A DNA stretch of 42,204 bases from positions 1 to 42,204 of the IMG/VR virus record IMGVR_UViG_3300046167_000527, one strand, 5' to 3'. The position numbers were made by a program, and so were the translations under genes. This document shows, piece by piece, positions 1-42,204 of the stretch (the first letter of the stretch is position 1; every line of letters starts with the position of its first letter). This DNA comes from a virus. The notes beneath the pieces were generated by a model. The model was not told the origin of the DNA. It worked only from the letters and a program-made list of their open reading frames with translations, and searched no databases.

Positions 1-1
1 G

Positions 2-730
2 GAAGGACGTCCGTTAATTGGCGAACCAACTCCGTATAGTCTGCACCGATCCGAGACCACCATCAGGTTAGTCAACGAGAGATTTGAGCAATGGGGCATC
101 CATGTTCGATTGCGACTCGTCGGCACCTTTGCATCTAAAAGTCCGGTCGCTCTCTCGTATCACCAATACATCGAAGATGGTACCATACCACCTGCTGACT
201 TCATTGCTAACAATCAATCAGCTGGTGCAGGTTACTGTGGTTTTGCTGGACAGACCGCCCATTTCCGTGACCATAAACGTAAGAATCACTACCTGACCTT
301 CCATAACGGTTGTAGCACTGACACATGGTTACACGAGATGGGTCACTCTATCGGTCTGGGACACGGACCACAATCAGAAAACCCAGGTGGCGGTGCTACC
401 TTCCCTGACTTTGCTCAAGGAACAGGTGGTGGTAGTGTGTGCGGACCAAACTATGACATCATGACATATGGTGGTGGTTGGAACAATAAGTCATTCACCA
501 GTCCATACGTTGATTGCGAGAGACACTATCCAGACAAGTACAAGCAGTATCACGGCACCCCAAGTGGTGACACGACACACTCTGCGACTGGATATGCTAT
601 CAACCGTATCCGATACGATGTCTCCCTTGTCCACGACGAGTGGGAACACCCAGAAGCAACAGACAACCCACTAGAGGCAATGTTTGATCCTGACTACAAC
701 GAACCAGTATATCAGGTGATTTATGACTAA
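2..730 (+). CDS. Secreted zinc metallopeptidase, metzincin-like (5' end outside window)
   Basis: The frame is open from base 2 with no start in view, so the N-terminus lies upstream. About 111 visible residues in is HEMGHSIGLGH, which fits the metzincin zinc motif HExxHxxGxxH. About 45 residues later comes YDIMTYGGG, which looks like the conserved Met-turn beneath the zinc site. The region before the motif (NERFEQWGIHVRLRL) and the C-terminus (AINRIRYDVSLVHDEW) align by eye with the protein at 1100-2494, so the two are paralogues. Its stop overlaps the next start (ATG 723) by eight bases. Inference: an exported protease acting on host envelope or extracellular protein; the substrate is unknown. 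The signal peptide cannot be seen here. Confidence 0.8.
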   Translation, partial: EGRPLIGEPTPYSLHRSETTIRLVNERFEQWGIHVRLRLVGTFASKSPVALSYHQYIEDGTIPPADFIANNQSAGAGYCGFAGQTAHFRDHKRKNHYLTFHNGCSTDTWLHEMGHSIGLGHGPQSENPGGGATFPDFAQGTGGGSVCGPNYDIMTYGGGWNNKSFTSPYVDCERHYPDKYKQYHGTPSGDTTHSATGYAINRIRYDVSLVHDEWEHPEATDNPLEAMFDPDYNEPVYQVIYD

Positions 731-1103
731 GATCTTACTCCCGTTAATTGCTGCGTTGTTCCTTGCCAGTTGTGATAGTAGTCCTACCTCTAAAATGGGA
801 TCGGACGACTATTACTTCGAGGGCAAGGAGTATACTCTCATCGACCAGAAATACACCTTTGTCGTTGTACCTAACGAGAAAGAGTGGAATGCTCTGGCAG
901 ACAAGTATGTCGGCATCCCTGGAAAGGACTTGGGTGCCTTCAGTCGTTTGCGTTTAAACAGAGCATCACCAACACTCGAAGGATCTGAGTGTGTAGTGTA
1001 TATTCGTGACCCGAACTGGGTTTACGAACCGGAATTCATTGGTCACGAAATCATACATTGTCTGTATGGCAAGTGGCACCCAAATCAGAGAGGCAAAGGA
1101 TGA
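723..1103 (+). CDS. Lipoprotein with HExxH zinc-peptidase-like motif
   Basis: 126 residues. The N-terminus is a short basic start, a hydrophobic stretch and a lipobox ending FLASC (Cys17), so the mature protein should be lipid-anchored. Near the C-terminus is GHEIIHCLYGKWH: HExxH followed by a third His seven residues after the second, one residue longer than the classical metzincin spacing. It sits between two metzincin-like genes and overlaps both (ATG 723 inside the upstream gene, ATGA at its end), so the three are translationally coupled. It is small for a protease. It could be a minimal peptidase, or a zinc-binding partner or inhibitor of the neighbours. The motif is seen; the function is inferred. 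Confidence 0.75.
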   Translation: MTKILLPLIAALFLASCDSSPTSKMGSDDYYFEGKEYTLIDQKYTFVVVPNEKEWNALADKYVGIPGKDLGAFSRLRLNRASPTLEGSECVVYIRDPNWVYEPEFIGHEIIHCLYGKWHPNQRGKG

Positions 1104-2494
1104 TGCGTCTTATACCAATAGCAGTTTTACTTCTGACTATCGCAGGATGCGACAAGTCAGACAACGATAACTCAACAGCACCAGTCACACCAGTTGACCC
1201 AACTCCAGTGACTCCAGTGACTCCGGTTATTCCTGTCGACCCAAACCCAGAAGAGGGCACAATCCTGTCCACCGAGTGCGAAGAGACAACTCAGGTTGTT
1301 GAAATCGCAGACGGTAACGGTGGTTCCACTTTCGAACGAACTGAAAAGTCGGAAGAGTGTGGATATGTCGAACCAGAGGTGGTCGTCGAAGTCGTTCGCA
1401 GAGAGGGAGACTACTTTAAGGGTGCCTTGATCTCTGTAACAGGGGATGCGGAATGGGACTACTCAGTCGAGGCAGGCAACGTGACTGTCACTGACGAAGG
1501 TCTTGAGATTACCTCTGACGGTCGACTCGGTGTTTGGAATGTCACCATCAACGACAAGGTGTATCAATACGAGTTTATCGCACCACCATTGTGCGAGAAG
1601 ACATTTATTGACACTTATAACGCGGTGGACTGTCTCGGCAACTCAATTGGTCCTCGTTCTGCCAATATGATCTATTACGGAGAACCACAAGAAGACCAAC
1701 AAGTGGTAACCATCGAACTTGGCATCGCAAGGTCAGCATCTCGATGCGATGAGAACTGTGAAGACGGTTCTATAGTCCCAGCAGACCACCCAGATAGGGT
1801 GAGAGTGGTCGAGGCACTCGAAGAGGCAAATGCATTCAATGAGAAGCATGGCGTCTATATCCGATGGGAACTGACCGAGATGATATGGTTGGCACCATGG
1901 TACGATGTGTACTCATTTGGTCCATCAAAGTTCCTGACTGATATGTCTGACGTTGTGTATGGGTGGGGCGGTTCTGGTGGCAACGGTGGTCAAGCATTTA
2001 TGCCATCTTCCATCTATGAAGGCATGCGCACCCCAACCCCTGTCGGCACCGTCATGGGTGGTAATGGAGGAACCATGATGCACGAACTGGGACACGCAAT
2101 GGGTCTTGGACACGGTGTTTGGGGCATACCAGATTGGCAAGGTCCAGTCCTCGACTCTCTCGGGATGCAAGGTGGTAGTATCTTCCCTTGGTTTGGTCAT
2201 GGGTGGGACGGTAGAAACCCGAACGGAGTCTGTGGTACTCAGGGATCAGTCATGTCCTATGGTTCTTCTGCTATGTGGTCAAACTCTCTGATCAGTTGTG
2301 ACGACCTCGGATACCCAGCAGGGAGATTCGGAGACGATGCAGGGTCACGATACCACAGTGACGAAGCATATCACCTGAATCGAATCCGATACTCATACTC
2401 TCTGATCCACAACGAGCATAAAAATGCTCAAGCATATAAACCTGAAGTTGTGGAAGACGAAGAGTATGACAGAGGCACCCTAGTCAATGACTGA
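1100..2494 (+). CDS. Lipoprotein metzincin-like zinc metallopeptidase
   Basis: 464 residues from ATG 1100, chosen because it forms an ATGA overlap with the upstream stop and places a lipobox (LLLTIAGC) directly after the start. A Pro/Thr/Val-rich linker with repeated PVTP-type units follows the lipid-attachment Cys. The C-terminal half carries HELGHAMGLGHG (HExxHxxGxxH) and downstream GSVMSYGSS, a plausible Met-turn. The C-terminus (HLNRIRYSYSLIHNE) matches the paralogue at 2-730. Family knowledge: metzincins are secreted zinc endopeptidases. Inference: a membrane-anchored, periplasmic or surface protease made by the infected cell. Such a domain on a phage lipoprotein is unusual. Confidence 0.85.
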   Translation: MMRLIPIAVLLLTIAGCDKSDNDNSTAPVTPVDPTPVTPVTPVIPVDPNPEEGTILSTECEETTQVVEIADGNGGSTFERTEKSEECGYVEPEVVVEVVRREGDYFKGALISVTGDAEWDYSVEAGNVTVTDEGLEITSDGRLGVWNVTINDKVYQYEFIAPPLCEKTFIDTYNAVDCLGNSIGPRSANMIYYGEPQEDQQVVTIELGIARSASRCDENCEDGSIVPADHPDRVRVVEALEEANAFNEKHGVYIRWELTEMIWLAPWYDVYSFGPSKFLTDMSDVVYGWGGSGGNGGQAFMPSSIYEGMRTPTPVGTVMGGNGGTMMHELGHAMGLGHGVWGIPDWQGPVLDSLGMQGGSIFPWFGHGWDGRNPNGVCGTQGSVMSYGSSAMWSNSLISCDDLGYPAGRFGDDAGSRYHSDEAYHLNRIRYSYSLIHNEHKNAQAYKPEVVEDEEYDRGTLVND

Positions 2495-2544
2495 GGCAAT
2501 TAGTTGACCTTGCTTTGTCAACCTGTATGAGTAGAATAGAGTGT

Positions 2545-3042
2545 ATGTGGAGAAAACTTTACATTATGGTGGTACCAGTGGCGATCGTTTCAACGGTCGT
2601 CACTGACACCCACGCATTCGCCGGTGGGTTCTTCGGACAAGTACATCCTTCCCTCAGCATCAACGTAGACGACACACCATTCGTCGATGCCACTGAAGAG
2701 ATGGTGTTCACTCGTTCAGAAGGTAAACTCCTCGTAGAGAATCCACTCGAAACTCCTGTTGTCTGCCTCATAGGTAAGACCAACCATCCTCGTGGTAAAT
2801 CTCCCTCTCTCACTGGTATGAAGAGACGAGGTGGGTATCACACCAAGAGAGATGCAATTAGATTGAATCACATGTCTGGTCATTGGGCATTTAAGATCGA
2901 ACCACAGGGTTCCAGTCTGCTGCACAATGTAATGGTCCACCAGATTGGAACTCTACAGTGTGCCGCTGTCGACTATGTGATTGAGAACAGATGTACTCCA
3001 GGTATGAACATAAATGCCTGTGTAAAGCAAGGATTAATGTAG
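2545..3042 (+). CDS. Exported protein of unknown function
   Basis: 165 residues from ATG 2545; the frame also has earlier possible starts (TTG 2515, ATG 2527). The N-terminus has Arg/Lys, then the hydrophobic stretch VVPVAIVSTVV ending near THAFA, which resembles a signal peptidase I site. The mature part has four Cys residues, several near the C-terminus, consistent with periplasmic disulphides. No family recognised. It follows the metalloprotease cluster after a 50-bp gap and may belong to the same exported set. Confidence 0.6.
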   Translation: MWRKLYIMVVPVAIVSTVVTDTHAFAGGFFGQVHPSLSINVDDTPFVDATEEMVFTRSEGKLLVENPLETPVVCLIGKTNHPRGKSPSLTGMKRRGGYHTKRDAIRLNHMSGHWAFKIEPQGSSLLHNVMVHQIGTLQCAAVDYVIENRCTPGMNINACVKQGLM

Positions 3043-3050
3043 TATAAATA
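3043..3050 (+). promoter_or_regulatory. T4-type late promoter (TATAAATA)
   Basis: Exact octamer TATAAATA, 45 bases before the ATG at 3096, in an AT-rich gap. T4-type late promoters use this octamer as the sole core element, recognised by the phage late sigma factor. It is the only copy in the left part of the window. Confidence 0.65.
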
Positions 3051-3095
3051 AGGTAAATATGAAAATAAATATATATGATGGGACAAGGATGTACC

Positions 3096-3335
3096 ATGAC
3101 TAAGGATAAGAGCAACGCAATAAAAGAGGCATTGGTGGACACCAGCATCGGGACTATGATCTCTCTCCCGCTGAACTTCTTCCTCGCATCTCTTGCAATA
3201 ACACTTGAGTGGTCGGCAACAGAGATCACCTTCTACTTTACATCATTCTTCTTCGTCCTAGCAGTCGTCCGTAAGGTTTATATTCGTCTACACTTTGCAA
3301 GGAAGCAATCAGATGAAGTTAAGAACAACACTTAG
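3096..3335 (+). CDS. Small conserved phage membrane protein
   Basis: 79 residues from ATG 3096, preceded by AAGGA. It starts MTKDKSNAIKEALVDT, then has two hydrophobic segments (about residues 20-40 and 46-62), and ends in a basic tail with KVYIRLHF. I recall small phage membrane proteins with a near-identical N-terminus (the DUF7220 group, from memory). Function unknown. It overlaps the next small gene. Confidence 0.7.
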   Translation: MTKDKSNAIKEALVDTSIGTMISLPLNFFLASLAITLEWSATEITFYFTSFFFVLAVVRKVYIRLHFARKQSDEVKNNT

Positions 3336-3468
3336 AATTCTATCAGCACTCTGTTTCTGGATACCATGCGCATTCTTTATGCTTGTCTACTCTATGTTCT
3401 CCTCACATCCGGATGTGAATCAACCTCCGTCGGTGTCGGGATCAGAGACCTCGACGAAGATCATCTGA
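3313..3468 (+). CDS. Tiny membrane protein overlapping a nested lipoprotein gene
   Basis: 51 residues: a basic start (MKLRTTLR), one hydrophobic segment to about residue 28 and a short polar tail. It begins inside the end of the upstream gene, and a lipoprotein reading frame (3366-3545) starts inside it. Membrane protein plus an overlapping out-of-frame lipoprotein is the arrangement of Rz/Rz1 spanin genes, but this protein is far shorter than a usual inner-membrane spanin and lacks a long coiled coil. Confidence 0.5.
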   Translation: MKLRTTLRILSALCFWIPCAFFMLVYSMFSSHPDVNQPPSVSGSETSTKII

Positions 3469-3545
3469 CCGAATGTGTCCTCTCGAGGCATGTAGCAAGC
3501 AACGCCGAGTGTGTTTTCGAACTCACCATTGAGAAAGACCTATAA
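3366..3545 (+). CDS. Small lipoprotein in an alternate frame
   Basis: 59 residues. It starts MRILYACLLYVLLTSGC, a clear signal with lipobox LTSGC, followed by a short polar domain with two more Cys. It overlaps the membrane gene at 3313-3468 by about 100 bases in a different frame and runs into the next gene (TAATG at 3543-3547). Possible roles: a second, very small outer-membrane spanin-like protein, or a superinfection-exclusion-type lipoprotein. No family recognised. Confidence 0.55.
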   Translation: MRILYACLLYVLLTSGCESTSVGVGIRDLDEDHLTECVLSRHVASNAECVFELTIEKDL

Positions 3546-3691
3546 TGACGCCCGAAGAACAACAATTCCGCGAACTGTACCCTAATATTGACACTCTCAT
3601 AGAGCATTCCCCACTCCGCGCCCGTTTCTTACTCCTCTCGTGGTTGTATTATACATCACAGAAAGAGAACAAACCAGTCTCCAAACCATAA
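3545..3691 (+). CDS. Small hypothetical protein
   Basis: 48 residues, starting at an ATG that shares a base with the upstream stop. Sequence is MTPEEQQFRELYPNIDTLI then a short hydrophobic helix (FLLLSWLYYTS) and a basic tail. No family recognised. The overlap is the main support for it being real. Confidence 0.5.
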   Translation: MTPEEQQFRELYPNIDTLIEHSPLRARFLLLSWLYYTSQKENKPVSKP

Positions 3692-4162
3692 TTCCGCCAA
3701 CTTTGTTATCAATATCACTCCTATAGACAATTATAATTGTCGATAACACTCCTATAGACAATTATAATTGTCGATAACACTCCTATAGACAATACTCTAA
3801 TAGACATAGAAGAGTATATTATAAGAGAGAAATAACAAAATAAGAACAAATAATGGTATATTTCCTGTAGAGAACACACATCTCGTATGACTCCCAATAT
3901 GAGTCCTCCAGACGCCTCTAAGACGTCTCTCCATAGTAACAATAATAGAAGAATAACCTGTATACAACAGGGATACCATCGCTCGTGATGTGTCTCTCGA
4001 ACCCTCCTACGAGTCGATATACCGATACAAATACCATAGAGAAAACGTGTAATCTGCTGATGCACACCTATACTCTCCTCTATAGAGCGATATAACTCGT
4101 GGTGGTCTGTTGTCACCCCTATCCTCTTCTAATATGCCAACACCATCGTGCCACCCCCTACT
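3692..4162. other. AT-rich gene-free gap of about 470 bp
   Basis: No convincing + strand gene. The left part holds tandem 31-bp repeats with a perfect palindrome (separate entry). The rest is AT-rich, with several short variants of CTATAGA. The early promoter cassette at 4163 follows. Candidate roles are a replication origin, a protein-binding array or a partly decayed gene; none is shown by the sequence alone. Confidence 0.5.
3721..3793. repeat. 31-bp tandem repeat carrying a 16-bp perfect palindrome
   Basis: Two full 31-bp copies start at 3721 and 3752, and an 11-base partial copy starts at 3783. Each full copy contains GACAATTATAATTGTC, identical to its own reverse complement, so a dimeric protein could bind each unit. 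The 31-bp period is close to three helical turns, which puts the sites on the same face of the DNA. Confidence 0.85.
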
Positions 4163-4240
4163 GTAAGTCATTGATCTCCCACACCTTTTTACATTTGTCT
4201 TTGCTCCCTCTATAAGAGATAATAGTCTTTCTGATGAGGG
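4163..4240 (+). promoter_or_regulatory. Early promoter cassette copy 1
   Basis: Begins GTAAGTCATTGAT; -35 TTGTCT at 4195-4200, a 17-base spacer, -10 GATAAT at 4218-4223, then AGTC and a GAGGG leader before the ATG at 4252. It shares the order and spacing of seven other copies in the window. Confidence 0.8.
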
Positions 4241-4251
4241 AAACACACAAT

Positions 4252-4455
4252 ATGACAAATGCTTTTGATATGGTAACTCCTGAGAAGATTGAACGTCGAC
4301 TCACTGGTTGGTCTACTGATGAGTGGATGAACACTCGAGCAAACTATGCTGAATACCTTGCTGCGTTTGGTCCTGAAGCAACCAAGACTTTCCGTCAGTT
4401 TGCTTATGGAATTGCTGCTCAAAATGAACTCGTATGCCGCTATGAAGGAGTGTAA
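4252..4455 (+). CDS. Small hypothetical early protein
   Basis: 67 residues from ATG 4252, chosen over an in-frame ATG at 4234 because the GAGGG Shine-Dalgarno lies between them. Starts MTNAFDMVTPEKIERRL. No family recognised. First gene after promoter cassette 1, so probably early. Confidence 0.65.
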   Translation: MTNAFDMVTPEKIERRLTGWSTDEWMNTRANYAEYLAAFGPEATKTFRQFAYGIAAQNELVCRYEGV

Positions 4456-4458
4456 GTA

Positions 4459-4677
4459 ATGAATTTTCGTAATGCTGTAGCAGAAGAGTTTCGTCGTGCG
4501 GTGAATGATCCGTCGAATATCGTGGATGGAAGTCCTAACTTTGACTTTGTGGAGGCAGATGTGATGTGCGAATTCACTGTCGACACTGTGATCGAGAACA
4601 TGGGTTCTCTGGAAGTGTTCTTTAAGTACTGTGCGGAACTTGCTGATCTGCACATTTCTCTTCAGGAGGCAAAGTAA
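4459..4677 (+). CDS. Small hypothetical early protein
   Basis: 72 residues, four bases after the upstream gene. Starts MNFRNAVAEEFRRAVNDP; acidic overall, no membrane segment. Its stop overlaps the next ATG (TAATG). Unknown function; part of the operon from cassette 1. Confidence 0.65.
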   Translation: MNFRNAVAEEFRRAVNDPSNIVDGSPNFDFVEADVMCEFTVDTVIENMGSLEVFFKYCAELADLHISLQEAK

Positions 4678-4856
4678 TGAATGATCTCTACACACTCTTG
4701 ACTGTCCGTGACGAGTTAGAGCTCGCGAGGAAGTTCGCACAGTCTAACGCTCGCGAGCAACGGTCTGGTCTACAGGCAGCAATGGACATAGTGCAGAGTG
4801 CTATCCAGAAGGAACTGGACGAACAGGAGAAGATGGCACAGGCATTTGGGGAATGA
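4677..4856 (+). CDS. Small hypothetical helical protein
   Basis: 59 residues starting in the TAATG overlap. Starts MNDLYTLLTVRDELELARKF; Glu/Gln/Lys/Arg-rich and likely entirely helical. No family recognised. Confidence 0.6.
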   Translation: MNDLYTLLTVRDELELARKFAQSNAREQRSGLQAAMDIVQSAIQKELDEQEKMAQAFGE

Positions 4857-4869
4857 GGCATCTAAATAG

Positions 4870-4886
4870 TCTCTTCCAAGAAGAGA
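4870..4886 (+). promoter_or_regulatory. Hairpin over the ribosome binding site of the next gene
   Basis: TCTCTTC-CAA-GAAGAGA forms a 7-bp stem with a 3-base loop. The right arm supplies the GAAGAGA ribosome binding site for the ATG at 4896, so folding would hide it. Regulatory effect is inferred. Confidence 0.4.
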
Positions 4887-4895
4887 TGTTTGTCA

Positions 4896-5075
4896 ATGAA
4901 CCGTAATGACGACTGCTGTAGAGATCTAAAATACCTGAGGGAACTGCTTCAGTTGCGCATTCGTGTGCTCGTTGGGGATGGGAAGATAACACCACCTCCA
5001 CATACTCGTGTGCGTCTGGAAGTGTTACGCTCTGTCGTAGAGGAACTCAATGTTCTTTTAGAGAAGAGAATGTAA
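4896..5075 (+). CDS. Small hypothetical protein
   Basis: 59 residues from ATG 4896; an in-frame TTG lies six bases upstream. Starts MNRNDDCCRDLKYLRELLQL and is probably helical. Its TAA stop (5073-5075) is also the first part of promoter cassette 2, the junction seen repeatedly in this region. Confidence 0.6.
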   Translation: MNRNDDCCRDLKYLRELLQLRIRVLVGDGKITPPPHTRVRLEVLRSVVEELNVLLEKRM

Positions 5076-5155
5076 GTTGTTGATTTCGTTCAACATTATT
5101 ACATTTGTCTTTGGTAGTGAATTGTACGATAATAGTCTTGTAGGTTGAGGAAACA
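5072..5155 (+). promoter_or_regulatory. Early promoter cassette copy 2
   Basis: GTAAGTTGTTGATT opens the cassette and includes the upstream stop codon. -35 TTGTCT at 5105-5110, 17-base spacer, -10 GATAAT at 5128-5133, then AGTCTTGTAGGTTGAGGAAAC. The transcript has an untranslated leader of about 120 bases before the next gene. Confidence 0.85.
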
Positions 5156-5203
5156 ACTGGATCCGTAAGGACTAAACTAACTGCATGTTTCCGAGTCGAC
5201 TGG

Positions 5204-5218
5204 AACCCTGAAAGGGTT
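5204..5218 (+). ncRNA. Leader stem-loop
   Basis: AACCCT-GAA-AGGGTT forms a 6-bp stem in the roughly 120-base leader between cassette 2 and the ATG at 5258. A very short reading frame (ATG 5184, MFPSRLEP) ends inside it. It may be a leader control element; this is structure only. Confidence 0.35.
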
Positions 5219-5257
5219 AGATTGAACTGAACGACCCAACCTACTCTGGAGAGAGAA

Positions 5258-5350
5258 ATGAAGCAGAACGAAGACGACATTGTAGCTGGTTTAATCGTTA
5301 TGGTTATACTCGGAACAATCCTTGGAGTAATGCTGGGACTCTCTGTATGA
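5258..5350 (+). CDS. Tiny membrane protein (30 aa)
   Basis: 30 residues after a strong GAGAG ribosome binding site. A short acidic head (MKQNEDD) is followed by one hydrophobic helix. Its TGA overlaps the next ATG (ATGA at 5347). One of several single-helix miniproteins in this operon. Confidence 0.6.
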   Translation: MKQNEDDIVAGLIVMVILGTILGVMLGLSV

Positions 5351-5535
5351 TCACCACTTCCGCATTAACCGCACATCTCGAGGGAACGTTTGAAGCACGA
5401 CTCGAGATCGCACAACGGAACTGGAAACGTTCCCACACTGAGGAGCATCGTATTGCTCTCCAGCATGCAAGAGAAACATATGATACCATCTTTGGTATCC
5501 TCTACGAATTCGATGAAGCAAACACAGGAAGATAA
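5347..5535 (+). CDS. Small hypothetical helical protein
   Basis: 62 residues from the ATGA overlap. Starts MITTSALTAHLEGTFEARLE; Glu/Arg/His-rich and probably a helical hairpin. No family recognised. Confidence 0.6.
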   Translation: MITTSALTAHLEGTFEARLEIAQRNWKRSHTEEHRIALQHARETYDTIFGILYEFDEANTGR

Positions 5536-5538
5536 GTT

Positions 5539-5784
5539 ATGAGCACCAATGTTGACAGTTTCTACTATAAGACTCCTCTCCACACTCGCATGACTCGTTG
5601 GGCAGAGAGCGGTAAGGCAACGAAGATCGCACTCCACCCACAGGACTACTATGTTCTGTCCGCACGTAATCTCGTAGAGAAGATGGAAGAAGAATTTAAA
5701 CTCCCTATCACCTGTCTGGGTGGAGAAGAGTCCTTGCGTAAGTGGATCAAAGAGTCCATCGACCGTAGCAAAGAAGAAGATTGA
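5539..5784 (+). CDS. Small hypothetical early protein
   Basis: 81 residues, three bases after the upstream stop. Starts MSTNVDSFYYKTPLHTR and contains ALHPQDYYVLSARNLVEKM, which suggests a compact alpha/beta fold. Its stop overlaps the next ATG (TGATG). Similar small proteins occur in tailed phages, but I cannot name the family. Confidence 0.65.
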   Translation: MSTNVDSFYYKTPLHTRMTRWAESGKATKIALHPQDYYVLSARNLVEKMEEEFKLPITCLGGEESLRKWIKESIDRSKEED

Positions 5785-5909
5785 TGGGCACCGGATCTCT
5801 AATCGTGGTGGGGATAGTGGTCGGGAGTTTCTTACTCACGATCATTCTCTCTCACCTTATTGCAACTCTCGGTAATGGAATATCAGGACCAGAAGATGAC
5901 AATGATTGA
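5784..5909 (+). CDS. Tiny membrane protein (41 aa)
   Basis: 41 residues: one long hydrophobic segment (IVVGIVVGSFLLTIIL) and a short acidic tail. Starts in the upstream stop (TGATG) and overlaps the next start. Probably a single-pass inner-membrane miniprotein. Confidence 0.55.
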   Translation: MGTGSLIVVGIVVGSFLLTIILSHLIATLGNGISGPEDDND

Positions 5910-6186
5910 ATATCTCCACAGTTTATCCGTCACCGAGTTGTTGGACATATTGATCGCACTCGGTCTAATATCAATACTGTTGATCACTATGGTGATTATA
6001 CGACAAGGTCTCATTAGAGATAAGTTGGATGAAGTTCCTCATCTAATTGCAACAAGCAATACTGATGAAGATGGAGAAGAGAAAGTAATCCACTGTTGGG
6101 AAGACCACCCAGATGCACCATTAGAGTGTATATGCGCAAGTGGTAAGAAAGAAGCAGGGGAACCATGCGTTCTGAATAGGCACTAA
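5896..6186 (+). CDS. Single-pass membrane protein with Cys-rich tail
   Basis: 96 residues from ATG 5896, chosen for the overlap with the upstream gene; earlier in-frame starts exist. One transmembrane segment at about residues 16-36 (ILIALGLISILLITMVII), then a polar domain whose end carries four Cys within about 25 residues (CW, CIC, CVL), possibly metal-binding. No family recognised. Confidence 0.6.
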   Translation: MTMIEYLHSLSVTELLDILIALGLISILLITMVIIRQGLIRDKLDEVPHLIATSNTDEDGEEKVIHCWEDHPDAPLECICASGKKEAGEPCVLNRH

Positions 6187-6187
6187 G

Positions 6188-6283
6188 ATGGAAACAAAAG
6201 AATTAATGGATCTGTTAACATTCGCAATGGTAATCTGTAGTACAGGTGCTGTCGCTGAGTGGTATCTTACGAGGGATCAGTAG
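6188..6283 (+). CDS. Tiny membrane protein (31 aa)
   Basis: 31 residues, MELM-type amphipathic start then a short hydrophobic helix with one Cys. It ends TAG directly before the next ATG. Weakly supported on its own; supported by tight packing with its neighbours. Confidence 0.45.
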   Translation: METKELMDLLTFAMVICSTGAVAEWYLTRDQ

Positions 6284-6406
6284 ATGGGATGGTTTCTGTG
6301 GATGGTAGGTGTCTGTGTAGCAGCAGGTGTCTATGGTGGATGGGAGATGGGTGCTATGTATGCTGCGGCATTCGTGCTGTTCATCTATGCTGCGAGTCGT
6401 GGATGA
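6284..6406 (+). CDS. Tiny two-helix membrane protein (40 aa)
   Basis: 40 residues, almost entirely Gly/Ala/Val/Trp hydrophobic (MGWFLWMVGVCVAAGV). Starts immediately after the upstream stop, and its TGA overlaps the next ATG. Likely an inner-membrane miniprotein; unknown role. Confidence 0.5.
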   Translation: MGWFLWMVGVCVAAGVYGGWEMGAMYAAAFVLFIYAASRG

Positions 6407-6693
6407 AGACTGAACCTAAATGGGTTGCCAAATACATCGACCGCAAACGTTGGAAGACGAATGGGAAGAGAACAGATAGAGAAGGCAATCCCATAACATT
6501 CCATCTAAAGACAAAAGATATAAGATTTCTGTTAGAGGAAGCAGGCATAGAGTATACTGATGTGGGAGGTGGCAGTGACCAATACTGTCTGGCAAGAGAT
6601 AATGATCTCGGTTCCTACACCATAGGCAACTGTCGGTTCATTACTAATAGAGAGAACACGAGGGATGCAATGCGCATCAAGGCAGGAGGGTGA
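6403..6693 (+). CDS. HNH-homing-like small protein
   Basis: 96 residues from ATG 6403 (ATGA overlap). The end, YTIGNCRFITNRENTRD, resembles the GYSxxNCRWxxxxEQ segment after the HNH core in phage homing endonucleases and HNH/AP2-like proteins, but no clear HNH catalytic triad is seen. It could be a degenerate HNH or DNA-binding protein. A hairpin spans its stop codon. Confidence 0.5.
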   Translation: MKTEPKWVAKYIDRKRWKTNGKRTDREGNPITFHLKTKDIRFLLEEAGIEYTDVGGGSDQYCLARDNDLGSYTIGNCRFITNRENTRDAMRIKAGG

Positions 6694-6711
6694 CCCCCTC
6701 CGTTGGTTTTT
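6685..6711 (+). terminator. Rho-independent terminator-like hairpin
   Basis: GGAGGG-TGACC-CCCTCC, a 6-bp GC-only stem, followed by GTTGGTTTTT. It overlaps the stop codon of the upstream gene and closes the operon that starts at cassette 2. Confidence 0.65.
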
Positions 6712-6777
6712 ACGGGACTCCTACGGTTTATGGGGTAAAGGTTTAGGATCCCCGACAATGCGACACGGACCACGCCG

Positions 6778-6803
6778 GACTACTCGCAGACTACTCGCAG
6801 ACT
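6778..6803. repeat. 11-bp direct tandem repeat in a gene-free gap
   Basis: GACTACTCGCA occurs twice in tandem plus a 4-base partial third copy. It lies in the 6712-6942 gap, which otherwise shows a run TTAAAAAAATTTTTTA (6845-6860) and a promoter. No gene is seen in that gap. Confidence 0.6.
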
Positions 6804-6885
6804 GACCCCTCCCCCTAACCTCCATGATGTTTGAAACGGATGGATTAAAAAAATTTTTTACGAGAAAAATACCTCCTTCGAGAGG

Positions 6886-6913
6886 TTGCTATATGAATCC
6901 AGTTGTGTATACT
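6886..6913 (+). promoter_or_regulatory. Sigma-70-type promoter, not of the cassette family
   Basis: TTGCTA (6886-6891), a 16-base spacer and TATACT (6908-6913), with an A-run/T-run UP-like element about 30 bases upstream. A strong AAGGAG ribosome binding site and ATG 6943 follow. Confidence 0.6.
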
Positions 6914-6942
6914 AGAGTCTATATGGTAAGGAGAAGATAATA

Positions 6943-7236
6943 ATGTTTGACTGCGATCTACCCCCGAGTCGTCCTGCACTACATGGGCATAGGGATGTCC
7001 TTGTGCACTTCATGTACGGAGAGACTCCTACTCGTTTTCGCATATATGAGAGTATGTACGATAGAGCAAAGGATGTCTTCTATAATGAAGACTCTACGTT
7101 CCGATATATCGTAGCATATGAGTTCCAACTCGTTACGAACAAAGACGATATTGATGAGTGGGTTGTTTCACCCCACAAGACTTACATCAACCTACAGGCA
7201 ATCTGTTCAATGAAAGTCATAGGATCCAACTCATGA
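6943..7236 (+). CDS. Hypothetical protein
   Basis: 97 residues after AAGGAGA. Starts MFDCDLPPSRPALHGHRD; soluble, with aromatic-rich beta-like segments. The stop overlaps the next ATG (ATGA at 7233). Family not recognised. Confidence 0.65.
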   Translation: MFDCDLPPSRPALHGHRDVLVHFMYGETPTRFRIYESMYDRAKDVFYNEDSTFRYIVAYEFQLVTNKDDIDEWVVSPHKTYINLQAICSMKVIGSNS

Positions 7237-7607
7237 GTACCGAAGATGACTCTGATGGTAAGGTAATATCTCTCGACGAGTTCCGACTCAAGCACAACAC
7301 AAACCCGATGGAAGAGTATGAACCAGTAGACTGGAACGGGTTGTTAAGTGGTGAATACGACATTATGCTGGAGAACCTAAAAGGATTGCTAGGTGAGATA
7401 CAGGATGATGAGATGCCCACCTACAGAGATTGGATCTCTCTATCTGCAGTGCTTGGTGTATTATCCGACACCTTAGACCACCTCTATGCTAATCAGGCAG
7501 TACAGTATGATAACGAACTGTATAATGCTGCTAATCAGATACGACAGTACACTACTGCCATGCAGGAGTTCGTACGACCCCATACTACATTCACGGAAGA
7601 GGAGTAA
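7233..7607 (+). CDS. Hypothetical acidic protein
   Basis: 124 residues from ATG 7233 (ATGA). It begins MSTEDDSDGKVISLDEFRLK, a short KVISLDEF-type motif often seen at the start of small phage proteins, then a helical domain with about ten Tyr/Trp. Coupled to the gene before. Function unknown. Confidence 0.65.
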   Translation: MSTEDDSDGKVISLDEFRLKHNTNPMEEYEPVDWNGLLSGEYDIMLENLKGLLGEIQDDEMPTYRDWISLSAVLGVLSDTLDHLYANQAVQYDNELYNAANQIRQYTTAMQEFVRPHTTFTEEE

Positions 7608-7613
7608 CACATT

Positions 7614-7856
7614 ATGACACCGCGAGAAGCACTATACCATCTCGTCATCGAATTAGGTCCAGTCCCGAACACGACTCGCAACGACAATCTCTCTCCGAAG
7701 GAGATCCGTCTTCGAGACTCGGTCGATGTGCTCAAGAACCTCATCGTCGAATCAGAGTCAAATACATCCCTTCAGAGTGAGGAAACAGACGACCCTATCG
7801 AAGCCGATCGATCAGACCTCATGGCATATTACTGCTCAGAGGCAAGCAAGCACTGA
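7614..7856 (+). CDS. Hypothetical protein
   Basis: 80 residues. GAGGAG lies about 10 bases before the ATG. Starts MTPREALYHLVIELG; predicted helical with an acidic Ser-rich tail. Last gene of the small operon from the promoter at 6886. Family not recognised. Confidence 0.6.
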   Translation: MTPREALYHLVIELGPVPNTTRNDNLSPKEIRLRDSVDVLKNLIVESESNTSLQSEETDDPIEADRSDLMAYYCSEASKH

Positions 7857-7934
7857 TCAGTGTGACTACAGCACGTGGTGGGTTTTTTAGACAGAAACGC
7901 AGACCGGCAGAGTCGGCAGGGAGAAATAGGTAAT

Positions 7935-8264
7935 ATGTCACAGAGTAGGAAACAATGGCAAAGAACACGAGAGTTTAAGATGGAGAATGGTGACCTGATC
8001 ACTCTCACAGAGAAAGTAAAGCAGTGGCACTATGACCGGAACCTTATTATTAAAGGTGCTACAGATAAGGATCAGTATATGAAACTGATTCAAGAGGCAG
8101 GAGAGTTATCTGATAATATCTGTAAGGGAAATGATATACGAGATGACATCGGAGACATGATGGTCGTCCTCATCAATATTGCTGAACGCAATGGTGTGAC
8201 AATGACCGCGTGCCTTGATCAAGCATGGGAAGACATTAAGGATCGGAAAGGGCACCATGGTTGA
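7935..8264 (+). CDS. MazG-like nucleotide pyrophosphohydrolase
   Basis: 109 residues from ATG 7935, which follows a GGGAGAAAT ribosome binding site; an upstream in-frame extension is poorly supported. It contains EAGE (E54, E57) and DDIGD (D71, D74), the ExxE and DxxD metal-binding pairs of all-alpha MazG-type NTP pyrophosphohydrolases. Phage MazG proteins are thought to hydrolyse nucleotides or alter host stringent signalling. It overlaps the next gene by eight bases. Confidence 0.8.
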   Translation: MSQSRKQWQRTREFKMENGDLITLTEKVKQWHYDRNLIIKGATDKDQYMKLIQEAGELSDNICKGNDIRDDIGDMMVVLINIAERNGVTMTACLDQAWEDIKDRKGHHG

Positions 8265-8439
8265 CGGAGTCTTCATCAAGGAGTCCGACAATCTACCAAG
8301 ACTACCCGATGACTGGGTGGAGTCTGGTGTCAAGGTTGCGTATTGGGAACCCACACCTGAACAGTTGGAGTTGGACCTTGAACCAAAGGGTTATACTCAT
8401 GTCTATAAGAACACAATAGGTGGATCAACCAAATACTGA
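8257..8439 (+). CDS. Small hypothetical protein
   Basis: 60 residues from ATG 8257, inside the end of the MazG-like gene. Starts MVDGVFIKESDNLPRL; a Pro-rich WEPTPEQLELDLEPKG segment in the middle. Its last base is the first base of the next start (TGATG). Unknown. Confidence 0.6.
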   Translation: MVDGVFIKESDNLPRLPDDWVESGVKVAYWEPTPEQLELDLEPKGYTHVYKNTIGGSTKY

Positions 8440-9131
8440 TGATCACACTCGGAGAATCTATCGGAGTATTTGATGACGTCGTGTCACGAGAGTGGTGCGA
8501 CGATGTCATTTGCATGTTCGAAAAGAAGATTACCGAAGCAGAGGGTCTACGCAAGGGTGATCCCGACGAGGATGTCAAGGGAGTTCTCTTTCGATCTAAT
8601 GAGAAACGCATAGATGTTGCGACTGGGATGCACAAGTACCAATCTATGGCGAGTCGACGAGAAGAGTTCTACACTGCACTTGAACCTGCCTTTGAATTGT
8701 ACATGCGGTCCATCACTGGGCAAGACAATAAGTCTTGGTGGGGAGACTTAGAGGAGATCGAGACCAAACTCCAACGCACACTTGCTGGTGGAGGGTTCTG
8801 TGTTCCTCATTTCGAGCAAGGCAACGACTCAGAGTGCGCACGACGATTTGGAGTCTACAGTCTCTATCTGAATGACCTACCTGAGCATTGCGGAACCGAG
8901 TTCCCCATGCACAATGCCATCCTCACTCCCAAGGCAGGACGTCTTGCGATCTGGCCAGCAGCATACACCCACCCCCATATGTCCTCTCCCGAGACTGGAC
9001 CAGACCAAGTATATCCTCACAGGGTGGTTCGTCTACCACATTCAGGGAAGCAACCGGCAGGTTCCCAAGACGTAAGTTGTTGTTATCATTCAGGTTCTTT
9101 AATTTGTCTTTGCTCACTTTTTGCGAGATAA
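8439..9131 (+). CDS. 2OG-Fe(II) oxygenase-like protein with a +1 frame break near its end
   Basis: The frame from ATG 8439 runs to 9131. It looks like a phage prolyl-4-hydroxylase-type 2OG-Fe(II) dioxygenase: FCVPHFEQG, a YSLYLND strand, GTEFP, then WPAAYTHPH, where the second metal His is expected. The usual ending KYILTGWFVY is not in this frame but in the +1 frame, which stops at TAA 9073-9075. That TAA is the first codon of promoter cassette 3, exactly as at other gene/cassette junctions, so the natural product probably ends at 9075. The break lies between about 8972 (run of five C) and 9010. Confidence 0.75.
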   Translation: MITLGESIGVFDDVVSREWCDDVICMFEKKITEAEGLRKGDPDEDVKGVLFRSNEKRIDVATGMHKYQSMASRREEFYTALEPAFELYMRSITGQDNKSWWGDLEEIETKLQRTLAGGGFCVPHFEQGNDSECARRFGVYSLYLNDLPEHCGTEFPMHNAILTPKAGRLAIWPAAYTHPHMSSPETGPDQVYPHRVVRLPHSGKQPAGSQDVSCCYHSGSLICLCSLFAR

Positions 9132-9148
9132 TAGTCTCATAAGTTAAG
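9072..9148 (+). promoter_or_regulatory. Early promoter cassette copy 3
   Basis: GTAAGTTGTTG opening; -35 TTGTCT at 9104-9109, 17-base spacer, -10 GATAAT at 9127-9132, then AGTCTCATAAGTTAAGGA. The cassette lies over the out-of-frame tail of the 8439 reading frame, which supports the gene really ending at 9075. Confidence 0.85.
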
Positions 9149-9157
9149 GAAATGAAT

Positions 9158-9334
9158 ATGGTAGTAACACTGAAGCACGTAGTTTATGAAGTCTCTGTAA
9201 TGAAGAACGGGAAGATGCGTCCCCGCACACTCCACAAGAAGGAGTTCCCTGAGACTTTTCGCTTCCCTGGAGATATAATCTTCATCGACGTCAACGGTCA
9301 GCAACGACCAGCATTAATCAAGAGTGTGAGTTAA
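9158..9334 (+). CDS. Small hypothetical early protein
   Basis: 58 residues. ATG 9158 is preferred over ATG 9152 because the AAGGA site is then seven to eight bases away. Starts MVVTLKHVVYEVSVMKNGKM; small beta-rich basic protein. Its last base overlaps the next ATG. Confidence 0.6.
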   Translation: MVVTLKHVVYEVSVMKNGKMRPRTLHKKEFPETFRFPGDIIFIDVNGQQRPALIKSVS

Positions 9335-9492
9335 TGGAGTTCTTTACTGTAAGGGTCGACCCCACTAGCATGGGTCGTCTACATAACTACTTTGCCACCG
9401 ACGACTGGGATACAATGCACCAGTCCATGGAGTTGATACTGTTGATGGGTGCAGATGATCCCGTCTACGGAGAGATGTGGATTAAGATATGA
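9334..9492 (+). CDS. Small hypothetical protein
   Basis: 52 residues starting in the TAATG overlap. Starts MEFFTVRVDPTSMGRLHNYF; acidic, soluble. Its TGA overlaps the next ATG (ATGA at 9489). Confidence 0.55.
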   Translation: MEFFTVRVDPTSMGRLHNYFATDDWDTMHQSMELILLMGADDPVYGEMWIKI

Positions 9493-9746
9493 CAACGACT
9501 CATGTAACTTCCAAGAAGAAAGGTGCCGACTGGTATATCAAGTGGTTGTCCACCATCCTCATCCTGACCAGTGTGGCATTCCGTTCTGCTGGACCAGAGT
9601 ACCGAGAGTGGGACATCACCATAGGGTTCATCGCAACTATCGGGTGGACATCTGTCTCCATCATGTGGAACGACCGAGCACTCATCCTCCTCAACGGAGT
9701 CATGGGTTGCCTGTTGGGTTCATCACTAATACAAATCTGGTTCTGA
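9489..9746 (+). CDS. Conserved phage two-helix membrane protein
   Basis: 85 residues from the ATGA overlap. Pattern: soluble head, WYIKWLSTILILTSVAFRS, a second helix around IGFIATIGWTSVSIMW, then NDRALILLNGVMG. I recall this arrangement (WYIKW, MW-DRA, LN) from small membrane proteins of T4-like marine phages (DUF6552 from memory). Function unknown. It sits just upstream of another membrane protein and the cytochrome. Confidence 0.7.
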   Translation: MTTTHVTSKKKGADWYIKWLSTILILTSVAFRSAGPEYREWDITIGFIATIGWTSVSIMWNDRALILLNGVMGCLLGSSLIQIWF

Positions 9747-9747
9747 T

Positions 9748-10044
9748 ATGGAAGTAAGTGAAGAAATCAAGATTGCAATACAGATACTGATCTTCGGGTT
9801 GGTTGTGGTTGCACGTCTACACATGACCTCTCACCTCGCTCGGAAACGAGTCTGGGGATTCTCTATGAATTGCTTTGCCGGAATATGCTACTGTGGTGTC
9901 ATGATCTACTCAGGGTTGTATATCCTTGCGGCAATGGATCTGGTCATCATGTGTCTGGATGCACGTGGTGTGAAGAACAACCTGCGTGATGTCGAAGACG
10001 GTCTGTTCCGTCAGTCAGAACAGGACTGTGACCATCCGAACTAG
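9748..10044 (+). CDS. Membrane protein upstream of the cytochrome gene
   Basis: 98 residues, starting two bases after the previous stop. Two or three hydrophobic helices (about residues 8-22, 37-52 and 54-68), with DARGVKNN after the last. Its 3' end overlaps the cytochrome c gene, so the two are coupled. No family recognised; it could be a membrane partner of the cytochrome, but that rests only on position. Confidence 0.6.
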   Translation: MEVSEEIKIAIQILIFGLVVVARLHMTSHLARKRVWGFSMNCFAGICYCGVMIYSGLYILAAMDLVIMCLDARGVKNNLRDVEDGLFRQSEQDCDHPN

Positions 10045-10285
10045 CATCCTGCTCCTCGTCCTCCTTGCCGGTTGTGGTGAACCCATGACCAGAGGTGAGG
10101 CAAAGTACCGAGTATGTGCTGGATGCCACGAGGGTGGCATAGGACCAAACCTCCGAGGCAGGGACGTCGCCGACTCCCTGCGATCCTTCCGAGATGGAGA
10201 GGGCAATCCTCTCATGCAGTCTCAGGCAAGTAACCTGTCCGATCAGGACATATCCGATATATCAGAGTATCTCCTAACCTATTGA
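10028..10285 (+). CDS. c-type cytochrome lipoprotein
   Basis: 85 residues from GTG 10028, chosen because it puts a lipoprotein signal directly after the start (TSILLLVLLAGC, lipid Cys16); an in-frame ATG at 9989 would give a longer head. The heme-binding motif CAGCH is at 30-34, followed by GGIGPNLRG as in small class I cytochromes c. Met63 in GNPLMQ is a candidate distal heme ligand, and the last segment (LSDQDISDISEYL) matches the usual C-terminal helix. Family role: periplasmic one-electron carrier between membrane complexes, matured by the host Ccm or Ccs system. All core elements are intact. Confidence 0.85.
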   Translation: MTIRTSILLLVLLAGCGEPMTRGEAKYRVCAGCHEGGIGPNLRGRDVADSLRSFRDGEGNPLMQSQASNLSDQDISDISEYLLTY

Positions 10286-10286
10286 T

Positions 10287-10355
10287 TCTATTCAAGTTTT
10301 CACTGTTGTCTTTGGTACTGGGTTGCGGGATAATAGATTCAATGGTTAAGGAGAT
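10287..10355 (+). promoter_or_regulatory. Early promoter cassette copy 4
   Basis: Starts just after the cytochrome stop (TTGATTCTATTCAAGTTTT). -35 TTGTCT at 10306-10311, 17-base spacer, -10 GATAAT at 10329-10334, then AGATTCAATGGTTAAGGAG. Confidence 0.8.
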
Positions 10356-10359
10356 TGAT

Positions 10360-10700
10360 ATGGAACTGGATTTTGATACCGCTGTTGATAAGTTGCTTGA
10401 TGCCGCTGCTACCGACTTTGCTCAATGGAAAGCAAGAGGAGAATATGGTAGTGCCAACGACTTCGAAGACTTCCGAGAGAACATCTACCGCGACGGTGGT
10501 CGTAAGTACCTCCGCATCACCAAGAGTCAAGGTGGTCAGCAGATGCGTCTGGGGTTTCGTCGTGTTAGCAGACGGTCCAAAGTTCAAGTGTGGTGACATC
10601 CTGAAGGCAGCATCTTGGGCAGCACCCGCCACCTAACAAAGCACGCGGCAACATCTTCGAAGAGTATGATGTTCGCTGGACCGGTCCAAACTACCTGTAA
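10360..10700 (+). pseudogene. Conserved T4-like phage protein, frame broken twice
   Basis: From ATG 10360 the frame reads MELDFDTAVDKLLDAAATD and continues to about 10541. The expected continuation VWGFVVLADGPKFKCGDILK is in the +1 frame, and after a stop at 10634-10636 the ending ARGNIFEEYDVRWTGPNYL is in the next +1 frame, stopping at 10700. I recall similar small phage proteins with the continuous order V-x-F...GDILKA..W.AP...ARGNI...WTGP. The ancestral gene is therefore about 112 codons with two one-base frame changes. Either a decayed gene or two sequencing insertions; the well-preserved protein sequence on both sides favours the latter. Confidence 0.6.
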
Positions 10701-10711
10701 GGAGAAATGGT

Positions 10712-10956
10712 ATGATGCAATGTTACTTCACCGAGCGCACTGACCCGAGAGCAAATGCTCGAGACTGCACCCTGTAAGACCATCCACTGGGACTGACCCC
10801 TTCAAGGTGATCAAGAAGGGTCGTGGTATCTTCGACGAGCACGGATACAAGTCAGGGTACACCTAAGAACCACCGAGACGAATTCGGTATGGCATATATC
10901 TGGTCAGAAGCGCAGACAAGATGTTTGTGCGCAAGCATGGGACGACCCCACTGTGA
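10712..10956 (+). pseudogene. Hypothetical phage protein gene, frame broken several times
   Basis: A good ribosome binding site (AAGGAG) precedes ATG 10712 (MMQCYFTERTDPR). Protein-like segments then follow in successive frames: KTIHW, DPFKVIKKGRGIFDEHGYKS, PKNHRDEFGMAYIWSEA and DKMFVRKHGTTPL, ending TGA 10954-10956 in a GTGA overlap with the next gene. The first three shifts are +1, near AAA (10753), GGG (10789) and GGG (10855); the last is -1 or +2 near 10909. The overlapping stop and the conserved-looking segments suggest a once-intact gene of about 80 codons. Confidence 0.5.
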
Positions 10957-11237
10957 AACTAAAGATTCTAAGAGAGACCACGAACTTCACCAAGGTGGAG
11001 TACACCGTACCCAAACACGACTATCTGGTCGAGGGTGGACATGGTGGTCGGTTGGTCGCATACCGCAAGCAAGGCAGTGACGTCTGGGAGAAGTTCTCCA
11101 GACTGGCACCATTCAGTAAGAAGCACCGTTCGTTCAAGGAGTTGCGGGAAGAGATTCCTGTCGAGTTCGTGACTCCGGTTGCTTCAAATCCATGGGACAA
11201 TAGATCCTACAATTCATTAGAGGCATTCATGGCATGA
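10953..11237 (+). CDS. Hypothetical protein
   Basis: 94 residues from GTG 10953 (GTGA overlap). Starts MKLKILRETTNFTKVEYTVP; basic, soluble, with beta-like repeats of Tyr/Val. The next gene starts inside its end (ATGA at 11234). Family not recognised. Confidence 0.65.
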   Translation: MKLKILRETTNFTKVEYTVPKHDYLVEGGHGGRLVAYRKQGSDVWEKFSRLAPFSKKHRSFKELREEIPVEFVTPVASNPWDNRSYNSLEAFMA

Positions 11238-11413
11238 AAGTAGTCGTAACCAAACCACCAGCAGCGAGTCTAGTCTGGTATGAGCACGCCGTCGGGCAGA
11301 TCTTCGAAGTTATCTACGAGACTCCGTCAGAGTATTATGTCCGCACTGGTGACAATATGAACACCGGCAACTTTATCCAAAAGACTGACGCAAAAGTCTT
11401 GTTGAACGATTAA
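11234..11413 (+). CDS. Small hypothetical protein
   Basis: 59 residues from the ATGA overlap. Starts MKVVVTKPPAASLVWYEHAV; looks like a small beta barrel (VGQIFEVIYETPSEYYVR). Unknown function. Confidence 0.6.
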   Translation: MKVVVTKPPAASLVWYEHAVGQIFEVIYETPSEYYVRTGDNMNTGNFIQKTDAKVLLND

Positions 11414-11431
11414 TCGAGAAGGAAATTTATC

Positions 11432-11728
11432 ATGGCAACAGCAAAGAAGAAAGTTATCCCATCACCAGTCGATGTAGTAGGTCGCAAGGTGTCTTGGTCT
11501 CCTGCGAAGAACAGTGACCGTCTCTACGGTGAAGTGATTAAGGTGTACTACAAGATGGGTGCCGACCCTCGATACCCCAAAGGTTCTCAGGGTTACAAGA
11601 ATGGCATTCGTAAGTTATTTCAGAAGATGTCAATCATTCTCGGGGACGGTCGAGTACTAAATATCTCCTCGGAAATGGAAGACTTGCGCGCAATCGGTAT
11701 GGTTGCGGAGTCAAATAACGAGGACTAA
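11432..11728 (+). CDS. Small basic beta-rich protein
   Basis: 98 residues, with an AGAAGGAAA ribosome binding site. Starts MATAKKKVIPSPVDVVGRKV and contains VSWSP...YGEVIKVYYK, resembling small SH3-like or KOW-type folds. No family named. It ends two bases before the following gene. Confidence 0.6.
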   Translation: MATAKKKVIPSPVDVVGRKVSWSPAKNSDRLYGEVIKVYYKMGADPRYPKGSQGYKNGIRKLFQKMSIILGDGRVLNISSEMEDLRAIGMVAESNNED

Positions 11729-11729
11729 C

Positions 11730-12725
11730 ATGCGCTGGATCACACTTGGAACATCACTCTCCATTGCTGGAGTTGCTGCTTGGTATAGTATAGCAGGTCT
11801 CATAGCAATCTTCTCTGGGTCGGTAGTACCGATCGCCATCATGGGTGGAGTACTTGAGGTTGGCAAGTTGGTCACTGCTGCATGGTTGCACGCCAACTGG
11901 ACAGTGAGTCCTTGGTGGATGAGAGGGTATCTGACATCGGCGGTTATTGTGCTGATGTTGATAACTTCTCTGGGCATCTTCGGGTTCTTATCCAAAGCAC
12001 ACCTCGAGCATTCGATACAGTCACAGGGCGGTAACGAGATCGCATCCGAGGCACTGGAAAGAAGGATCGAAAGAAAGCAACGGGTCATCGACGATGCGGA
12101 GACTGTGCTGTCCCAGCTGGACGCGCAGGTCCAAACGCTCATCGACTATGATCGTATCCGTGGCAAAGACGGGGCGATGGCAGTCCGGAAGGAACAGAAA
12201 GAAGAACGGGCAGAACTCAACGCCCAGATTGATGAGGCGACTGACGAGGTTATTACGCTCAACAAGCAGTTGGACTACGGCAAGCAGAAGCAGTTGCAGA
12301 TTGAGGTCGAGGTTGGTCCGCTCAAGTATATCGCAGAACTGATATACGGAGAGGAGAACGCAGAGGATAACTTCGACAAGGCAGTGCGGTTCGTCATTAT
12401 GCTTCTGGTGTTTGTATTCGATCCACTGGCAGTTGTCCTGCTCCTAGCGGCAACAACCGAGTTTCGTAGAGAACAGACCAGCAAGATGTTCTATGACGAC
12501 GGCAACCTGAAGGTCGACCCGAACAATGTGGTGACCGTAGACGATCCCCTGCCTGTATTTGTAGAGACGGTAGAAGAAGTTGAAGTCGAACTGGACATAC
12601 CAGAAGACGAAGAACTGTCTGATTATGAGACAATTGTAGTTGAGGACGACATAGCAGATCCGACCGAAGTTGTCCGCAAGCACGAAGAAGGATGGTATAC
12701 CCAAGGCGGTACACCTAATGGTTGA
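11730..12725 (+). CDS. Membrane-anchored coiled-coil protein
   Basis: 331 residues from ATG 11730. Three or four hydrophobic helices in residues 1-95 and another pair near residues 225-245 (FVIMLLVFVFDPLAVVLLL). Between them is a long charged coiled coil rich in Glu/Arg/Gln, and the last 70 residues are strongly acidic. Comparable multi-helix plus coiled-coil proteins occur in T4-like marine phages without known function. It could organise membrane-associated replication or lysis timing; that is a guess. Confidence 0.65.
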   Translation: MRWITLGTSLSIAGVAAWYSIAGLIAIFSGSVVPIAIMGGVLEVGKLVTAAWLHANWTVSPWWMRGYLTSAVIVLMLITSLGIFGFLSKAHLEHSIQSQGGNEIASEALERRIERKQRVIDDAETVLSQLDAQVQTLIDYDRIRGKDGAMAVRKEQKEERAELNAQIDEATDEVITLNKQLDYGKQKQLQIEVEVGPLKYIAELIYGEENAEDNFDKAVRFVIMLLVFVFDPLAVVLLLAATTEFRREQTSKMFYDDGNLKVDPNNVVTVDDPLPVFVETVEEVEVELDIPEDEELSDYETIVVEDDIADPTEVVRKHEEGWYTQGGTPNG

Positions 12726-12750
12726 CTTTGAGTAACAATTGAGCGAGAAT
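12722..12750 (+). promoter_or_regulatory. Possible sigma-70 promoter
   Basis: TTGACT (12722-12727), a 17-base spacer and GAGAAT (12745-12750), partly over the end of the upstream gene. The -10 ends only six bases before ATG 12757, which would make a leaderless transcript, so it may be fortuitous. Confidence 0.3.
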
Positions 12751-12756
12751 TATATT

Positions 12757-13383
12757 ATGAATATCTTCCCCATAGAATACGACGCCAAGGGCAGACCCTG
12801 CCCTATCGAATCAGCAAGAGTGCAGTGCGATCAACACGCACAGAAGATGTACCTTGAGTCTGCCCAGATGCTGTCCACTGCCCACCGCCTGCTTGACGGC
12901 ACGGTGGGGGTTGTCCCGAGCACGGACAAGCAAGGCAACATGGTCTACCTCAAGTCGGGCAAACTCCGTGTCAAGAAGCACTGGAAACTCGACGACGAGC
13001 GCGAGACTGAGATGTACTTGGCAGTCCACCCCAAGCACCCAACCACTCTCTGGACTATGGAGTCTGCTGAGAACTACGACTGGCACTATGCCCACTTTGT
13101 AGAACTTCTCAACGAGTTCGAGCGTCGCCACAAGAAACTGCCCAAGACAGCAGTGATGAAAGAGATACTGGCACGTCGACCTGACAACATCCCCAATGTT
13201 CCGGCAACCCCAATCAAACTCGCAATGGCACAATTTCCACATTGCGTGGTGCGTGGACCCGACGGTGTCATCGACGTGGTAGAGTCTTACAGGAACTTCT
13301 ATATAGAGGACAAGAAGAGATTTGCAACTTGGAACAAGGGTAGGTCTGCACCAAGTTGGTGGGCAACCCAAGGAGTGAGATGA
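12757..13383 (+). CDS. Conserved phage protein (CDxHxxKMxLExAQ type)
   Basis: 208 residues from ATG 12757; an in-frame TTG at 12739 is less likely. The N-terminal signature is CDQHAQKMYLESAQMLSTAH, known to me from many phage proteins that share this Cys/His/Lys/Glu pattern. Later WTMESAENYDWHYAHFVELL and a C-terminal W-rich end. Function not established as far as I know. Its stop overlaps the next start. Confidence 0.7.
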   Translation: MNIFPIEYDAKGRPCPIESARVQCDQHAQKMYLESAQMLSTAHRLLDGTVGVVPSTDKQGNMVYLKSGKLRVKKHWKLDDERETEMYLAVHPKHPTTLWTMESAENYDWHYAHFVELLNEFERRHKKLPKTAVMKEILARRPDNIPNVPATPIKLAMAQFPHCVVRGPDGVIDVVESYRNFYIEDKKRFATWNKGRSAPSWWATQGVR

Positions 13384-13625
13384 TGGTAGATATGAAGGAA
13401 GTGAAGGAAACTCTGAGCACCAAGGCAGAGGAGGCAATGAAACGTCCCCTCGATGAGAACCCAGTTGACCAAGTCATTGTCAACAAACTCCCCGACACAG
13501 ACAACGAAGAAGTAGACAAAGTCTATCAGGCACGTTGGGTCTGGTATCATACCCTCCTAGCACTGGAACTGTTCTTCACGAATCTGTTCCTGTTTATTTT
13601 AATTATCATAACATTGGTGAAGTAA
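13380..13625 (+). CDS. Small C-terminal tail-anchored membrane protein
   Basis: 81 residues from ATG 13380 (ATGA overlap). A charged soluble part is followed by one transmembrane segment close to the C-terminus (LFLFILIIITL), so the protein is probably tail-anchored. Unknown function. Confidence 0.6.
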   Translation: MMVDMKEVKETLSTKAEEAMKRPLDENPVDQVIVNKLPDTDNEEVDKVYQARWVWYHTLLALELFFTNLFLFILIIITLVK

Positions 13626-13864
13626 TGTCAGAGTACAAGAAGGGTAACACGAAGTTGTTTAACATTCGTGTCCCAGAATACCTCCACGGTCAATTCAAAG
13701 AAGTCGCAAAGGAAGAAGGTGTCTCCATGGCAAACCTCCTGATCGGGTTCATGGAGAGAGTAGTCAACGGGGAAGAAGAGGCAATCGCAAAGTCAAAGCA
13801 GAATGCCGAATTCGATCCACTGGCAGACATCCGTACCCAATACCGAAAAGGAGATGACTTCTGA
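13625..13864 (+). CDS. Ribbon-helix-helix DNA-binding protein
   Basis: 79 residues from ATG 13625, overlapping the upstream TAA. The pattern KLFNIRVPEYLHGQFKEVAK then GVSMANLLIGFMERVV fits a ribbon-helix-helix (Arc/CopG-like) fold: an N-terminal strand with alternating residues and two helices. It would act as a dimer on palindromic DNA. A candidate regulator of phage transcription; targets unknown, though the inverted repeats in this window are possible sites. Confidence 0.7.
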   Translation: MSEYKKGNTKLFNIRVPEYLHGQFKEVAKEEGVSMANLLIGFMERVVNGEEEAIAKSKQNAEFDPLADIRTQYRKGDDF

Positions 13865-14154
13865 TGGCGAAGAAGACCGAGATAGATTACAAGTACAGTG
13901 AAGACCGCATCCTCGAAGAACTCAAGGCATATGTCGATAAGACATACGGTGAGCACTACTCTAAGAACAAGTTCCAAGCAACCGAGTTCATCATCGACGG
14001 TGGCCACGGAGAAGGTTTCTGCCTCGGTAACATCTTAAAATACACCCAGCGTTATGGCAAGAAGGCAGGCAAGAATCGTGCTGACCTGATGAAAGTTGTA
14101 CACTATGCCATCATCGCACTGCACGTCCACGACCTCGGTCTGGAAGATGATTAA
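13864..14154 (+). CDS. DUF3310-like (SaV-like) protein
   Basis: 96 residues. The central block FCLGNILKYTQRYGKKAGKN followed by ADLMKVVHYAIIAL matches the conserved core of DUF3310/SaV-like phage proteins (F..GN..KYI.RYG.K......DL.K..HY). These occur in many phages, often near nucleotide metabolism genes; a nucleotide kinase role is known for the T7 gp1.7 relatives. It overlaps both neighbours. Confidence 0.75.
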   Translation: MAKKTEIDYKYSEDRILEELKAYVDKTYGEHYSKNKFQATEFIIDGGHGEGFCLGNILKYTQRYGKKAGKNRADLMKVVHYAIIALHVHDLGLEDD

Positions 14155-14723
14155 TCATTTCGAGTTCAGGAATCTCTGGCCAACTCCTCTGTTAAAGACT
14201 CGGGTCGACCTGCCTCACGAAGAAATCTCAGAGTATGTCAGAGAAAAATTCTCTGGGTGGGATGAGTACACCAGTTTCTACAACGAAGAATTCAACGAGC
14301 ATACCAAGAAAGGGTTGCCGTATCGGCAACTCATGGAACGTGCTATGACAAGAGGCGGGGATCTGTTTCTGAAGGAAAGAAACTATAGTGTCCCAGAGGA
14401 GAAACTATCCTATTGGTTCTCTGTCTACAACCACTCAGACGACCACTGTCTACACACCCACCCCCAATACTCTCATTGCCGGAACATACTACCCGTATGC
14501 CGATGAGAAAAGTTCTCCTATCCGATTCCGGTCACCCACTCTGGTTACTCAGATGCACTCTGAACCGAGGATCGAACCAGAGGATTTGTTCCACGTTCAC
14601 CAACCCAGCACCGGTGACATGCTCTTCTGGCCAGCATGGTTAGAGCACGAAGTGCGACCCCAGAAAGAAGTGGAAGACGGCAAATCCAGAATCGCAATCT
14701 CCTTCAACTTCGGTCGATGCTAA
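14147..14723 (+). CDS. 2OG-Fe(II) oxygenase-like protein, split by a +1 frame break
   Basis: From ATG 14147 (ATGA overlap) the protein starts MINHFEFRNLWPTPLLKTRV and reaches YWFSVYNHSDDHCLHTHP, then runs off-family to a stop at 14506. In the +1 frame the family sequence resumes exactly as NTLIAGTYYP, then WPAWLEHEVRP and RIAISFNFGRC, stopping at TAA 14723. The HTHP...LxAGxYY...WLxHxV...R pattern is that of the phage 2OG-Fe(II) oxygenase group. Dropping one C from the five-C run at 14461-14465 restores a 191-residue protein. The TAA at 14721 is also the start of promoter cassette 5. Confidence 0.75.
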
Positions 14724-14803
14724 GTCACTGATTCTATTCAGGTTTCTTACATTTGTCCTTGCTCCTCAAATATGAGATAATATCTCTTTGTGACTGAGGA
14801 GTA
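14721..14803 (+). promoter_or_regulatory. Early promoter cassette copy 5
   Basis: TAAGTCACTGATTCTATTCA opens it; -35 TTGTCC at 14753-14758, 17-base spacer, -10 GATAAT at 14776-14781, then a GACTGAGGAG leader before ATG 14811. Confidence 0.8.
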
Positions 14804-14810
14804 GGGTTTA

Positions 14811-15369
14811 ATGTTCGGAGTCGACGTCGAAAAACGAGCACGACTGGGCACGATCAGTAGGAAAAGACTGGACCCAGCAGACCGCATCGGACGCATCCGA
14901 GACATCCACATCTATGCCAAAGACTTTGTCTTCTATGACGACTCCTCGGAGTATGCGGGTAAGCAGGTCGAGGTCTTTCTCTTTGACGAGTCGTACACTC
15001 GTCGAATCATGACCATGCAGTTGAAGAGGCAGGTGGGAGACACCTACTCTGTGGAGATGGTCAACGTCGACTCCAAGTACCAAGGTTTCAAACTGGCACC
15101 CAAGATCTACAAGAAATTAGTTCAACGGGGGATCACCCTCGTCACCGGAGGGTTGCAGAGCCGAGGAGGGCAGTATATCTGGTCTCAGTTGGTAGGCACC
15201 AAGGGTATCCAGATGTCCGCATTCAAACTGTGGACTCGAGAGGTCTCCCCGCGTCCTCCACGATGTCTATCGAAACGAGCACGAGAACAGGGTCGAGGTC
15301 GAGGGACACGACGCATGGAGTCTGTCGGACTATAACCGATGGGGATTCGTGATGACCAAGGCATCGTAA
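14811..15369 (+). CDS. Acetyltransferase (GNAT)-like protein, +1 frame break near the end
   Basis: From ATG 14811 the frame runs to 15335, but after about residue 145 it turns into Arg/Pro-rich nonsense. In the +1 frame a sensible tail (RVLHDVYRNEHENRVEVEGH, then DAWSLSDYNRWGFVMTKAS) ends at TAA 15367-15369, which again is the opening of a promoter cassette. The break fits one extra base in CCCC at 15247-15250. The central part SKYQGFKLAPKIYKKL then GITLVTGGLQSRGGQYIW matches small phage GNAT-like proteins (acceptor unknown). Confidence 0.6.
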
Positions 15370-15450
15370 GTTGTTGATTTGTTTCAGTTTATTTAATTTG
15401 TCGTTGGACCTGAATTGTGAGATAATAGTCTCATAGGTTGAGGAAACAAC
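15366..15450 (+). promoter_or_regulatory. Early promoter cassette copy 6
   Basis: GTAAGTTGTTGATT; -35 TTGTCG at 15398-15403, 17-base spacer holding GGACCTGAATTG, -10 GATAAT at 15421-15426, then AGTCTCATAGGTTGAGGAAAC. Confidence 0.85.
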
Positions 15451-15478
15451 CAAACGTTTTAACTAAGGAGAATATATT

Positions 15479-16339
15479 ATGAAAAAGTCAATCCTAGCAT
15501 TAGCAATCGCGTCTACCTTGTCTGCTCCAGCATCTGCCGGTTTCAGTTTCGGGGACCTTGCCGATAAGGCAAAGAGCATCGGAGGAGATGTCCTCGAAGT
15601 GGCAGTAGATGCCGCAGCACAAGTCTCTGAGCAACAGTCTGGACCTGCTCTTCCTGCGGTGATCACCAAAGATCAGGACTGCACTCCTTATGTAGATTAC
15701 TCTGAAAAGTATTCTCAATGCCGTGAGCAACGTAGCATCGCGATGAAGCAGTATCAAGAAGATCAACGTGCGGCAAAATCGAAGCAACGAGCAGAAGCAG
15801 AAGCAAATCGTCAAGCAGACCTAGCAGCACGGGAAGAAACCCGACGCAATGCTGAAATCGCTCGTGAGCAAGAGAAGCAAGATAGAGTTGCAAAGCAGGA
15901 AGCACAGAAGAATGCTGACCAAGCAAAGGCACAATCGCACATCGACTCTTTGACTTTGATGTCAAAGGACGAACTTGCTGCTTCTCTTGAATCTGGAATC
16001 CCTGGAAGAGTCGCTTCTGATGACGCTTCTTTTGATATCGGATTTATCGTCAAGATTGATGGAGTGCAACTCTCCAAGGACTACAGGTTCAAAGGTGAAG
16101 TTGTTTGTTTCGACGAGTGGGACGATCAAGTCGGTCGCGTCGTCGATGTGACTGGTGATGTGGTCTTTGACACGTCCGGTCAAATGGAGTTCAACTTTGG
16201 TTCGACACAGAATGTTGAGCAAAAGAAGTTCGCCGGAACTTGGGTTGTCTCTCAGTGGAACATAATGCATATGGGTATCACCTACCAGACGTCTCTGGAA
16301 ATCGTTGAGTGCCGATTTGATTCTCTCCGTATCAAGTAA
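15479..16339 (+). CDS. Exported coiled-coil protein
   Basis: 286 residues after AAGGAG. A clear signal peptide (MKKSILALAIASTLSAPASA) predicts periplasmic export. Residues about 90-155 are a highly charged Glu/Arg/Lys/Ala/Gln coiled coil. The C-terminal 110 residues look like a beta domain with two Cys that could bond. It is a single-gene unit with a cassette on each side (6 and 7). No family recognised; a role in the envelope of the infected cell is inferred. Confidence 0.7.
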   Translation: MKKSILALAIASTLSAPASAGFSFGDLADKAKSIGGDVLEVAVDAAAQVSEQQSGPALPAVITKDQDCTPYVDYSEKYSQCREQRSIAMKQYQEDQRAAKSKQRAEAEANRQADLAAREETRRNAEIAREQEKQDRVAKQEAQKNADQAKAQSHIDSLTLMSKDELAASLESGIPGRVASDDASFDIGFIVKIDGVQLSKDYRFKGEVVCFDEWDDQVGRVVDVTGDVVFDTSGQMEFNFGSTQNVEQKKFAGTWVVSQWNIMHMGITYQTSLEIVECRFDSLRIK

Positions 16340-16416
16340 GTTGTTGATTCTATTCAGGTTCCGACGCTTGTCGTTGGACCTGAATTGCGTCATAATATCC
16401 TTTGAGTTGAGGAGAA
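16336..16416 (+). promoter_or_regulatory. Early promoter cassette copy 7
   Basis: GTAAGTTGTTGATT, whose TAA is the upstream stop; -35 TTGTCG at 16368-16373, 17-base spacer, -10 CATAAT at 16391-16396, then ATCCTTTGAGTTGAGGAG. TTCAGGT and ACCTGAA flank the -35 as an inverted repeat. Confidence 0.8.
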
Positions 16417-16420
16417 AGAT

Positions 16421-16594
16421 ATGTCAAAAGATTTAGTAGAAGCAGCACGGTTGATCAACGAAGAGATCAAGTGGGCAGATATGCACCAAGATGAAGAAGC
16501 AGTTGCCGGACTGGTTGCTGCTCTGAACATCGTTGAAGACCTAATGACTTTGAGAGAGTTGGAAGCGGCACAGGAAGTCGCGGGACAGGCATGA
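16421..16594 (+). CDS. Small acidic helical protein
   Basis: 57 residues; GAGGAG lies close upstream. Starts MSKDLVEAARLINEEIKWAD. Ala/Glu-rich helices. The next gene starts in its end (ATGA at 16591). It resembles that neighbour in size and helical character, and the two may be diverged relatives. Confidence 0.6.
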   Translation: MSKDLVEAARLINEEIKWADMHQDEEAVAGLVAALNIVEDLMTLRELEAAQEVAGQA

Positions 16595-16761
16595 AAGAGT
16601 TGATCAAGATTCGTGACAGACTAAGCGACGAATACAAGCACGCTGTTGACACCATGGATACCTATGGTGAAGCAGATGGTCTGTTCCTCGCTATCAAGAT
16701 GGTAGACGAGCAGATTGATGCTCTTATAGAGCAAGCGGACTATCGGGCAGCAGCAGTATGA
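16591..16761 (+). CDS. Small helical protein
   Basis: 56 residues from the ATGA overlap. Starts MKELIKIRDRLSDEYKHAVD; helical. Overlaps the next ATG (ATGA at 16758). Unknown. Confidence 0.6.
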   Translation: MKELIKIRDRLSDEYKHAVDTMDTYGEADGLFLAIKMVDEQIDALIEQADYRAAAV

Positions 16762-17075
16762 AGCACGGTTCCATGACTCACGACTTCACTGGTCGCAAGA
16801 TCAAGAAAAAGAAACCTACAGGAGAGGTGTTTACTAAATACTCTGTGCCAGCATTCAAAGAGATGGAGAAGAGTATAAAACCTCACTTCCGTCGGGGTGC
16901 TGACATAGAGTATACCAGTGTAGACGACTCTGCTGGGACAGGGATCTGTGCGGCACCAGAGAAGAAAGAGTACACTGGTACTTTGGTAAAGGGTATTGGC
17001 ACTATGCACAAGAGCAATGCCATCCCAATCATTGACGAACAACAGATGAAAGATCTGGCAAGCATGAGGCGATAA
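16758..17075 (+). CDS. Conserved T4-like phage protein
   Basis: 105 residues. A Lys-rich N-terminal stretch (GRKIKKKKPTGEV), a Pro/aromatic middle (PAFKEMEKSIKPHFRRG) and the ending KGIGTMHKSNAIPI then MRR. The pattern YTGTxxKGIxTMHKSNAxPxxxxxxxxxxxxMRR is one I recognise from many T4-like marine phages. Function unknown. Overlaps the next gene by one base. Confidence 0.75.
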   Translation: MKHGSMTHDFTGRKIKKKKPTGEVFTKYSVPAFKEMEKSIKPHFRRGADIEYTSVDDSAGTGICAAPEKKEYTGTLVKGIGTMHKSNAIPIIDEQQMKDLASMRR

Positions 17076-17419
17076 TGGAAACAATTACTGACATCAACCC
17101 ACAAGCACTCTATGCCGCTGAAGCAATCAGTGAGTATCTGGAGAAAGACGGACACTCTGACCACGACGTGGAAGGCAACATCCGGTTTATCTGGCAGATG
17201 GAGCAAGAAGGTGCGTTGGTCGAACTACACATGATCAAGACCACCATCGACGGTATGTATGCTCTGGCAGTTGCCGACTACGGTGCCAACGGTGAGGTTG
17301 CTCGTGAGTGGTCTAAGAAGAACAAAGGGCACTTCAAGAAAGTGAAGAGTCTCCTTTGCCAGCACATGATGGGTCACACCGTCTACGATACCGAGACAGG
17401 CACACTGCTCGGTGAGTGA
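17075..17419 (+). CDS. Hypothetical protein upstream of the alternative oxidase
   Basis: 114 residues from ATG 17075. Starts METITDINPQALYAAEAISE; mixed alpha/beta, no membrane segment. Its TGA overlaps the GTG start of the alternative oxidase, so the two are translationally coupled. No family recognised. Confidence 0.6.
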   Translation: METITDINPQALYAAEAISEYLEKDGHSDHDVEGNIRFIWQMEQEGALVELHMIKTTIDGMYALAVADYGANGEVAREWSKKNKGHFKKVKSLLCQHMMGHTVYDTETGTLLGE

Positions 17420-17982
17420 ATGGTTTCGCCAAGTCGCAGACAAAGTTCTTCAGGTTCTTTGCTGACACTTTCTTCCGCAAGAAGTATGGTCAACGCGCGC
17501 TCGTTCTCGAGACAGTCGCAGGAGTCCCTGGAATGATAGGTGGTATGCTGACCCACCTCAAGTCTCTACGTCGACTTGAACGAGGGAATGGAGGCAAGAT
17601 CCACGAGTTGCTTTCCGAGGCAGAGAACGAACGTAAGCACCTGATGTTCTTCATGGAGTTAGTTCAACCAACCTTCATCGAACGGACGATCATCGTCGTG
17701 GCACAGTTGGTCTTCTGGCATTACTACCTGATCCTGTATCTGCTCTTCCCGAAGACTGCACACCTCACAACCGCATACTTCGAGATCGAAGCAGTGAGAT
17801 CCTATACTGAGTATTTGGAGTTGATCAAGTCAGGAGAGATCGAGGACGTACCTTGTCCACAGATCGCCATTGATTACTACGAACTGGTGCAGGACGCCAA
17901 ACTGTCTGACATGGTTCGGTTCATCCGATGGGACGAGGCGAGGCATAGTGACAACAACTTTGCATTTGCAGCAGAGTATTGA
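17416..17982 (+). CDS. aox: Alternative oxidase (AOX/PTOX family di-iron quinol oxidase)
   Basis: 188 residues from GTG 17416 (GTGA overlap; no better start seen). All AOX signatures are present: LET (Glu32), NERKHLM (Glu72, His75), EIEA then SYTEYL (Glu125), and RWDEARHSDNN (Glu174, His177). Together these give the six di-iron ligands. A hydrophobic segment at about 91-112 fits membrane attachment in one leaflet. Family role: oxidises quinol and reduces oxygen to water without pumping protons, bypassing the cytochrome chain. It is slightly shorter than cellular AOX and lacks the N-terminal extension. Plastoquinol-type relatives are known in cyanophages; this window has no photosynthesis genes, so a respiratory role is more likely. 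Confidence 0.93.
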   Translation: MNGFAKSQTKFFRFFADTFFRKKYGQRALVLETVAGVPGMIGGMLTHLKSLRRLERGNGGKIHELLSEAENERKHLMFFMELVQPTFIERTIIVVAQLVFWHYYLILYLLFPKTAHLTTAYFEIEAVRSYTEYLELIKSGEIEDVPCPQIAIDYYELVQDAKLSDMVRFIRWDEARHSDNNFAFAAEY

Positions 17983-17998
17983 TTTTTGAAAAGAATTG

Positions 17999-18017
17999 CG
18001 ATAGAATTGTTCTATCG
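17999..18017 (+). promoter_or_regulatory. Perfect inverted repeat between oxidase and nuclease genes
   Basis: CGATAGAA-TTG-TTCTATCG, an 8-bp stem with a 3-base centre, followed by TTTAAGAG. It could be a weak terminator after the oxidase or an operator for the nuclease gene; the T-run is too short to decide. Confidence 0.5.
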
Positions 18018-18034
18018 TTTAAGAGAAGTATATT

Positions 18035-18748
18035 ATGACAAACAAGAAGTTTAACATCAACCTAGCAGAACTCCCTAAGATCAAGAGGGTGACCGTCGAA
18101 GGCAAACGACACTATCAGTTATCCGATGGTGAGTCTCTGGCATACCCTTCAGTCACCACTGTCATCTCCGGATGCAAGAAGACTCAGGCAGGTTTGCGAG
18201 CATGGAAGAAGAGAGTCGGTAAGGCAGAAGCACAGCGTATCTCTACGCAGGCATCTACCCGAGGAACTTCTGTCCACCAGTTGATCGAGGACTATTGTCA
18301 GGGTCTGGAGTCGGAAGGCAAGATCATGCCTAACGCATTTGATATGTTCACTCGACTGCGTAATGTCGCAGACGAGCACATCGATAACATTCGAGTCATC
18401 GAAGGGTTGATGTACTCTGAGCATTTGCGATCAGCAGGCACAGTTGATATGATCGCAGAGTTTGATGGTAAGTTGTCAGTCATTGACTGGAAGACATCCA
18501 ACAAACCTAAGACCCGATCTATGATCTACAATTATTTTAAGCAAGAAGCAGCATACGCTGTGATGTTCGAAGAGATGACTGGCATTGCAGTCCCTCAGTT
18601 GGTAACTGTCATCACCACCGTCTGTGGCGAGTCTCAGGTATTTGTTGAGCACCGCGACGAGTGGATTCCAGGTTTTATAGAGTTAAGGGATCAGTATGAG
18701 TTGGAATTGCAGCGCAAGTTGGAATTACAGGATAGGGCATCGTCCTAA
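18035..18748 (+). CDS. PD-(D/E)XK exonuclease (MGME1/Cas4-like)
   Basis: 237 residues. YPSVTTVIS near residue 38, then RGTSVH (His81), GTVDMI (Asp138) and VIDWKTS (Asp151, Lys153) give the GxxD...DxK core of the PD-(D/E)XK nuclease fold, with the RGTxxH helix typical of MGME1-like and RecB-type phage exonucleases. Such proteins degrade single-stranded ends during phage recombination or host DNA breakdown. It has its own ribosome binding site (AAGAGAAG). Confidence 0.85.
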   Translation: MTNKKFNINLAELPKIKRVTVEGKRHYQLSDGESLAYPSVTTVISGCKKTQAGLRAWKKRVGKAEAQRISTQASTRGTSVHQLIEDYCQGLESEGKIMPNAFDMFTRLRNVADEHIDNIRVIEGLMYSEHLRSAGTVDMIAEFDGKLSVIDWKTSNKPKTRSMIYNYFKQEAAYAVMFEEMTGIAVPQLVTVITTVCGESQVFVEHRDEWIPGFIELRDQYELELQRKLELQDRASS

Positions 18749-18770
18749 GACAGAACCACTTCTGGGTCAT

Positions 18771-18968
18771 ATGATCTATGAAGTGTTCTATGATCAAGAC
18801 GGTAACGTCAAGATGTATACGGTGAATCCGGTTTCTCCCTTTGGAGATATTCCGGACGAGTTGTATGAAGATATGTCTAATATGATGAGAGCATTCGACG
18901 AGGAACCTCTCAATCTTGACTACATAGATTACCTGTTAGCAAGGAAGGCAAGGTCCGAAGAGGAATAG
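18771..18968 (+). CDS. Small acidic protein
   Basis: 65 residues from ATG 18771; an in-frame ATG at 18696 inside the nuclease gene has a better AAGGGA site and would give 90 residues. Starts MIYEVFYDQDGNVKMYTVNP; acidic. Coupled to the nuclease gene; possibly its partner. Unknown family. Confidence 0.6.
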   Translation: MIYEVFYDQDGNVKMYTVNPVSPFGDIPDELYEDMSNMMRAFDEEPLNLDYIDYLLARKARSEEE

Positions 18969-19411
18969 TTTCGCCAGTGGGATTGGGTATGGTTACGAAG
19001 GCATGACTGGGGTTGATGTCTTGAATGGTTCGGTGCGTCCGAACGGGGTCGTAATCCATTTGAAGTAAAAAAATCTTTTATGACTTTTTTTTACTCATCC
19101 GTACATTTCGACGGTATAACTTGTCTAAATAATTCTATCAGAATTGAATGCTCGTTTAATCTGAATTTGTACCGTGGAAAACGTCAGTCCTCCACCTGAC
19201 TTGATCGGATCGTAGATGCCGCATGCTCATGCGGCATGATTCCCCCCGTCTTAAAAAATCCCTAAATAATCTAAACGTAATTAATTGCGCTCTTAATATA
19301 AGACAATCTTCGTATTATAAGAGCAGTCAGTTCTAAATACTATTGGTGATTTGATGCATACCACATGCCTTATGCTTGCTTCTATGAGTCACCAACAAGA
19401 GGGGCACGGAA
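18969..19411. other. Structured gene-free gap of about 440 bp
   Basis: No convincing gene. It contains a GTTCGG/CCGAAC hairpin (19028-19044), A- and T-runs (19066-19093), a 10-bp palindrome (19216-19237), an inverted repeat GCTCTTA/TAAGAGC (19289-19324) and three CTAAATA octamer-like boxes (about 19124, 19262 and 19332). A small RNA, a replication origin or late-promoter variants are all possible. Confidence 0.5.
19216..19237 (+). other. Strong palindromic hairpin
   Basis: ATGCCGCATG-CT-CATGCGGCAT, 22 bases with complementary arms. As RNA it would form at least 8 bp around a small loop. No T-run follows (GATTCCCCCC instead), so it is not a standard terminator. Confidence 0.6.
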
Positions 19412-19807
19412 ATGACTGACGAAAGGATCTCGGAGGTCGAGACTAAACTGTACACCCACGAAGGCAGGATAAAAGCAACAGAGGTTGACGTTCGGCAGAT
19501 AGTAGGCAACATCGATAGGATTGAAGACCACATGATTCGTAGTGGTGACAAACCTATCAACTATGGTGCTATCGCGAGTGTTATTGTTGCTTTCCTAAGT
19601 GTGATGGGCACGGCGGTCTTTGGCATAACAAATTATGTCGATCAGCAAATCCAGCATGTGAAGGATTCACGTGCGGTCTATGAAATGCGTGTTATGGAAA
19701 ACGCGGCAGCGGTTGATGAGTTAGATACCATCATCCACGATAGACTCGGTCGTTTGGAGGAACGATCACGTTCTCTGGAAGAGGACGTTCGGGAAATGCA
19801 CGATTAA
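19412..19807 (+). CDS. Single-pass membrane coiled-coil protein
   Basis: 131 residues; GAGGGG precedes the ATG. A coiled-coil head (about 1-45) is followed by one hydrophobic helix (52-73, ASVIVAFLSVMGTAVFGI) and a second charged coiled coil. The layout resembles small phage membrane proteins placed near lysis or exclusion genes, but no family is clear. It stands alone between a structured gap and a terminator. Confidence 0.65.
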   Translation: MTDERISEVETKLYTHEGRIKATEVDVRQIVGNIDRIEDHMIRSGDKPINYGAIASVIVAFLSVMGTAVFGITNYVDQQIQHVKDSRAVYEMRVMENAAAVDELDTIIHDRLGRLEERSRSLEEDVREMHD

Positions 19808-19843
19808 CCTCTCATAATGAGCGTTCAGTTAAACGCACAACTA

Positions 19844-19876
19844 ATGGGCACCCTTCGGGGTGCCCATTTTCGTTTA
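19844..19876 (+). terminator. Rho-independent terminator
   Basis: ATGGGCACCC-TTCG-GGGTGCCCAT, a 10-bp stem with a stable TTCG tetraloop, followed by TTTCGTTT. It ends the 19412 transcript just before cassette 8. Confidence 0.88.
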
Positions 19877-19888
19877 GGAAAGGATTCT

Positions 19889-19970
19889 GTAAGTTGTTGT
19901 TTTTGTTCAGGTTTTCAAACTTTGTCTTTGGACCTGAGATAAGAGATAATAGTATCTGAGTTGAGGAGAA
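19889..19970 (+). promoter_or_regulatory. Early promoter cassette copy 8
   Basis: GTAAGTTGTTG; -35 TTGTCT at 19922-19927, 17-base spacer with GGACCTGAG, -10 GATAAT at 19945-19950, then AGTATCTGAGTTGAGGAG. Here it follows a terminator instead of a gene stop codon, yet still opens with GTAAG, so the opening is conserved for itself. Confidence 0.85.
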
Positions 19971-19974
19971 TGTA

Positions 19975-20094
19975 ATGACCGATACACACACTTTCTGGAC
20001 CGTCGCACTAAATCGTAAGACCGGCGAGACTAAGAAGTTTATTGGATTCAAGCATCACCTCCGAGCAATTATCTGGTTGAGGAAAGTAAAATGA
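19975..20094 (+). CDS. Tiny basic protein (39 aa)
   Basis: 39 residues after GAGGAG. Starts MTDTHTFWTVALNRKTGETK; basic. Its TGA overlaps the next ATG (ATGA at 20091). First gene after cassette 8. Confidence 0.55.
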   Translation: MTDTHTFWTVALNRKTGETKKFIGFKHHLRAIIWLRKVK

Positions 20095-20447
20095 TTGGAA
20101 AGAAAACACCCGCTGTATTGGCACTGATGTTCGTCATCTTCAGTTATTCATTAGTTCAAGATGCCCAAGCACAGGCGACCAAGACTATCACTGTCCCTGC
20201 GGACACCAATGTGGTTCTGGTCGATTCGACTCACTGTGAACCGATCTACAACGAGAACACGGGAAGTCTATACGTCCCCCGTTGTTGGAAGTTGAAGCAG
20301 GAACGCAAAGTCGGATACCTCGAGCGAACTATCGGTCGTACAGTAGAGAATACTGGCACTGAAGTTGAGAACTCTATCAACAACGGTATCGATAATGCCA
20401 TCCGCAAGATCGGTGAAGAGATCGATCGGGCAACTGGAGTAAGGTAA
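20091..20447 (+). CDS. Exported small protein
   Basis: 118 residues. A signal peptide ends near QDAQAQA (about residue 27). The mature part has Cys residues in THCEPIY and PRCWKLK that could form a disulphide, then a charged helix. Probably periplasmic. It overlaps the HExxH gene downstream by one base. Unknown family. Confidence 0.65.
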   Translation: MIGKKTPAVLALMFVIFSYSLVQDAQAQATKTITVPADTNVVLVDSTHCEPIYNENTGSLYVPRCWKLKQERKVGYLERTIGRTVENTGTEVENSINNGIDNAIRKIGEEIDRATGVR

Positions 20448-20887
20448 TGCTGATCCACTTCAGCAATAACACCCCGAAGTATGTCAGAGACTTTACATAC
20501 TTCGCGGCGCGGGAGTTGGGGTTGGATGCTTTACGTGGCGATATCGAGTTTAAGTATTGCCAAGGTTCCATCCAAGAAGAATCTTTCGGGTTGTGTTGGG
20601 GAGATAACCGAGAAGCAGAACTACATATCGCAACCCGACAATTCGGTCAGTCGATCAACAGAGAAAACAAACTCAAGACCGTGGCACACGAACTAACCCA
20701 TGCCCGACAATACCTCAAACGAGAATTGGTTGCAGCGGATGCCGACTCAGTGAGACCTGTCGCTGTCTGGTGCGGTATGGAAGTTCGTTACGAGTTTGCC
20801 GACGAGCACAACCAACCATGGGAAGTCGAAGCAAGAGTCTTGGAAGAAAAGATCTATTTGAAGTGGAAAAATAAAAGGTATAAATAG
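20447..20887 (+). CDS. SprT-like zinc metallopeptidase-type protein
   Basis: 146 residues starting in the TAATG overlap. TVAHELTHARQYL holds the zinc motif HELTH (His81, Glu82, His85), and PWEVEA at about 124-129 supplies the expected third ligand, a Glu (126 or 128), as in gluzincin/SprT-like proteins. No signal peptide, so it acts in the cytoplasm, unlike the three exported peptidases at the left end. Small HExxH proteins of this kind are found in T4-like marine phages. Substrate unknown. Confidence 0.75.
   Translation: MLIHFSNNTPKYVRDFTYFAARELGLDALRGDIEFKYCQGSIQEESFGLCWGDNREAELHIATRQFGQSINRENKLKTVAHELTHARQYLKRELVAADADSVRPVAVWCGMEVRYEFADEHNQPWEVEARVLEEKIYLKWKNKRYK
20879..20886 (+). promoter_or_regulatory. 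T4-type late promoter (TATAAATA)
   Basis: Exact octamer over the stop codon of the upstream gene, 23 bases before ATG 20909. It marks the change from early cassettes to late control. Confidence 0.75.
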
Positions 20888-20908
20888 ACATATTATTAGG
20901 AGTTGCAG

Positions 20909-22186
20909 ATGCCGCAGTTTAAGACAAGAGACGACTTAAAGATTCAACTCGACAAGTGCGGGTACTCTGACGTCACCGACGGTAAAACTTCTAAGACTGT
21001 GGTTATCCAGTTACCTAAAGGTGGAGACCGTGAAGGTTCCCTCCGAGAATCTGCGACAAAACTAAAGTCATTCGGTGCAAAGTATAATCCGACGGGCGGG
21101 CAATCCTCCGTAGGAAGAACCGAATGCACTGGTGGATTCAACATCGAATGTAAGATCAAAGGTGGCGGTGGATCCGGAGCAGGATCTGACATCACCGAAC
21201 TTGCCGAGAGTGCGCAATGCGTTTACCTTGCGGCAAAATACAAGAAGGGTCAATACGACCACAAGACCCTCGCAGAAGTCAAATCGTCCTATGACGTTTC
21301 TGATACCCTCAAGAGAATCAACGAAAAGATCACCGACGACTGGGTGGATTCGTCCAAACTCGGTGCCGAGATGATCGCGAAGAAGTTCCCGAACTCCAGC
21401 AAGAACTATGTTGCGCACCGTGGATCCCGTTGGGTCGACTCTCTCGAGGGTCACTGGAAAGACCTCAACAACGAGGCAGGCAAACCGTTTACCAACCTCA
21501 ACAAATGGTCTCCTGCGGACATGTACATTGTCTCCAGCAAGGGTAAGACTATTGACCTGACCAAAGCAAAGACTCTGGTCGAGTTGAACACCATGATGCT
21601 GGACGCATACAAGTCCAAGGACATCGTTGGTATCTCCCTGAAGAAGATGCGTGGCACTGCCCAGTTCAAGGAACTCAACATCAGCAACAACCGCAACGTG
21701 TATGAGTTTGTATCAAGCACCACAGGTCTGCGTGGGTTCTTCCAATCCGGTGACGGATACATCATGTTCAATGGTGGTAAGGCACAGTTCCGAAAGTTCG
21801 GGTCAACTTGGCAGGGAGAACTCAAGGGTAAGAACGCAAACATGGGTAAGGTTTCCGGTGGTCCAGTTATTGGGTTTGTCAAAGAATACTTCAAGAAAGA
21901 TATGACACCTCAACGCGACCTGTCCGTGGCAGACGATGCGACAATAGATCAGTTCTACGAATGGTACAATGCTTGTTCAGACACTCCTGCTATGGACAAG
22001 TATGACTTCTACAAGGCAGTCCAAGAGAAGGACATGAATTGGTTTGTCTCCAAGATCATGACCACACAGTTGATGGCAATTGTCAACAACGCACCAAAGA
22101 AGCAACAGGACGCATTCACCTCTGGTATGGTAAACTATGCCGCATCAGAATCCATCCTCTCCGGTCCATACTGTAAGGTCTATTAA
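20909..22186 (+). CDS. Conserved T4-like phage protein of unknown function
   Basis: 425 residues from ATG 20909 (GGAG site upstream; an in-frame TTG lies six bases earlier). Starts MPQFKTRDDLKIQLDKCGYS. A Gly-rich linker GGGGSGAGS at about 90-98 precedes ELAESAQCVYLAA, then KWSPADMYIVSSKGK and VGISLKKMRG. I recall proteins with the GSGAG...ESAQ...KWSPAD...ISLKK order next to the ligase-like gene in T4-like marine phages. Under late control, so possibly a virion or head-internal protein. It overlaps the next gene by one base. Confidence 0.65.
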   Translation: MPQFKTRDDLKIQLDKCGYSDVTDGKTSKTVVIQLPKGGDREGSLRESATKLKSFGAKYNPTGGQSSVGRTECTGGFNIECKIKGGGGSGAGSDITELAESAQCVYLAAKYKKGQYDHKTLAEVKSSYDVSDTLKRINEKITDDWVDSSKLGAEMIAKKFPNSSKNYVAHRGSRWVDSLEGHWKDLNNEAGKPFTNLNKWSPADMYIVSSKGKTIDLTKAKTLVELNTMMLDAYKSKDIVGISLKKMRGTAQFKELNISNNRNVYEFVSSTTGLRGFFQSGDGYIMFNGGKAQFRKFGSTWQGELKGKNANMGKVSGGPVIGFVKEYFKKDMTPQRDLSVADDATIDQFYEWYNACSDTPAMDKYDFYKAVQEKDMNWFVSKIMTTQLMAIVNNAPKKQQDAFTSGMVNYAASESILSGPYCKVY

Positions 22187-23421
22187 TGGAATCTTTCTTC
22201 ACACGCGAAGTTCTCTCCGAGCAGAAGAACACTCATATGACGCATATAGAGGACAAAGTTCTCTATGGTGGGGTAACGGGCACTCGTGAGGCGATCAATG
22301 CTCTCCGTGCGTTAAGAGACATGCTCCAAGGGAAACACAAGGGAGACATATCCGTTAAGTGGGATGGTGCCCCTGCGATCTTCGCAGGCACTGATCCGAG
22401 CGACGGTAAGTTCTTCGTTGCCAAGAAAGGCATCTTCAACAAGAACCCAAAGGTCTACAAGACCAAGGCAGATGTCGACGCAGACACCTCTGGTGACCTG
22501 AACGCAAAGATGAATGCAGCACTGGAGTTGCTCCCTTCGATTGGCATCAAGGGTGTCATTCAGGGAGACTTCCTGTTTGGTCCAGGTGACATCTCTACTA
22601 AGAACATCGGTGGTGATTCTTATGTCACCTTCCACCCAAACACAATTGTGTATGCACTGCCTGCCAAGAGTGCTGCTGCAAAAGAAGTTAAGTCGGCAAG
22701 CATCGGTATCGTGTGGCACACCACATATAGCGGTGAGTCGTTCGAGTCCATGCGGGCATCCTATGGTGTGAACGTCAACGCACTGAAAAAGAGCAGGAAG
22801 GTATGGTCACAGGATGCCATGTTGCGTGACGTCACCACTGCTACACTCGACGAGAAGACAACCAAGATCGTCGACGGATACTTGAAGACTGCTGGTACTT
22901 TGTTCCAGAAGATCTCGGGCAACACCCTGCGTGAGTTAGAGAAGCACCCAGAGTTGCCACAACTGATCGAACAATACAATAACACGTTTGTGCGTAAGGG
23001 TGCTATGCTCCCAGACTCACGTCGTCACGTTATCGGTCTACAGAATTGGTTGACCGGACGATACAAGAAAGAGATCGAAAAGAGAAAGTCGGACAAAGGC
23101 AAGAAGGCACAGCAGGCAAAGATGACTGCCATCATGGGTTTCTTCTCGAAGAAGAACACCGCCTCGTTAATTGCTATGTTCGAATTACAAAGAAATATAG
23201 TTTTAGCAAAATTAATCCTTATAAATAAACTAAATAAACTTGCGAACATTGATACGTTCGTTAAGACTTCCAAAGGTTATAAGGTGACGGGTCAGGAAGG
23301 ATTCGTTGCCATTGACAAACTTGGTGGTGATGCGGTGAAGTTAGTTGATAGAATGGAATTTTCCTATAACAACTTCTCACCCGATATACTTAAAGGATGG
23401 GATCAACCGAGCAGGAAATAA
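22186..23421 (+). CDS. Nucleotidyltransferase/ligase-fold protein (DUF6267-like)
   Basis: 411 residues, start in a TAATG overlap. SVKWDGAPAIFAG carries KWDG (Lys58-Gly61), the KxDG nucleotide-attachment motif of the ATP-dependent DNA/RNA ligase superfamily; GVIQGDFLF (about 123-131) fits motif III. HMTHIED near residue 17 is conserved in the phage family as I recall it (DUF6267). The full ligase motif set is not obvious. Late control and the N-terminus (MESFFTREVLSEQ) suggest packaging in the head. A TATAAATA lies inside the gene at 23220. Confidence 0.65.
   Translation: MESFFTREVLSEQKNTHMTHIEDKVLYGGVTGTREAINALRALRDMLQGKHKGDISVKWDGAPAIFAGTDPSDGKFFVAKKGIFNKNPKVYKTKADVDADTSGDLNAKMNAALELLPSIGIKGVIQGDFLFGPGDISTKNIGGDSYVTFHPNTIVYALPAKSAAAKEVKSASIGIVWHTTYSGESFESMRASYGVNVNALKKSRKVWSQDAMLRDVTTATLDEKTTKIVDGYLKTAGTLFQKISGNTLRELEKHPELPQLIEQYNNTFVRKGAMLPDSRRHVIGLQNWLTGRYKKEIEKRKSDKGKKAQQAKMTAIMGFFSKKNTASLIAMFELQRNIVLAKLILINKLNKLANIDTFVKTSKGYKVTGQEGFVAIDKLGGDAVKLVDRMEFSYNNFSPDILKGWDQPSRK
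23220..23227 (+). promoter_or_regulatory. Possible internal late promoter (TATAAATA)
   Basis: Exact octamer inside the ligase-like gene, about 200-260 bases before the next starts. The surrounding bases are unusually AT-rich for this gene, so it may be a working internal promoter, but the codons (IIINKLN-type) could also explain it. Confidence 0.35.
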
Positions 23422-23422
23422 T

Positions 23423-23518
23423 ATGGATTCTTTCAAATCACATATCGAAGGGAAGACCGAAGCACCAGTGGTAGACACTGAGGATGCAAGAGGCACTTTC
23501 GCACGCACAGCGCATTAA
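23423..23518 (+). other. Probable true N-terminus of the next gene, in another frame
   Basis: 31 codons starting at ATG 23423: MDSFKSHIEGKTEAPVVDTE then off to a stop. The start resembles head-targeting N-termini of other proteins in the window. Moving +1 at GG 23482-23483 joins it to the basic protein at 23484, giving about 132 residues. I treat it as a separated 5' part, not a gene. Confidence 0.45.
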
Positions 23519-23822
23519 AGCAAAGATTCGCATGAAGAAGATCAAGAACAAGATCAAACTTGGTCGTGAACGTGCTGCGCGTAAGACCCCAAACATGGAC
23601 GTGGTGAAGAAGAGAGCGGCACGTAAGGCAAGACTGATGCTGCTCAAGAAACTCACCAAGGGGCAAGGTAAAGACGAGTTATCATTTGCACGCAGATCCG
23701 ATCTTGAGAAACGTCTGGATAAGATGAAACCAAGGATCCAAGCAATCGCAAAGAAACTCATCCCTGCTGTCCGCAAGCAAGATAGAGACCGTAAGCAAGC
23801 ACGTTCAAATAAGAACCAGTAA
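23484..23822 (+). CDS. Highly basic conserved phage protein
   Basis: 112 residues as read from ATG 23484, but there is no good ribosome binding site here and the real start is probably 23423 through a +1 change. The protein is about one-third Lys/Arg: LSHAQRIKAKIRMKKIKNKI, RERAARK, then LIPAVRKQDRDRKQAR. This basic L...QR...R.K......ARKRA...LIP.VRK pattern is familiar from T4-like marine phages. Likely DNA-binding or internal to the head; late expressed. Confidence 0.7.
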   Translation: MQEALSHAQRIKAKIRMKKIKNKIKLGRERAARKTPNMDVVKKRAARKARLMLLKKLTKGQGKDELSFARRSDLEKRLDKMKPRIQAIAKKLIPAVRKQDRDRKQARSNKNQ

Positions 23823-23858
23823 CTGCTTCCTATCTATAGGACACAACGGAGTTTACAG

Positions 23859-25067
23859 ATGATCAAGTCATTCGGCGATTACCTCGTAGAAGAAAACAGC
23901 ATTGCCTTCTTCACGTTTGGTCGCATGAACCCACCGACTTCTGGACACGAGAAACTTCTCGACAAACTCGCTCAGGTTGCCGGTAAGCAACCATACTATG
24001 TGTTCCTCTCCCAGACTCAGGATAAGAAAAAGAATCCTCTCGACTATAGTGCGAAGGTCAAGCACGTCCGTAAGATGTTCCCTCGTCACGCACGTCGAGT
24101 CCTGATCAACAAGCAAGTAGTCACCCCGTTCAATGCGGCATCATGGATCTACGACCAAGGGTTCAAGCAACTCGTCATGGTTGTCGGTTCAGACCGTGTC
24201 CGTGAGTTCACTGCTCTCCTCGAGAAGTATAACGGAGTCAAGGGTCGTCACGGTTTCTATAACTTCAAGAGCATCAAGGTAGTATCCGCGGGAGCACGAG
24301 ACCCAGACGCCGAGGGTGTCGAGGGTATGTCCGCATCTAAACTCCGATCCTTTGCGACAGACAACGACTTCTCCCAATTCTCTCAGGGACTGGGTGGTCT
24401 GTCCACTAAGGACGCTAAGAAATTATTCGTCGATGTGCGCAAGGGCATGGGTCTCAAAGAAGAGACCGTGTTCAAACGTCACATCGAATTAGAACCAGTA
24501 TCCGAAACTCGAGAGAAGTTTGTCAAGGGCGAGTTGTTTGAAGTCGGCGACCACGTGGTCGTCAAAGAGTCAGACGAAGTCGGCATAATCTCCCACCTCG
24601 GAAGCAACTACGTTATCGTTCAACTGAGTGAAGACAAGGTTGTGCGCAAGTGGTTGGATGCGATCGAGAAGATCGACGAGGCATGCTGGAAAGGATACAA
24701 AGCAGACGGAATGAAGAAGAAAGGAGACAAGGTTGTTCCTAACTGCGTCCCAGAAACTATGGCACCTTCTTCCCAAGAGTTCATCCCATCCCCGACTGGT
24801 GGCCAGCGCAATGCTACCCTGAAGGTCGAGGCAGATAAGGTCAAGCAGGACTCTGACATCAAAGACCGCAAAGGTTCACAACCTGCCAAGTACCACAAAG
24901 GTCTGAGCAAAGCGATGAAGTCTCGTCGTGACGCACAGTTCAAGAAGCAGACTAAGATGTCGGACGACGATCCAAAGGCATACAAACCTGCTCCTGGAGA
25001 CAAGACCACCAAGACCAAACCTTCCAAGTATACCAACGCATTTAAAAAGATGTACGGAGACAAGTAG
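23859..25067 (+). CDS. Cytidylyltransferase-like (NMNAT-type) protein
   Basis: 402 residues. FFTFGRMNPPTSGHEKL holds the nucleotidyltransferase motif (GRxNPPTxGH, residues 21-30), and GMSASKLR (156-163) corresponds to the C-terminal ISxTxxR-type motif of the NMNAT/cytidylyltransferase superfamily. The second half is a basic tail that includes CWKGYKADGMKKKGDKVVPN, a Cys-containing motif I know from several T4-like phage proteins. The N-terminus MIKSFGDYLVEE resembles T4 capsid-targeting sequences. Family role would be AMP or CMP transfer; the acceptor here is unknown. Confidence 0.75.
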   Translation: MIKSFGDYLVEENSIAFFTFGRMNPPTSGHEKLLDKLAQVAGKQPYYVFLSQTQDKKKNPLDYSAKVKHVRKMFPRHARRVLINKQVVTPFNAASWIYDQGFKQLVMVVGSDRVREFTALLEKYNGVKGRHGFYNFKSIKVVSAGARDPDAEGVEGMSASKLRSFATDNDFSQFSQGLGGLSTKDAKKLFVDVRKGMGLKEETVFKRHIELEPVSETREKFVKGELFEVGDHVVVKESDEVGIISHLGSNYVIVQLSEDKVVRKWLDAIEKIDEACWKGYKADGMKKKGDKVVPNCVPETMAPSSQEFIPSPTGGQRNATLKVEADKVKQDSDIKDRKGSQPAKYHKGLSKAMKSRRDAQFKKQTKMSDDDPKAYKPAPGDKTTKTKPSKYTNAFKKMYGDK

Positions 25068-25080
25068 AGTCTTTAATCTG

Positions 25081-25088
25081 TATAAATA
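25081..25088 (+). promoter_or_regulatory. T4-type late promoter (TATAAATA)
   Basis: Exact octamer, 35 bases before the ATG at 25123, in the gap upstream of the tail-fibre-like genes. Confidence 0.8.
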
Positions 25089-25122
25089 GATTCATCTATT
25101 TTTAATACGGGGTTCTCTACCC

Positions 25123-26499
25123 ATGTCAAGCAGAATCGTATATAACCCGTTTACTGGCAAACTCACCCCAATCCGTGTCGATAGCATCGACGTCGATTCA
25201 GACGGAGTAATTGCCAACAGAGTAAACAGTGAGATCGACTCAGGTGTAAGCAACGCAGGTGGCATCATTGCCGTTCACACCGACTCAGTAATCGCAAAGG
25301 CGTTGCGTCCAGGTGGAATGATCTTCGATGCGATCGACTCCGACTACGATACCCACACTCGTGTTGCTCTGGACTCCGGCGGTCTTATCAAGCTTGCCGT
25401 TGACTCTGACATTGCGGCATTCTTCGCGGCACAAGATCTCGATGACTCGGTAAACATCCAGTCGCAATTTGACTCTGCCTTCCCGTCTGCTTTTGATACC
25501 CGATTTGCGTTACAGGACACCCACGACTCTGTAGCAGTTCAAGGGCAGATCGACTCTGCCTTCCCTGCGGCATTTGATACTCGTTTCGCACTACAGGACA
25601 CCCATGACTCGGTTGCTGTGCAAGGACAGATTGATGCCACAATCGCATCAGCTGATACCCATGACTCTGTTGCCGTTCAAGGGCAGTTCGATTCTGCCTT
25701 CCCTTCTGCCTTTGACACTCGGTTTGCCTCGCAAGACCTGCACGACTCTGTAGCAGTTCAAGGACAGATCGACTCAGCAGAAGCAATAGTGCGCACTGCG
25801 TCGGAAGGTGGTTACGAACTCACCGGTGGATTCACCGACCGTACCACCGGCACAGCAGGTGCCTCCGATGTTGGTACTGACGTTGAGTATACAGACGCTA
25901 TGGTAGAAGCGGGGTCATGGTTGAGGTTTGGTCTTGACTCCGCCGCACAGGATTCAAACGACGGTCCATACTGGGCAGACGGTGCTGGTTCTGAATTTGA
26001 AGCACCTGGATCTGGTACTACTGCATACAGAGGCAAAGGTCTGTTCTCTGGTTTCTACATGCCACATGGTGTGACCGCACTGTTCAACTTCACAGATGAT
26101 TCTACCAACTCAACATATAACGAGGCAAAGTCTTCTGGTACTCTTCAGTATAACGCGGCAAGTGGTTCCCTAGACGTATCCCAACTCAACGAAGGAGACT
26201 TCGTTAGTGTTCGTTTCGACTTTAACGTCACTCCACAGTTTGCAAACACCACCCTTGAGGTTGGTTTGATTTGGCAGACTCGTGACTCAAACGACGTCGA
26301 GACATTCACATTCGCACTAACTGGTGAACCGATCTTTTATGGTTCTGGTACTACTGGTAAGACTTTCTTGAACCGTCCTATCATCACTGCATATTTGGCA
26401 TCGAACGAAGACGTGAACGCACGTGCTCTTCCTGCTGTCCGTTCTGATCAACCAATCTACATACAACCGCTAACAACTCTGTTTACGGTCGGGAGATAA
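25123..26499 (+). CDS. Tail-fibre-like structural protein with internal repeats
   Basis: 458 residues. The first 225 are unusually rich in Asp-Ser: at least 16 DS pairs at short intervals (RVDS, VDSD, IDSG). Residues about 104-221 are imperfect 27-residue repeats (QDTHDSVAVQGQIDSAFPAA type). The second half is beta-rich with Gly/Thr/Ser. Late-promoter control and the giant neighbour point to a virion fibre or neck/tail protein. Sequence of this kind evolves fast, so no family is named. Confidence 0.65.
   Translation: MSSRIVYNPFTGKLTPIRVDSIDVDSDGVIANRVNSEIDSGVSNAGGIIAVHTDSVIAKALRPGGMIFDAIDSDYDTHTRVALDSGGLIKLAVDSDIAAFFAAQDLDDSVNIQSQFDSAFPSAFDTRFALQDTHDSVAVQGQIDSAFPAAFDTRFALQDTHDSVAVQGQIDATIASADTHDSVAVQGQFDSAFPSAFDTRFASQDLHDSVAVQGQIDSAEAIVRTASEGGYELTGGFTDRTTGTAGASDVGTDVEYTDAMVEAGSWLRFGLDSAAQDSNDGPYWADGAGSEFEAPGSGTTAYRGKGLFSGFYMPHGVTALFNFTDDSTNSTYNEAKSSGTLQYNAASGSLDVSQLNEGDFVSVRFDFNVTPQFANTTLEVGLIWQTRDSNDVETFTFALTGEPIFYGSGTTGKTFLNRPIITAYLASNEDVNARALPAVRSDQPIYIQPLTTLFTVGR
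25432..25785 (+). repeat. In-gene repeats, about 81-bp unit
   Basis: Four to five imperfect units coding for QD(T/L)HDSVAVQGQIDSAFPA-type segments; two units are shortened. The units share long stretches of DNA, so recombination could change their number without breaking the frame. Confidence 0.75.
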
Positions 26500-26505
26500 T
26501 TAAAA

Positions 26506-29500
26506 ATGAGCATCCGTATTACCAGAAACACAAAGGGTAACTGTATTACCTTTATCGGTTCTTCGCAACCAGCATATTGGAACGCATGTCTGTCCGGTCG
26601 AGTAAACCCAGATGACTCTGCCCGAGTCGACGTCATCAACGACGTCCGAACCGTTGACAACAACGATCCAGTCTTTGAGTTCTACGCGGTAGACTACACT
26701 GTCTTCCAAGACGCAGAAGGTAACACTTTCGACTCTGCTGGTGAAGCAGCGAAGTACATTACAGAGAAGGCAAACGTACTGACTGATGCGGTAGAACTAA
26801 CAGCGAATGATAAAGTAAACTTCTCTCGCGACCCAACTAACACTTCCATCCTGACTTCCCTTGGTGACAACTATGGTGTAAACTCGATCAAGGCAATCGC
26901 AGCAGATGACGGCACCATCACCATCCGTGAATTCCAAGACGACTCTGGTCAAGACCTCTACCTTGGTCTGCGATCAAACAAAACAAGGATCGGTGGACAG
27001 AGTCAAAGTCTAAGTATTAATGCTGTTGTAAACTCTCTGAATGCTCTCTTCTCTGTTAACCCAGTTGGTCTGGGTGTCGAAGACGCGGTCATCTCTTTCC
27101 TATACACTCAAGAGACTCCAAGCATCACCTCTTTCGGAGACTGTACTGATTCAGCGGGTGTTGTGACCAAAGGCAGTAACACTGGTTCCCAGCGCAACGA
27201 TGGTTTCCACACTGACTCTGCCGACAACCTTATCATCAACGCTGGTGACTATTACCAGATCAATACCACCGGATACGACTTCGGTCGTAACTTCCTGTTT
27301 GGTCTGTTCAACAAAAACGGCATTGGCGTTGATGCTGCATTCGACAGCAACAGAGGACGTGGAGGTAAACTTGACCTTGGACTGCGCCTCGCTTCAAACG
27401 CGGCATATGAAGACGGTCCACACGGTGTTGTAATTGAAGAAGGTTTCTTCAAAGACCCACAGAACTCGACCCAATTCCGTGTAGGTATGAACGCAGATCG
27501 TCGCCTGTTCGTGTCGCACTTCTCAACAGAAACTAATGAATATCAGGACGTCGTTCGTTCCGCGTTCCCAGTAGACTCTGGAAATGAGTTTATGCTGGTT
27601 GGTTACATCCGATCAGAAAACGGTCAGTTCAACGCAAACGTTCTGCGTAACAAACTTGCGGACTCCGTGTCGGTTGCTTATCGATACATCGAATCACCAG
27701 ACAATGTTTGGAGATACCCACTGTTCGCGACTCCTGTTGAGGCAGGCGCAGTATCTTTAGCGAATGGCGGTAACGATAGTTCTGAAGCACGTCTGTTTAC
27801 TGACGATCCTTCTGGATCTACTTGGTATTCCCCAGCGACTGGTTATGTCGAAGACGGTACTTTTGAACCACAAGACAGTGGAGATGTTACTTGGACTGAG
27901 ATCCCGTCCGCTACTGATGCAGAAGCATCACCACCTGCGTTTAGTATCGCAGATCAAACCTTTACAGAAAATGCTGCTGCCAACATCTCGCTCGGCACTG
28001 GCACCTACACTCAGTCATTAGCTGGAGATCTTCCTGCTGGACTGACATATAACTCAAGCACCGGATACATCACAGGTACTACACCATATGTGAGCAAGGA
28101 TAAGTCTTGGTCTGTGACCCTGACTCGATCCAACGCTTTCGGTAGTACCTCTGACACTTTCGCGATCGCAATTACCAACAATGCGTCACTTGACAACATC
28201 ACTGGACTCACAACGTACCTAGGAAACACTATCCAACCTGATCTTCTCGAAGACGTAAGTGTCATGGATTCCGACTACGGTTTCTTTGCTGATATCAACC
28301 AGAAGTTGGAAAGGGGTCAGCAGGTTGACTGGATCGGAGCACCTGGAGATGCGAATTCTCCGAATGCCCCAACATACCCATACTGGGCAACACCCTTTGT
28401 TGGTATCGTTGACTCTACTATGGACAGCGCAGACAAAGCAGCAAACACAGACTCCGCTACTTGGTTGGTTGGATCCAGTTGGGACGTGAGAACAGTTATC
28501 TTTGGTGATTGGGTCGGCGGCAATGGAGTCAGCGCATTGGTTGGTTGGGACGACAACGGTAAGGTAGTTGGTTCGGGTTTCGTCAACGTGGACAAGACCT
28601 TCAGGATGGCACTGAGCGACTCTGATGGACTTATCCGTTTATATCGTAGTAACGGAAGCGGGTTTGATCTTTTGAAGACCAGTACTACCACCTTTGACTC
28701 TGAACAGCGTCTGTCGATGTGGTGGCCGAGTACTTATAATCCACAGAGAGCAAAGATCCCTTCGTTTACTTTCTCCAACATTGGTGCTAACGACTCCACG
28801 CCACCTGCTGGTTTCGCTTCTCCTCTGACTCATGGATTGATGGGCGGAGAACTAATCATGGGTGATGGTGATTCTGCTGGAATCACTACTACTTCTGCTG
28901 CAACTTTTCTCGATACGCTTGAACCTGGAAAGAGGTTTATCATTCCAAAGGAGTGGATCAATACCAACGTTCTCACCTTGATGAGAGACAGCGGGATGGG
29001 TTTCAACACGACCCAGAACGAAGGTGGTAAGGTATTCATCGGTGTTCCAAAGAGAACCGCTGACTTGCAGTCTAACCTGTTCTCAGACTTCACTGCTCAC
29101 CACCGTTGGGAATACATTTCCCCGAACGGTTCATTCAAACTACAAAAGCAAGCAGTGCACAACACCGGCGGTAGCGGGGGCAATGCTCACGTCCAGATTG
29201 GTTCAGATATCATAACCATCTCTACTACAAACTTTGACGACGCATACTACGATTGTGCTCTCGAGTGGGACGGTGAGCAGTTCTACGCCATTCAGTGTAA
29301 CGTGGGAGACCTGAACCAACAACCTGGAATCGAGAACGGTGGTTCTTTCAGTCGCGTTATCAGTACTGATGACTCTGCTCGTGCATTCACCAACAACGAC
29401 TATGCATCAGATTCCGCAGTCAACCTTGCGGTCGCGGTCAACAACAACGGTAGAGTCAGACTGCAACGGTCGGGTCTTCAGTTCATCGACATCCCTCTGA

Positions 29501-31497
29501 CTAGCAAAGACTTTGTTGCACACAGAGACAGCGCGGGTGCTGAGTTGACCTTCAACGACAGTGCACTACCAAGAAGTTCTCTGACCCTGACTGCTGGTCA
29601 CACTTATCGTTTCTACGAGAACCAACTGCCTGATTCTGCAAGGATCTCCTTCGTTACTCAGGCGGGTGACACTCCATACACTACTGGCGTCACCAGAAAG
29701 GGTTCGTATCCAGACTATCTCAACTACACTCAGATAGCAGTTGACTCCGCTGTGCCACCACTGAAGATGAGAATCGACAGTGACGCTGGCATTGGCATCA
29801 ACATCTCTGGTTCATCATACACTGCTCCAATTACTGGCGTCACCTTACTTGGTCCGCAGAATAACATAGACAGTGCTGCTGGTACACTGGACAGCGACTC
29901 ATACTTCAGACTCAACGAGACTCTGTCTGCGGGTGAGCGTCTTGTACTCAACGGGCAGTTCTTTGCAGACCTCATGAGTAAGTGGGGCACAGCAACAGGT
30001 AACATGTACATCGGTCTGGGTCCAGATTCAGACCACGGCGTTGGTTACCAACTCGACCTTCATGAAGACTTCAACCTTATGGGTCCATACCTCAGATTCA
30101 GACCTAACCGAGTCTACCTGTACAACGCCAACACATCGCAGGGTGGCGGGTTCAGTAACCAAGGGTCTTATGCAAACCTTGGCGACTCTGACGATAGAGC
30201 AGCATCCTCGGCGTTTATTGAAATCAGCGCAGACGGTACAACAATCAGTGCTGGTCTGACCAACGGTACTGATGGTGGCGATGCAACCAGCACTCCTCAG
30301 GTCGTATGGCCTGCTAAGAAAAGTTCCACATCAGGGTTCACCATAACTACTGGAGTGAACGTGATCGGTAATTGGTATTCTGGTGGTTCGTCAGATCCGT
30401 TCGTCATGGACAGCGTTGATTGGACTAGACTGTATGAGGTAACCACTCCTTCTCTGAACACAGAAATCACCACTGCTTGGAACAAAGCAGTTGACTTCTC
30501 TGGTTCGAGCGAGCATATGGTTAAAGTGTCCAACACTAATGCCAACTCCCCTCTCAGGATGGGTGGTATTGGCGGTGCGCATGGCATCGACTCTGATGGA
30601 GTTCCTGTCAACTCTGTTGAGGGTGAGTCTTATACTTCCGACGCAAACTTCGCTCGTCCTTGGGCAACTGCTTGTGTGTTCCAGACTGAAGGGCATTCAA
30701 GCACTCAGTACATCTGGTCAAACTCAGAAGGTACTGGTTCTACCAACGATGCAATCTACCTGAGAACAGACGCGAACAAGCATCTCTACTTTGGTTGGGG
30801 TCGAACTGGAGCATACAACGAATGTCGACTAGCACCGAAGAATGAGGACGTCGATACTTGGACTCTGGACACCAACGAGTGGTATGGAGTTTATATCGGT
30901 TCTACTGGACAGCGACACTCTGTGGACAGCGCAGGTGACGACCGTCTCTCCGAAGCATTCGAAATCAGACTCATGTCTAGTGATGAAGATGGTGGTGGTG
31001 CGTGGAACAATGACGGATACGACGTATGTCGACCAGCGGGTTGGCAGGCAGGTGCGAACGGTTTCACTACTGGTAACTCTGTGGAAGGCACCTTCCAGAT
31101 CGGAGCAAGAAACGGTACTGCTCCGTTCCACGGTAAGGTCGCTTCCTGCGTTGTAACCACCCTGCGCAGAAACGTTGCTATGCCATCCGACAATGAGATC
31201 ACTCAGATGGTTATCGACCCAACTAACTGGTTGCAGAACTACAGGGTCAACGTTGGAGGTTTCGGTGCGACTTACAGAGCACCTGATAGCAAGAACGATG
31301 CTACCGCTGTATGGCAGACAAACAACACTGCCTCAGCAGAAGCGACTCAGGTCTACGTGATGGGTGAAGGAACCGGTGATGCTTATCCGAGCATCAGGAA
31401 CCAAGGATATACTGGAGACACTAGCGTATCTTCGATGACTATGACCAACATGGTATCGAACGATATTGAAACTGTTACTGTTGACGGTCTCACCTGA
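26506..31497 (+). CDS. Giant tail-fibre/adhesin-like protein (1663 aa)
   Basis: 1663 residues, the longest gene in the window, six bases after the previous one. Beta-rich throughout with many Asp-Ser pairs. Around residues 480-565 is an immunoglobulin-like domain of the He_PIG/cadherin-like type (LPAGLTYNSSTGYITGTTPY). Several regions look like lectin or concanavalin-like jelly rolls (for example GVNVIGNWYSGGSSD and FHGKVASCVVTTLRR near the C-terminus). No transmembrane segment. Likely the host-recognition fibre or a large tail protein, made late. The frame is intact over 5 kb. Confidence 0.75.
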   Translation: MSIRITRNTKGNCITFIGSSQPAYWNACLSGRVNPDDSARVDVINDVRTVDNNDPVFEFYAVDYTVFQDAEGNTFDSAGEAAKYITEKANVLTDAVELTANDKVNFSRDPTNTSILTSLGDNYGVNSIKAIAADDGTITIREFQDDSGQDLYLGLRSNKTRIGGQSQSLSINAVVNSLNALFSVNPVGLGVEDAVISFLYTQETPSITSFGDCTDSAGVVTKGSNTGSQRNDGFHTDSADNLIINAGDYYQINTTGYDFGRNFLFGLFNKNGIGVDAAFDSNRGRGGKLDLGLRLASNAAYEDGPHGVVIEEGFFKDPQNSTQFRVGMNADRRLFVSHFSTETNEYQDVVRSAFPVDSGNEFMLVGYIRSENGQFNANVLRNKLADSVSVAYRYIESPDNVWRYPLFATPVEAGAVSLANGGNDSSEARLFTDDPSGSTWYSPATGYVEDGTFEPQDSGDVTWTEIPSATDAEASPPAFSIADQTFTENAAANISLGTGTYTQSLAGDLPAGLTYNSSTGYITGTTPYVSKDKSWSVTLTRSNAFGSTSDTFAIAITNNASLDNITGLTTYLGNTIQPDLLEDVSVMDSDYGFFADINQKLERGQQVDWIGAPGDANSPNAPTYPYWATPFVGIVDSTMDSADKAANTDSATWLVGSSWDVRTVIFGDWVGGNGVSALVGWDDNGKVVGSGFVNVDKTFRMALSDSDGLIRLYRSNGSGFDLLKTSTTTFDSEQRLSMWWPSTYNPQRAKIPSFTFSNIGANDSTPPAGFASPLTHGLMGGELIMGDGDSAGITTTSAATFLDTLEPGKRFIIPKEWINTNVLTLMRDSGMGFNTTQNEGGKVFIGVPKRTADLQSNLFSDFTAHHRWEYISPNGSFKLQKQAVHNTGGSGGNAHVQIGSDIITISTTNFDDAYYDCALEWDGEQFYAIQCNVGDLNQQPGIENGGSFSRVISTDDSARAFTNNDYASDSAVNLAVAVNNNGRVRLQRSGLQFIDIPLTSKDFVAHRDSAGAELTFNDSALPRSSLTLTAGHTYRFYENQLPDSARISFVTQAGDTPYTTGVTRKGSYPDYLNYTQIAVDSAVPPLKMRIDSDAGIGINISGSSYTAPITGVTLLGPQNNIDSAAGTLDSDSYFRLNETLSAGERLVLNGQFFADLMSKWGTATGNMYIGLGPDSDHGVGYQLDLHEDFNLMGPYLRFRPNRVYLYNANTSQGGGFSNQGSYANLGDSDDRAASSAFIEISADGTTISAGLTNGTDGGDATSTPQVVWPAKKSSTSGFTITTGVNVIGNWYSGGSSDPFVMDSVDWTRLYEVTTPSLNTEITTAWNKAVDFSGSSEHMVKVSNTNANSPLRMGGIGGAHGIDSDGVPVNSVEGESYTSDANFARPWATACVFQTEGHSSTQYIWSNSEGTGSTNDAIYLRTDANKHLYFGWGRTGAYNECRLAPKNEDVDTWTLDTNEWYGVYIGSTGQRHSVDSAGDDRLSEAFEIRLMSSDEDGGGAWNNDGYDVCRPAGWQAGANGFTTGNSVEGTFQIGARNGTAPFHGKVASCVVTTLRRNVAMPSDNEITQMVIDPTNWLQNYRVNVGGFGATYRAPDSKNDATAVWQTNNTASAEATQVYVMGEGTGDAYPSIRNQGYTGDTSVSSMTMTNMVSNDIETVTVDGLT

Positions 31498-31529
31498 TGT
31501 AAAAAACCAAAAGTAGAGTCTCCTGCGAG

Positions 31530-31537
31530 TATAAATA
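31530..31537 (+). promoter_or_regulatory. T4-type late promoter (TATAAATA)
   Basis: Exact octamer 44 bases before ATG 31581, in the gap after the giant fibre gene. Confidence 0.8.
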
Positions 31538-31580
31538 GATCCGTTATTAGGATTACATTCATTCTCTAGGAGACTCTACA

Positions 31581-31796
31581 ATGGCGTACGAAGCAAAGCG
31601 TTTCGGGGTTCAAGAATCCGCATTCGGTAACATGGGCATCCCTCCGCACGACCATGTCAAAAACACCTATTCCGGCAACAACCTCATCTCAGTCGACTAC
31701 TACCGTGGCGGGGAGCAGGAAAACGGCAAGCATGTTGCACGAATCGAACTAACTTACGACGGCGGCAACCTTCTCACTGTTACACGAACCAAGTAA
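31581..31796 (+). CDS. Small conserved late protein
   Basis: 71 residues; GGAG precedes the ATG. Starts MAYEAKRFGVQESAFGNMGI and has a beta-rich C-terminus (HVARIELTYDGGNLLTVTR). Flanked on both sides by late promoters, so a single-gene late unit. Possibly a small virion protein. Family not named. Confidence 0.65.
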   Translation: MAYEAKRFGVQESAFGNMGIPPHDHVKNTYSGNNLISVDYYRGGEQENGKHVARIELTYDGGNLLTVTRTK

Positions 31797-31802
31797 CACA
31801 GG

Positions 31803-31810
31803 TATAAATA
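31803..31810 (+). promoter_or_regulatory. T4-type late promoter (TATAAATA)
   Basis: Exact octamer ending six bases before ATG 31816. At that spacing the transcript would begin near or after the ATG, so it may serve the downstream genes or a later start. Confidence 0.6.
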
Positions 31811-31815
31811 ACCTT

Positions 31816-32055
31816 ATGAAATTTACTGAATACACCGAACTGCAAGAGAAGGCAACCGCCGGACTTGCTAAGAAAGCAGACAAGTCCGGTATTTCCGTCG
31901 GCACACTGCGTAAGGTTTACAACCGTGGTGTTGCGGCATGGAAGACTGGTCACCGCCCTGGAACTACTCCACAACAGTGGGGCATGGCGAGGGTCAATGC
32001 ATTCATCGTCAAAAAGAAGAAGGGCGGTCTCAACCACGATAAGGATCTTGCGTGA
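31816..32055 (+). CDS. DUF5824-like phage protein
   Basis: 79 residues. ADKSGISVGTLRKVYNRGVA, then WKTGHRPGTTPQQWGMARVN match the conserved core I recall for DUF5824 (SGIS...L.KVY.RG.AAW..GHRPGTT..QW..ARV.SF). Present in many T4-like phages; function unknown. The N-terminus (MKFTEYTELQE) is of the head-targeting type. Overlaps the next gene (GTGA). Confidence 0.75.
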   Translation: MKFTEYTELQEKATAGLAKKADKSGISVGTLRKVYNRGVAAWKTGHRPGTTPQQWGMARVNAFIVKKKKGGLNHDKDLA

Positions 32056-32411
32056 GTTGTTACGACCCAACCAAACATGAGTGGGGCACGGATGCCTCAG
32101 TCAAACGTGCAAAGGAATTGACCCCGAAAGAGGGCAAGAAAGTGAAACGCTTTAAAGAGTTCACTAAAGAAGCAACGTATCAGGGCAAGAAGGTTACTTT
32201 GAATAAACCTTCTCCTGGAGATGTCAAGAAGTCCAAGGTCTTTGTTGACCCAGACGGCGATGGCAAGGCGAAGAAAGTAAACTTCGGCGACAAGAACATG
32301 CGCATCAAAAAGAATATTCCTGCGCGTCGTAAGTCGTTCCGTGCTCGTCACAACTGTGATAATCCAGGACCAAAGGACAAGGCGCGTTACTGGTCTTGCA
32401 AGGCATGGTAA
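32052..32411 (+). CDS. Conserved T4-like late protein (RRKSFRARHNC motif)
   Basis: 119 residues from GTG 32052 (GTGA overlap). The C-terminus VNFGDKNMRIKKN, then RRKSFRARHNCDNPGPKDKA and RYWSCKAW is strongly conserved in T4-like marine phages (DUF5872-like, from memory). Two or three Cys and many basic residues suggest a metal- or DNA-binding element. An internal GTG at 32142 (VKRFKEFTKEA) looks like a second N-terminus, so the first 30 residues may be a separate or fused segment. Confidence 0.7.
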   Translation: MSCYDPTKHEWGTDASVKRAKELTPKEGKKVKRFKEFTKEATYQGKKVTLNKPSPGDVKKSKVFVDPDGDGKAKKVNFGDKNMRIKKNIPARRKSFRARHNCDNPGPKDKARYWSCKAW

Positions 32412-32866
32412 TGAAAAACAAAGGCAACCCAGTCGCTAAGTATATGCGCAAGTTCAATAAGGCAACCGTCCAGACAGATCGCAAGAAGGCGATGAAGAAG
32501 GGCGACCGTAAGCACAAAGGGAGATACGAAGAAGTGTCTGACAAAGAATTCGAACCTCATATGATGTATCACCCAAAGACTGGTGATGCTGTCAAGGCAA
32601 AGACTTACCAACAGCACCTTGACCTTGGTAAGAAAGGTTATGGTCACGAGAAACCTGAGACGAACGAAACCTATCGTGCTTCTATGGCATCCCGTGCGGC
32701 GGCGAACAAGATGTATGGTCGTCAGCACCCTGAGCAAGACAAACCAAAGACTGGTGTTAAGAAGAAGGCAACTCCTGGACTCGACTCCAAAGGGTCGTAT
32801 GGTCAAGGACAAGAATCCTACTGCTGCTCGTCGCAAGGCAGGTTCTCTGTCAAAGGCAATCGCTAA
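32411..32866 (+). CDS. Basic late protein, probably fused to the next frame
   Basis: 151 residues from ATG 32411 (TAATG overlap). Very Lys/Arg-rich: MKNKGNPVAKYMRKFNKATV, then RKKAMKKGDRKHKGRYEEV. Up to DSKG (about residue 128) it reads like a normal phage protein; then the frame becomes Ser/Gly/Cys-rich and stops. Removing one G from GGG at 32792-32794 would join it to the 32799 gene. Likely an internal head or DNA-binding protein. Confidence 0.6.
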   Translation: MKNKGNPVAKYMRKFNKATVQTDRKKAMKKGDRKHKGRYEEVSDKEFEPHMMYHPKTGDAVKAKTYQQHLDLGKKGYGHEKPETNETYRASMASRAAANKMYGRQHPEQDKPKTGVKKKATPGLDSKGSYGQGQESYCCSSQGRFSVKGNR

Positions 32867-33866
32867 AAAGTATGGCACCAAGAAAGAAGAGAATGTAGCA
32901 GAAAGTCTTGATGCCGCTCAGAAAGAAAAGCAGGCAGCAAACCTTAAACTGAAGCATGCCAACCAAAGAGTGCAACTGACCAAGAGGCACGAAAAGGAAA
33001 AGGAAACTCTGTCTAAGGAGTCAATGGACCCAAGGGACTATACCGACAAGGCAGGTTATGTTGTCGTTGTTACGGGTCGACGTGGCAAGCAGGACATTAA
33101 GAACTTCTTCAGCACTAAACCTGCTGCTCAGAAATACGCAGACAAGGTCAACAAAATAAACAAGGTCGGCAACAAAGCAACTGTTCACAAAACAGACGGA
33201 CGCAAACTCATGAAAGAAGAAGTCGAGAAGGTTGACGAGAAGATGGGAGATGCTGCGCACAAAGCAGCAGTAAAACATATTACTGACCTCGGAAAGAAAA
33301 ACCGAATGTCGTTCGGGCAGCAACGTATGCACATCGACGATTTTCCTCAGAAGCATGATGCGAAAACACGAGCAGCTGCCAAGACCATTAATAAGAATCA
33401 GTTTGGTGGATGGAAGAAGGGTAAAGGTGGTAAGATGACTCAGGAAGAAACCGTCGTAGAAGCAATGTCTGCTAAACTGCGTAACAAGATGAAGGAACTC
33501 GCTGGTGGTCAACTGCCACGTTCCTCTGTCGAACTGCGTAAGTTGAAGGCAAAGGCACAAGACGAGTTGCGTGGTGCACGTGCTGCTAAGAAAGCAGAAC
33601 CAAAGAAAGTCTCTAAGACTTCTAAGGGCAAGACCCACACTGGTTCCGGTGACCCAGCAGACCGCAACATCATCATGCAACTTCGTAAGGCACAGGACGT
33701 TGGTGGTAACATGGACATCCGTGTTTCCCCTACTGGTAAGACTGTCAAGTTGCCAAAGGCAAAGATCGATGCTCTTCTAAAGAAGCACGACACTATCCAG
33801 AAACCACGTGACAAGCGTATGTTCAACGTTCAACTGACAAAGGCACTTCGTAAACTGTCTAAGTAA
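32799..33866 (+). CDS. Long basic late protein
   Basis: 355 residues from ATG 32799, whose AAAGGG lies four bases upstream; it may instead be the continuation of the 32411 gene by a +1 change. It starts MVKDKNPTAARRKAGSLSKA. The middle has several EEV/ESM segments (KEESVE-like, possible prohead-protease sites). The end, DPADRNIIMQLRKAQDVGGN and KLPKAKIDALLKKHD, is a distinct conserved-looking block. Over a quarter Lys/Arg. Candidate internal head protein; function not known. Confidence 0.65.
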   Translation: MVKDKNPTAARRKAGSLSKAIAKKYGTKKEENVAESLDAAQKEKQAANLKLKHANQRVQLTKRHEKEKETLSKESMDPRDYTDKAGYVVVVTGRRGKQDIKNFFSTKPAAQKYADKVNKINKVGNKATVHKTDGRKLMKEEVEKVDEKMGDAAHKAAVKHITDLGKKNRMSFGQQRMHIDDFPQKHDAKTRAAAKTINKNQFGGWKKGKGGKMTQEETVVEAMSAKLRNKMKELAGGQLPRSSVELRKLKAKAQDELRGARAAKKAEPKKVSKTSKGKTHTGSGDPADRNIIMQLRKAQDVGGNMDIRVSPTGKTVKLPKAKIDALLKKHDTIQKPRDKRMFNVQLTKALRKLSK

Positions 33867-33870
33867 TACT

Positions 33871-34248
33871 ATGTTTGGAATTGAAAGAATATTGATTATG
33901 GGAGCACTGCTTGCCTCGGTGGCAGGCGGTGCTTGGTTTTACGTGACCTCTACTGAAGCAACGATAGAGGAACTGACCGTGAACAACGCCCTGCTCCAAT
34001 CAATCGCAGAACAAAACAAAGAGACTGTCCGACAGTTGCGCCAAGACATATCCAGTGAGCAGGCAGCAATAGTCGTACTGAACGAGTCACTTCGAAGATC
34101 AGAAGAGTCTCGTGAGGGTCTCATTAGAATTTATAGAAAGCACGACCTGACCAGATTGGCAACCGCCAAACCTGGATTGATTGAGAAGAGAATTAACAAT
34201 GGCACCGCACAAGTGTTTGATGATCTGGAGTCTATTACTCGTAATTAG
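33871..34248 (+). CDS. Inner-membrane spanin (Rz-like)
   Basis: 125 residues. One N-terminal transmembrane segment (about 6-25, ILIMGALLASVAGGAWFYV) is followed by a periplasmic coiled coil (EELTVNNALLQSIAEQNKET and onwards). The downstream lipoprotein gene starts inside its 3' end in another frame. That membrane/coiled-coil plus overlapping lipoprotein arrangement is typical of two-component spanins, which fuse inner and outer membranes in the last step of Gram-negative lysis. Confidence 0.75.
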   Translation: MFGIERILIMGALLASVAGGAWFYVTSTEATIEELTVNNALLQSIAEQNKETVRQLRQDISSEQAAIVVLNESLRRSEESREGLIRIYRKHDLTRLATAKPGLIEKRINNGTAQVFDDLESITRN

Positions 34249-34585
34249 CGGGTGTACGACTGTTCCAGAAATCCAAGAACGTATCGTATACGTTCCAAAA
34301 GAAATCCCCGTCAAGGAACGACCAGAAGCAGTCGACTTACACGATGTCGAGTGGTATGTGGTCACCTCCGATAACGTCGACGACTTCCTCCTCGAATACC
34401 AAGACAAGACCGGAGACATGGTGTTCTTTGCCATCTCCGTTCCGCACTACGAGAACCTATCCTTGAACCTCGCCGAACTGCGCCGATATATTGAGGCACA
34501 GCAAGGTATTATCGTTTATTACGAAACGAGAGTTCAAGAAGGTATAAATAAAGATACAAATAACTACTCACCTGATCAGGAGTAA
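34199..34585 (+). CDS. Outer-membrane spanin lipoprotein (Rz1-like)
   Basis: 128 residues from ATG 34199, after a GAGAAGAG site inside the upstream gene; an in-frame TTG at 34181 is less likely. Signal MAPHKCLMIWSLLLVISGC has lipobox ISGC, then TTVPEIQERIVYVPKEIPVK, a Pro-containing segment as in Rz1-type proteins. The globular remainder is longer than in lambda Rz1. It overlaps the inner spanin gene by 50 bases. Confidence 0.7.
   Translation: MAPHKCLMIWSLLLVISGCTTVPEIQERIVYVPKEIPVKERPEAVDLHDVEWYVVTSDNVDDFLLEYQDKTGDMVFFAISVPHYENLSLNLAELRRYIEAQQGIIVYYETRVQEGINKDTNNYSPDQE
34543..34550 (+). promoter_or_regulatory. T4-type late promoter (TATAAATA)
   Basis: Exact octamer inside the end of the lipoprotein gene (codons for GINK), 42 bases before ATG 34592. 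Confidence 0.7.
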
Positions 34586-34591
34586 CACCAA

Positions 34592-35110
34592 ATGGACATT
34601 AAGTCTATCGAAGCAACTTGGAAGGCATTCCAAGAAGTACAGGAGAAGAAACTCTCCGCAAAGCAGAAGAAGCATTTTGACAAAGACAAAGATGGCGACA
34701 TCGATGACGAAGACATGAAGATGCTGAACAAAGAAGAAGCACCTGCTGACCCAGTTAGTCAAGCACCTGCTCGTAAGGGTGACAAGAAGAACTCTGAGAA
34801 GACCGCACTGAAGGCACAGACCTCTTGCGAAGGTGCTGAGTTCGAAGATGCCCTGCTTGCTGTTGTTGCAGAAGTTCTGGGCGAGAAGATGTCCCAAACT
34901 AAAGGCGCAACTTCTGGCGAAGGCATTGCTGATAAAGAGTCTCCAAAGTCTAAAGAGTTCATGGACATGCACAAGAAGTCCGACAAAGATCTCGAAGACA
35001 AAGAAGAGCAAGGTCACAAGGACGTTCAGAAAGTCACTGACAAGACTCCAACTGCGAAAGATCGCGGTGGTGACCAACTTGCAAACGGCGACAAGAAAGT
35101 CGTTAAGTAA
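34592..35110 (+). CDS. EF-hand-like late protein
   Basis: 172 residues. KKHFDKDKDGDIDDEDMKML contains DxDxDGxIDxxD, a calcium-binding EF-hand-type loop at about 30-41. The rest is charged and low-complexity, with few hydrophobics. I recall KKLSxKQKKHxDKDKDGDID at the start of late proteins of T4-like marine phages. Candidate head-internal or calcium-responsive virion protein; the role is unproven. Confidence 0.7.
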   Translation: MDIKSIEATWKAFQEVQEKKLSAKQKKHFDKDKDGDIDDEDMKMLNKEEAPADPVSQAPARKGDKKNSEKTALKAQTSCEGAEFEDALLAVVAEVLGEKMSQTKGATSGEGIADKESPKSKEFMDMHKKSDKDLEDKEEQGHKDVQKVTDKTPTAKDRGGDQLANGDKKVVK

Positions 35111-35139
35111 AACCCAAAAACCTATAGGATGATTATATC

Positions 35140-35587
35140 ATGGTAGAATTAATTGTAATTGGGACCATCGCAGCTGCGATGGGATTATGGTTCTGGCAAG
35201 GTCGTAAGGTCGAAGAAAAGGTAGAAGATACCACTGCCGAGATCGAAGTGACTCTACCAGAAGTCGAAGAAAAGGTAGAAGAGACCACTGTCGAACCCGA
35301 AGTGACTCTACCAGAAGTCGAAGAAAAGGTAGAAGAGACCACTGTCGAGATCGAAACCCGAAGTGACTCTACCAGAAGTCGAAGAAAAGGTAGAAGAGAC
35401 CACTGTCGAGATCGAAGTGACTCTACCAGAAGTCGAAGTCAAGGTAGAGATGCCCGTCGACAAAGAACTCTCTAAGATGACCAAGGTCAAATTGGAAGAG
35501 TTTGGTCGTACTATCGGAGTAGAACTCGACCGTCGTAAGACCAAGGCAAACATGATTGCCGAGTTACATAAGAAGCGTGACGCATAA
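35140..35587 (+). CDS. Membrane-anchored repeat protein with C-terminal SAP/Rho-N-like domain, frame broken in repeats
   Basis: From ATG 35140: one hydrophobic N-terminal helix (MVELIVIGTIAAAMGLWFW), then 18-residue acidic repeats (VEEKVEETTVEPEVTLPE). In the third unit the frame is lost and the reading runs through basic residues to a stop at 35475. In the +1 frame the repeats continue and the gene ends at 35587 with MTKVKLEEFGRTIGVELDRR then KTKANMIAELHKKRD, a small helical SAP/Rho-N-like fold. Removing one A from AAA at 35354-35356 restores 148 residues. Read without the change, the product is 111 residues. Confidence 0.6.
35209..35431 (+). repeat. 54-bp in-gene tandem repeat, four units
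   Basis: Units start at 35209, 35263, 35317 and 35378. Three are 54 bp; the third is 61 bp because it holds both ATCGAA and ACCCGAA variants, as if two unit types had recombined. Seven extra bases equal a +1 frame change. Confidence 0.85.
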
Positions 35588-35620
35588 TTCGAACATCTTA
35601 CCGTTACACTATATAATGGT

Positions 35621-35983
35621 ATGATAAACGAAATTAATGAAGATAACTTTCTCATCTATGCTGCGAAGAACTATTACAGTCCTCGTGCCATAGATGCGGA
35701 AGAGTTTTACGAAGAACTCAATCGGTTCAAGTACATCAAACGATTGGTGAACAGGTACACCCGAGGAGGGGAACTATGTGAGAGGTTGATCCTAAACCAC
35801 ATCACTATTCTCCTAAACGTATTCGGGAACGAACCTGCTATCCTTATGCTGATGTTCAAGATCGGGGGTGACGATCTATCCATCATTAAACCGTTCCTGA
35901 TATACTTGAAGGCAATAAGAGAGGGAGACCTCACGAACATTGAAGTGGACCAATGGGTGGTCCAGAAACTGGAAAGCATCTAA
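35621..35983 (+). CDS. Conserved T4-like phage protein
   Basis: 120 residues. YSPRAIDAEEFYEELNRFKY, then IKRLVNRYTRGGELCERLIL and NHITILLNVFG follow a pattern I recognise across T4-like phages (EF..DL.RFKY.K.L..RY...G.L..RLILNH...L.NVFG). Function unknown; it precedes another conserved T4-like gene and nrdA, as in related phages. Shares its last base with the next ATG. Confidence 0.8.
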   Translation: MINEINEDNFLIYAAKNYYSPRAIDAEEFYEELNRFKYIKRLVNRYTRGGELCERLILNHITILLNVFGNEPAILMLMFKIGGDDLSIIKPFLIYLKAIREGDLTNIEVDQWVVQKLESI

Positions 35984-36564
35984 TGGGCATATTGTCGAAA
36001 ACTGGAGACCTCGTCTACACGCTACGCTTCCTGCGTTTGCTGACGACCAAGTTCGAAGATACCACTGCCTTTAAACTCGGTCTCATAGACAAAGACGGCA
36101 AGAAACTCAAGAAAGCAGAATCCTCTGAAGAGAAATCTGCATACAACTCGTTCCACCGTATGGTCTTCAACCTCAAGAAATTACTCGCTAAGGTTCCAGG
36201 AGGTTCAAGCAAACTTGCCTCCTATGCGTCCGCTCTCTTCCTCATAAAAGAGAACCTAAGACTATCGGACTCCTCTATTGAGAAGATTAACGAGGCGTGT
36301 GCTCTGGACCCTCTCGAGAGTCTAACGGAAGGTTCCCAGTGGTTCTGCGCAAAAGACGGGATGCTATCCCCAGGAATCTACTCCCTGTCGAATCCTAAGA
36401 TGGTAAACTCTACCTGCGAAGAAATTTGTAAGGCAGGAGACAAGATTCGGGTTGCGTCAGACGCATACCCTGTAGACAATATTCTCGGGCAGGACATCTT
36501 CGAGGCAGTCCACCTTCCAACAAACCAAGCAATCTACGTCGCAGTAGGAGAACTCAGACGATGA
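35983..36564 (+). CDS. Conserved T4-like phage protein
   Basis: 193 residues from ATG 35983 (TAATG). TLRFLRLLTTKFEDTTAFKL, GLIDKDGKKLKK and KSAYNSFHRMVFNLKKLLAK, with PGG and SYASALFLIKE, match a protein conserved in T4-like phages (FRLLT..F..T.A...GIID..G......EK.AY...HRLVFNLKR...K.PGG). Family function is unknown to me. The last 90 residues (DPLESLTEG onward) are less conserved. Confidence 0.75.
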   Translation: MGILSKTGDLVYTLRFLRLLTTKFEDTTAFKLGLIDKDGKKLKKAESSEEKSAYNSFHRMVFNLKKLLAKVPGGSSKLASYASALFLIKENLRLSDSSIEKINEACALDPLESLTEGSQWFCAKDGMLSPGIYSLSNPKMVNSTCEEICKAGDKIRVASDAYPVDNILGQDIFEAVHLPTNQAIYVAVGELRR

Positions 36565-36716
36565 AAAAGTTTAAAGAGTTTACAGAGGAGATGACTACAA
36601 CTGCTGACGCCGGTATCCCAGCAGACACTGCTAACATGCAACCAAAGAAGAAGCGTCGTCCGGTCAGTCGTCGATTTATCGAAATCATGGGAAAGATGCG
36701 TCGTATCGAGAAATAG
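36561..36716 (+). CDS. Small conserved protein (TTTADAGIP type)
   Basis: 51 residues from the ATGA overlap. Starts MKKFKEFTEEMTTTADAGIP, then a basic stretch and RRFIEIMGKMRRIEK. The N-terminal MKxFKEFxEE resembles the T4 capsid-targeting sequence, and TTTADAGIPxDTxNM is common in marine phage proteins. Possible small head-internal protein. Confidence 0.7.
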   Translation: MKKFKEFTEEMTTTADAGIPADTANMQPKKKRRPVSRRFIEIMGKMRRIEK

Positions 36717-36737
36717 TAAAAAAGTCACATCGTCAGT

Positions 36738-36748
36738 TCCTATATAAT
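36738..36748 (+). promoter_or_regulatory. Promoter-like box upstream of nrdA
   Basis: TTCCTATATAATA with -10 TATAAT at 36743-36748, 33 bases before ATG 36781. The same TTCCTATATAATA recurs at 40695-40707. It differs from both the early cassette (no TTGTCT) and the late octamer, so it may be a middle-type promoter. Confidence 0.5.
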
Positions 36749-36780
36749 ATTCCACCCCTGAAGCAAATGAGACAATTAGA

Positions 36781-38583
36781 ATGGCAAAGCAAGAATACCT
36801 TGGGGTCGAGATTGACCTTTCGCGTGATGACCTATTTGACGAACTAGGTATTCAAAGATTAAAAGAAAGTTATATGCGTGAAGACGAAACGTCTCCGCAA
36901 CAACGATTTGCTTTCGTCTCTCAGAAGTTTAGTTCTAACCCAGAACACGCACAACGACTCTACGATTACGCATCCAAACACTGGTTGTCTTACTCGACCC
37001 CGATCCTCGCATACGGGAGAACGGGTAAGGGCATGCCAATCTCCTGCTTCCTCAACTTCATCGAAGACACTGCTGAAGGTCTGGTGGGTAACCTGTCCGA
37101 AACTAACTGGTTGTCCATGATGGGTGGCGGTGTAGGTGTCGGGTTCGGTATCCGGTCATCAGACGAGAAGTCCACCGGAGTTATCCCACACCTCAAGACA
37201 TATGACGCGTCGTCACTGGCATACCGTCAGGGCAAGACTCGTCGTGGGTCATACGCGGCATACCTCGACATCTCCCACCCAGACATCATTGAGTTTCTGG
37301 AGATGCGCAAACCGACTGGTGACCCAAACCGTCGTTGCCTAAACCTGCACCACGGCATCAACATCTCTGATCGTTTCATGGAGTTGATCGAGCGTTGCAT
37401 GACAGACACTGACGTGGACGACGGGTTCAACCTGTGCGACCCACACTCAGGGGAAGTTCGTGAAACTGTTTCAGCGAGGGCACTGTGGCAGAAGATTCTC
37501 GAACTACGCATGGAGACAGGAGAACCATACCTGCACTTCATCGACACCAGCAACCGTGCGATGCCTGAGTTCCAAAAGAAACTCGGTCTGAAGATCCACC
37601 AGTCCAACCTCTGCTCGGAAATCATCCTGCCAACTAACGAGGAGCGCACTGCTGTTTGTTGTTTGTCCTCGGTGAACCTTGAGCACTATGACGCATGGAG
37701 CAAGAACGACTTGTTCCTCCGTGACATGGCAGAGATGCTGGACAACGTGCTACAGTTCTTTATCGACAACGCACCGGACGCAGTATCTCGTGCCAAGTTC
37801 TCTGCTGGTCGAGAGAGATCGATCGGCATCGGGGCACTTGGGTTCCACGCATACCTACAGAAAAAAGATCTTCCATTCGAATGCGCAATGGCAAAGGTCA
37901 CCAACAACCGAGTGTTCTCACTAATCCGCAGGAAACTCGACGAAGCAAACTTAGAATTAGGAAAAGAGAGAGGAGAAGCACCAGATGCGCAGGGCACGGG
38001 TCGTCGTTTTAGTCATGTCATGGCAATTGCTCCAAATGCAAGTTCTTCCATCATCATGGGGAATACCTCGCCGTCAGTTGAACCATGGAGAGCAAACGCA
38101 TATCGTCAGGACACTCTCTCAGGCGCATTCCTGAACAAGAACAAGTACCTTGACAGACTTATCCTAAGTAAAATTGAGTCGGGCGAAACCAAACAGGACT
38201 ACGACGAGATCTGGTCCAGCATTATCGCAAACGACGGTTCTTGTCAGCACCTCCGTTTCCTGACAGACGAAGAAAAAGAAGTCTTCAAGACTTCAATGGA
38301 GATCGACCAGCGTTGGGTTATCGAACATGCTGCTGATAGGCAGAACTTCATCGACCAGTCGCAGTCACTAAACTTGTTCTTCCGACCTGACGTGAACATC
38401 AAGTATCTTCACGCAGTCCACTTCCTCGCATGGAAGAAAGGTGTGAAGACATTATACTACTGTCGTTCAGAGAAACTCGGCAAAGCAGATAAAGTATCTG
38501 CGCGCATTGAACGTCAGGTGATTAAAGAAATTGATATGAGTGCACTCGTGAACGACGAAGAGTGTATCGCCTGCGAAGGGTAA
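36781..38583 (+). CDS. nrdA: Class I ribonucleotide reductase, alpha subunit
   Basis: 600 residues. It reduces ribonucleoside diphosphates to deoxy forms for phage DNA synthesis, with the NrdB partner downstream. Active-site features: SCF (Cys89), NLCSE (Asn276, Cys278, Glu280) and a second CC near residue 294; PNASSSIIMGNTSPSVEP; KTLYYCR with the radical-transfer Tyr pair; and a C-terminal CIAC pair that would be re-reduced by thioredoxin or glutaredoxin. It starts directly with the catalytic region: the N-terminal ATP-cone of E. coli NrdA is missing, explaining the short length (about 760 in E. coli), so dATP overactivity inhibition is probably absent. Complete frame. Confidence 0.93.
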   Translation: MAKQEYLGVEIDLSRDDLFDELGIQRLKESYMREDETSPQQRFAFVSQKFSSNPEHAQRLYDYASKHWLSYSTPILAYGRTGKGMPISCFLNFIEDTAEGLVGNLSETNWLSMMGGGVGVGFGIRSSDEKSTGVIPHLKTYDASSLAYRQGKTRRGSYAAYLDISHPDIIEFLEMRKPTGDPNRRCLNLHHGINISDRFMELIERCMTDTDVDDGFNLCDPHSGEVRETVSARALWQKILELRMETGEPYLHFIDTSNRAMPEFQKKLGLKIHQSNLCSEIILPTNEERTAVCCLSSVNLEHYDAWSKNDLFLRDMAEMLDNVLQFFIDNAPDAVSRAKFSAGRERSIGIGALGFHAYLQKKDLPFECAMAKVTNNRVFSLIRRKLDEANLELGKERGEAPDAQGTGRRFSHVMAIAPNASSSIIMGNTSPSVEPWRANAYRQDTLSGAFLNKNKYLDRLILSKIESGETKQDYDEIWSSIIANDGSCQHLRFLTDEEKEVFKTSMEIDQRWVIEHAADRQNFIDQSQSLNLFFRPDVNIKYLHAVHFLAWKKGVKTLYYCRSEKLGKADKVSARIERQVIKEIDMSALVNDEECIACEG

Positions 38584-39122
38584 TGAGAAACTACAACAAA
38601 GAGTTCATCCTCTCTCCCGAAGAACTGAAAGAAGCGACCGACTATTGCTCGGACATTCAGTGGGATGAAGTGTATCAAGACTACAACCTCTTCGACCTCC
38701 AACGCCACGATGTGTCGGAGTACGAGGGGTTGGGTTTCGCAAAGAGACTACAAGAGTATTCAGGTAAACCCGACTGCGTTGGGTTCTACTATCTGAGATA
38801 TATCCCTGGTTCTTTTACTAGGGTGCATCAAGACCACGAATCATCGATGACTATCGTGACACTTATCGATAGTAAAGACCTCGTGGGTGGAGATGCGATT
38901 GTTCGTCATGAGTACACAGCACGTGAAGGTGGCAGACCGGCAACAATGAAGTGTTGTAGAAACAAGAACGAAAACGAGAGACCACCATACGGACAGGAAA
39001 TGATTTTGGATGTCCTTCCTATGGAGGTTGGTGAGAGTTTGGTCTACGGTAACGACCTATCTCACGGTGTATCTTTGGTGCATGAAGGGCAACGGACTGT
39101 TCTTATCACATGGTTCAAATAA
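38583..39122 (+). CDS. 2OG-Fe(II) oxygenase-like protein between nrdA and nrdB
   Basis: 179 residues from ATG 38583, which shares a base with the nrdA stop; an in-frame upstream extension is inside nrdA. VHQDHESS gives HxD (His82, Asp84), and LSHGVSLVHEGQRTVLITWF gives the distal His161 and Arg171 that binds 2-oxoglutarate. FYYLRYIPGSF is the usual beta strand before the metal site. Likely a hydroxylase; in phages such enzymes may modify proteins or nucleic acid bases. Its position inside the nrd operon is notable. Confidence 0.82.
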   Translation: MRNYNKEFILSPEELKEATDYCSDIQWDEVYQDYNLFDLQRHDVSEYEGLGFAKRLQEYSGKPDCVGFYYLRYIPGSFTRVHQDHESSMTIVTLIDSKDLVGGDAIVRHEYTAREGGRPATMKCCRNKNENERPPYGQEMILDVLPMEVGESLVYGNDLSHGVSLVHEGQRTVLITWFK

Positions 39123-39131
39123 GGCAAAGTA

Positions 39132-40115
39132 ATGGCAAATTTTAACCTGACAGACGAACGAGAATACTTTAAACCTTTCAACTATCCTTGGGCATATGAG
39201 GCATGGTTGAAGCACGAACAATCACATTGGTTACACACCGAAGTTCCTATGGCAGAAGACGTCAAGGACTGGCAGAGAAAACTCTCTAGTGAAGAGAAAG
39301 CGTTCCTCACTAACATCTTCCGCTTCTTCACGCAGGGCGACATCGACGTTGCTGGAGGTTATGTCGACAACTATCTCCCATACTTCAAGCAACCAGAAGT
39401 CCGCATGATGTTGTCGGGTTTCTGTGCACGTGAAGCACTGCACGTTGCGGCATACTCTCACTTGATCGAAACTCTGGGCATGCCCGAGTCGACATACAAT
39501 GAGTTCTTTGAGTATGAGGCAATGGCAGAGAAGCACGACTACTTCATGAACCTATCCAAGAGCAACGGGACGAAAGAGTCTGTTGCGACCAACATTGCTG
39601 CGTTCTCCGCATTCACCGAAGGCATGCAGTTGTTCTCCTCTTTTATCATGCTACTCAACTTCCCACGTCACGGCAAGATGAAGGGCATGGGTCAGATCGT
39701 AACTTGGTCCATCGTCGACGAGACTATGCATGCTGAGTCTATGATCAAGTTGTTCCGCACCTACGTTGAAGAGAACCTTGAGATCTGGAACGACGATCTC
39801 AAATCCCAAATCTACGTCATTGCTGAAAAGATGGTAGAGTTGGAAGACAAGTTCATCGACCTAGCATTTGCGATGGGTCCAATGCAAGACCTGACTGCTG
39901 CTGAAGTTAAGACCTACATCCGATACATCTGTGACCGCCGACTCATCTCTCTGGGAATGAAGGGCATCTTCAAAGTTAAGAAGAATCCTTTGCTCTGGGT
40001 TGAGGAGATGATCAACGCACCGACCCACACAAACTTCTTCGAGAACCGATCTACGGACTACGCACGTGGTGCTATGAGTGGTGACTGGAATGATGTGTGG
40101 GGAGCAGCCTCCTAA
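39132..40115 (+). CDS. nrdB: Class I ribonucleotide reductase, beta subunit
   Basis: 327 residues. It forms the di-iron tyrosyl radical that NrdA uses. Ligands by alignment with E. coli: Asp70 (TQGDID), Glu101 and His104 (AREALH), Glu163 (FTEGM), Glu197 and His200 (DETMH); radical Tyr108 is four residues after His104, as in E. coli. All present, so a standard Tyr-radical class Ia-type enzyme is likely. It follows the oxygenase by nine bases with an AGGCAAAG site. Confidence 0.93.
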   Translation: MANFNLTDEREYFKPFNYPWAYEAWLKHEQSHWLHTEVPMAEDVKDWQRKLSSEEKAFLTNIFRFFTQGDIDVAGGYVDNYLPYFKQPEVRMMLSGFCAREALHVAAYSHLIETLGMPESTYNEFFEYEAMAEKHDYFMNLSKSNGTKESVATNIAAFSAFTEGMQLFSSFIMLLNFPRHGKMKGMGQIVTWSIVDETMHAESMIKLFRTYVEENLEIWNDDLKSQIYVIAEKMVELEDKFIDLAFAMGPMQDLTAAEVKTYIRYICDRRLISLGMKGIFKVKKNPLLWVEEMINAPTHTNFFENRSTDYARGAMSGDWNDVWGAAS

Positions 40116-40143
40116 GTAATCCAAGACTATTTGGAACCGTGTA

Positions 40144-40266
40144 ATGGAAGAACAAGTATTTGACATCGTATGTGATATGTGCGAGACCACAACAGAAGTA
40201 ATCGTGCATGATGTGGACGAGTCACCCTGTTTCTGTCCTATGTGCGGCATCCCAGTAGAAGCGTGA
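40144..40266 (+). CDS. Tiny zinc-ribbon protein
   Basis: 40 residues from ATG 40144. Two CxxC pairs, CDMC and CPMC, separated by about 20 residues, form a zinc-ribbon layout. Acidic between the pairs. The next gene starts in its stop (GTGA). Such mini zinc ribbons are common in phages; the role is unknown. Confidence 0.65.
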   Translation: MEEQVFDIVCDMCETTTEVIVHDVDESPCFCPMCGIPVEA

Positions 40267-40682
40267 GTTGGACATATAAGGGAGAGGCATTCTCTCCTGC
40301 GTATGAAGACCTATCCGATTGGGTTGGGTTCGTTTACGTCATCACAGAAAGGTCGACAGGCATGAAGTATGTCGGTAAGAAATTCTTCCACCGGAAGAAG
40401 ACTCTACCAGTAACAAAGACTCGAAAGCGTAGGAAGCATACGCGAGTAGAGTCTGACTGGCAGACCTACCATGGTAGTTCTACTACCGTACAAGCACTCC
40501 TAGAAGAGCACGGTGAGCAGGCGTTCGACCGAGAGATCCTGCGTCTCTGCAAGACCAAAGGAGACTGTGCTTACTATGAAACCAAGGAGCAGTTTGATCG
40601 TGAGGTTCTAACCCGCGACGACTACTACAATGGCATAATCAACTGTCGCATTTCGAGAAGTCACCTGTCTCAGAATAAGTGA
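40263..40682 (+). CDS. GIY-YIG-like nuclease domain protein
   Basis: 139 residues from GTG 40263 (GTGA overlap); an in-frame ATG at 40242 is possible. WVGFVYVITERSTGMKYVGK fits the GIY-YIG motif (FVYVI...KYVG); KKFFHRKK follows, then SDWQTYHGSS and FDREILRLC with the expected Arg and Glu elements. In T4-like marine phages this short Seg-like family sits next to nrd genes. It may be a homing or repair nuclease. Confidence 0.8.
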   Translation: MSWTYKGEAFSPAYEDLSDWVGFVYVITERSTGMKYVGKKFFHRKKTLPVTKTRKRRKHTRVESDWQTYHGSSTTVQALLEEHGEQAFDREILRLCKTKGDCAYYETKEQFDREVLTRDDYYNGIINCRISRSHLSQNK

Positions 40683-40694
40683 CATATTTGCCTT

Positions 40695-40707
40695 TCCTAT
40701 ATAATAC
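40695..40707 (+). promoter_or_regulatory. Promoter-like box, same type as upstream of nrdA
   Basis: TTCCTATATAATA, with TATAAT at 40700-40705, 24 bases before ATG 40729; a GAGGA ribosome binding site lies between. Identical core to the box at 36736-36748. Confidence 0.5.
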
Positions 40708-40728
40708 TATCGACTGAGGAACTTCATT

Positions 40729-41190
40729 ATGATTACCGAAAACCAGAAAGGTCAATCCAAAAGGGTTGAATTGTTCGAACTGCTAGAAAAAATCTCGAAA
40801 GAGACTTCAAGAAAGGAAAAGATTATACTTGTGAAAGAGTTTGCTACACAATATCCTTCCTTCGCAGACTACCTGCGCTGCGTGTTTGATACACGTGTTC
40901 AATTCCTATTACCTGAAGGTCGTCCACCCTTTGACTCTGCCCAAGAGCATTCGTATCCATCGACTTGGCATAGAGCACACAAGCAACTGACATACTTCGT
41001 TAAAGGTCTAAAAGCAGATCATCTCCACGCATTGAAGCGTGAGACAATGTTTATCGGTATCTTGGAATCAGTGCACCCAAAGGACGCAGAAGTCCTTATT
41101 GATATGGTTGCAAAGAAATCCTCAGCAAAAGGTTTGACTGAAAAGGTCGTCCGTGAAGCAGTGCCTAACCTGCTTCCGGCGTCTGAGTAA
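40729..41190 (+). CDS. Conserved T4-like phage protein (DUF6433-like)
   Basis: 153 residues. ELLEKISKETSRKEKIILVK, then ADYLRCVFDTRVQFLLPEG, RPP and KREXMFIxxLExVHPxDAE-type middle, then GLTEKVVREAVPNLLP. I recall this order from T4-like marine phages (DUF6433 from memory). No enzymatic motif. Unknown function; it has its own promoter-like box. Confidence 0.75.
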   Translation: MITENQKGQSKRVELFELLEKISKETSRKEKIILVKEFATQYPSFADYLRCVFDTRVQFLLPEGRPPFDSAQEHSYPSTWHRAHKQLTYFVKGLKADHLHALKRETMFIGILESVHPKDAEVLIDMVAKKSSAKGLTEKVVREAVPNLLPASE

Positions 41191-41289
41191 GTTTAAGAGT
41201 TCAGACAGGAGATAATGCCTAACTGATAAAACCGTGAGAAGTACCTACTTTATGTTCTTTTGAATAAACCGACACATTAGGAGTCGCCT

Positions 41290-41469
41290 ATGGTAAGCAC
41301 CAATCAACTAGAACGTTTACGCAAGGACAGTGCAGAGTTGGATAATTATATTCACAAACTCAATAAGAAGGGAAAGCAATCCCTCGCACATAAGGTGGAG
41401 AAGAAGAGAGATTATCTCGATAATTATATCTCGGAACTCCAAGACTCTCTCACGGTAAATAATCAATAA
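41290..41469 (+). CDS. Small basic coiled-coil protein
   Basis: 59 residues after AGGAG. Starts MVSTNQLERLRKDSAELDNY and repeats a LDNYI element (LDNYIHKL and LDNYISEL), so it is likely two related helices. The terminator follows 20 bases later. Confidence 0.55.
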   Translation: MVSTNQLERLRKDSAELDNYIHKLNKKGKQSLAHKVEKKRDYLDNYISELQDSLTVNNQ

Positions 41470-41472
41470 GGA

Positions 41473-41519
41473 AGGTGATCATATCTCGTGCCCCCACTTC
41501 GGTGGGGGTATCGTCACCT
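41473..41519 (+). terminator. Rho-independent terminator-like hairpin
   Basis: Core CCCCCAC-TTCG-GTGGGGG (41491-41508), a 7-bp stem with TTCG loop, plus outer arms AGGTGA and TCACCT. No perfect T-run (TATCGTCACCTCTCTCC), so it could also be an RNA processing or protecting structure. Confidence 0.7.
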
Positions 41520-41565
41520 CTCTCCTCCCCTCTCTTAAATAATTTATCCTTTTGTCAGAAAGTGC

Positions 41566-41593
41566 TTGACGATTCATTCTATATGCTTAAAAT
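41566..41593 (+). promoter_or_regulatory. Sigma-70-type promoter
   Basis: TTGACG (41566-41571), a 16-base spacer and TAAAAT (41588-41593), after the terminator and upstream of ATG 41643. An octamer-like CTTAAATA lies at about 41534. Confidence 0.55.
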
Positions 41594-41642
41594 AAAGAAC
41601 ATCGTCTGCGGGAAATGACATACTACTCTAAAGGACTACGAT

Positions 41643-41882
41643 ATGAGTGACGAAGAAGGTAAAATTATTTCTCTAACAGAGGTTATCGAGAGCAAGGTAA
41701 TCAAAGAGAAGGAATTAGAATTCTATCGAGAGCAACTGGTAGAAATTCAAAGGAAGATCGGTTTCCTCGAACTAGATCTTAATCTTACCAAACAAATAAT
41801 TGGATTAATCGAGAAGGAGTCTATAGTATCTATAGATAACTCTGTGCCACTAATTGGAGTAGACCCAGATGCCGACGTATGA
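41643..41882 (+). CDS. Small coiled-coil protein
   Basis: 79 residues. Starts MSDEEGKIISLTEVIESKVI, then a heptad-like helix (ELEFYREQLVEIQRKIGFLE). The KIISLTE start resembles that of the 7233 gene (KVISLDE), a shared short leader motif. Overlaps the next gene by 14 bases. Confidence 0.65.
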   Translation: MSDEEGKIISLTEVIESKVIKEKELEFYREQLVEIQRKIGFLELDLNLTKQIIGLIEKESIVSIDNSVPLIGVDPDADV

Positions 41883-42102
41883 TTTAAAGAATACGAAGAC
41901 CGGAGAAGAGAAAGAAGTAATTTGTTCGTATGACTCTATGAAGGAGATGTGCGAATCAGGAGAGTGGGAGCAGTTCCATTCTTCAACCGCATCACTTGTT
42001 ACCCATGTTAATGGGACACTAAGTACAACAAGCGAAGGATGGAAGGACGTCCTGCGTCAAACAAAGAGATACTCTGGTCGCGGTAACACCATTAAGGTCT
42101 AA
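41869..42102 (+). CDS. FmdB-like/MPTY-type small protein without zinc cysteines
   Basis: 77 residues. MPTYDLKNTKTGEEKEVICS at the start and GWKDVLRQTKRYSGRGNTIK at the end match the T4-like phage MPTYxFxxxxTGE...GFxDVLxxIxxxxP pattern. Cellular FmdB-type zinc-ribbon proteins have two CxxC pairs; only isolated Cys are seen here, so zinc binding is doubtful. Last base overlaps the next ATG. Confidence 0.7.
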   Translation: MPTYDLKNTKTGEEKEVICSYDSMKEMCESGEWEQFHSSTASLVTHVNGTLSTTSEGWKDVLRQTKRYSGRGNTIKV

Positions 42103-42204
42103 TGTTCACACCTACTGAAAAGAAAGTGCGTAACTATCGACGCACCCTAAAGCAGCACTGTAAGAAGAAGACTACTAGGTCTGGAGATACAGTTGAGTGC
42201 AGAT
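42102..42204 (+). CDS. Hypothetical basic protein (3' end outside window)
   Basis: Starts at ATG 42102 in the TAATG overlap and is open to the window edge: MFTPTEKKVRNYRRTLKQHC then KKKTTRSGDT. Strongly basic. Too little to classify. Confidence 0.5.
   Translation, partial: MFTPTEKKVRNYRRTLKQHCKKKTTRSGDTVECR

Follow-up and report, generated by a model that had tools for sequence, protein, structure and literature searches.

A repeated early-type promoter cassette with a putative IHF site between accessory genes of a marine bacterial virus

Eight copies of a cassette of about 80 bases lie between 4.16 and 19.97 kb, all on the + strand, in a 42,204-nt stretch of DNA from a marine bacterial virus (IMG/VR record IMGVR_UViG_3300046167_000527, the window analysed here). 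We put at roughly 70% the probability that the cassette unites a stop codon, an IHF site, a sigma70 promoter and a ribosome site, and that the predicted bending by IHF drives early expression of accessory genes. The stop codon of the preceding gene would be embedded in the putative host IHF site, a TAAnnnnTTGATW with a T-rich tract after it. This site lies 30-32 bases ahead of the -35 box of a predicted host-sigma70 promoter (TTGTCTTTG - GATAAT, with a spacer nearly always of 17 bases), and a probable ribosome-binding leader closes the promoter end. Within the first minutes after infection, IHF of the host would bind just ahead of the -35 box and bend the DNA there sharply; the bend would raise RNA polymerase recruitment, so that small accessory genes are transcribed early and strongly. 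Late genes would rely on T4-type TATAAATA promoters instead. We infer the binding of IHF, the early timing and the host. IHF at a site adjoining the -35 box could also repress, and a site abutting this box is not the geometry known for lambda pL or Mu Pe.

The original prediction listed eight copies and all are present, with only the fourth start shifted (about 10273-10274, not 10287). A matrix made from the eight cassettes scores them at 71-105 bits, a match by construction, and recovers no ninth on either strand of the window, the best other site reaching -9.5 bits. The spacer, said to be exactly 17 bases, is so in 8/8 cassettes. The words described as identical in all copies are common to about half of them: GTAAGTTGTTGATT is exact in only three cassettes, and TTCAGGTT and the leader TTGAGGA in only four each. 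GATAAT holds in seven, the copy at 16336 having CATAAT, and TTGTC(T/G) likewise in seven, the copy at 14721 having TTGTCC.

Table 1. Cassettes and other features of the window. The -35/-10 column begins with the first base of the -35 box. Upstream stop, stop codon within the block that ends an upstream frame of at least 40 codons.
Feature	Position	Strand	IHF-type site	-35/-10	Upstream stop	Remarks
Cassette 1	4163..4243	+	4164-4176 (TAAGTCATTGATC, 1 mismatch)	4195-4223		leader GATGAGGG; then ORF 4252-4455
Cassette 2	5072..5154	+	5073-5085 (exact)	5105-5133	TAA, 5073	conserved non-coding leader comes after
Cassette 3	9072..9152	+	9073-9085 (TAAGTTGTTGTTA, 1 mismatch)	9104-9132	TAA, 9073	then ORF 9158-9334 (family F12)
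Cassette 4	10274..10354	+	10275-10287 (TAACCTATTGATT, exact)	10306-10334	TGA, 10275	then ORF 10360-10596 (family F14)
Cassette 5	14720..14801	+	14721-14733 (TAAGTCACTGATT, 1 mismatch)	14753-14781	TAA, 14721	the cassette after family F9 in 4/4 relatives compared
Cassette 6	15366..15446	+	15367-15379 (exact)	15398-15426		counterpart in relative L007 identical
Cassette 7	16336..16416	+	16337-16349 (exact)	16368-16396 (CATAAT)	TAA, 16337	stop of upstream 286-aa ORF
Cassette 8	19889..19970	+	19890-19902 (TAAGTTGTTGTTT, 1 mismatch)	19922-19950		upstream of ORFs 19975-20094 and 20091-20447 (F34, F20)
Intrinsic-terminator-like hairpin	19843..19868	+				immediately before cassette 8; none of the other seven has one
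TATAAATA, T4-type late-promoter-like	20879..20886	+				before ORF 20903-22186
Further TATAAATA	3043, 23220, 25081, 31530, 31803, 34543

The first reading of the cassette named its promoter, ribosome site and gene end correctly and missed that the conserved upstream block, TAAnnnnTTGATW, matches the published IHF consensus. That consensus is written in this form in an excerpt of PMC10380432, and one of PMC7581858 gives it as WATCAANNNNTTR, its 5' part being AT-rich. Exact matches number four in the window, all within cassettes (0.60 expected; at least four in 0/100 shuffles), and the remaining four cassettes are one base off. With one mismatch allowed, the window holds 15 IHF-like words against 16.5 expected, no commoner than chance; the four inexact sites in cassettes therefore have weight only through their position.

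The module recurs in related viruses, where an iterative HMM over the collected loci gave 98 unique copies; one record of 153,883 bases (G002) has 17 cassettes. The IHF-type site stands 30-32 bases from the -35 box in 97/97 copies, and among 88 unique blocks the consensus is exact in 70, off by one base in 17 and by two in 1, although 16 of the 26 contigs behind both counts, and behind the stop-codon counts below, also came from a block-pattern scan, which favours conserved blocks. Over the 88 blocks, information content is 1.34-2.18 bits at the nine specified positions and 0.86-1.44 at the four N positions. An A/T-rich element is present beside the core: at each of the five columns +22 to +26, between 65 and 81 of the 88 blocks have T, and this tract begins about 8-9 bases past the core. 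An HMM of the promoter half, built without the block, found 64 unique promoters: in 48 the exact IHF consensus precedes the -35 box by 31-32 bases, in a further 14 it stands equally far off with one mismatch, and 2 lack the site. A scan of IMG/VR for the exact promoter alone returned 25 distinct places, 17 with the exact consensus, 2 with one mismatch and 6 without, five of these six lying in open frames of at least 358 codons. Pairing IHF with TTGTCTTTG in a degenerate scan returned mostly unrelated AT-rich coding DNA, so the pair alone is not specific.

Conservation of the block exceeds what the IHF consensus asks, N4 being biased (GTTG in 46/88 blocks) and flanking bases such as TTCA being kept. 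This favours a site for a phage-encoded regulator with an IHF-like motif, which we judge improbable. No gene of the HU/IHF family was found in 21 records, so such a factor would belong to another family. No unknown factor is required to account for the match to the consensus, for a T tract spaced about as at lambda H', or for the close likeness to an attP word.

The TAA of the cassette had been said to be the upstream gene's stop in several copies, and this is so in four in the window; at a fifth the stop is TGA instead, and three of the eight have no upstream frame of at least 40 codons ending on the block. With relatives included, a stop inside the block ends the upstream frame in 66/97 copies (TAA 50, TGA 16). 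That frequency suits a reading in which the block is a gene-end stop plus an A/T-rich UP element for the RNA polymerase alpha subunits, its likeness to IHF sites being coincidental. The T tract suits this too: counted from the expected start it falls at about -44 to -40, the place we would expect for a proximal UP subsite. We nevertheless regard an UP element as unlikely, if a little less so than a phage regulator. The best-conserved stretch, TAA....TTGAT, lies 20-32 bases ahead of the -35 box. Among the 26 unique copies with no frame of 40 or more codons ending there, 25 still have TAA, and TTGAT past the stop hardly varies. In the relative L075 three copies have this promoter type preceded by the block in inverted orientation, an arrangement that a stop codon cannot explain; no inverted-block family was found beyond L075.

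The original prediction also likened the cassettes to the promoter-early stem-loop (PeSL) cassettes of T4-type phages. Sigma70-type promoters are indeed repeated among accessory genes, with gene content varying at them, but the stem-loop is absent: hairpins occur inside the block in 0/90 unique copies and within 80-100 bases upstream in 1/90 (background 1.9-2.4%), compared with 14/71 strong promoters of RB49 in the same scan (background 3.2%), and folding energy of the block resembles that of shuffles (mean z -0.3). We therefore rejected identity with a stem-loop or terminator, and since this defining terminator is absent, membership of the PeSL family is unsupported. A true PeSL, in which an early promoter and a stem-loop terminator insulate neighbours and mediate shuffling as in RB49/phi1, would be consistent with the hairpin before cassette 8 and with two related copies (L058, L066) whose blocks contain a GC-rich hairpin with T's after it, seen in the alignment and cut off by the hairpin scan; given the counts we rank it as the least probable of the alternatives. 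Mini-circles from recombination between neighbouring copies are a PeSL feature.

The portable gene-end, promoter and ribosome-site module foreseen between accessory genes is kept in relatives, while the genes at its copies change. Gene content after family F9 differs among four relatives, families F12 and F10 lie at different cassettes, and a cassette between F22 and F23 is present in some relatives and absent in others. Related viruses seem to have exchanged genes at cassettes, a pattern that fits recombination. Recombination between copies could swap, insert or delete whole genes with reading frames and expression unharmed, because the module is repeated and spans stop codon to start codon. 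A wider proposal, which we offer tentatively and think rather doubtful, is that a clade of marine T4-type lytic phages wired its accessory early genes to IHF one promoter at a time, with the IHF-site/promoter block as the exchange seam. Each gene that arrives would then come under the control of IHF and find the stop codon of the gene before it in place, and bending may also help to draw cassettes together for recombination. The genes behind the cassettes gave no Pfam family above cut-off and matched only PHROGs of unknown function. As to homologues in named phages, a blastn search with two cassettes found no convincing match among 50,697 records, and the cassette HMM gave nothing below E 0.03 in 40-kb pieces of C48C1 and Melnitz-3 and 150 of the 164 kb of RB49.

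The window encodes NrdA and NrdB, and no core virion gene was recognised among 29 distinct window proteins scanned against PHROGs; the relative G002 has a T4-like virion and replication core, with a portal (phrog_213), tail sheath, terminase, gp46-like protein and helicase. TATAAATA occurs seven times in the window against 0.5 expected, and never between the first and last cassette. The sigma-factor family PF04545 had no match in 5 records. No psbA-family or other photosystem gene was found in 20 records, and the absence of psbA argues weakly against a cyanobacterial host. IHF is confined to few phyla such as proteobacteria, according to an excerpt of PMC10380432. On these two grounds a cyanophage early promoter was rejected as a working idea.

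If the IHF reading is true, T4-type phages would have reached the portable-promoter solution to gene traffic by other means, with a DNA-bending site of the host replacing the terminator, and host IHF is predicted to control the accessory arsenal of uncultured marine phages. Host IHF would then be a checkable constraint on host range, and the reading fails as stated if the host is without IHF. The 80-base signature would also serve for locating early genes of such phages. Search listings of the open-access literature named no paper that deals with IHF at the early promoters of phages like T4.

The cassettes share the host sigma70 form with T4 early promoters, at which we know of no IHF site; in RB49 the exact consensus lies within 70 bases of 1/71 strong promoters. 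Mobile regulatory cassettes of the PeSL type were reportedly found in RB49/phi1 (Arbiol, 2010) and in PST/nt-1 (Comeau, 2014). An excerpt of PMC4503421 describes such cassettes in T4-type phages. Here, as there, short early-type promoter modules are repeated between small accessory genes and gene content varies between relatives, but the present module has an IHF-type site in place of the stem-loop terminator and a different -35 box (TTGTCTTTG). The early promoter pL of lambda has an IHF site. IHF affects transcription from the early promoter Pe of phage Mu (excerpt of PMC3820752). The cassettes resemble both in joining an early-type phage promoter to a putative host IHF site. They differ in that a genome holds many copies rather than one promoter, and in that the putative site adjoins the -35 box and is tied to gene ends, in what is probably a T4-type phage. 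Lambda attP (NC_001416) contains TAAGTAGTTGATT and CAACAAATTGATAAGCAATGCTTTTTT. There the IHF sites serve integration, not a promoter, yet TAAGTAGTTGATT differs by one base from TAAGTTGTTGATT of the block, and the 8 bases between core and T tract at lambda H' compare with 8-9 in the cassettes.

When 50,697 named phage records were searched by megablast, none matched the window, an IMG/VR virus record of 42,204 bases. Its + strand carries eight copies of one module between 4163 and 19970, as the original prediction held, and the predicted starts are correct except for that of the fourth copy, which begins at about 10273. With a matrix built from these eight cassettes, the copies score 71-105 bits and all other positions on both strands score -9.5 or less; as the eight match by construction, the informative part is the gap to the next-best site. 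Each cassette runs from a block (consensus GTAAGTTGTTGATTCTATTCAG-TTTTT) through a -35 box (TTGTCTTTG), a spacer and GATAATA to a leader that closes with a ribosome site of the TTGAGGA type, directly followed by a start codon in most copies. The predicted spacer of exactly 17 bases is found in all eight copies; the longer words quoted as common to all occur in only three or four of the eight each. The whole -10 box and a TTG after the -35 hexamer are near-invariant among 64 unique promoters retrieved by an HMM restricted to the promoter half. The cassette is a real, repeated and portable promoter module.

The block resembles a site for IHF, the host DNA-bending protein. Two papers print the IHF consensus, as TAA-N4-TTGAT-W (PMC10380432) and as WATCAANNNNTTR (PMC7581858), of which the former is the reverse. 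All four exact matches in the window fall within cassettes (0.60 expected; at least four in 0 of 100 shuffles), and the remaining four cassettes carry the consensus with one mismatch at the same position, although one-mismatch words by themselves are at chance level across the window (15 versus 16.5 expected). Across the contigs examined, 88 unique blocks, excluding two copies anchored wrongly by the script, comprise 70 exact matches, 17 with one mismatch and one with two. Their nine specified positions hold 1.34-2.18 bits and the four N positions 0.86-1.44 bits, and T predominates at five columns, the first nine bases past the IHF core. The lambda attP region includes TAAGTAGTTGATT, TAATATATTGATA and CAACAAATTGATAAGCAATGCTTTTTT, which we take to be the IHF sites H1, H2 and H'; TAAGTAGTTGATT differs from the cassette block by one base, and the distance from core to T-tract is nearly equal (8 bases in CAACAAATTGATAAGCAATGCTTTTTT, 8-9 in the block). 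Outside cassettes, two exact consensus words lie 28 bases apart in contig L247 (16895 and 16923). In two betaproteobacterial contigs (L222 and L225), GTAAGTTGTTGATTTTATTCA abuts the 3' ends of tRNA-Leu and tRNA-Cys genes, the kind of position that an IHF arm might take in an attachment site.

Pairing of block and promoter was examined in three ways without selection on the block: in the window itself, with the promoter-half HMM, and by an exact promoter-only scan of IMG/VR. The HMM, run on sequences that include contigs originally fetched by the block pattern, gave 64 promoters: at 31 or 32 bases before the -35 box, 48 carry the exact IHF consensus and 14 a version with one mismatch, and two have neither. 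The promoter-only scan returned 20 stretches, representing 25 distinct places once repeats were removed, where the consensus is exact in 17, has one mismatch in two and is absent from six; five of these six fall in open frames of at least 358 codons, as expected of chance matches. In 97 copies, the block lies 32 (74 copies), 31 (22) or 30 bases (one) from the -35 box, about three helical turns. A degenerate scan for the IHF core plus TTGTCTTTG alone matched mostly unrelated coding DNA, so this pair alone is no specific signature. In contig L075 (reverse complement, near 10993 and 8694) the IHF-like block is inverted before the same kind of promoter in three copies, abutting the -35 of TTGC(C/T)A...ATAAT promoters, which points to a block acting as DNA, neither as RNA nor as a stop codon.

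That the cassette's TAA doubles as the stop of the upstream gene was borne out in 50 of 97 copies from 26 contigs, a few of them near duplicates (four more HMM matches, which failed to anchor, were excluded). Counting upstream frames with a minimum of 40 codons, another 16 copies have one that stops on the block's TGA and three have one that reads through the block; 28 copies have no such frame. The TAA is also retained in 25 of 26 unique copies where no frame ends. The block thus doubles as a gene end, yet its conservation goes beyond that role.

We propose that the cassette is an IHF-assisted early promoter, in which host IHF would sharply bend the DNA directly upstream of the -35 box and thereby strengthen the promoter. 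A search of 21 records found no gene of the HU/IHF family, and the factor would therefore come from the host. Activation rather than repression is predicted from the precedent of Mu Pe, on which deletion of the IHF site has a negative effect, according to PMC3820752.

Gene content between cassettes was compared with three relatives sharing the window's backbone (L007, G005 and G004), using genes called by a simple script and families assigned by blastp. L007 has about 70-97% DNA identity to the window across most of its length. A cassette follows family F9 in all four, and the genes behind it differ.

Genes downstream of the cassette that follows F9
Record	Downstream content
Window	F31, a 286-aa gene, two more cassettes, then F32
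G005	F12-F32
G004	F10, another gene, then a cassette
L007	Record ends soon past F31

Both the window and L007 have F12 after cassette 3 and F10 after cassette 2. In G005, F12 comes after the F9 cassette instead (63-65% identity), and in G004 the same is true of F10 (about 60%). At the F22/F23 junction, L007 has a cassette exactly where the window has a TAATG overlap, and L007 also has about 270 additional bases separating cassette 5 from the F31 region that matches the window. Neighbouring cassettes in G004 (8328 and 8683) have identical promoter halves (50/50 bases) and blocks that are 77% alike, and the cassettes before F14 in three relatives share the left end TAACCTATTGATT and differ in their right halves. 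Such unequal likeness of halves fits recombination or conversion inside cassettes, although drift may instead explain the F14 cassettes. In the window, F2 (8439-9131), F1 (7935-8439) and F9 (14105-14723) are apparently split or frame-shifted relative to single longer frames in L007, which could be assembly errors or decay. The non-coding leader behind cassette 2 (5141-5257) has 95.8% identity to L007 over 118 bases, and the sequence following it is much less alike. It folds into a closed branched structure and is possibly a structured RNA; it matches no Rfam family at the gathering threshold and shares no exact 25-base word with other IMG/VR contigs.

G002, a 153,883-base relative with T4-type portal, sheath, terminase and recombination genes, carries 17 cassettes in one direction, 12 of them within its final ~30 kb. 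The window has seven occurrences of TATAAATA (0.5 expected), always on the + strand and never between the first and last cassettes. Together these patterns suggest a genome divided between early genes driven by cassettes and late genes. The window also has three 31-base tandem repeats ahead of the first cassette (3706-3798) and repeats within long ORFs at 35190-35448 (about 54 bases) and 25412-25768 (81/138 bases).

The original prediction likened the module to the promoter-early stem-loop cassettes (PeSLs) of T4-type phages, described in PMC4503421. The likeness holds for a portable module at a seam for gene traffic and fails for the stem-loop: among 90 unique copies, none has a hairpin followed by T's within the block (background 0.6%) and one, cassette 8 of the window, has one upstream (background 1.9-2.4%). 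L058 and L066 account for two related copies whose block does contain a GC-rich hairpin, which the hairpin scan cut off. PeSLs have reportedly been described in RB49, and when the identical scan was applied to 150 kb of this phage, a hairpin preceded 14 of 71 strong promoters (background 3.2%), against the 1/90 for cassettes, whereas the exact IHF consensus accompanies one of those 71 promoters and 73 of the 90 cassettes. Judged from sequence, the cassette would work like a PeSL in gene traffic and is no PeSL by its stem-loop; what appears to be new is an IHF-type site in a PeSL-like portable promoter module.

Follow-up and report, generated by a model that had tools for sequence, protein, structure and literature searches.

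A predicted membrane-tethered cytochrome c in marine phages and its partial pairing with an alternative oxidase

Results

A cytochrome c lipoprotein gene is predicted among phage genes

The window, a 42,204-base virus record (IMGVR_UViG_3300046167_000527) analysed at its full length, holds the phage-type genes nrdA/nrdB, an exonuclease gene, a cytidyltransferase gene and a phrog_455 gene, together with a cytochrome gene that is flanked by viral genes, the context of an auxiliary metabolic gene (Table 1). The nearest annotated record to the phrog_455 protein is Phage C48C1 (68%; 156 kb, circular, Kyanoviridae); the next nearest are Stenotrophomonas, Methylophilales, cyanophage and Pelagibacter phages. 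From phrog_455, nrdA/nrdB and the other phage-type genes we infer that the window phage is T4-like; neither gp23 nor terminase is present within the window.

Table 1. Positions of the features discussed (window positions unless a record is named)
Feature	Position	Strand	Evidence or remark
ORFs with HExxHxxGLGH motifs	2-2494		weak reprolysin / M66 matches
DUF6552 small membrane protein, upstream neighbour	9489..9746	+	PF20189, E 1.8e-14
98-aa hydrophobic protein	9748..10044	+	no Pfam match; homologues in L001, L005
Predicted cytochrome c lipoprotein, 85 aa	10028..10285	+	Pfam and PDB matches, alignment, model, colinear L001 copy
Lipobox codons L-A-G-C; Cys16, predicted lipidated residue	10064..10075	+	sequence; kept in L001
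CAGCH haem-binding motif, residues 30-34	10115..10129	+	Cys, Cys, His invariant in 49 aligned relatives, partly selected by CxxCH/Met motifs
Met63, predicted distal haem ligand	10214..10216	+	invariant in alignment A3
Frame-broken genes, just 3' of the cytochrome	10300-10950		intact in L001 (110 aa, 79 aa)
2OG-Fe(II) oxygenase gene, over two frames	14096-14723		single 208-aa ORF in L001
Alternative oxidase (ubiquinol oxidase), 188 aa	17416..17982	+	PF01786, E 7.1e-62; GTG start overlaps preceding stop
NPLR protein, L086	4126-4461		example
NPLR protein, L094	4011-4346		example
NPLR protein, L048	3498-3905		example
NPLR protein, L149	2403-2717		example
NPLR protein, L016	1609-1905	-	example
MWPxA-subfamily cytochrome, L189	3539-3841	-	plain signal peptide

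The initial annotation had read the cytochrome ORF as an 85-residue lipoprotein with a lipobox, a CAGCH haem site, a GPNLRG stretch and a candidate distal Met, and translation of the ORF (VTIRTSILLLVLLAGCGEPMTRGEAKYRVCAGCHEGGIGPNLRGRDVADSLRSFRDGEGNPLMQSQASNLSDQDISDISEYLLTY, followed by a stop codon) bears out every one of these features. The lipobox is formed by L13-A14-G15-C16 and GPNLRG spans residues 39-44. Read by eye, the N-terminus shows a basic n-region and then ILLLVLLAG-C, a lipobox-type signal peptide, which suggests a bacterial lipoprotein that would be acylated and held at the membrane. Translation may begin at the GTG at 10028 or at an in-frame ATG at 9989, the latter also found in L001, a colinear relative of the window; the lipobox is unaffected by this uncertainty. 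Among the 293 stop-to-stop frames of at least 60 codons in the window, CxxCH occurs in the cytochrome ORF only. CxxCH and the distal Met are also present in the complete loci of an earlier 18-locus scan that did not demand both motifs, and in a PDB sequence search Vibrio c554 and P. nautica c552 align their M..QA motif with Met63. Three short deletions, of about 4, 3 and 4 residues relative to the aligned sequences, make the window protein a compact version of the family.

The protein belongs to the c4/c554-type class I cytochromes by sequence and modelled fold

Profile searches of the cytochrome exceeded the Pfam cut-offs for both PF13442 (E 9.7e-10; 39.1 bits vs 27) and PF00034 (E 4.7e-5; 25.1 bits vs 21.3), and phmmer against the PDB returned cytochrome c4, Vibrio c554 and c552 with E-values from 4e-8 to 1.5e-5. 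An AlphaFold model built on 49 related sequences reaches block-mean pLDDT values of 93-98 from residue 21 on and shows the all-helical class I fold, with helices at residues 22-34, 48-55, 61-67 and 72-84. The model superposes on Colwellia cytochrome c 4o1w (Z 10.0), P. nautica c552 (Z 9.9) and Vibrio c554 (Z 9.6), with rmsd values to c552/c554 of 1.3-1.7; PDB entries 1cno and 2zzs are among these Z 9-10 matches. It also superposes on the c4 subunit in 8smr, the bc1-cbb3 supercomplex of Pseudomonas aeruginosa (Z 9.1, 43% identity). Domains of thiosulfate dehydrogenase, flavocytochrome c and cd1 nitrite reductase are matched as well. Because Foldseek gives these fold matches weak E-values (2e-3 and above), the VIA alignment, combined with the sequence, is the basis of the fold assignment. 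An NCBIfam search of the cytochrome gave sub-threshold matches only, and a BFVD fold search gave no credible match.

Pfam, PDB sequence and fold matches thus agree on the cytochrome c identity proposed at the outset, and the Pfam scores and fold rule out a chance CxxCH. The suggestion that the gene could represent a new class could apply only to its being viral; the protein itself reads as an ordinary c4/c554-type class I cytochrome c, to which haem would be attached covalently. It shares family, fold, CxxCH and the M..QA..LS distal Met with the gammaproteobacterial cytochromes c4, c552 and c554 (6q2u, 8smr, 1cno, 2zzs, 4o1w), yet differs from them in being a viral gene product with one short domain, three small deletions and a predicted lipid tether; cytochrome c4 has two haem domains.

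A colinear relative carries the gene, and the locus is variable

Two small membrane proteins had been noted upstream in the same transcript. Both indeed lie on the same strand, the DUF6552 ORF separated by 1 nt from the 98-aa ORF and the latter overlapping the cytochrome ORF by 17 nt at its 3' end; a shared transcript is suggested by this spacing. The record L001 has the same gene order, with compared genes 91-97% identical in DNA and a cytochrome protein 94% identical; between the two cytochromes dN/dS is 0.27, from few changes. The gene is therefore not confined to the window among related phages, and because L001 carries it in identical order with diverged DNA, a chimera is an unlikely source of the window cytochrome. 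In L004 and L005, DUF6552 is about 80% identical to that of the window and the cytochrome is absent; L005 keeps the 98-aa gene and diverges after it. These differences mark the locus as variable.

Of the 45 phage records tested, 17 contain DUF6552, whether or not a cytochrome is present, and the family is frequent in marine phage records. As an obligate partner of the cytochrome it was rejected: L004, L005, L007 and phage C48C1 have DUF6552 without one.

The window record contains several frame breaks outside the cytochrome ORF. Just 3' of the cytochrome, two genes that are intact in L001 are frame-broken, which points to indels in the window record there, the cytochrome ORF itself being intact. 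The 2OG-Fe(II) oxygenase gene is likewise split, reflecting either a sequencing error or a broken gene. At the start of the record, adjacent ORFs carry metalloprotease motifs, and one or more of them also has a signal resembling that of a lipoprotein.

Related cytochromes are widespread in viral contigs

The DUF6552 search led to L016, which bears a different, transmembrane-anchored cytochrome c. With the L016 cytochrome as query, 18 IMG/VR loci were found, and a profile of the window and L016 cytochromes matched relatives in 103 IMG/VR contigs in one scan, of which 80 were kept. Two architectures predominate among the relatives: lipoproteins, and proteins anchored in the membrane at their N-terminus that bear a C-x-GECY motif; those of L092 and L101 have a plain signal peptide. 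L189, L266 and L267 hold a further phage subfamily with a plain signal peptide and an MWPxA motif; these records also hold an alternative oxidase, and one of them is 170 kb long.

Since IMG/VR includes misclassified cellular contigs, phage status was checked on whole records. The T4-type major capsid gene gp23 is present in five cytochrome-bearing records (G019, G020, G024, G028 and G035), and a strong terminase match in G019, G020, G024 and G032. Cytochrome genes of this kind are present in true T4-like phage contigs, so the possibility that the gene is absent from phages can be set aside.

The initial annotation knew of no commonly described phage c-type cytochrome, and our searches agree: none emerged from the literature found, from the annotated phages or from PHROGs. 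A tblastn search of 50,697 annotated phages with four of these cytochromes returned nothing credible, and the window cytochrome is likewise unmatched in PHROGs; present annotation therefore misses it.

The cytochrome is partially paired with an alternative oxidase

The window also encodes an alternative oxidase, 7 kb from the cytochrome gene, that scores 209 bits against PF01786 (cut-off 22.7). Its residues E32, E72, H75, E123, E174 and H177, which we take to be the six di-iron ligand positions, all fall in invariant alignment columns, and E123 and Y130 are spaced as in characterised enzymes. The family and these six positions are common to the alternative oxidases of Halieaceae and Litorivicinaceae; unlike those, the phage copies mostly form their own clade in the oxidase tree. 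The single annotated-phage match of the oxidase, in C48C1 (65%), is labelled hypothetical.

In relatives the two genes can be immediate neighbours. The cytochrome lies directly upstream of the oxidase, with ORFs that abut or overlap, in L076, L082, L084-L086 and L088-L090 (in L086 by ATGA); in L094 and L096 the oxidase follows about 32 nt on, in L114 the order is reversed, and in L048 and L104 the genes lie within about 2.5 kb, some paired loci being near-copies of one another. G024 (151 kb) holds cytochrome, oxidase, gp23 and terminase in one record, and G198 (170 kb) holds both cytochrome and oxidase. The counts do not support an obligate pair: a cytochrome occurs in 4 of 25 oxidase records, 7 of the 44 records tested hold an oxidase, and both genes are present at 13 of about 97 cytochrome loci, although most records in the co-occurrence counts are fragments. 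Relatives of the oxidase, found in at least 563 viral stretches in IMG/VR, are far commoner than the pairing. With most records showing only one of the two genes, the proteins need not act as a pair.

On the host side, 140 genomes belonging to the same family as a Halieaceae genome include 27 with an oxidase. Phage copies sometimes sit beside a cytochrome gene, whereas none of 13 host oxidase loci (about 1.5 kb read on each side) has one; the pairing therefore looks phage-made.

About 45 loci encode, close to the cytochrome or the oxidase, a further membrane protein (about 100-135 aa) that bears an NPLR motif and matches no Pfam family (examples in Table 1). It also occurs directly upstream of the cytochrome in the marine gammaproteobacterium HTCC2148, and is absent from the window.

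Cellular relatives and selective constraint

The closest cellular copies of the cytochrome come from marine gammaproteobacteria (Halieaceae, Litorivicinaceae, Pseudomonadales), in a sample biased by a cellular scan with one short motif. In a 100-row tree, lipoprotein phages L084-L104 group with Halieaceae, L095 with Pseudomonadales, and L072, L077 and L080 with Litorivicinaceae. This clustering of phage groups with different host families suggests that the cytochrome was captured from hosts several times. The transmembrane phage copies share the architecture of the anchored cytochromes of Halieaceae, HTCC2148 and Litoricola (GCxGxCY), from which the window protein differs by its predicted lipid anchor and the lack of the GCxGxCY N-terminal region. 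The window protein itself sits on a long branch with few columns, and the tree does not group it with any donor lineage.

A separate 52-row clade of the same tree is all phage, counting L147 as a phage contig. L147 had been assigned to Rhodobacteraceae, an origin rejected on its clamp-loader-like, dUTPase-like and Hsp20-like genes and phage-type cytochrome; it is a phage contig misbinned into a Rhodobacteraceae metagenome-assembled genome. Median dN/dS values are 0.12-0.23 in four phage cytochrome groups, and the tested phage copies are under purifying selection.

Discussion

Proposed role in host respiration

We think it probable that the tethered cytochrome c and the alternative oxidase serve as phage respiratory functions that set how electrons are split during infection. 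On this proposal, the phage gene would be expressed as a minimal c4/c554-type class I cytochrome c, exported by Sec, furnished with covalent haem by the host Ccm system and tethered to the membrane by a lipid on Cys16. The analysis encountered no Ccm genes, which would leave maturation to the host. The cytochrome would supplement or replace the host's own membrane-tethered cytochrome c, dock with the bc1 complex and a cbb3/aa3 terminal oxidase and carry electrons from one to the other, such that proton pumping and ATP synthesis could persist past the shut-off of host gene expression. The phage alternative oxidase would oxidise ubiquinol with O2, bypassing bc1 and cytochrome c. Holding both genes, the phage might thereby set the split between an energy-conserving and a venting branch, to its own benefit.

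Several observations weigh against this proposal: the 7 kb between the two genes in the window, the many records with one of the genes only, and the long branch and three short deletions of the window protein. The residue that follows Cys16 also counts against such a shuttle. In E. coli, Gly after the lipidated Cys favours the outer membrane and Asp the inner membrane; by this rule the Gly after Cys16 would place the window protein in the outer membrane and so separate it from bc1 and the oxidase. L068 and L095 have Asp at this position, pointing to the inner membrane by the same rule.

The same Gly at +2 would suit a lipoprotein that acts on the surface or in the envelope of the cell, perhaps to exclude superinfecting phages, with the cytochrome fold as scaffold only, and several phages do make receptor-blocking outer-membrane lipoproteins. 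We nevertheless regard a surface role as highly unlikely: even strongly diverged copies, which are under purifying selection, retain CxxCH, the distal Met and the core of the fold, many relatives are anchored by an N-terminal transmembrane segment rather than a lipobox, and several adjoin an alternative oxidase gene. Another reading, which we hold to be unlikely, is that the cytochrome donates electrons to a periplasmic peroxidase or other detoxifying host enzyme (cytochrome c peroxidase, nitrite/NO reductase) and, with the oxidase, provides stress protection. Alternative oxidases are generally tied to oxidative and NO stress, and small soluble cytochromes of class I fold have detoxifying partners too, as the thiosulfate dehydrogenase, flavocytochrome c and cd1 nitrite reductase matches illustrate; however, the protein is matched best by c4/c552/c554 electron carriers, among them the c4 of the bc1-cbb3 supercomplex, and no peroxidase or nitrogen-oxide gene lies in the neighbourhoods read.

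There is very little chance, in our judgement, that the gene is a recent host passenger without selected function, or an assembly or binning artefact. Close cellular homologues do exist and the window record has frame breaks elsewhere, but the diverged colinear copy in L001 excludes an artefact, and many relatives are known, some of which share a contig with capsid and terminase genes. Values of dN/dS well below 1 and the 52-row phage clade, whose sole member from outside the viral collection is also phage, weigh against a passenger too.

Comparison with known systems

The closest functional parallel is probably the cyanophage set of petE (plastocyanin) and PTOX, carried by T4-like cyanomyoviruses (PMC3037559). 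Both systems join a small electron carrier to a quinol oxidase of the AOX/PTOX superfamily in T4-like phages, whereas here the carrier would bind haem rather than copper, and the cytochrome and oxidase genes overlap as one unit in some phages. The relatives of the window's genes lie in heterotrophic gammaproteobacteria, which points to respiration, not photosynthesis.

In the literature searched, one report describes viral reads of cbb3 oxidase subunit I (PMC3474794) and one survey saw no cytochromes in its phages (PMC8115048); no paper was found that describes an electron-carrier cytochrome c encoded by a phage, with most subscription journals and bioRxiv preprints outside this scope. That phages encode a c4/c554-type cytochrome widely, and paired with an alternative oxidase, thus appears to be undescribed in the literature searched.

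A broader generalisation can be offered tentatively, as a possibility that we put a little short of an even chance: marine T4-like phages of heterotrophic gammaproteobacteria may carry a respiratory control module of cytochrome c, alternative oxidase and small membrane proteins, assembled from separate host loci, that would set the electron split at the ubiquinol node as a counterpart of cyanophage plastocyanin/PTOX. Cyanophages are known to direct photosynthetic electron flow, and a comparable capture of respiration with electron-carrier cytochromes was not found described for phages of heterotrophs. With cytochrome relatives in more than 100 viral contigs and oxidases in more than 560 viral stretches, virus-driven shifts in bacterial respiration and in the O2 use of infected marine cells are now directly testable. 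The recurrence of both genes side by side in marine phages suggests that viruses keep or rewire host respiration.

Follow-up and report, generated by a model that had tools for sequence, protein, structure and literature searches.

A virus of bacteria, its host probably a marine gammaproteobacterium, carries a full-length gene for alternative oxidase (AOX), an enzyme that passes respiratory electrons to oxygen without conserving energy. The gene lies at 17416-17982 (+) in a 42,204-nucleotide stretch of viral DNA (IMG/VR record IMGVR_UViG_3300046167_000527), hereafter the window. Many related environmental phages carry AOX as well, hinting that phages re-plumb their hosts' respiration during infection. 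Our analysis supports the first-pass annotation, which had proposed a phage-encoded AOX with all di-iron ligands inside a phage early region without photosynthesis genes, though one of its six ligands was misassigned and the single gene it described belongs to a large, apparently unremarked set of phage AOXs.

Sequence and predicted structure

The gene encodes 188 residues from a GTG start and matches the Pfam AOX family (PF01786) at 209.3 bits (cut-off 22.7; E 7.1e-62), with residues 4-185 aligned to profile positions 23-215 of 216. Its length is like that of the bacterial AOXs, so it is not a truncated copy. Against solved structures, the only sequence matches are alternative oxidases (E 5e-35 to 8.5e-35), including that of Trypanosoma brucei (TAO; E 8.5e-35). 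Consistent with these matches, an AlphaFold2 model (pLDDT 90.7) is helical, returned AOX with a TM of 0.93 in a Foldseek search, and overlays TAO at 1.3 A over 187 of 188 residues with Z 25.0, whereas ferritin-like proteins score at most 13.7. Only the AOX family was matched in Pfam, and both sequence and predicted fold thus argue against assignment to another ferritin-like di-iron family such as bacterioferritin or COQ7.

Following the TAO ligand list of PMC7904559, all six di-iron ligands are present: E32 (17509-17511), E72 (17629-17631), H75 (17638-17640), E123 (17782-17784), E174 (17935-17937) and H177 (17944-17946), equivalent to TAO E123, E162, H165, E213, E266 and H269. The first-pass annotation had named Glu125 as the fourth ligand, but this conserved residue corresponds to TAO E215, which is not in the ligand list; likewise, the SYTEYL motif it described as a strand lies in a helix (residues 112-138). 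The conserved Y130 (17803-17805; TAO Tyr220) and the quinol-site residues R27 and L31 (TAO R118 and L122) are also present and, together with the ligands, are invariant in 127 representative viral and bacterial sequences. TAO Thr219 is Ser129 here, as in every bacterial AOX compared.

We also considered whether the protein might be a plastoquinol terminal oxidase (PTOX) of cyanophage type serving photosynthesis, as the only PHROG it matches is the cyanophage PTOX family (phrog_4235, E 2.8e-5). This now appears very unlikely. The cyanophage S-N03 PTOX aligns over only 48% of the protein at 31% identity (E 0.08) and lies on an extremely long branch far outside in the tree, and psbA/psbD (PF00124) is absent from 42 AOX-bearing viral records, including the complete phage C48C1, though many of these records, like the window itself, are fragments.

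Distribution and origin of phage AOX genes

Among 50,697 phage records, only phage C48C1 (OQ984149, 156 kb) has a close relative, a 64.7% identical protein annotated as 'hypothetical protein' (WJE87901.1), and no DNA-level relatives of the window's first 20 kb were found in phage records. In IMG/VR, a scan seeded with the window's protein gave 82 confirmed stretches (80 kept), and a second scan seeded with bacterial AOX gave 524 (80 kept). The two lists may overlap, many contigs are near-copies, and IMG/VR may hold some host DNA, meaning that these are not counts of distinct phages. The T4 major capsid gene gp23 is present on 16 of 36 AOX records tested from both sets, many of them fragments. 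tmRNA genes were predicted on three AOX-carrying viral contigs (L054 8273-8688, L056 6356-6771, L071 4254-4636). The AOX of a cyanobacterial MAG (Synechococcus sp. CPC35) groups with phage AOX, and as this MAG holds a T4 gp23 gene, it probably contains phage contigs binned with it.

The nearest bacterial AOXs are mostly from marine gammaproteobacteria, at 54-63% identity, with one outlier at 69% (L083, discussed below). In a tree of 83 sequences (IQ-TREE, bootstrap/SH-aLRT), the window's lineage sits inside marine gammaproteobacterial AOX; this lineage plus L083 is supported 98/98, and 22 purely viral rows including the window are supported 100/90. The second viral set is scattered among SAR86, SAR92 and Halieaceae sequences. 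Phage AOX is therefore not one group on these data, which suggests several acquisitions without formally rejecting a single one.

Interestingly, the window's lineage is marked by a Met-to-Lys change next to ligand His75 (Lys74, 17635-17637 (+)). All 82 viral AOXs of the first set have NERKH where 79 of 80 bacterial AOXs have NERMH; Met is also found in all 80 of the second viral set, in TAO and in the S-N03 PTOX, so the signature marks one lineage only. One seed of the first scan contained this Lys, so the 82/82 is partly by construction, although the tree, which uses all columns, supports the lineage independently. The bacterial exception, L083 (JAAERX010000037.1, 1528-2094), is a gammaproteobacterial contig with isocitrate lyase upstream of AOX and cox2/cox1 downstream, in a family where 2 of 40 genomes have AOX, and it may be a donor of the phage gene or a recipient of one. 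It is possible, though we consider it unlikely, that the Lys gives the phage enzyme different regulation, partner or oxygen/quinol kinetics, a reading compatible with the function favored below. This is a single residue, however, and lying two positions along the helix from ligand E72, its side chain probably points away from the irons.

Genomic context and selection

The AOX start overlaps the stop (GTGA) of an upstream ORF of 114 aa (17075-17419 (+)) with no Pfam or PHROG family, so the two are probably translated together. Downstream, 52 nt after AOX, lies a PD-(D/E)XK exonuclease (18035-18748 (+); phrog_298, E 1.7e-70; Pfam PDDEXK_1, E 1.4e-8), followed by a phrog_1462 phage protein (20903-22186 (+); E 9.5e-54), a DUF6267/phrog_455 gene (22186-23421 (+)) and a cytidylyltransferase-like phage protein (23859-25067 (+); phrog_3041, E 1.4e-72; Pfam CTP_transf_like). 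DUF6267 is found mostly in T4-like phages, with matches in 467 phage records, mostly cyanophages and other large marine phages, and the window's copy is closest to that of C48C1 (68% identical). The window also encodes a putative RecT-like DNA-binding protein (12739-13383 (+); phrog_624, 'DNA binding protein', E 1e-37), a gene also near AOX in other viral loci, and the large (36781-38583 (+); phrog_84, E 5.8e-166) and small (39132-40115 (+); phrog_86, E 6.4e-84; PF00268) subunits of ribonucleotide reductase. The exonuclease, RecT-like and ribonucleotide reductase genes support the proposed placement in a phage early region, although the time of expression is inferred. Elsewhere in the window are a 2OG-Fe(II) oxygenase (8439-9131; phrog_61, E 1.5e-16), another iron/oxygen enzyme; a MazG-like nucleotide pyrophosphohydrolase domain at the Pfam cut-off (7875-8264); and a 1663-aa protein with an Ig-like (He_PIG) domain, otherwise almost without known families (26506-31497).

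As one near relative of the gene, L083, lies on a bacterial contig, we asked whether a bacterial AOX gene might have been joined to a phage contig by contamination or chimeric assembly. Nine other viral contigs carry AOX inside the same exonuclease/phrog_1462/DUF6267/cytidylyltransferase block: L016, L022, L026, L028, L066, L072, L073 and L078 with DUF6267 downstream, and L071 by phrog_1462 upstream. phrog_1462 is upstream of AOX in L016, L026, L028, L071 and L078, and the exonuclease is near AOX in L026, L028 and L072 and, in the second viral set, in L200 and others. Some of these contigs are near-copies (L026 and L028; L072 and L073), but they come from separate assemblies, which speaks against a chance chimera. 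About 60 further contigs, C48C1 among them, carry AOX between the sliding-clamp and clamp-loader genes, and together with the codon-level purifying selection described below, these data make a host-derived artifact very unlikely.

In most other members of the lineage, AOX lies between the clamp and clamp-loader genes, and 55 of 78 loci have a tRNA-Thr gene (UGU, in six loci AGU) about 25-40 nt upstream, such as that at 11888-11963 of viral contig L001, marking a possible insertion hot spot; no tRNA was found next to AOX in the window. In the second set, AOX lies between uvsW-type helicase and gp55, or between RecT-like and exonuclease genes. AOX therefore sits at several places, repeatedly beside replication genes. 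Pairwise dN/dS has a median of 0.066 (22 pairs) in the window's lineage and 0.117 (190 pairs) in the other viral set, indicating purifying selection, though synonymous sites between the window and its nearest relatives are saturated and the ratio could not be measured for the window's own branch.

Possible roles in infection and comparison with known systems

AOX oxidizes ubiquinol and reduces oxygen to water without proton pumping (PMC7904559; PMC9243770). Although its activity is inferred, the phage enzyme is very likely active, and we favor, with moderate confidence, a model in which a working quinol:oxygen oxidoreductase of the bacterial AOX type was acquired by T4-like phages from marine gammaproteobacteria and kept by selection. 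Made during infection alongside the replication genes, it would sit on the inner face of the host membrane and keep the quinone pool oxidized when the host cytochrome route is slowed by high proton-motive force, low ADP, loss of host protein synthesis or oxidative/nitrosative stress. NADH dehydrogenase, succinate dehydrogenase and quinone-linked dihydroorotate dehydrogenase could then go on supplying carbon skeletons and pyrimidines for phage DNA, which the phage's ribonucleotide reductase turns into dNTPs. This benefit, which agrees with the role proposed in the first-pass annotation, remains an inference. No phage dihydroorotate dehydrogenase was found in the 20 records searched, so the pyrimidine link would rely on the host enzyme; the Lys74 change could alter activity; and related hosts may already have AOX, in which case the gain could be dosage or regulation rather than a new route.

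Alternatively, phage AOX may act mainly as a stress valve, protecting the infected cell and phage DNA from reactive oxygen or nitric oxide by preventing over-reduction of the quinone pool, a role AOX likely has in other organisms. C48C1 is annotated with NifU-like, peroxiredoxin and NAD synthetase genes (2305-2676, 9839-10432, 38353-38847), a redox-themed gene set, but its peroxiredoxin and NifU-like Fe-S protein genes are not next to AOX, which is placed beside replication genes, and we regard this explanation as unlikely. Less likely still, AOX could divert electrons to lower proton-motive force, helping lysis timing or impeding pmf-dependent processes such as superinfection or defense; the enzyme is non-proton-motive by family, but its position is with replication genes and not with lysis genes.

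Phage control of electron flow is known mainly from cyanophages, where quinol oxidases serve photosynthesis, and a true AOX in many phage contigs without psbA/psbD suggests that phages of respiring marine bacteria also manage the quinone pool. It is conceivable, though somewhat less likely than not, that phages of non-photosynthetic marine bacteria commonly carry a true respiratory quinol oxidase, acquired more than once from gammaproteobacteria and lodged among their replication genes, making non-energy-conserving respiration a widespread viral strategy in the ocean, with the change next to the di-iron site in the window's lineage tuning the enzyme for infection. We found no report of gammaproteobacterial-type AOX in phages in the open-access papers searched, which excluded most subscription papers, preprints and supplementary tables, and ocean-wide gene catalogs may list it without comment.

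Of the virus-encoded enzymes that have been described, the cyanophage PTOX is a phage-borne di-iron quinol oxidase of the same superfamily in T4-like phages (PMC3037559), but it is distant in sequence, tied to photosynthetic hosts and of different origin. Prasinoviruses, which infect green algae, also encode an alternative oxidase, which has been placed with algal PTOX (PMC12584671), and one hydrothermal-vent virus encodes cytochrome bd oxidase cydAB, a respiratory quinol oxidase but an unrelated haem enzyme (PMC12043954). TAO (PDB 3vv9, 3w54) shares the predicted fold, all six ligands and the Tyr220 equivalent, but is mitochondrial and has a longer chain. The bacterial AOXs of marine Gammaproteobacteria (SAR86, SAR92/Porticoccaceae, Halieaceae) are similar in length and share all ligands and quinol-site residues with the window's protein, which differs in being phage-encoded, in carrying Lys instead of Met next to ligand His75, and in belonging to its own well-supported lineage nested inside this group. 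Finally, the C48C1 protein belongs to the same viral lineage in a complete T4-like phage, but its gene is placed between clamp and clamp-loader genes after tRNA-Thr, while the window's gene sits just before the exonuclease.
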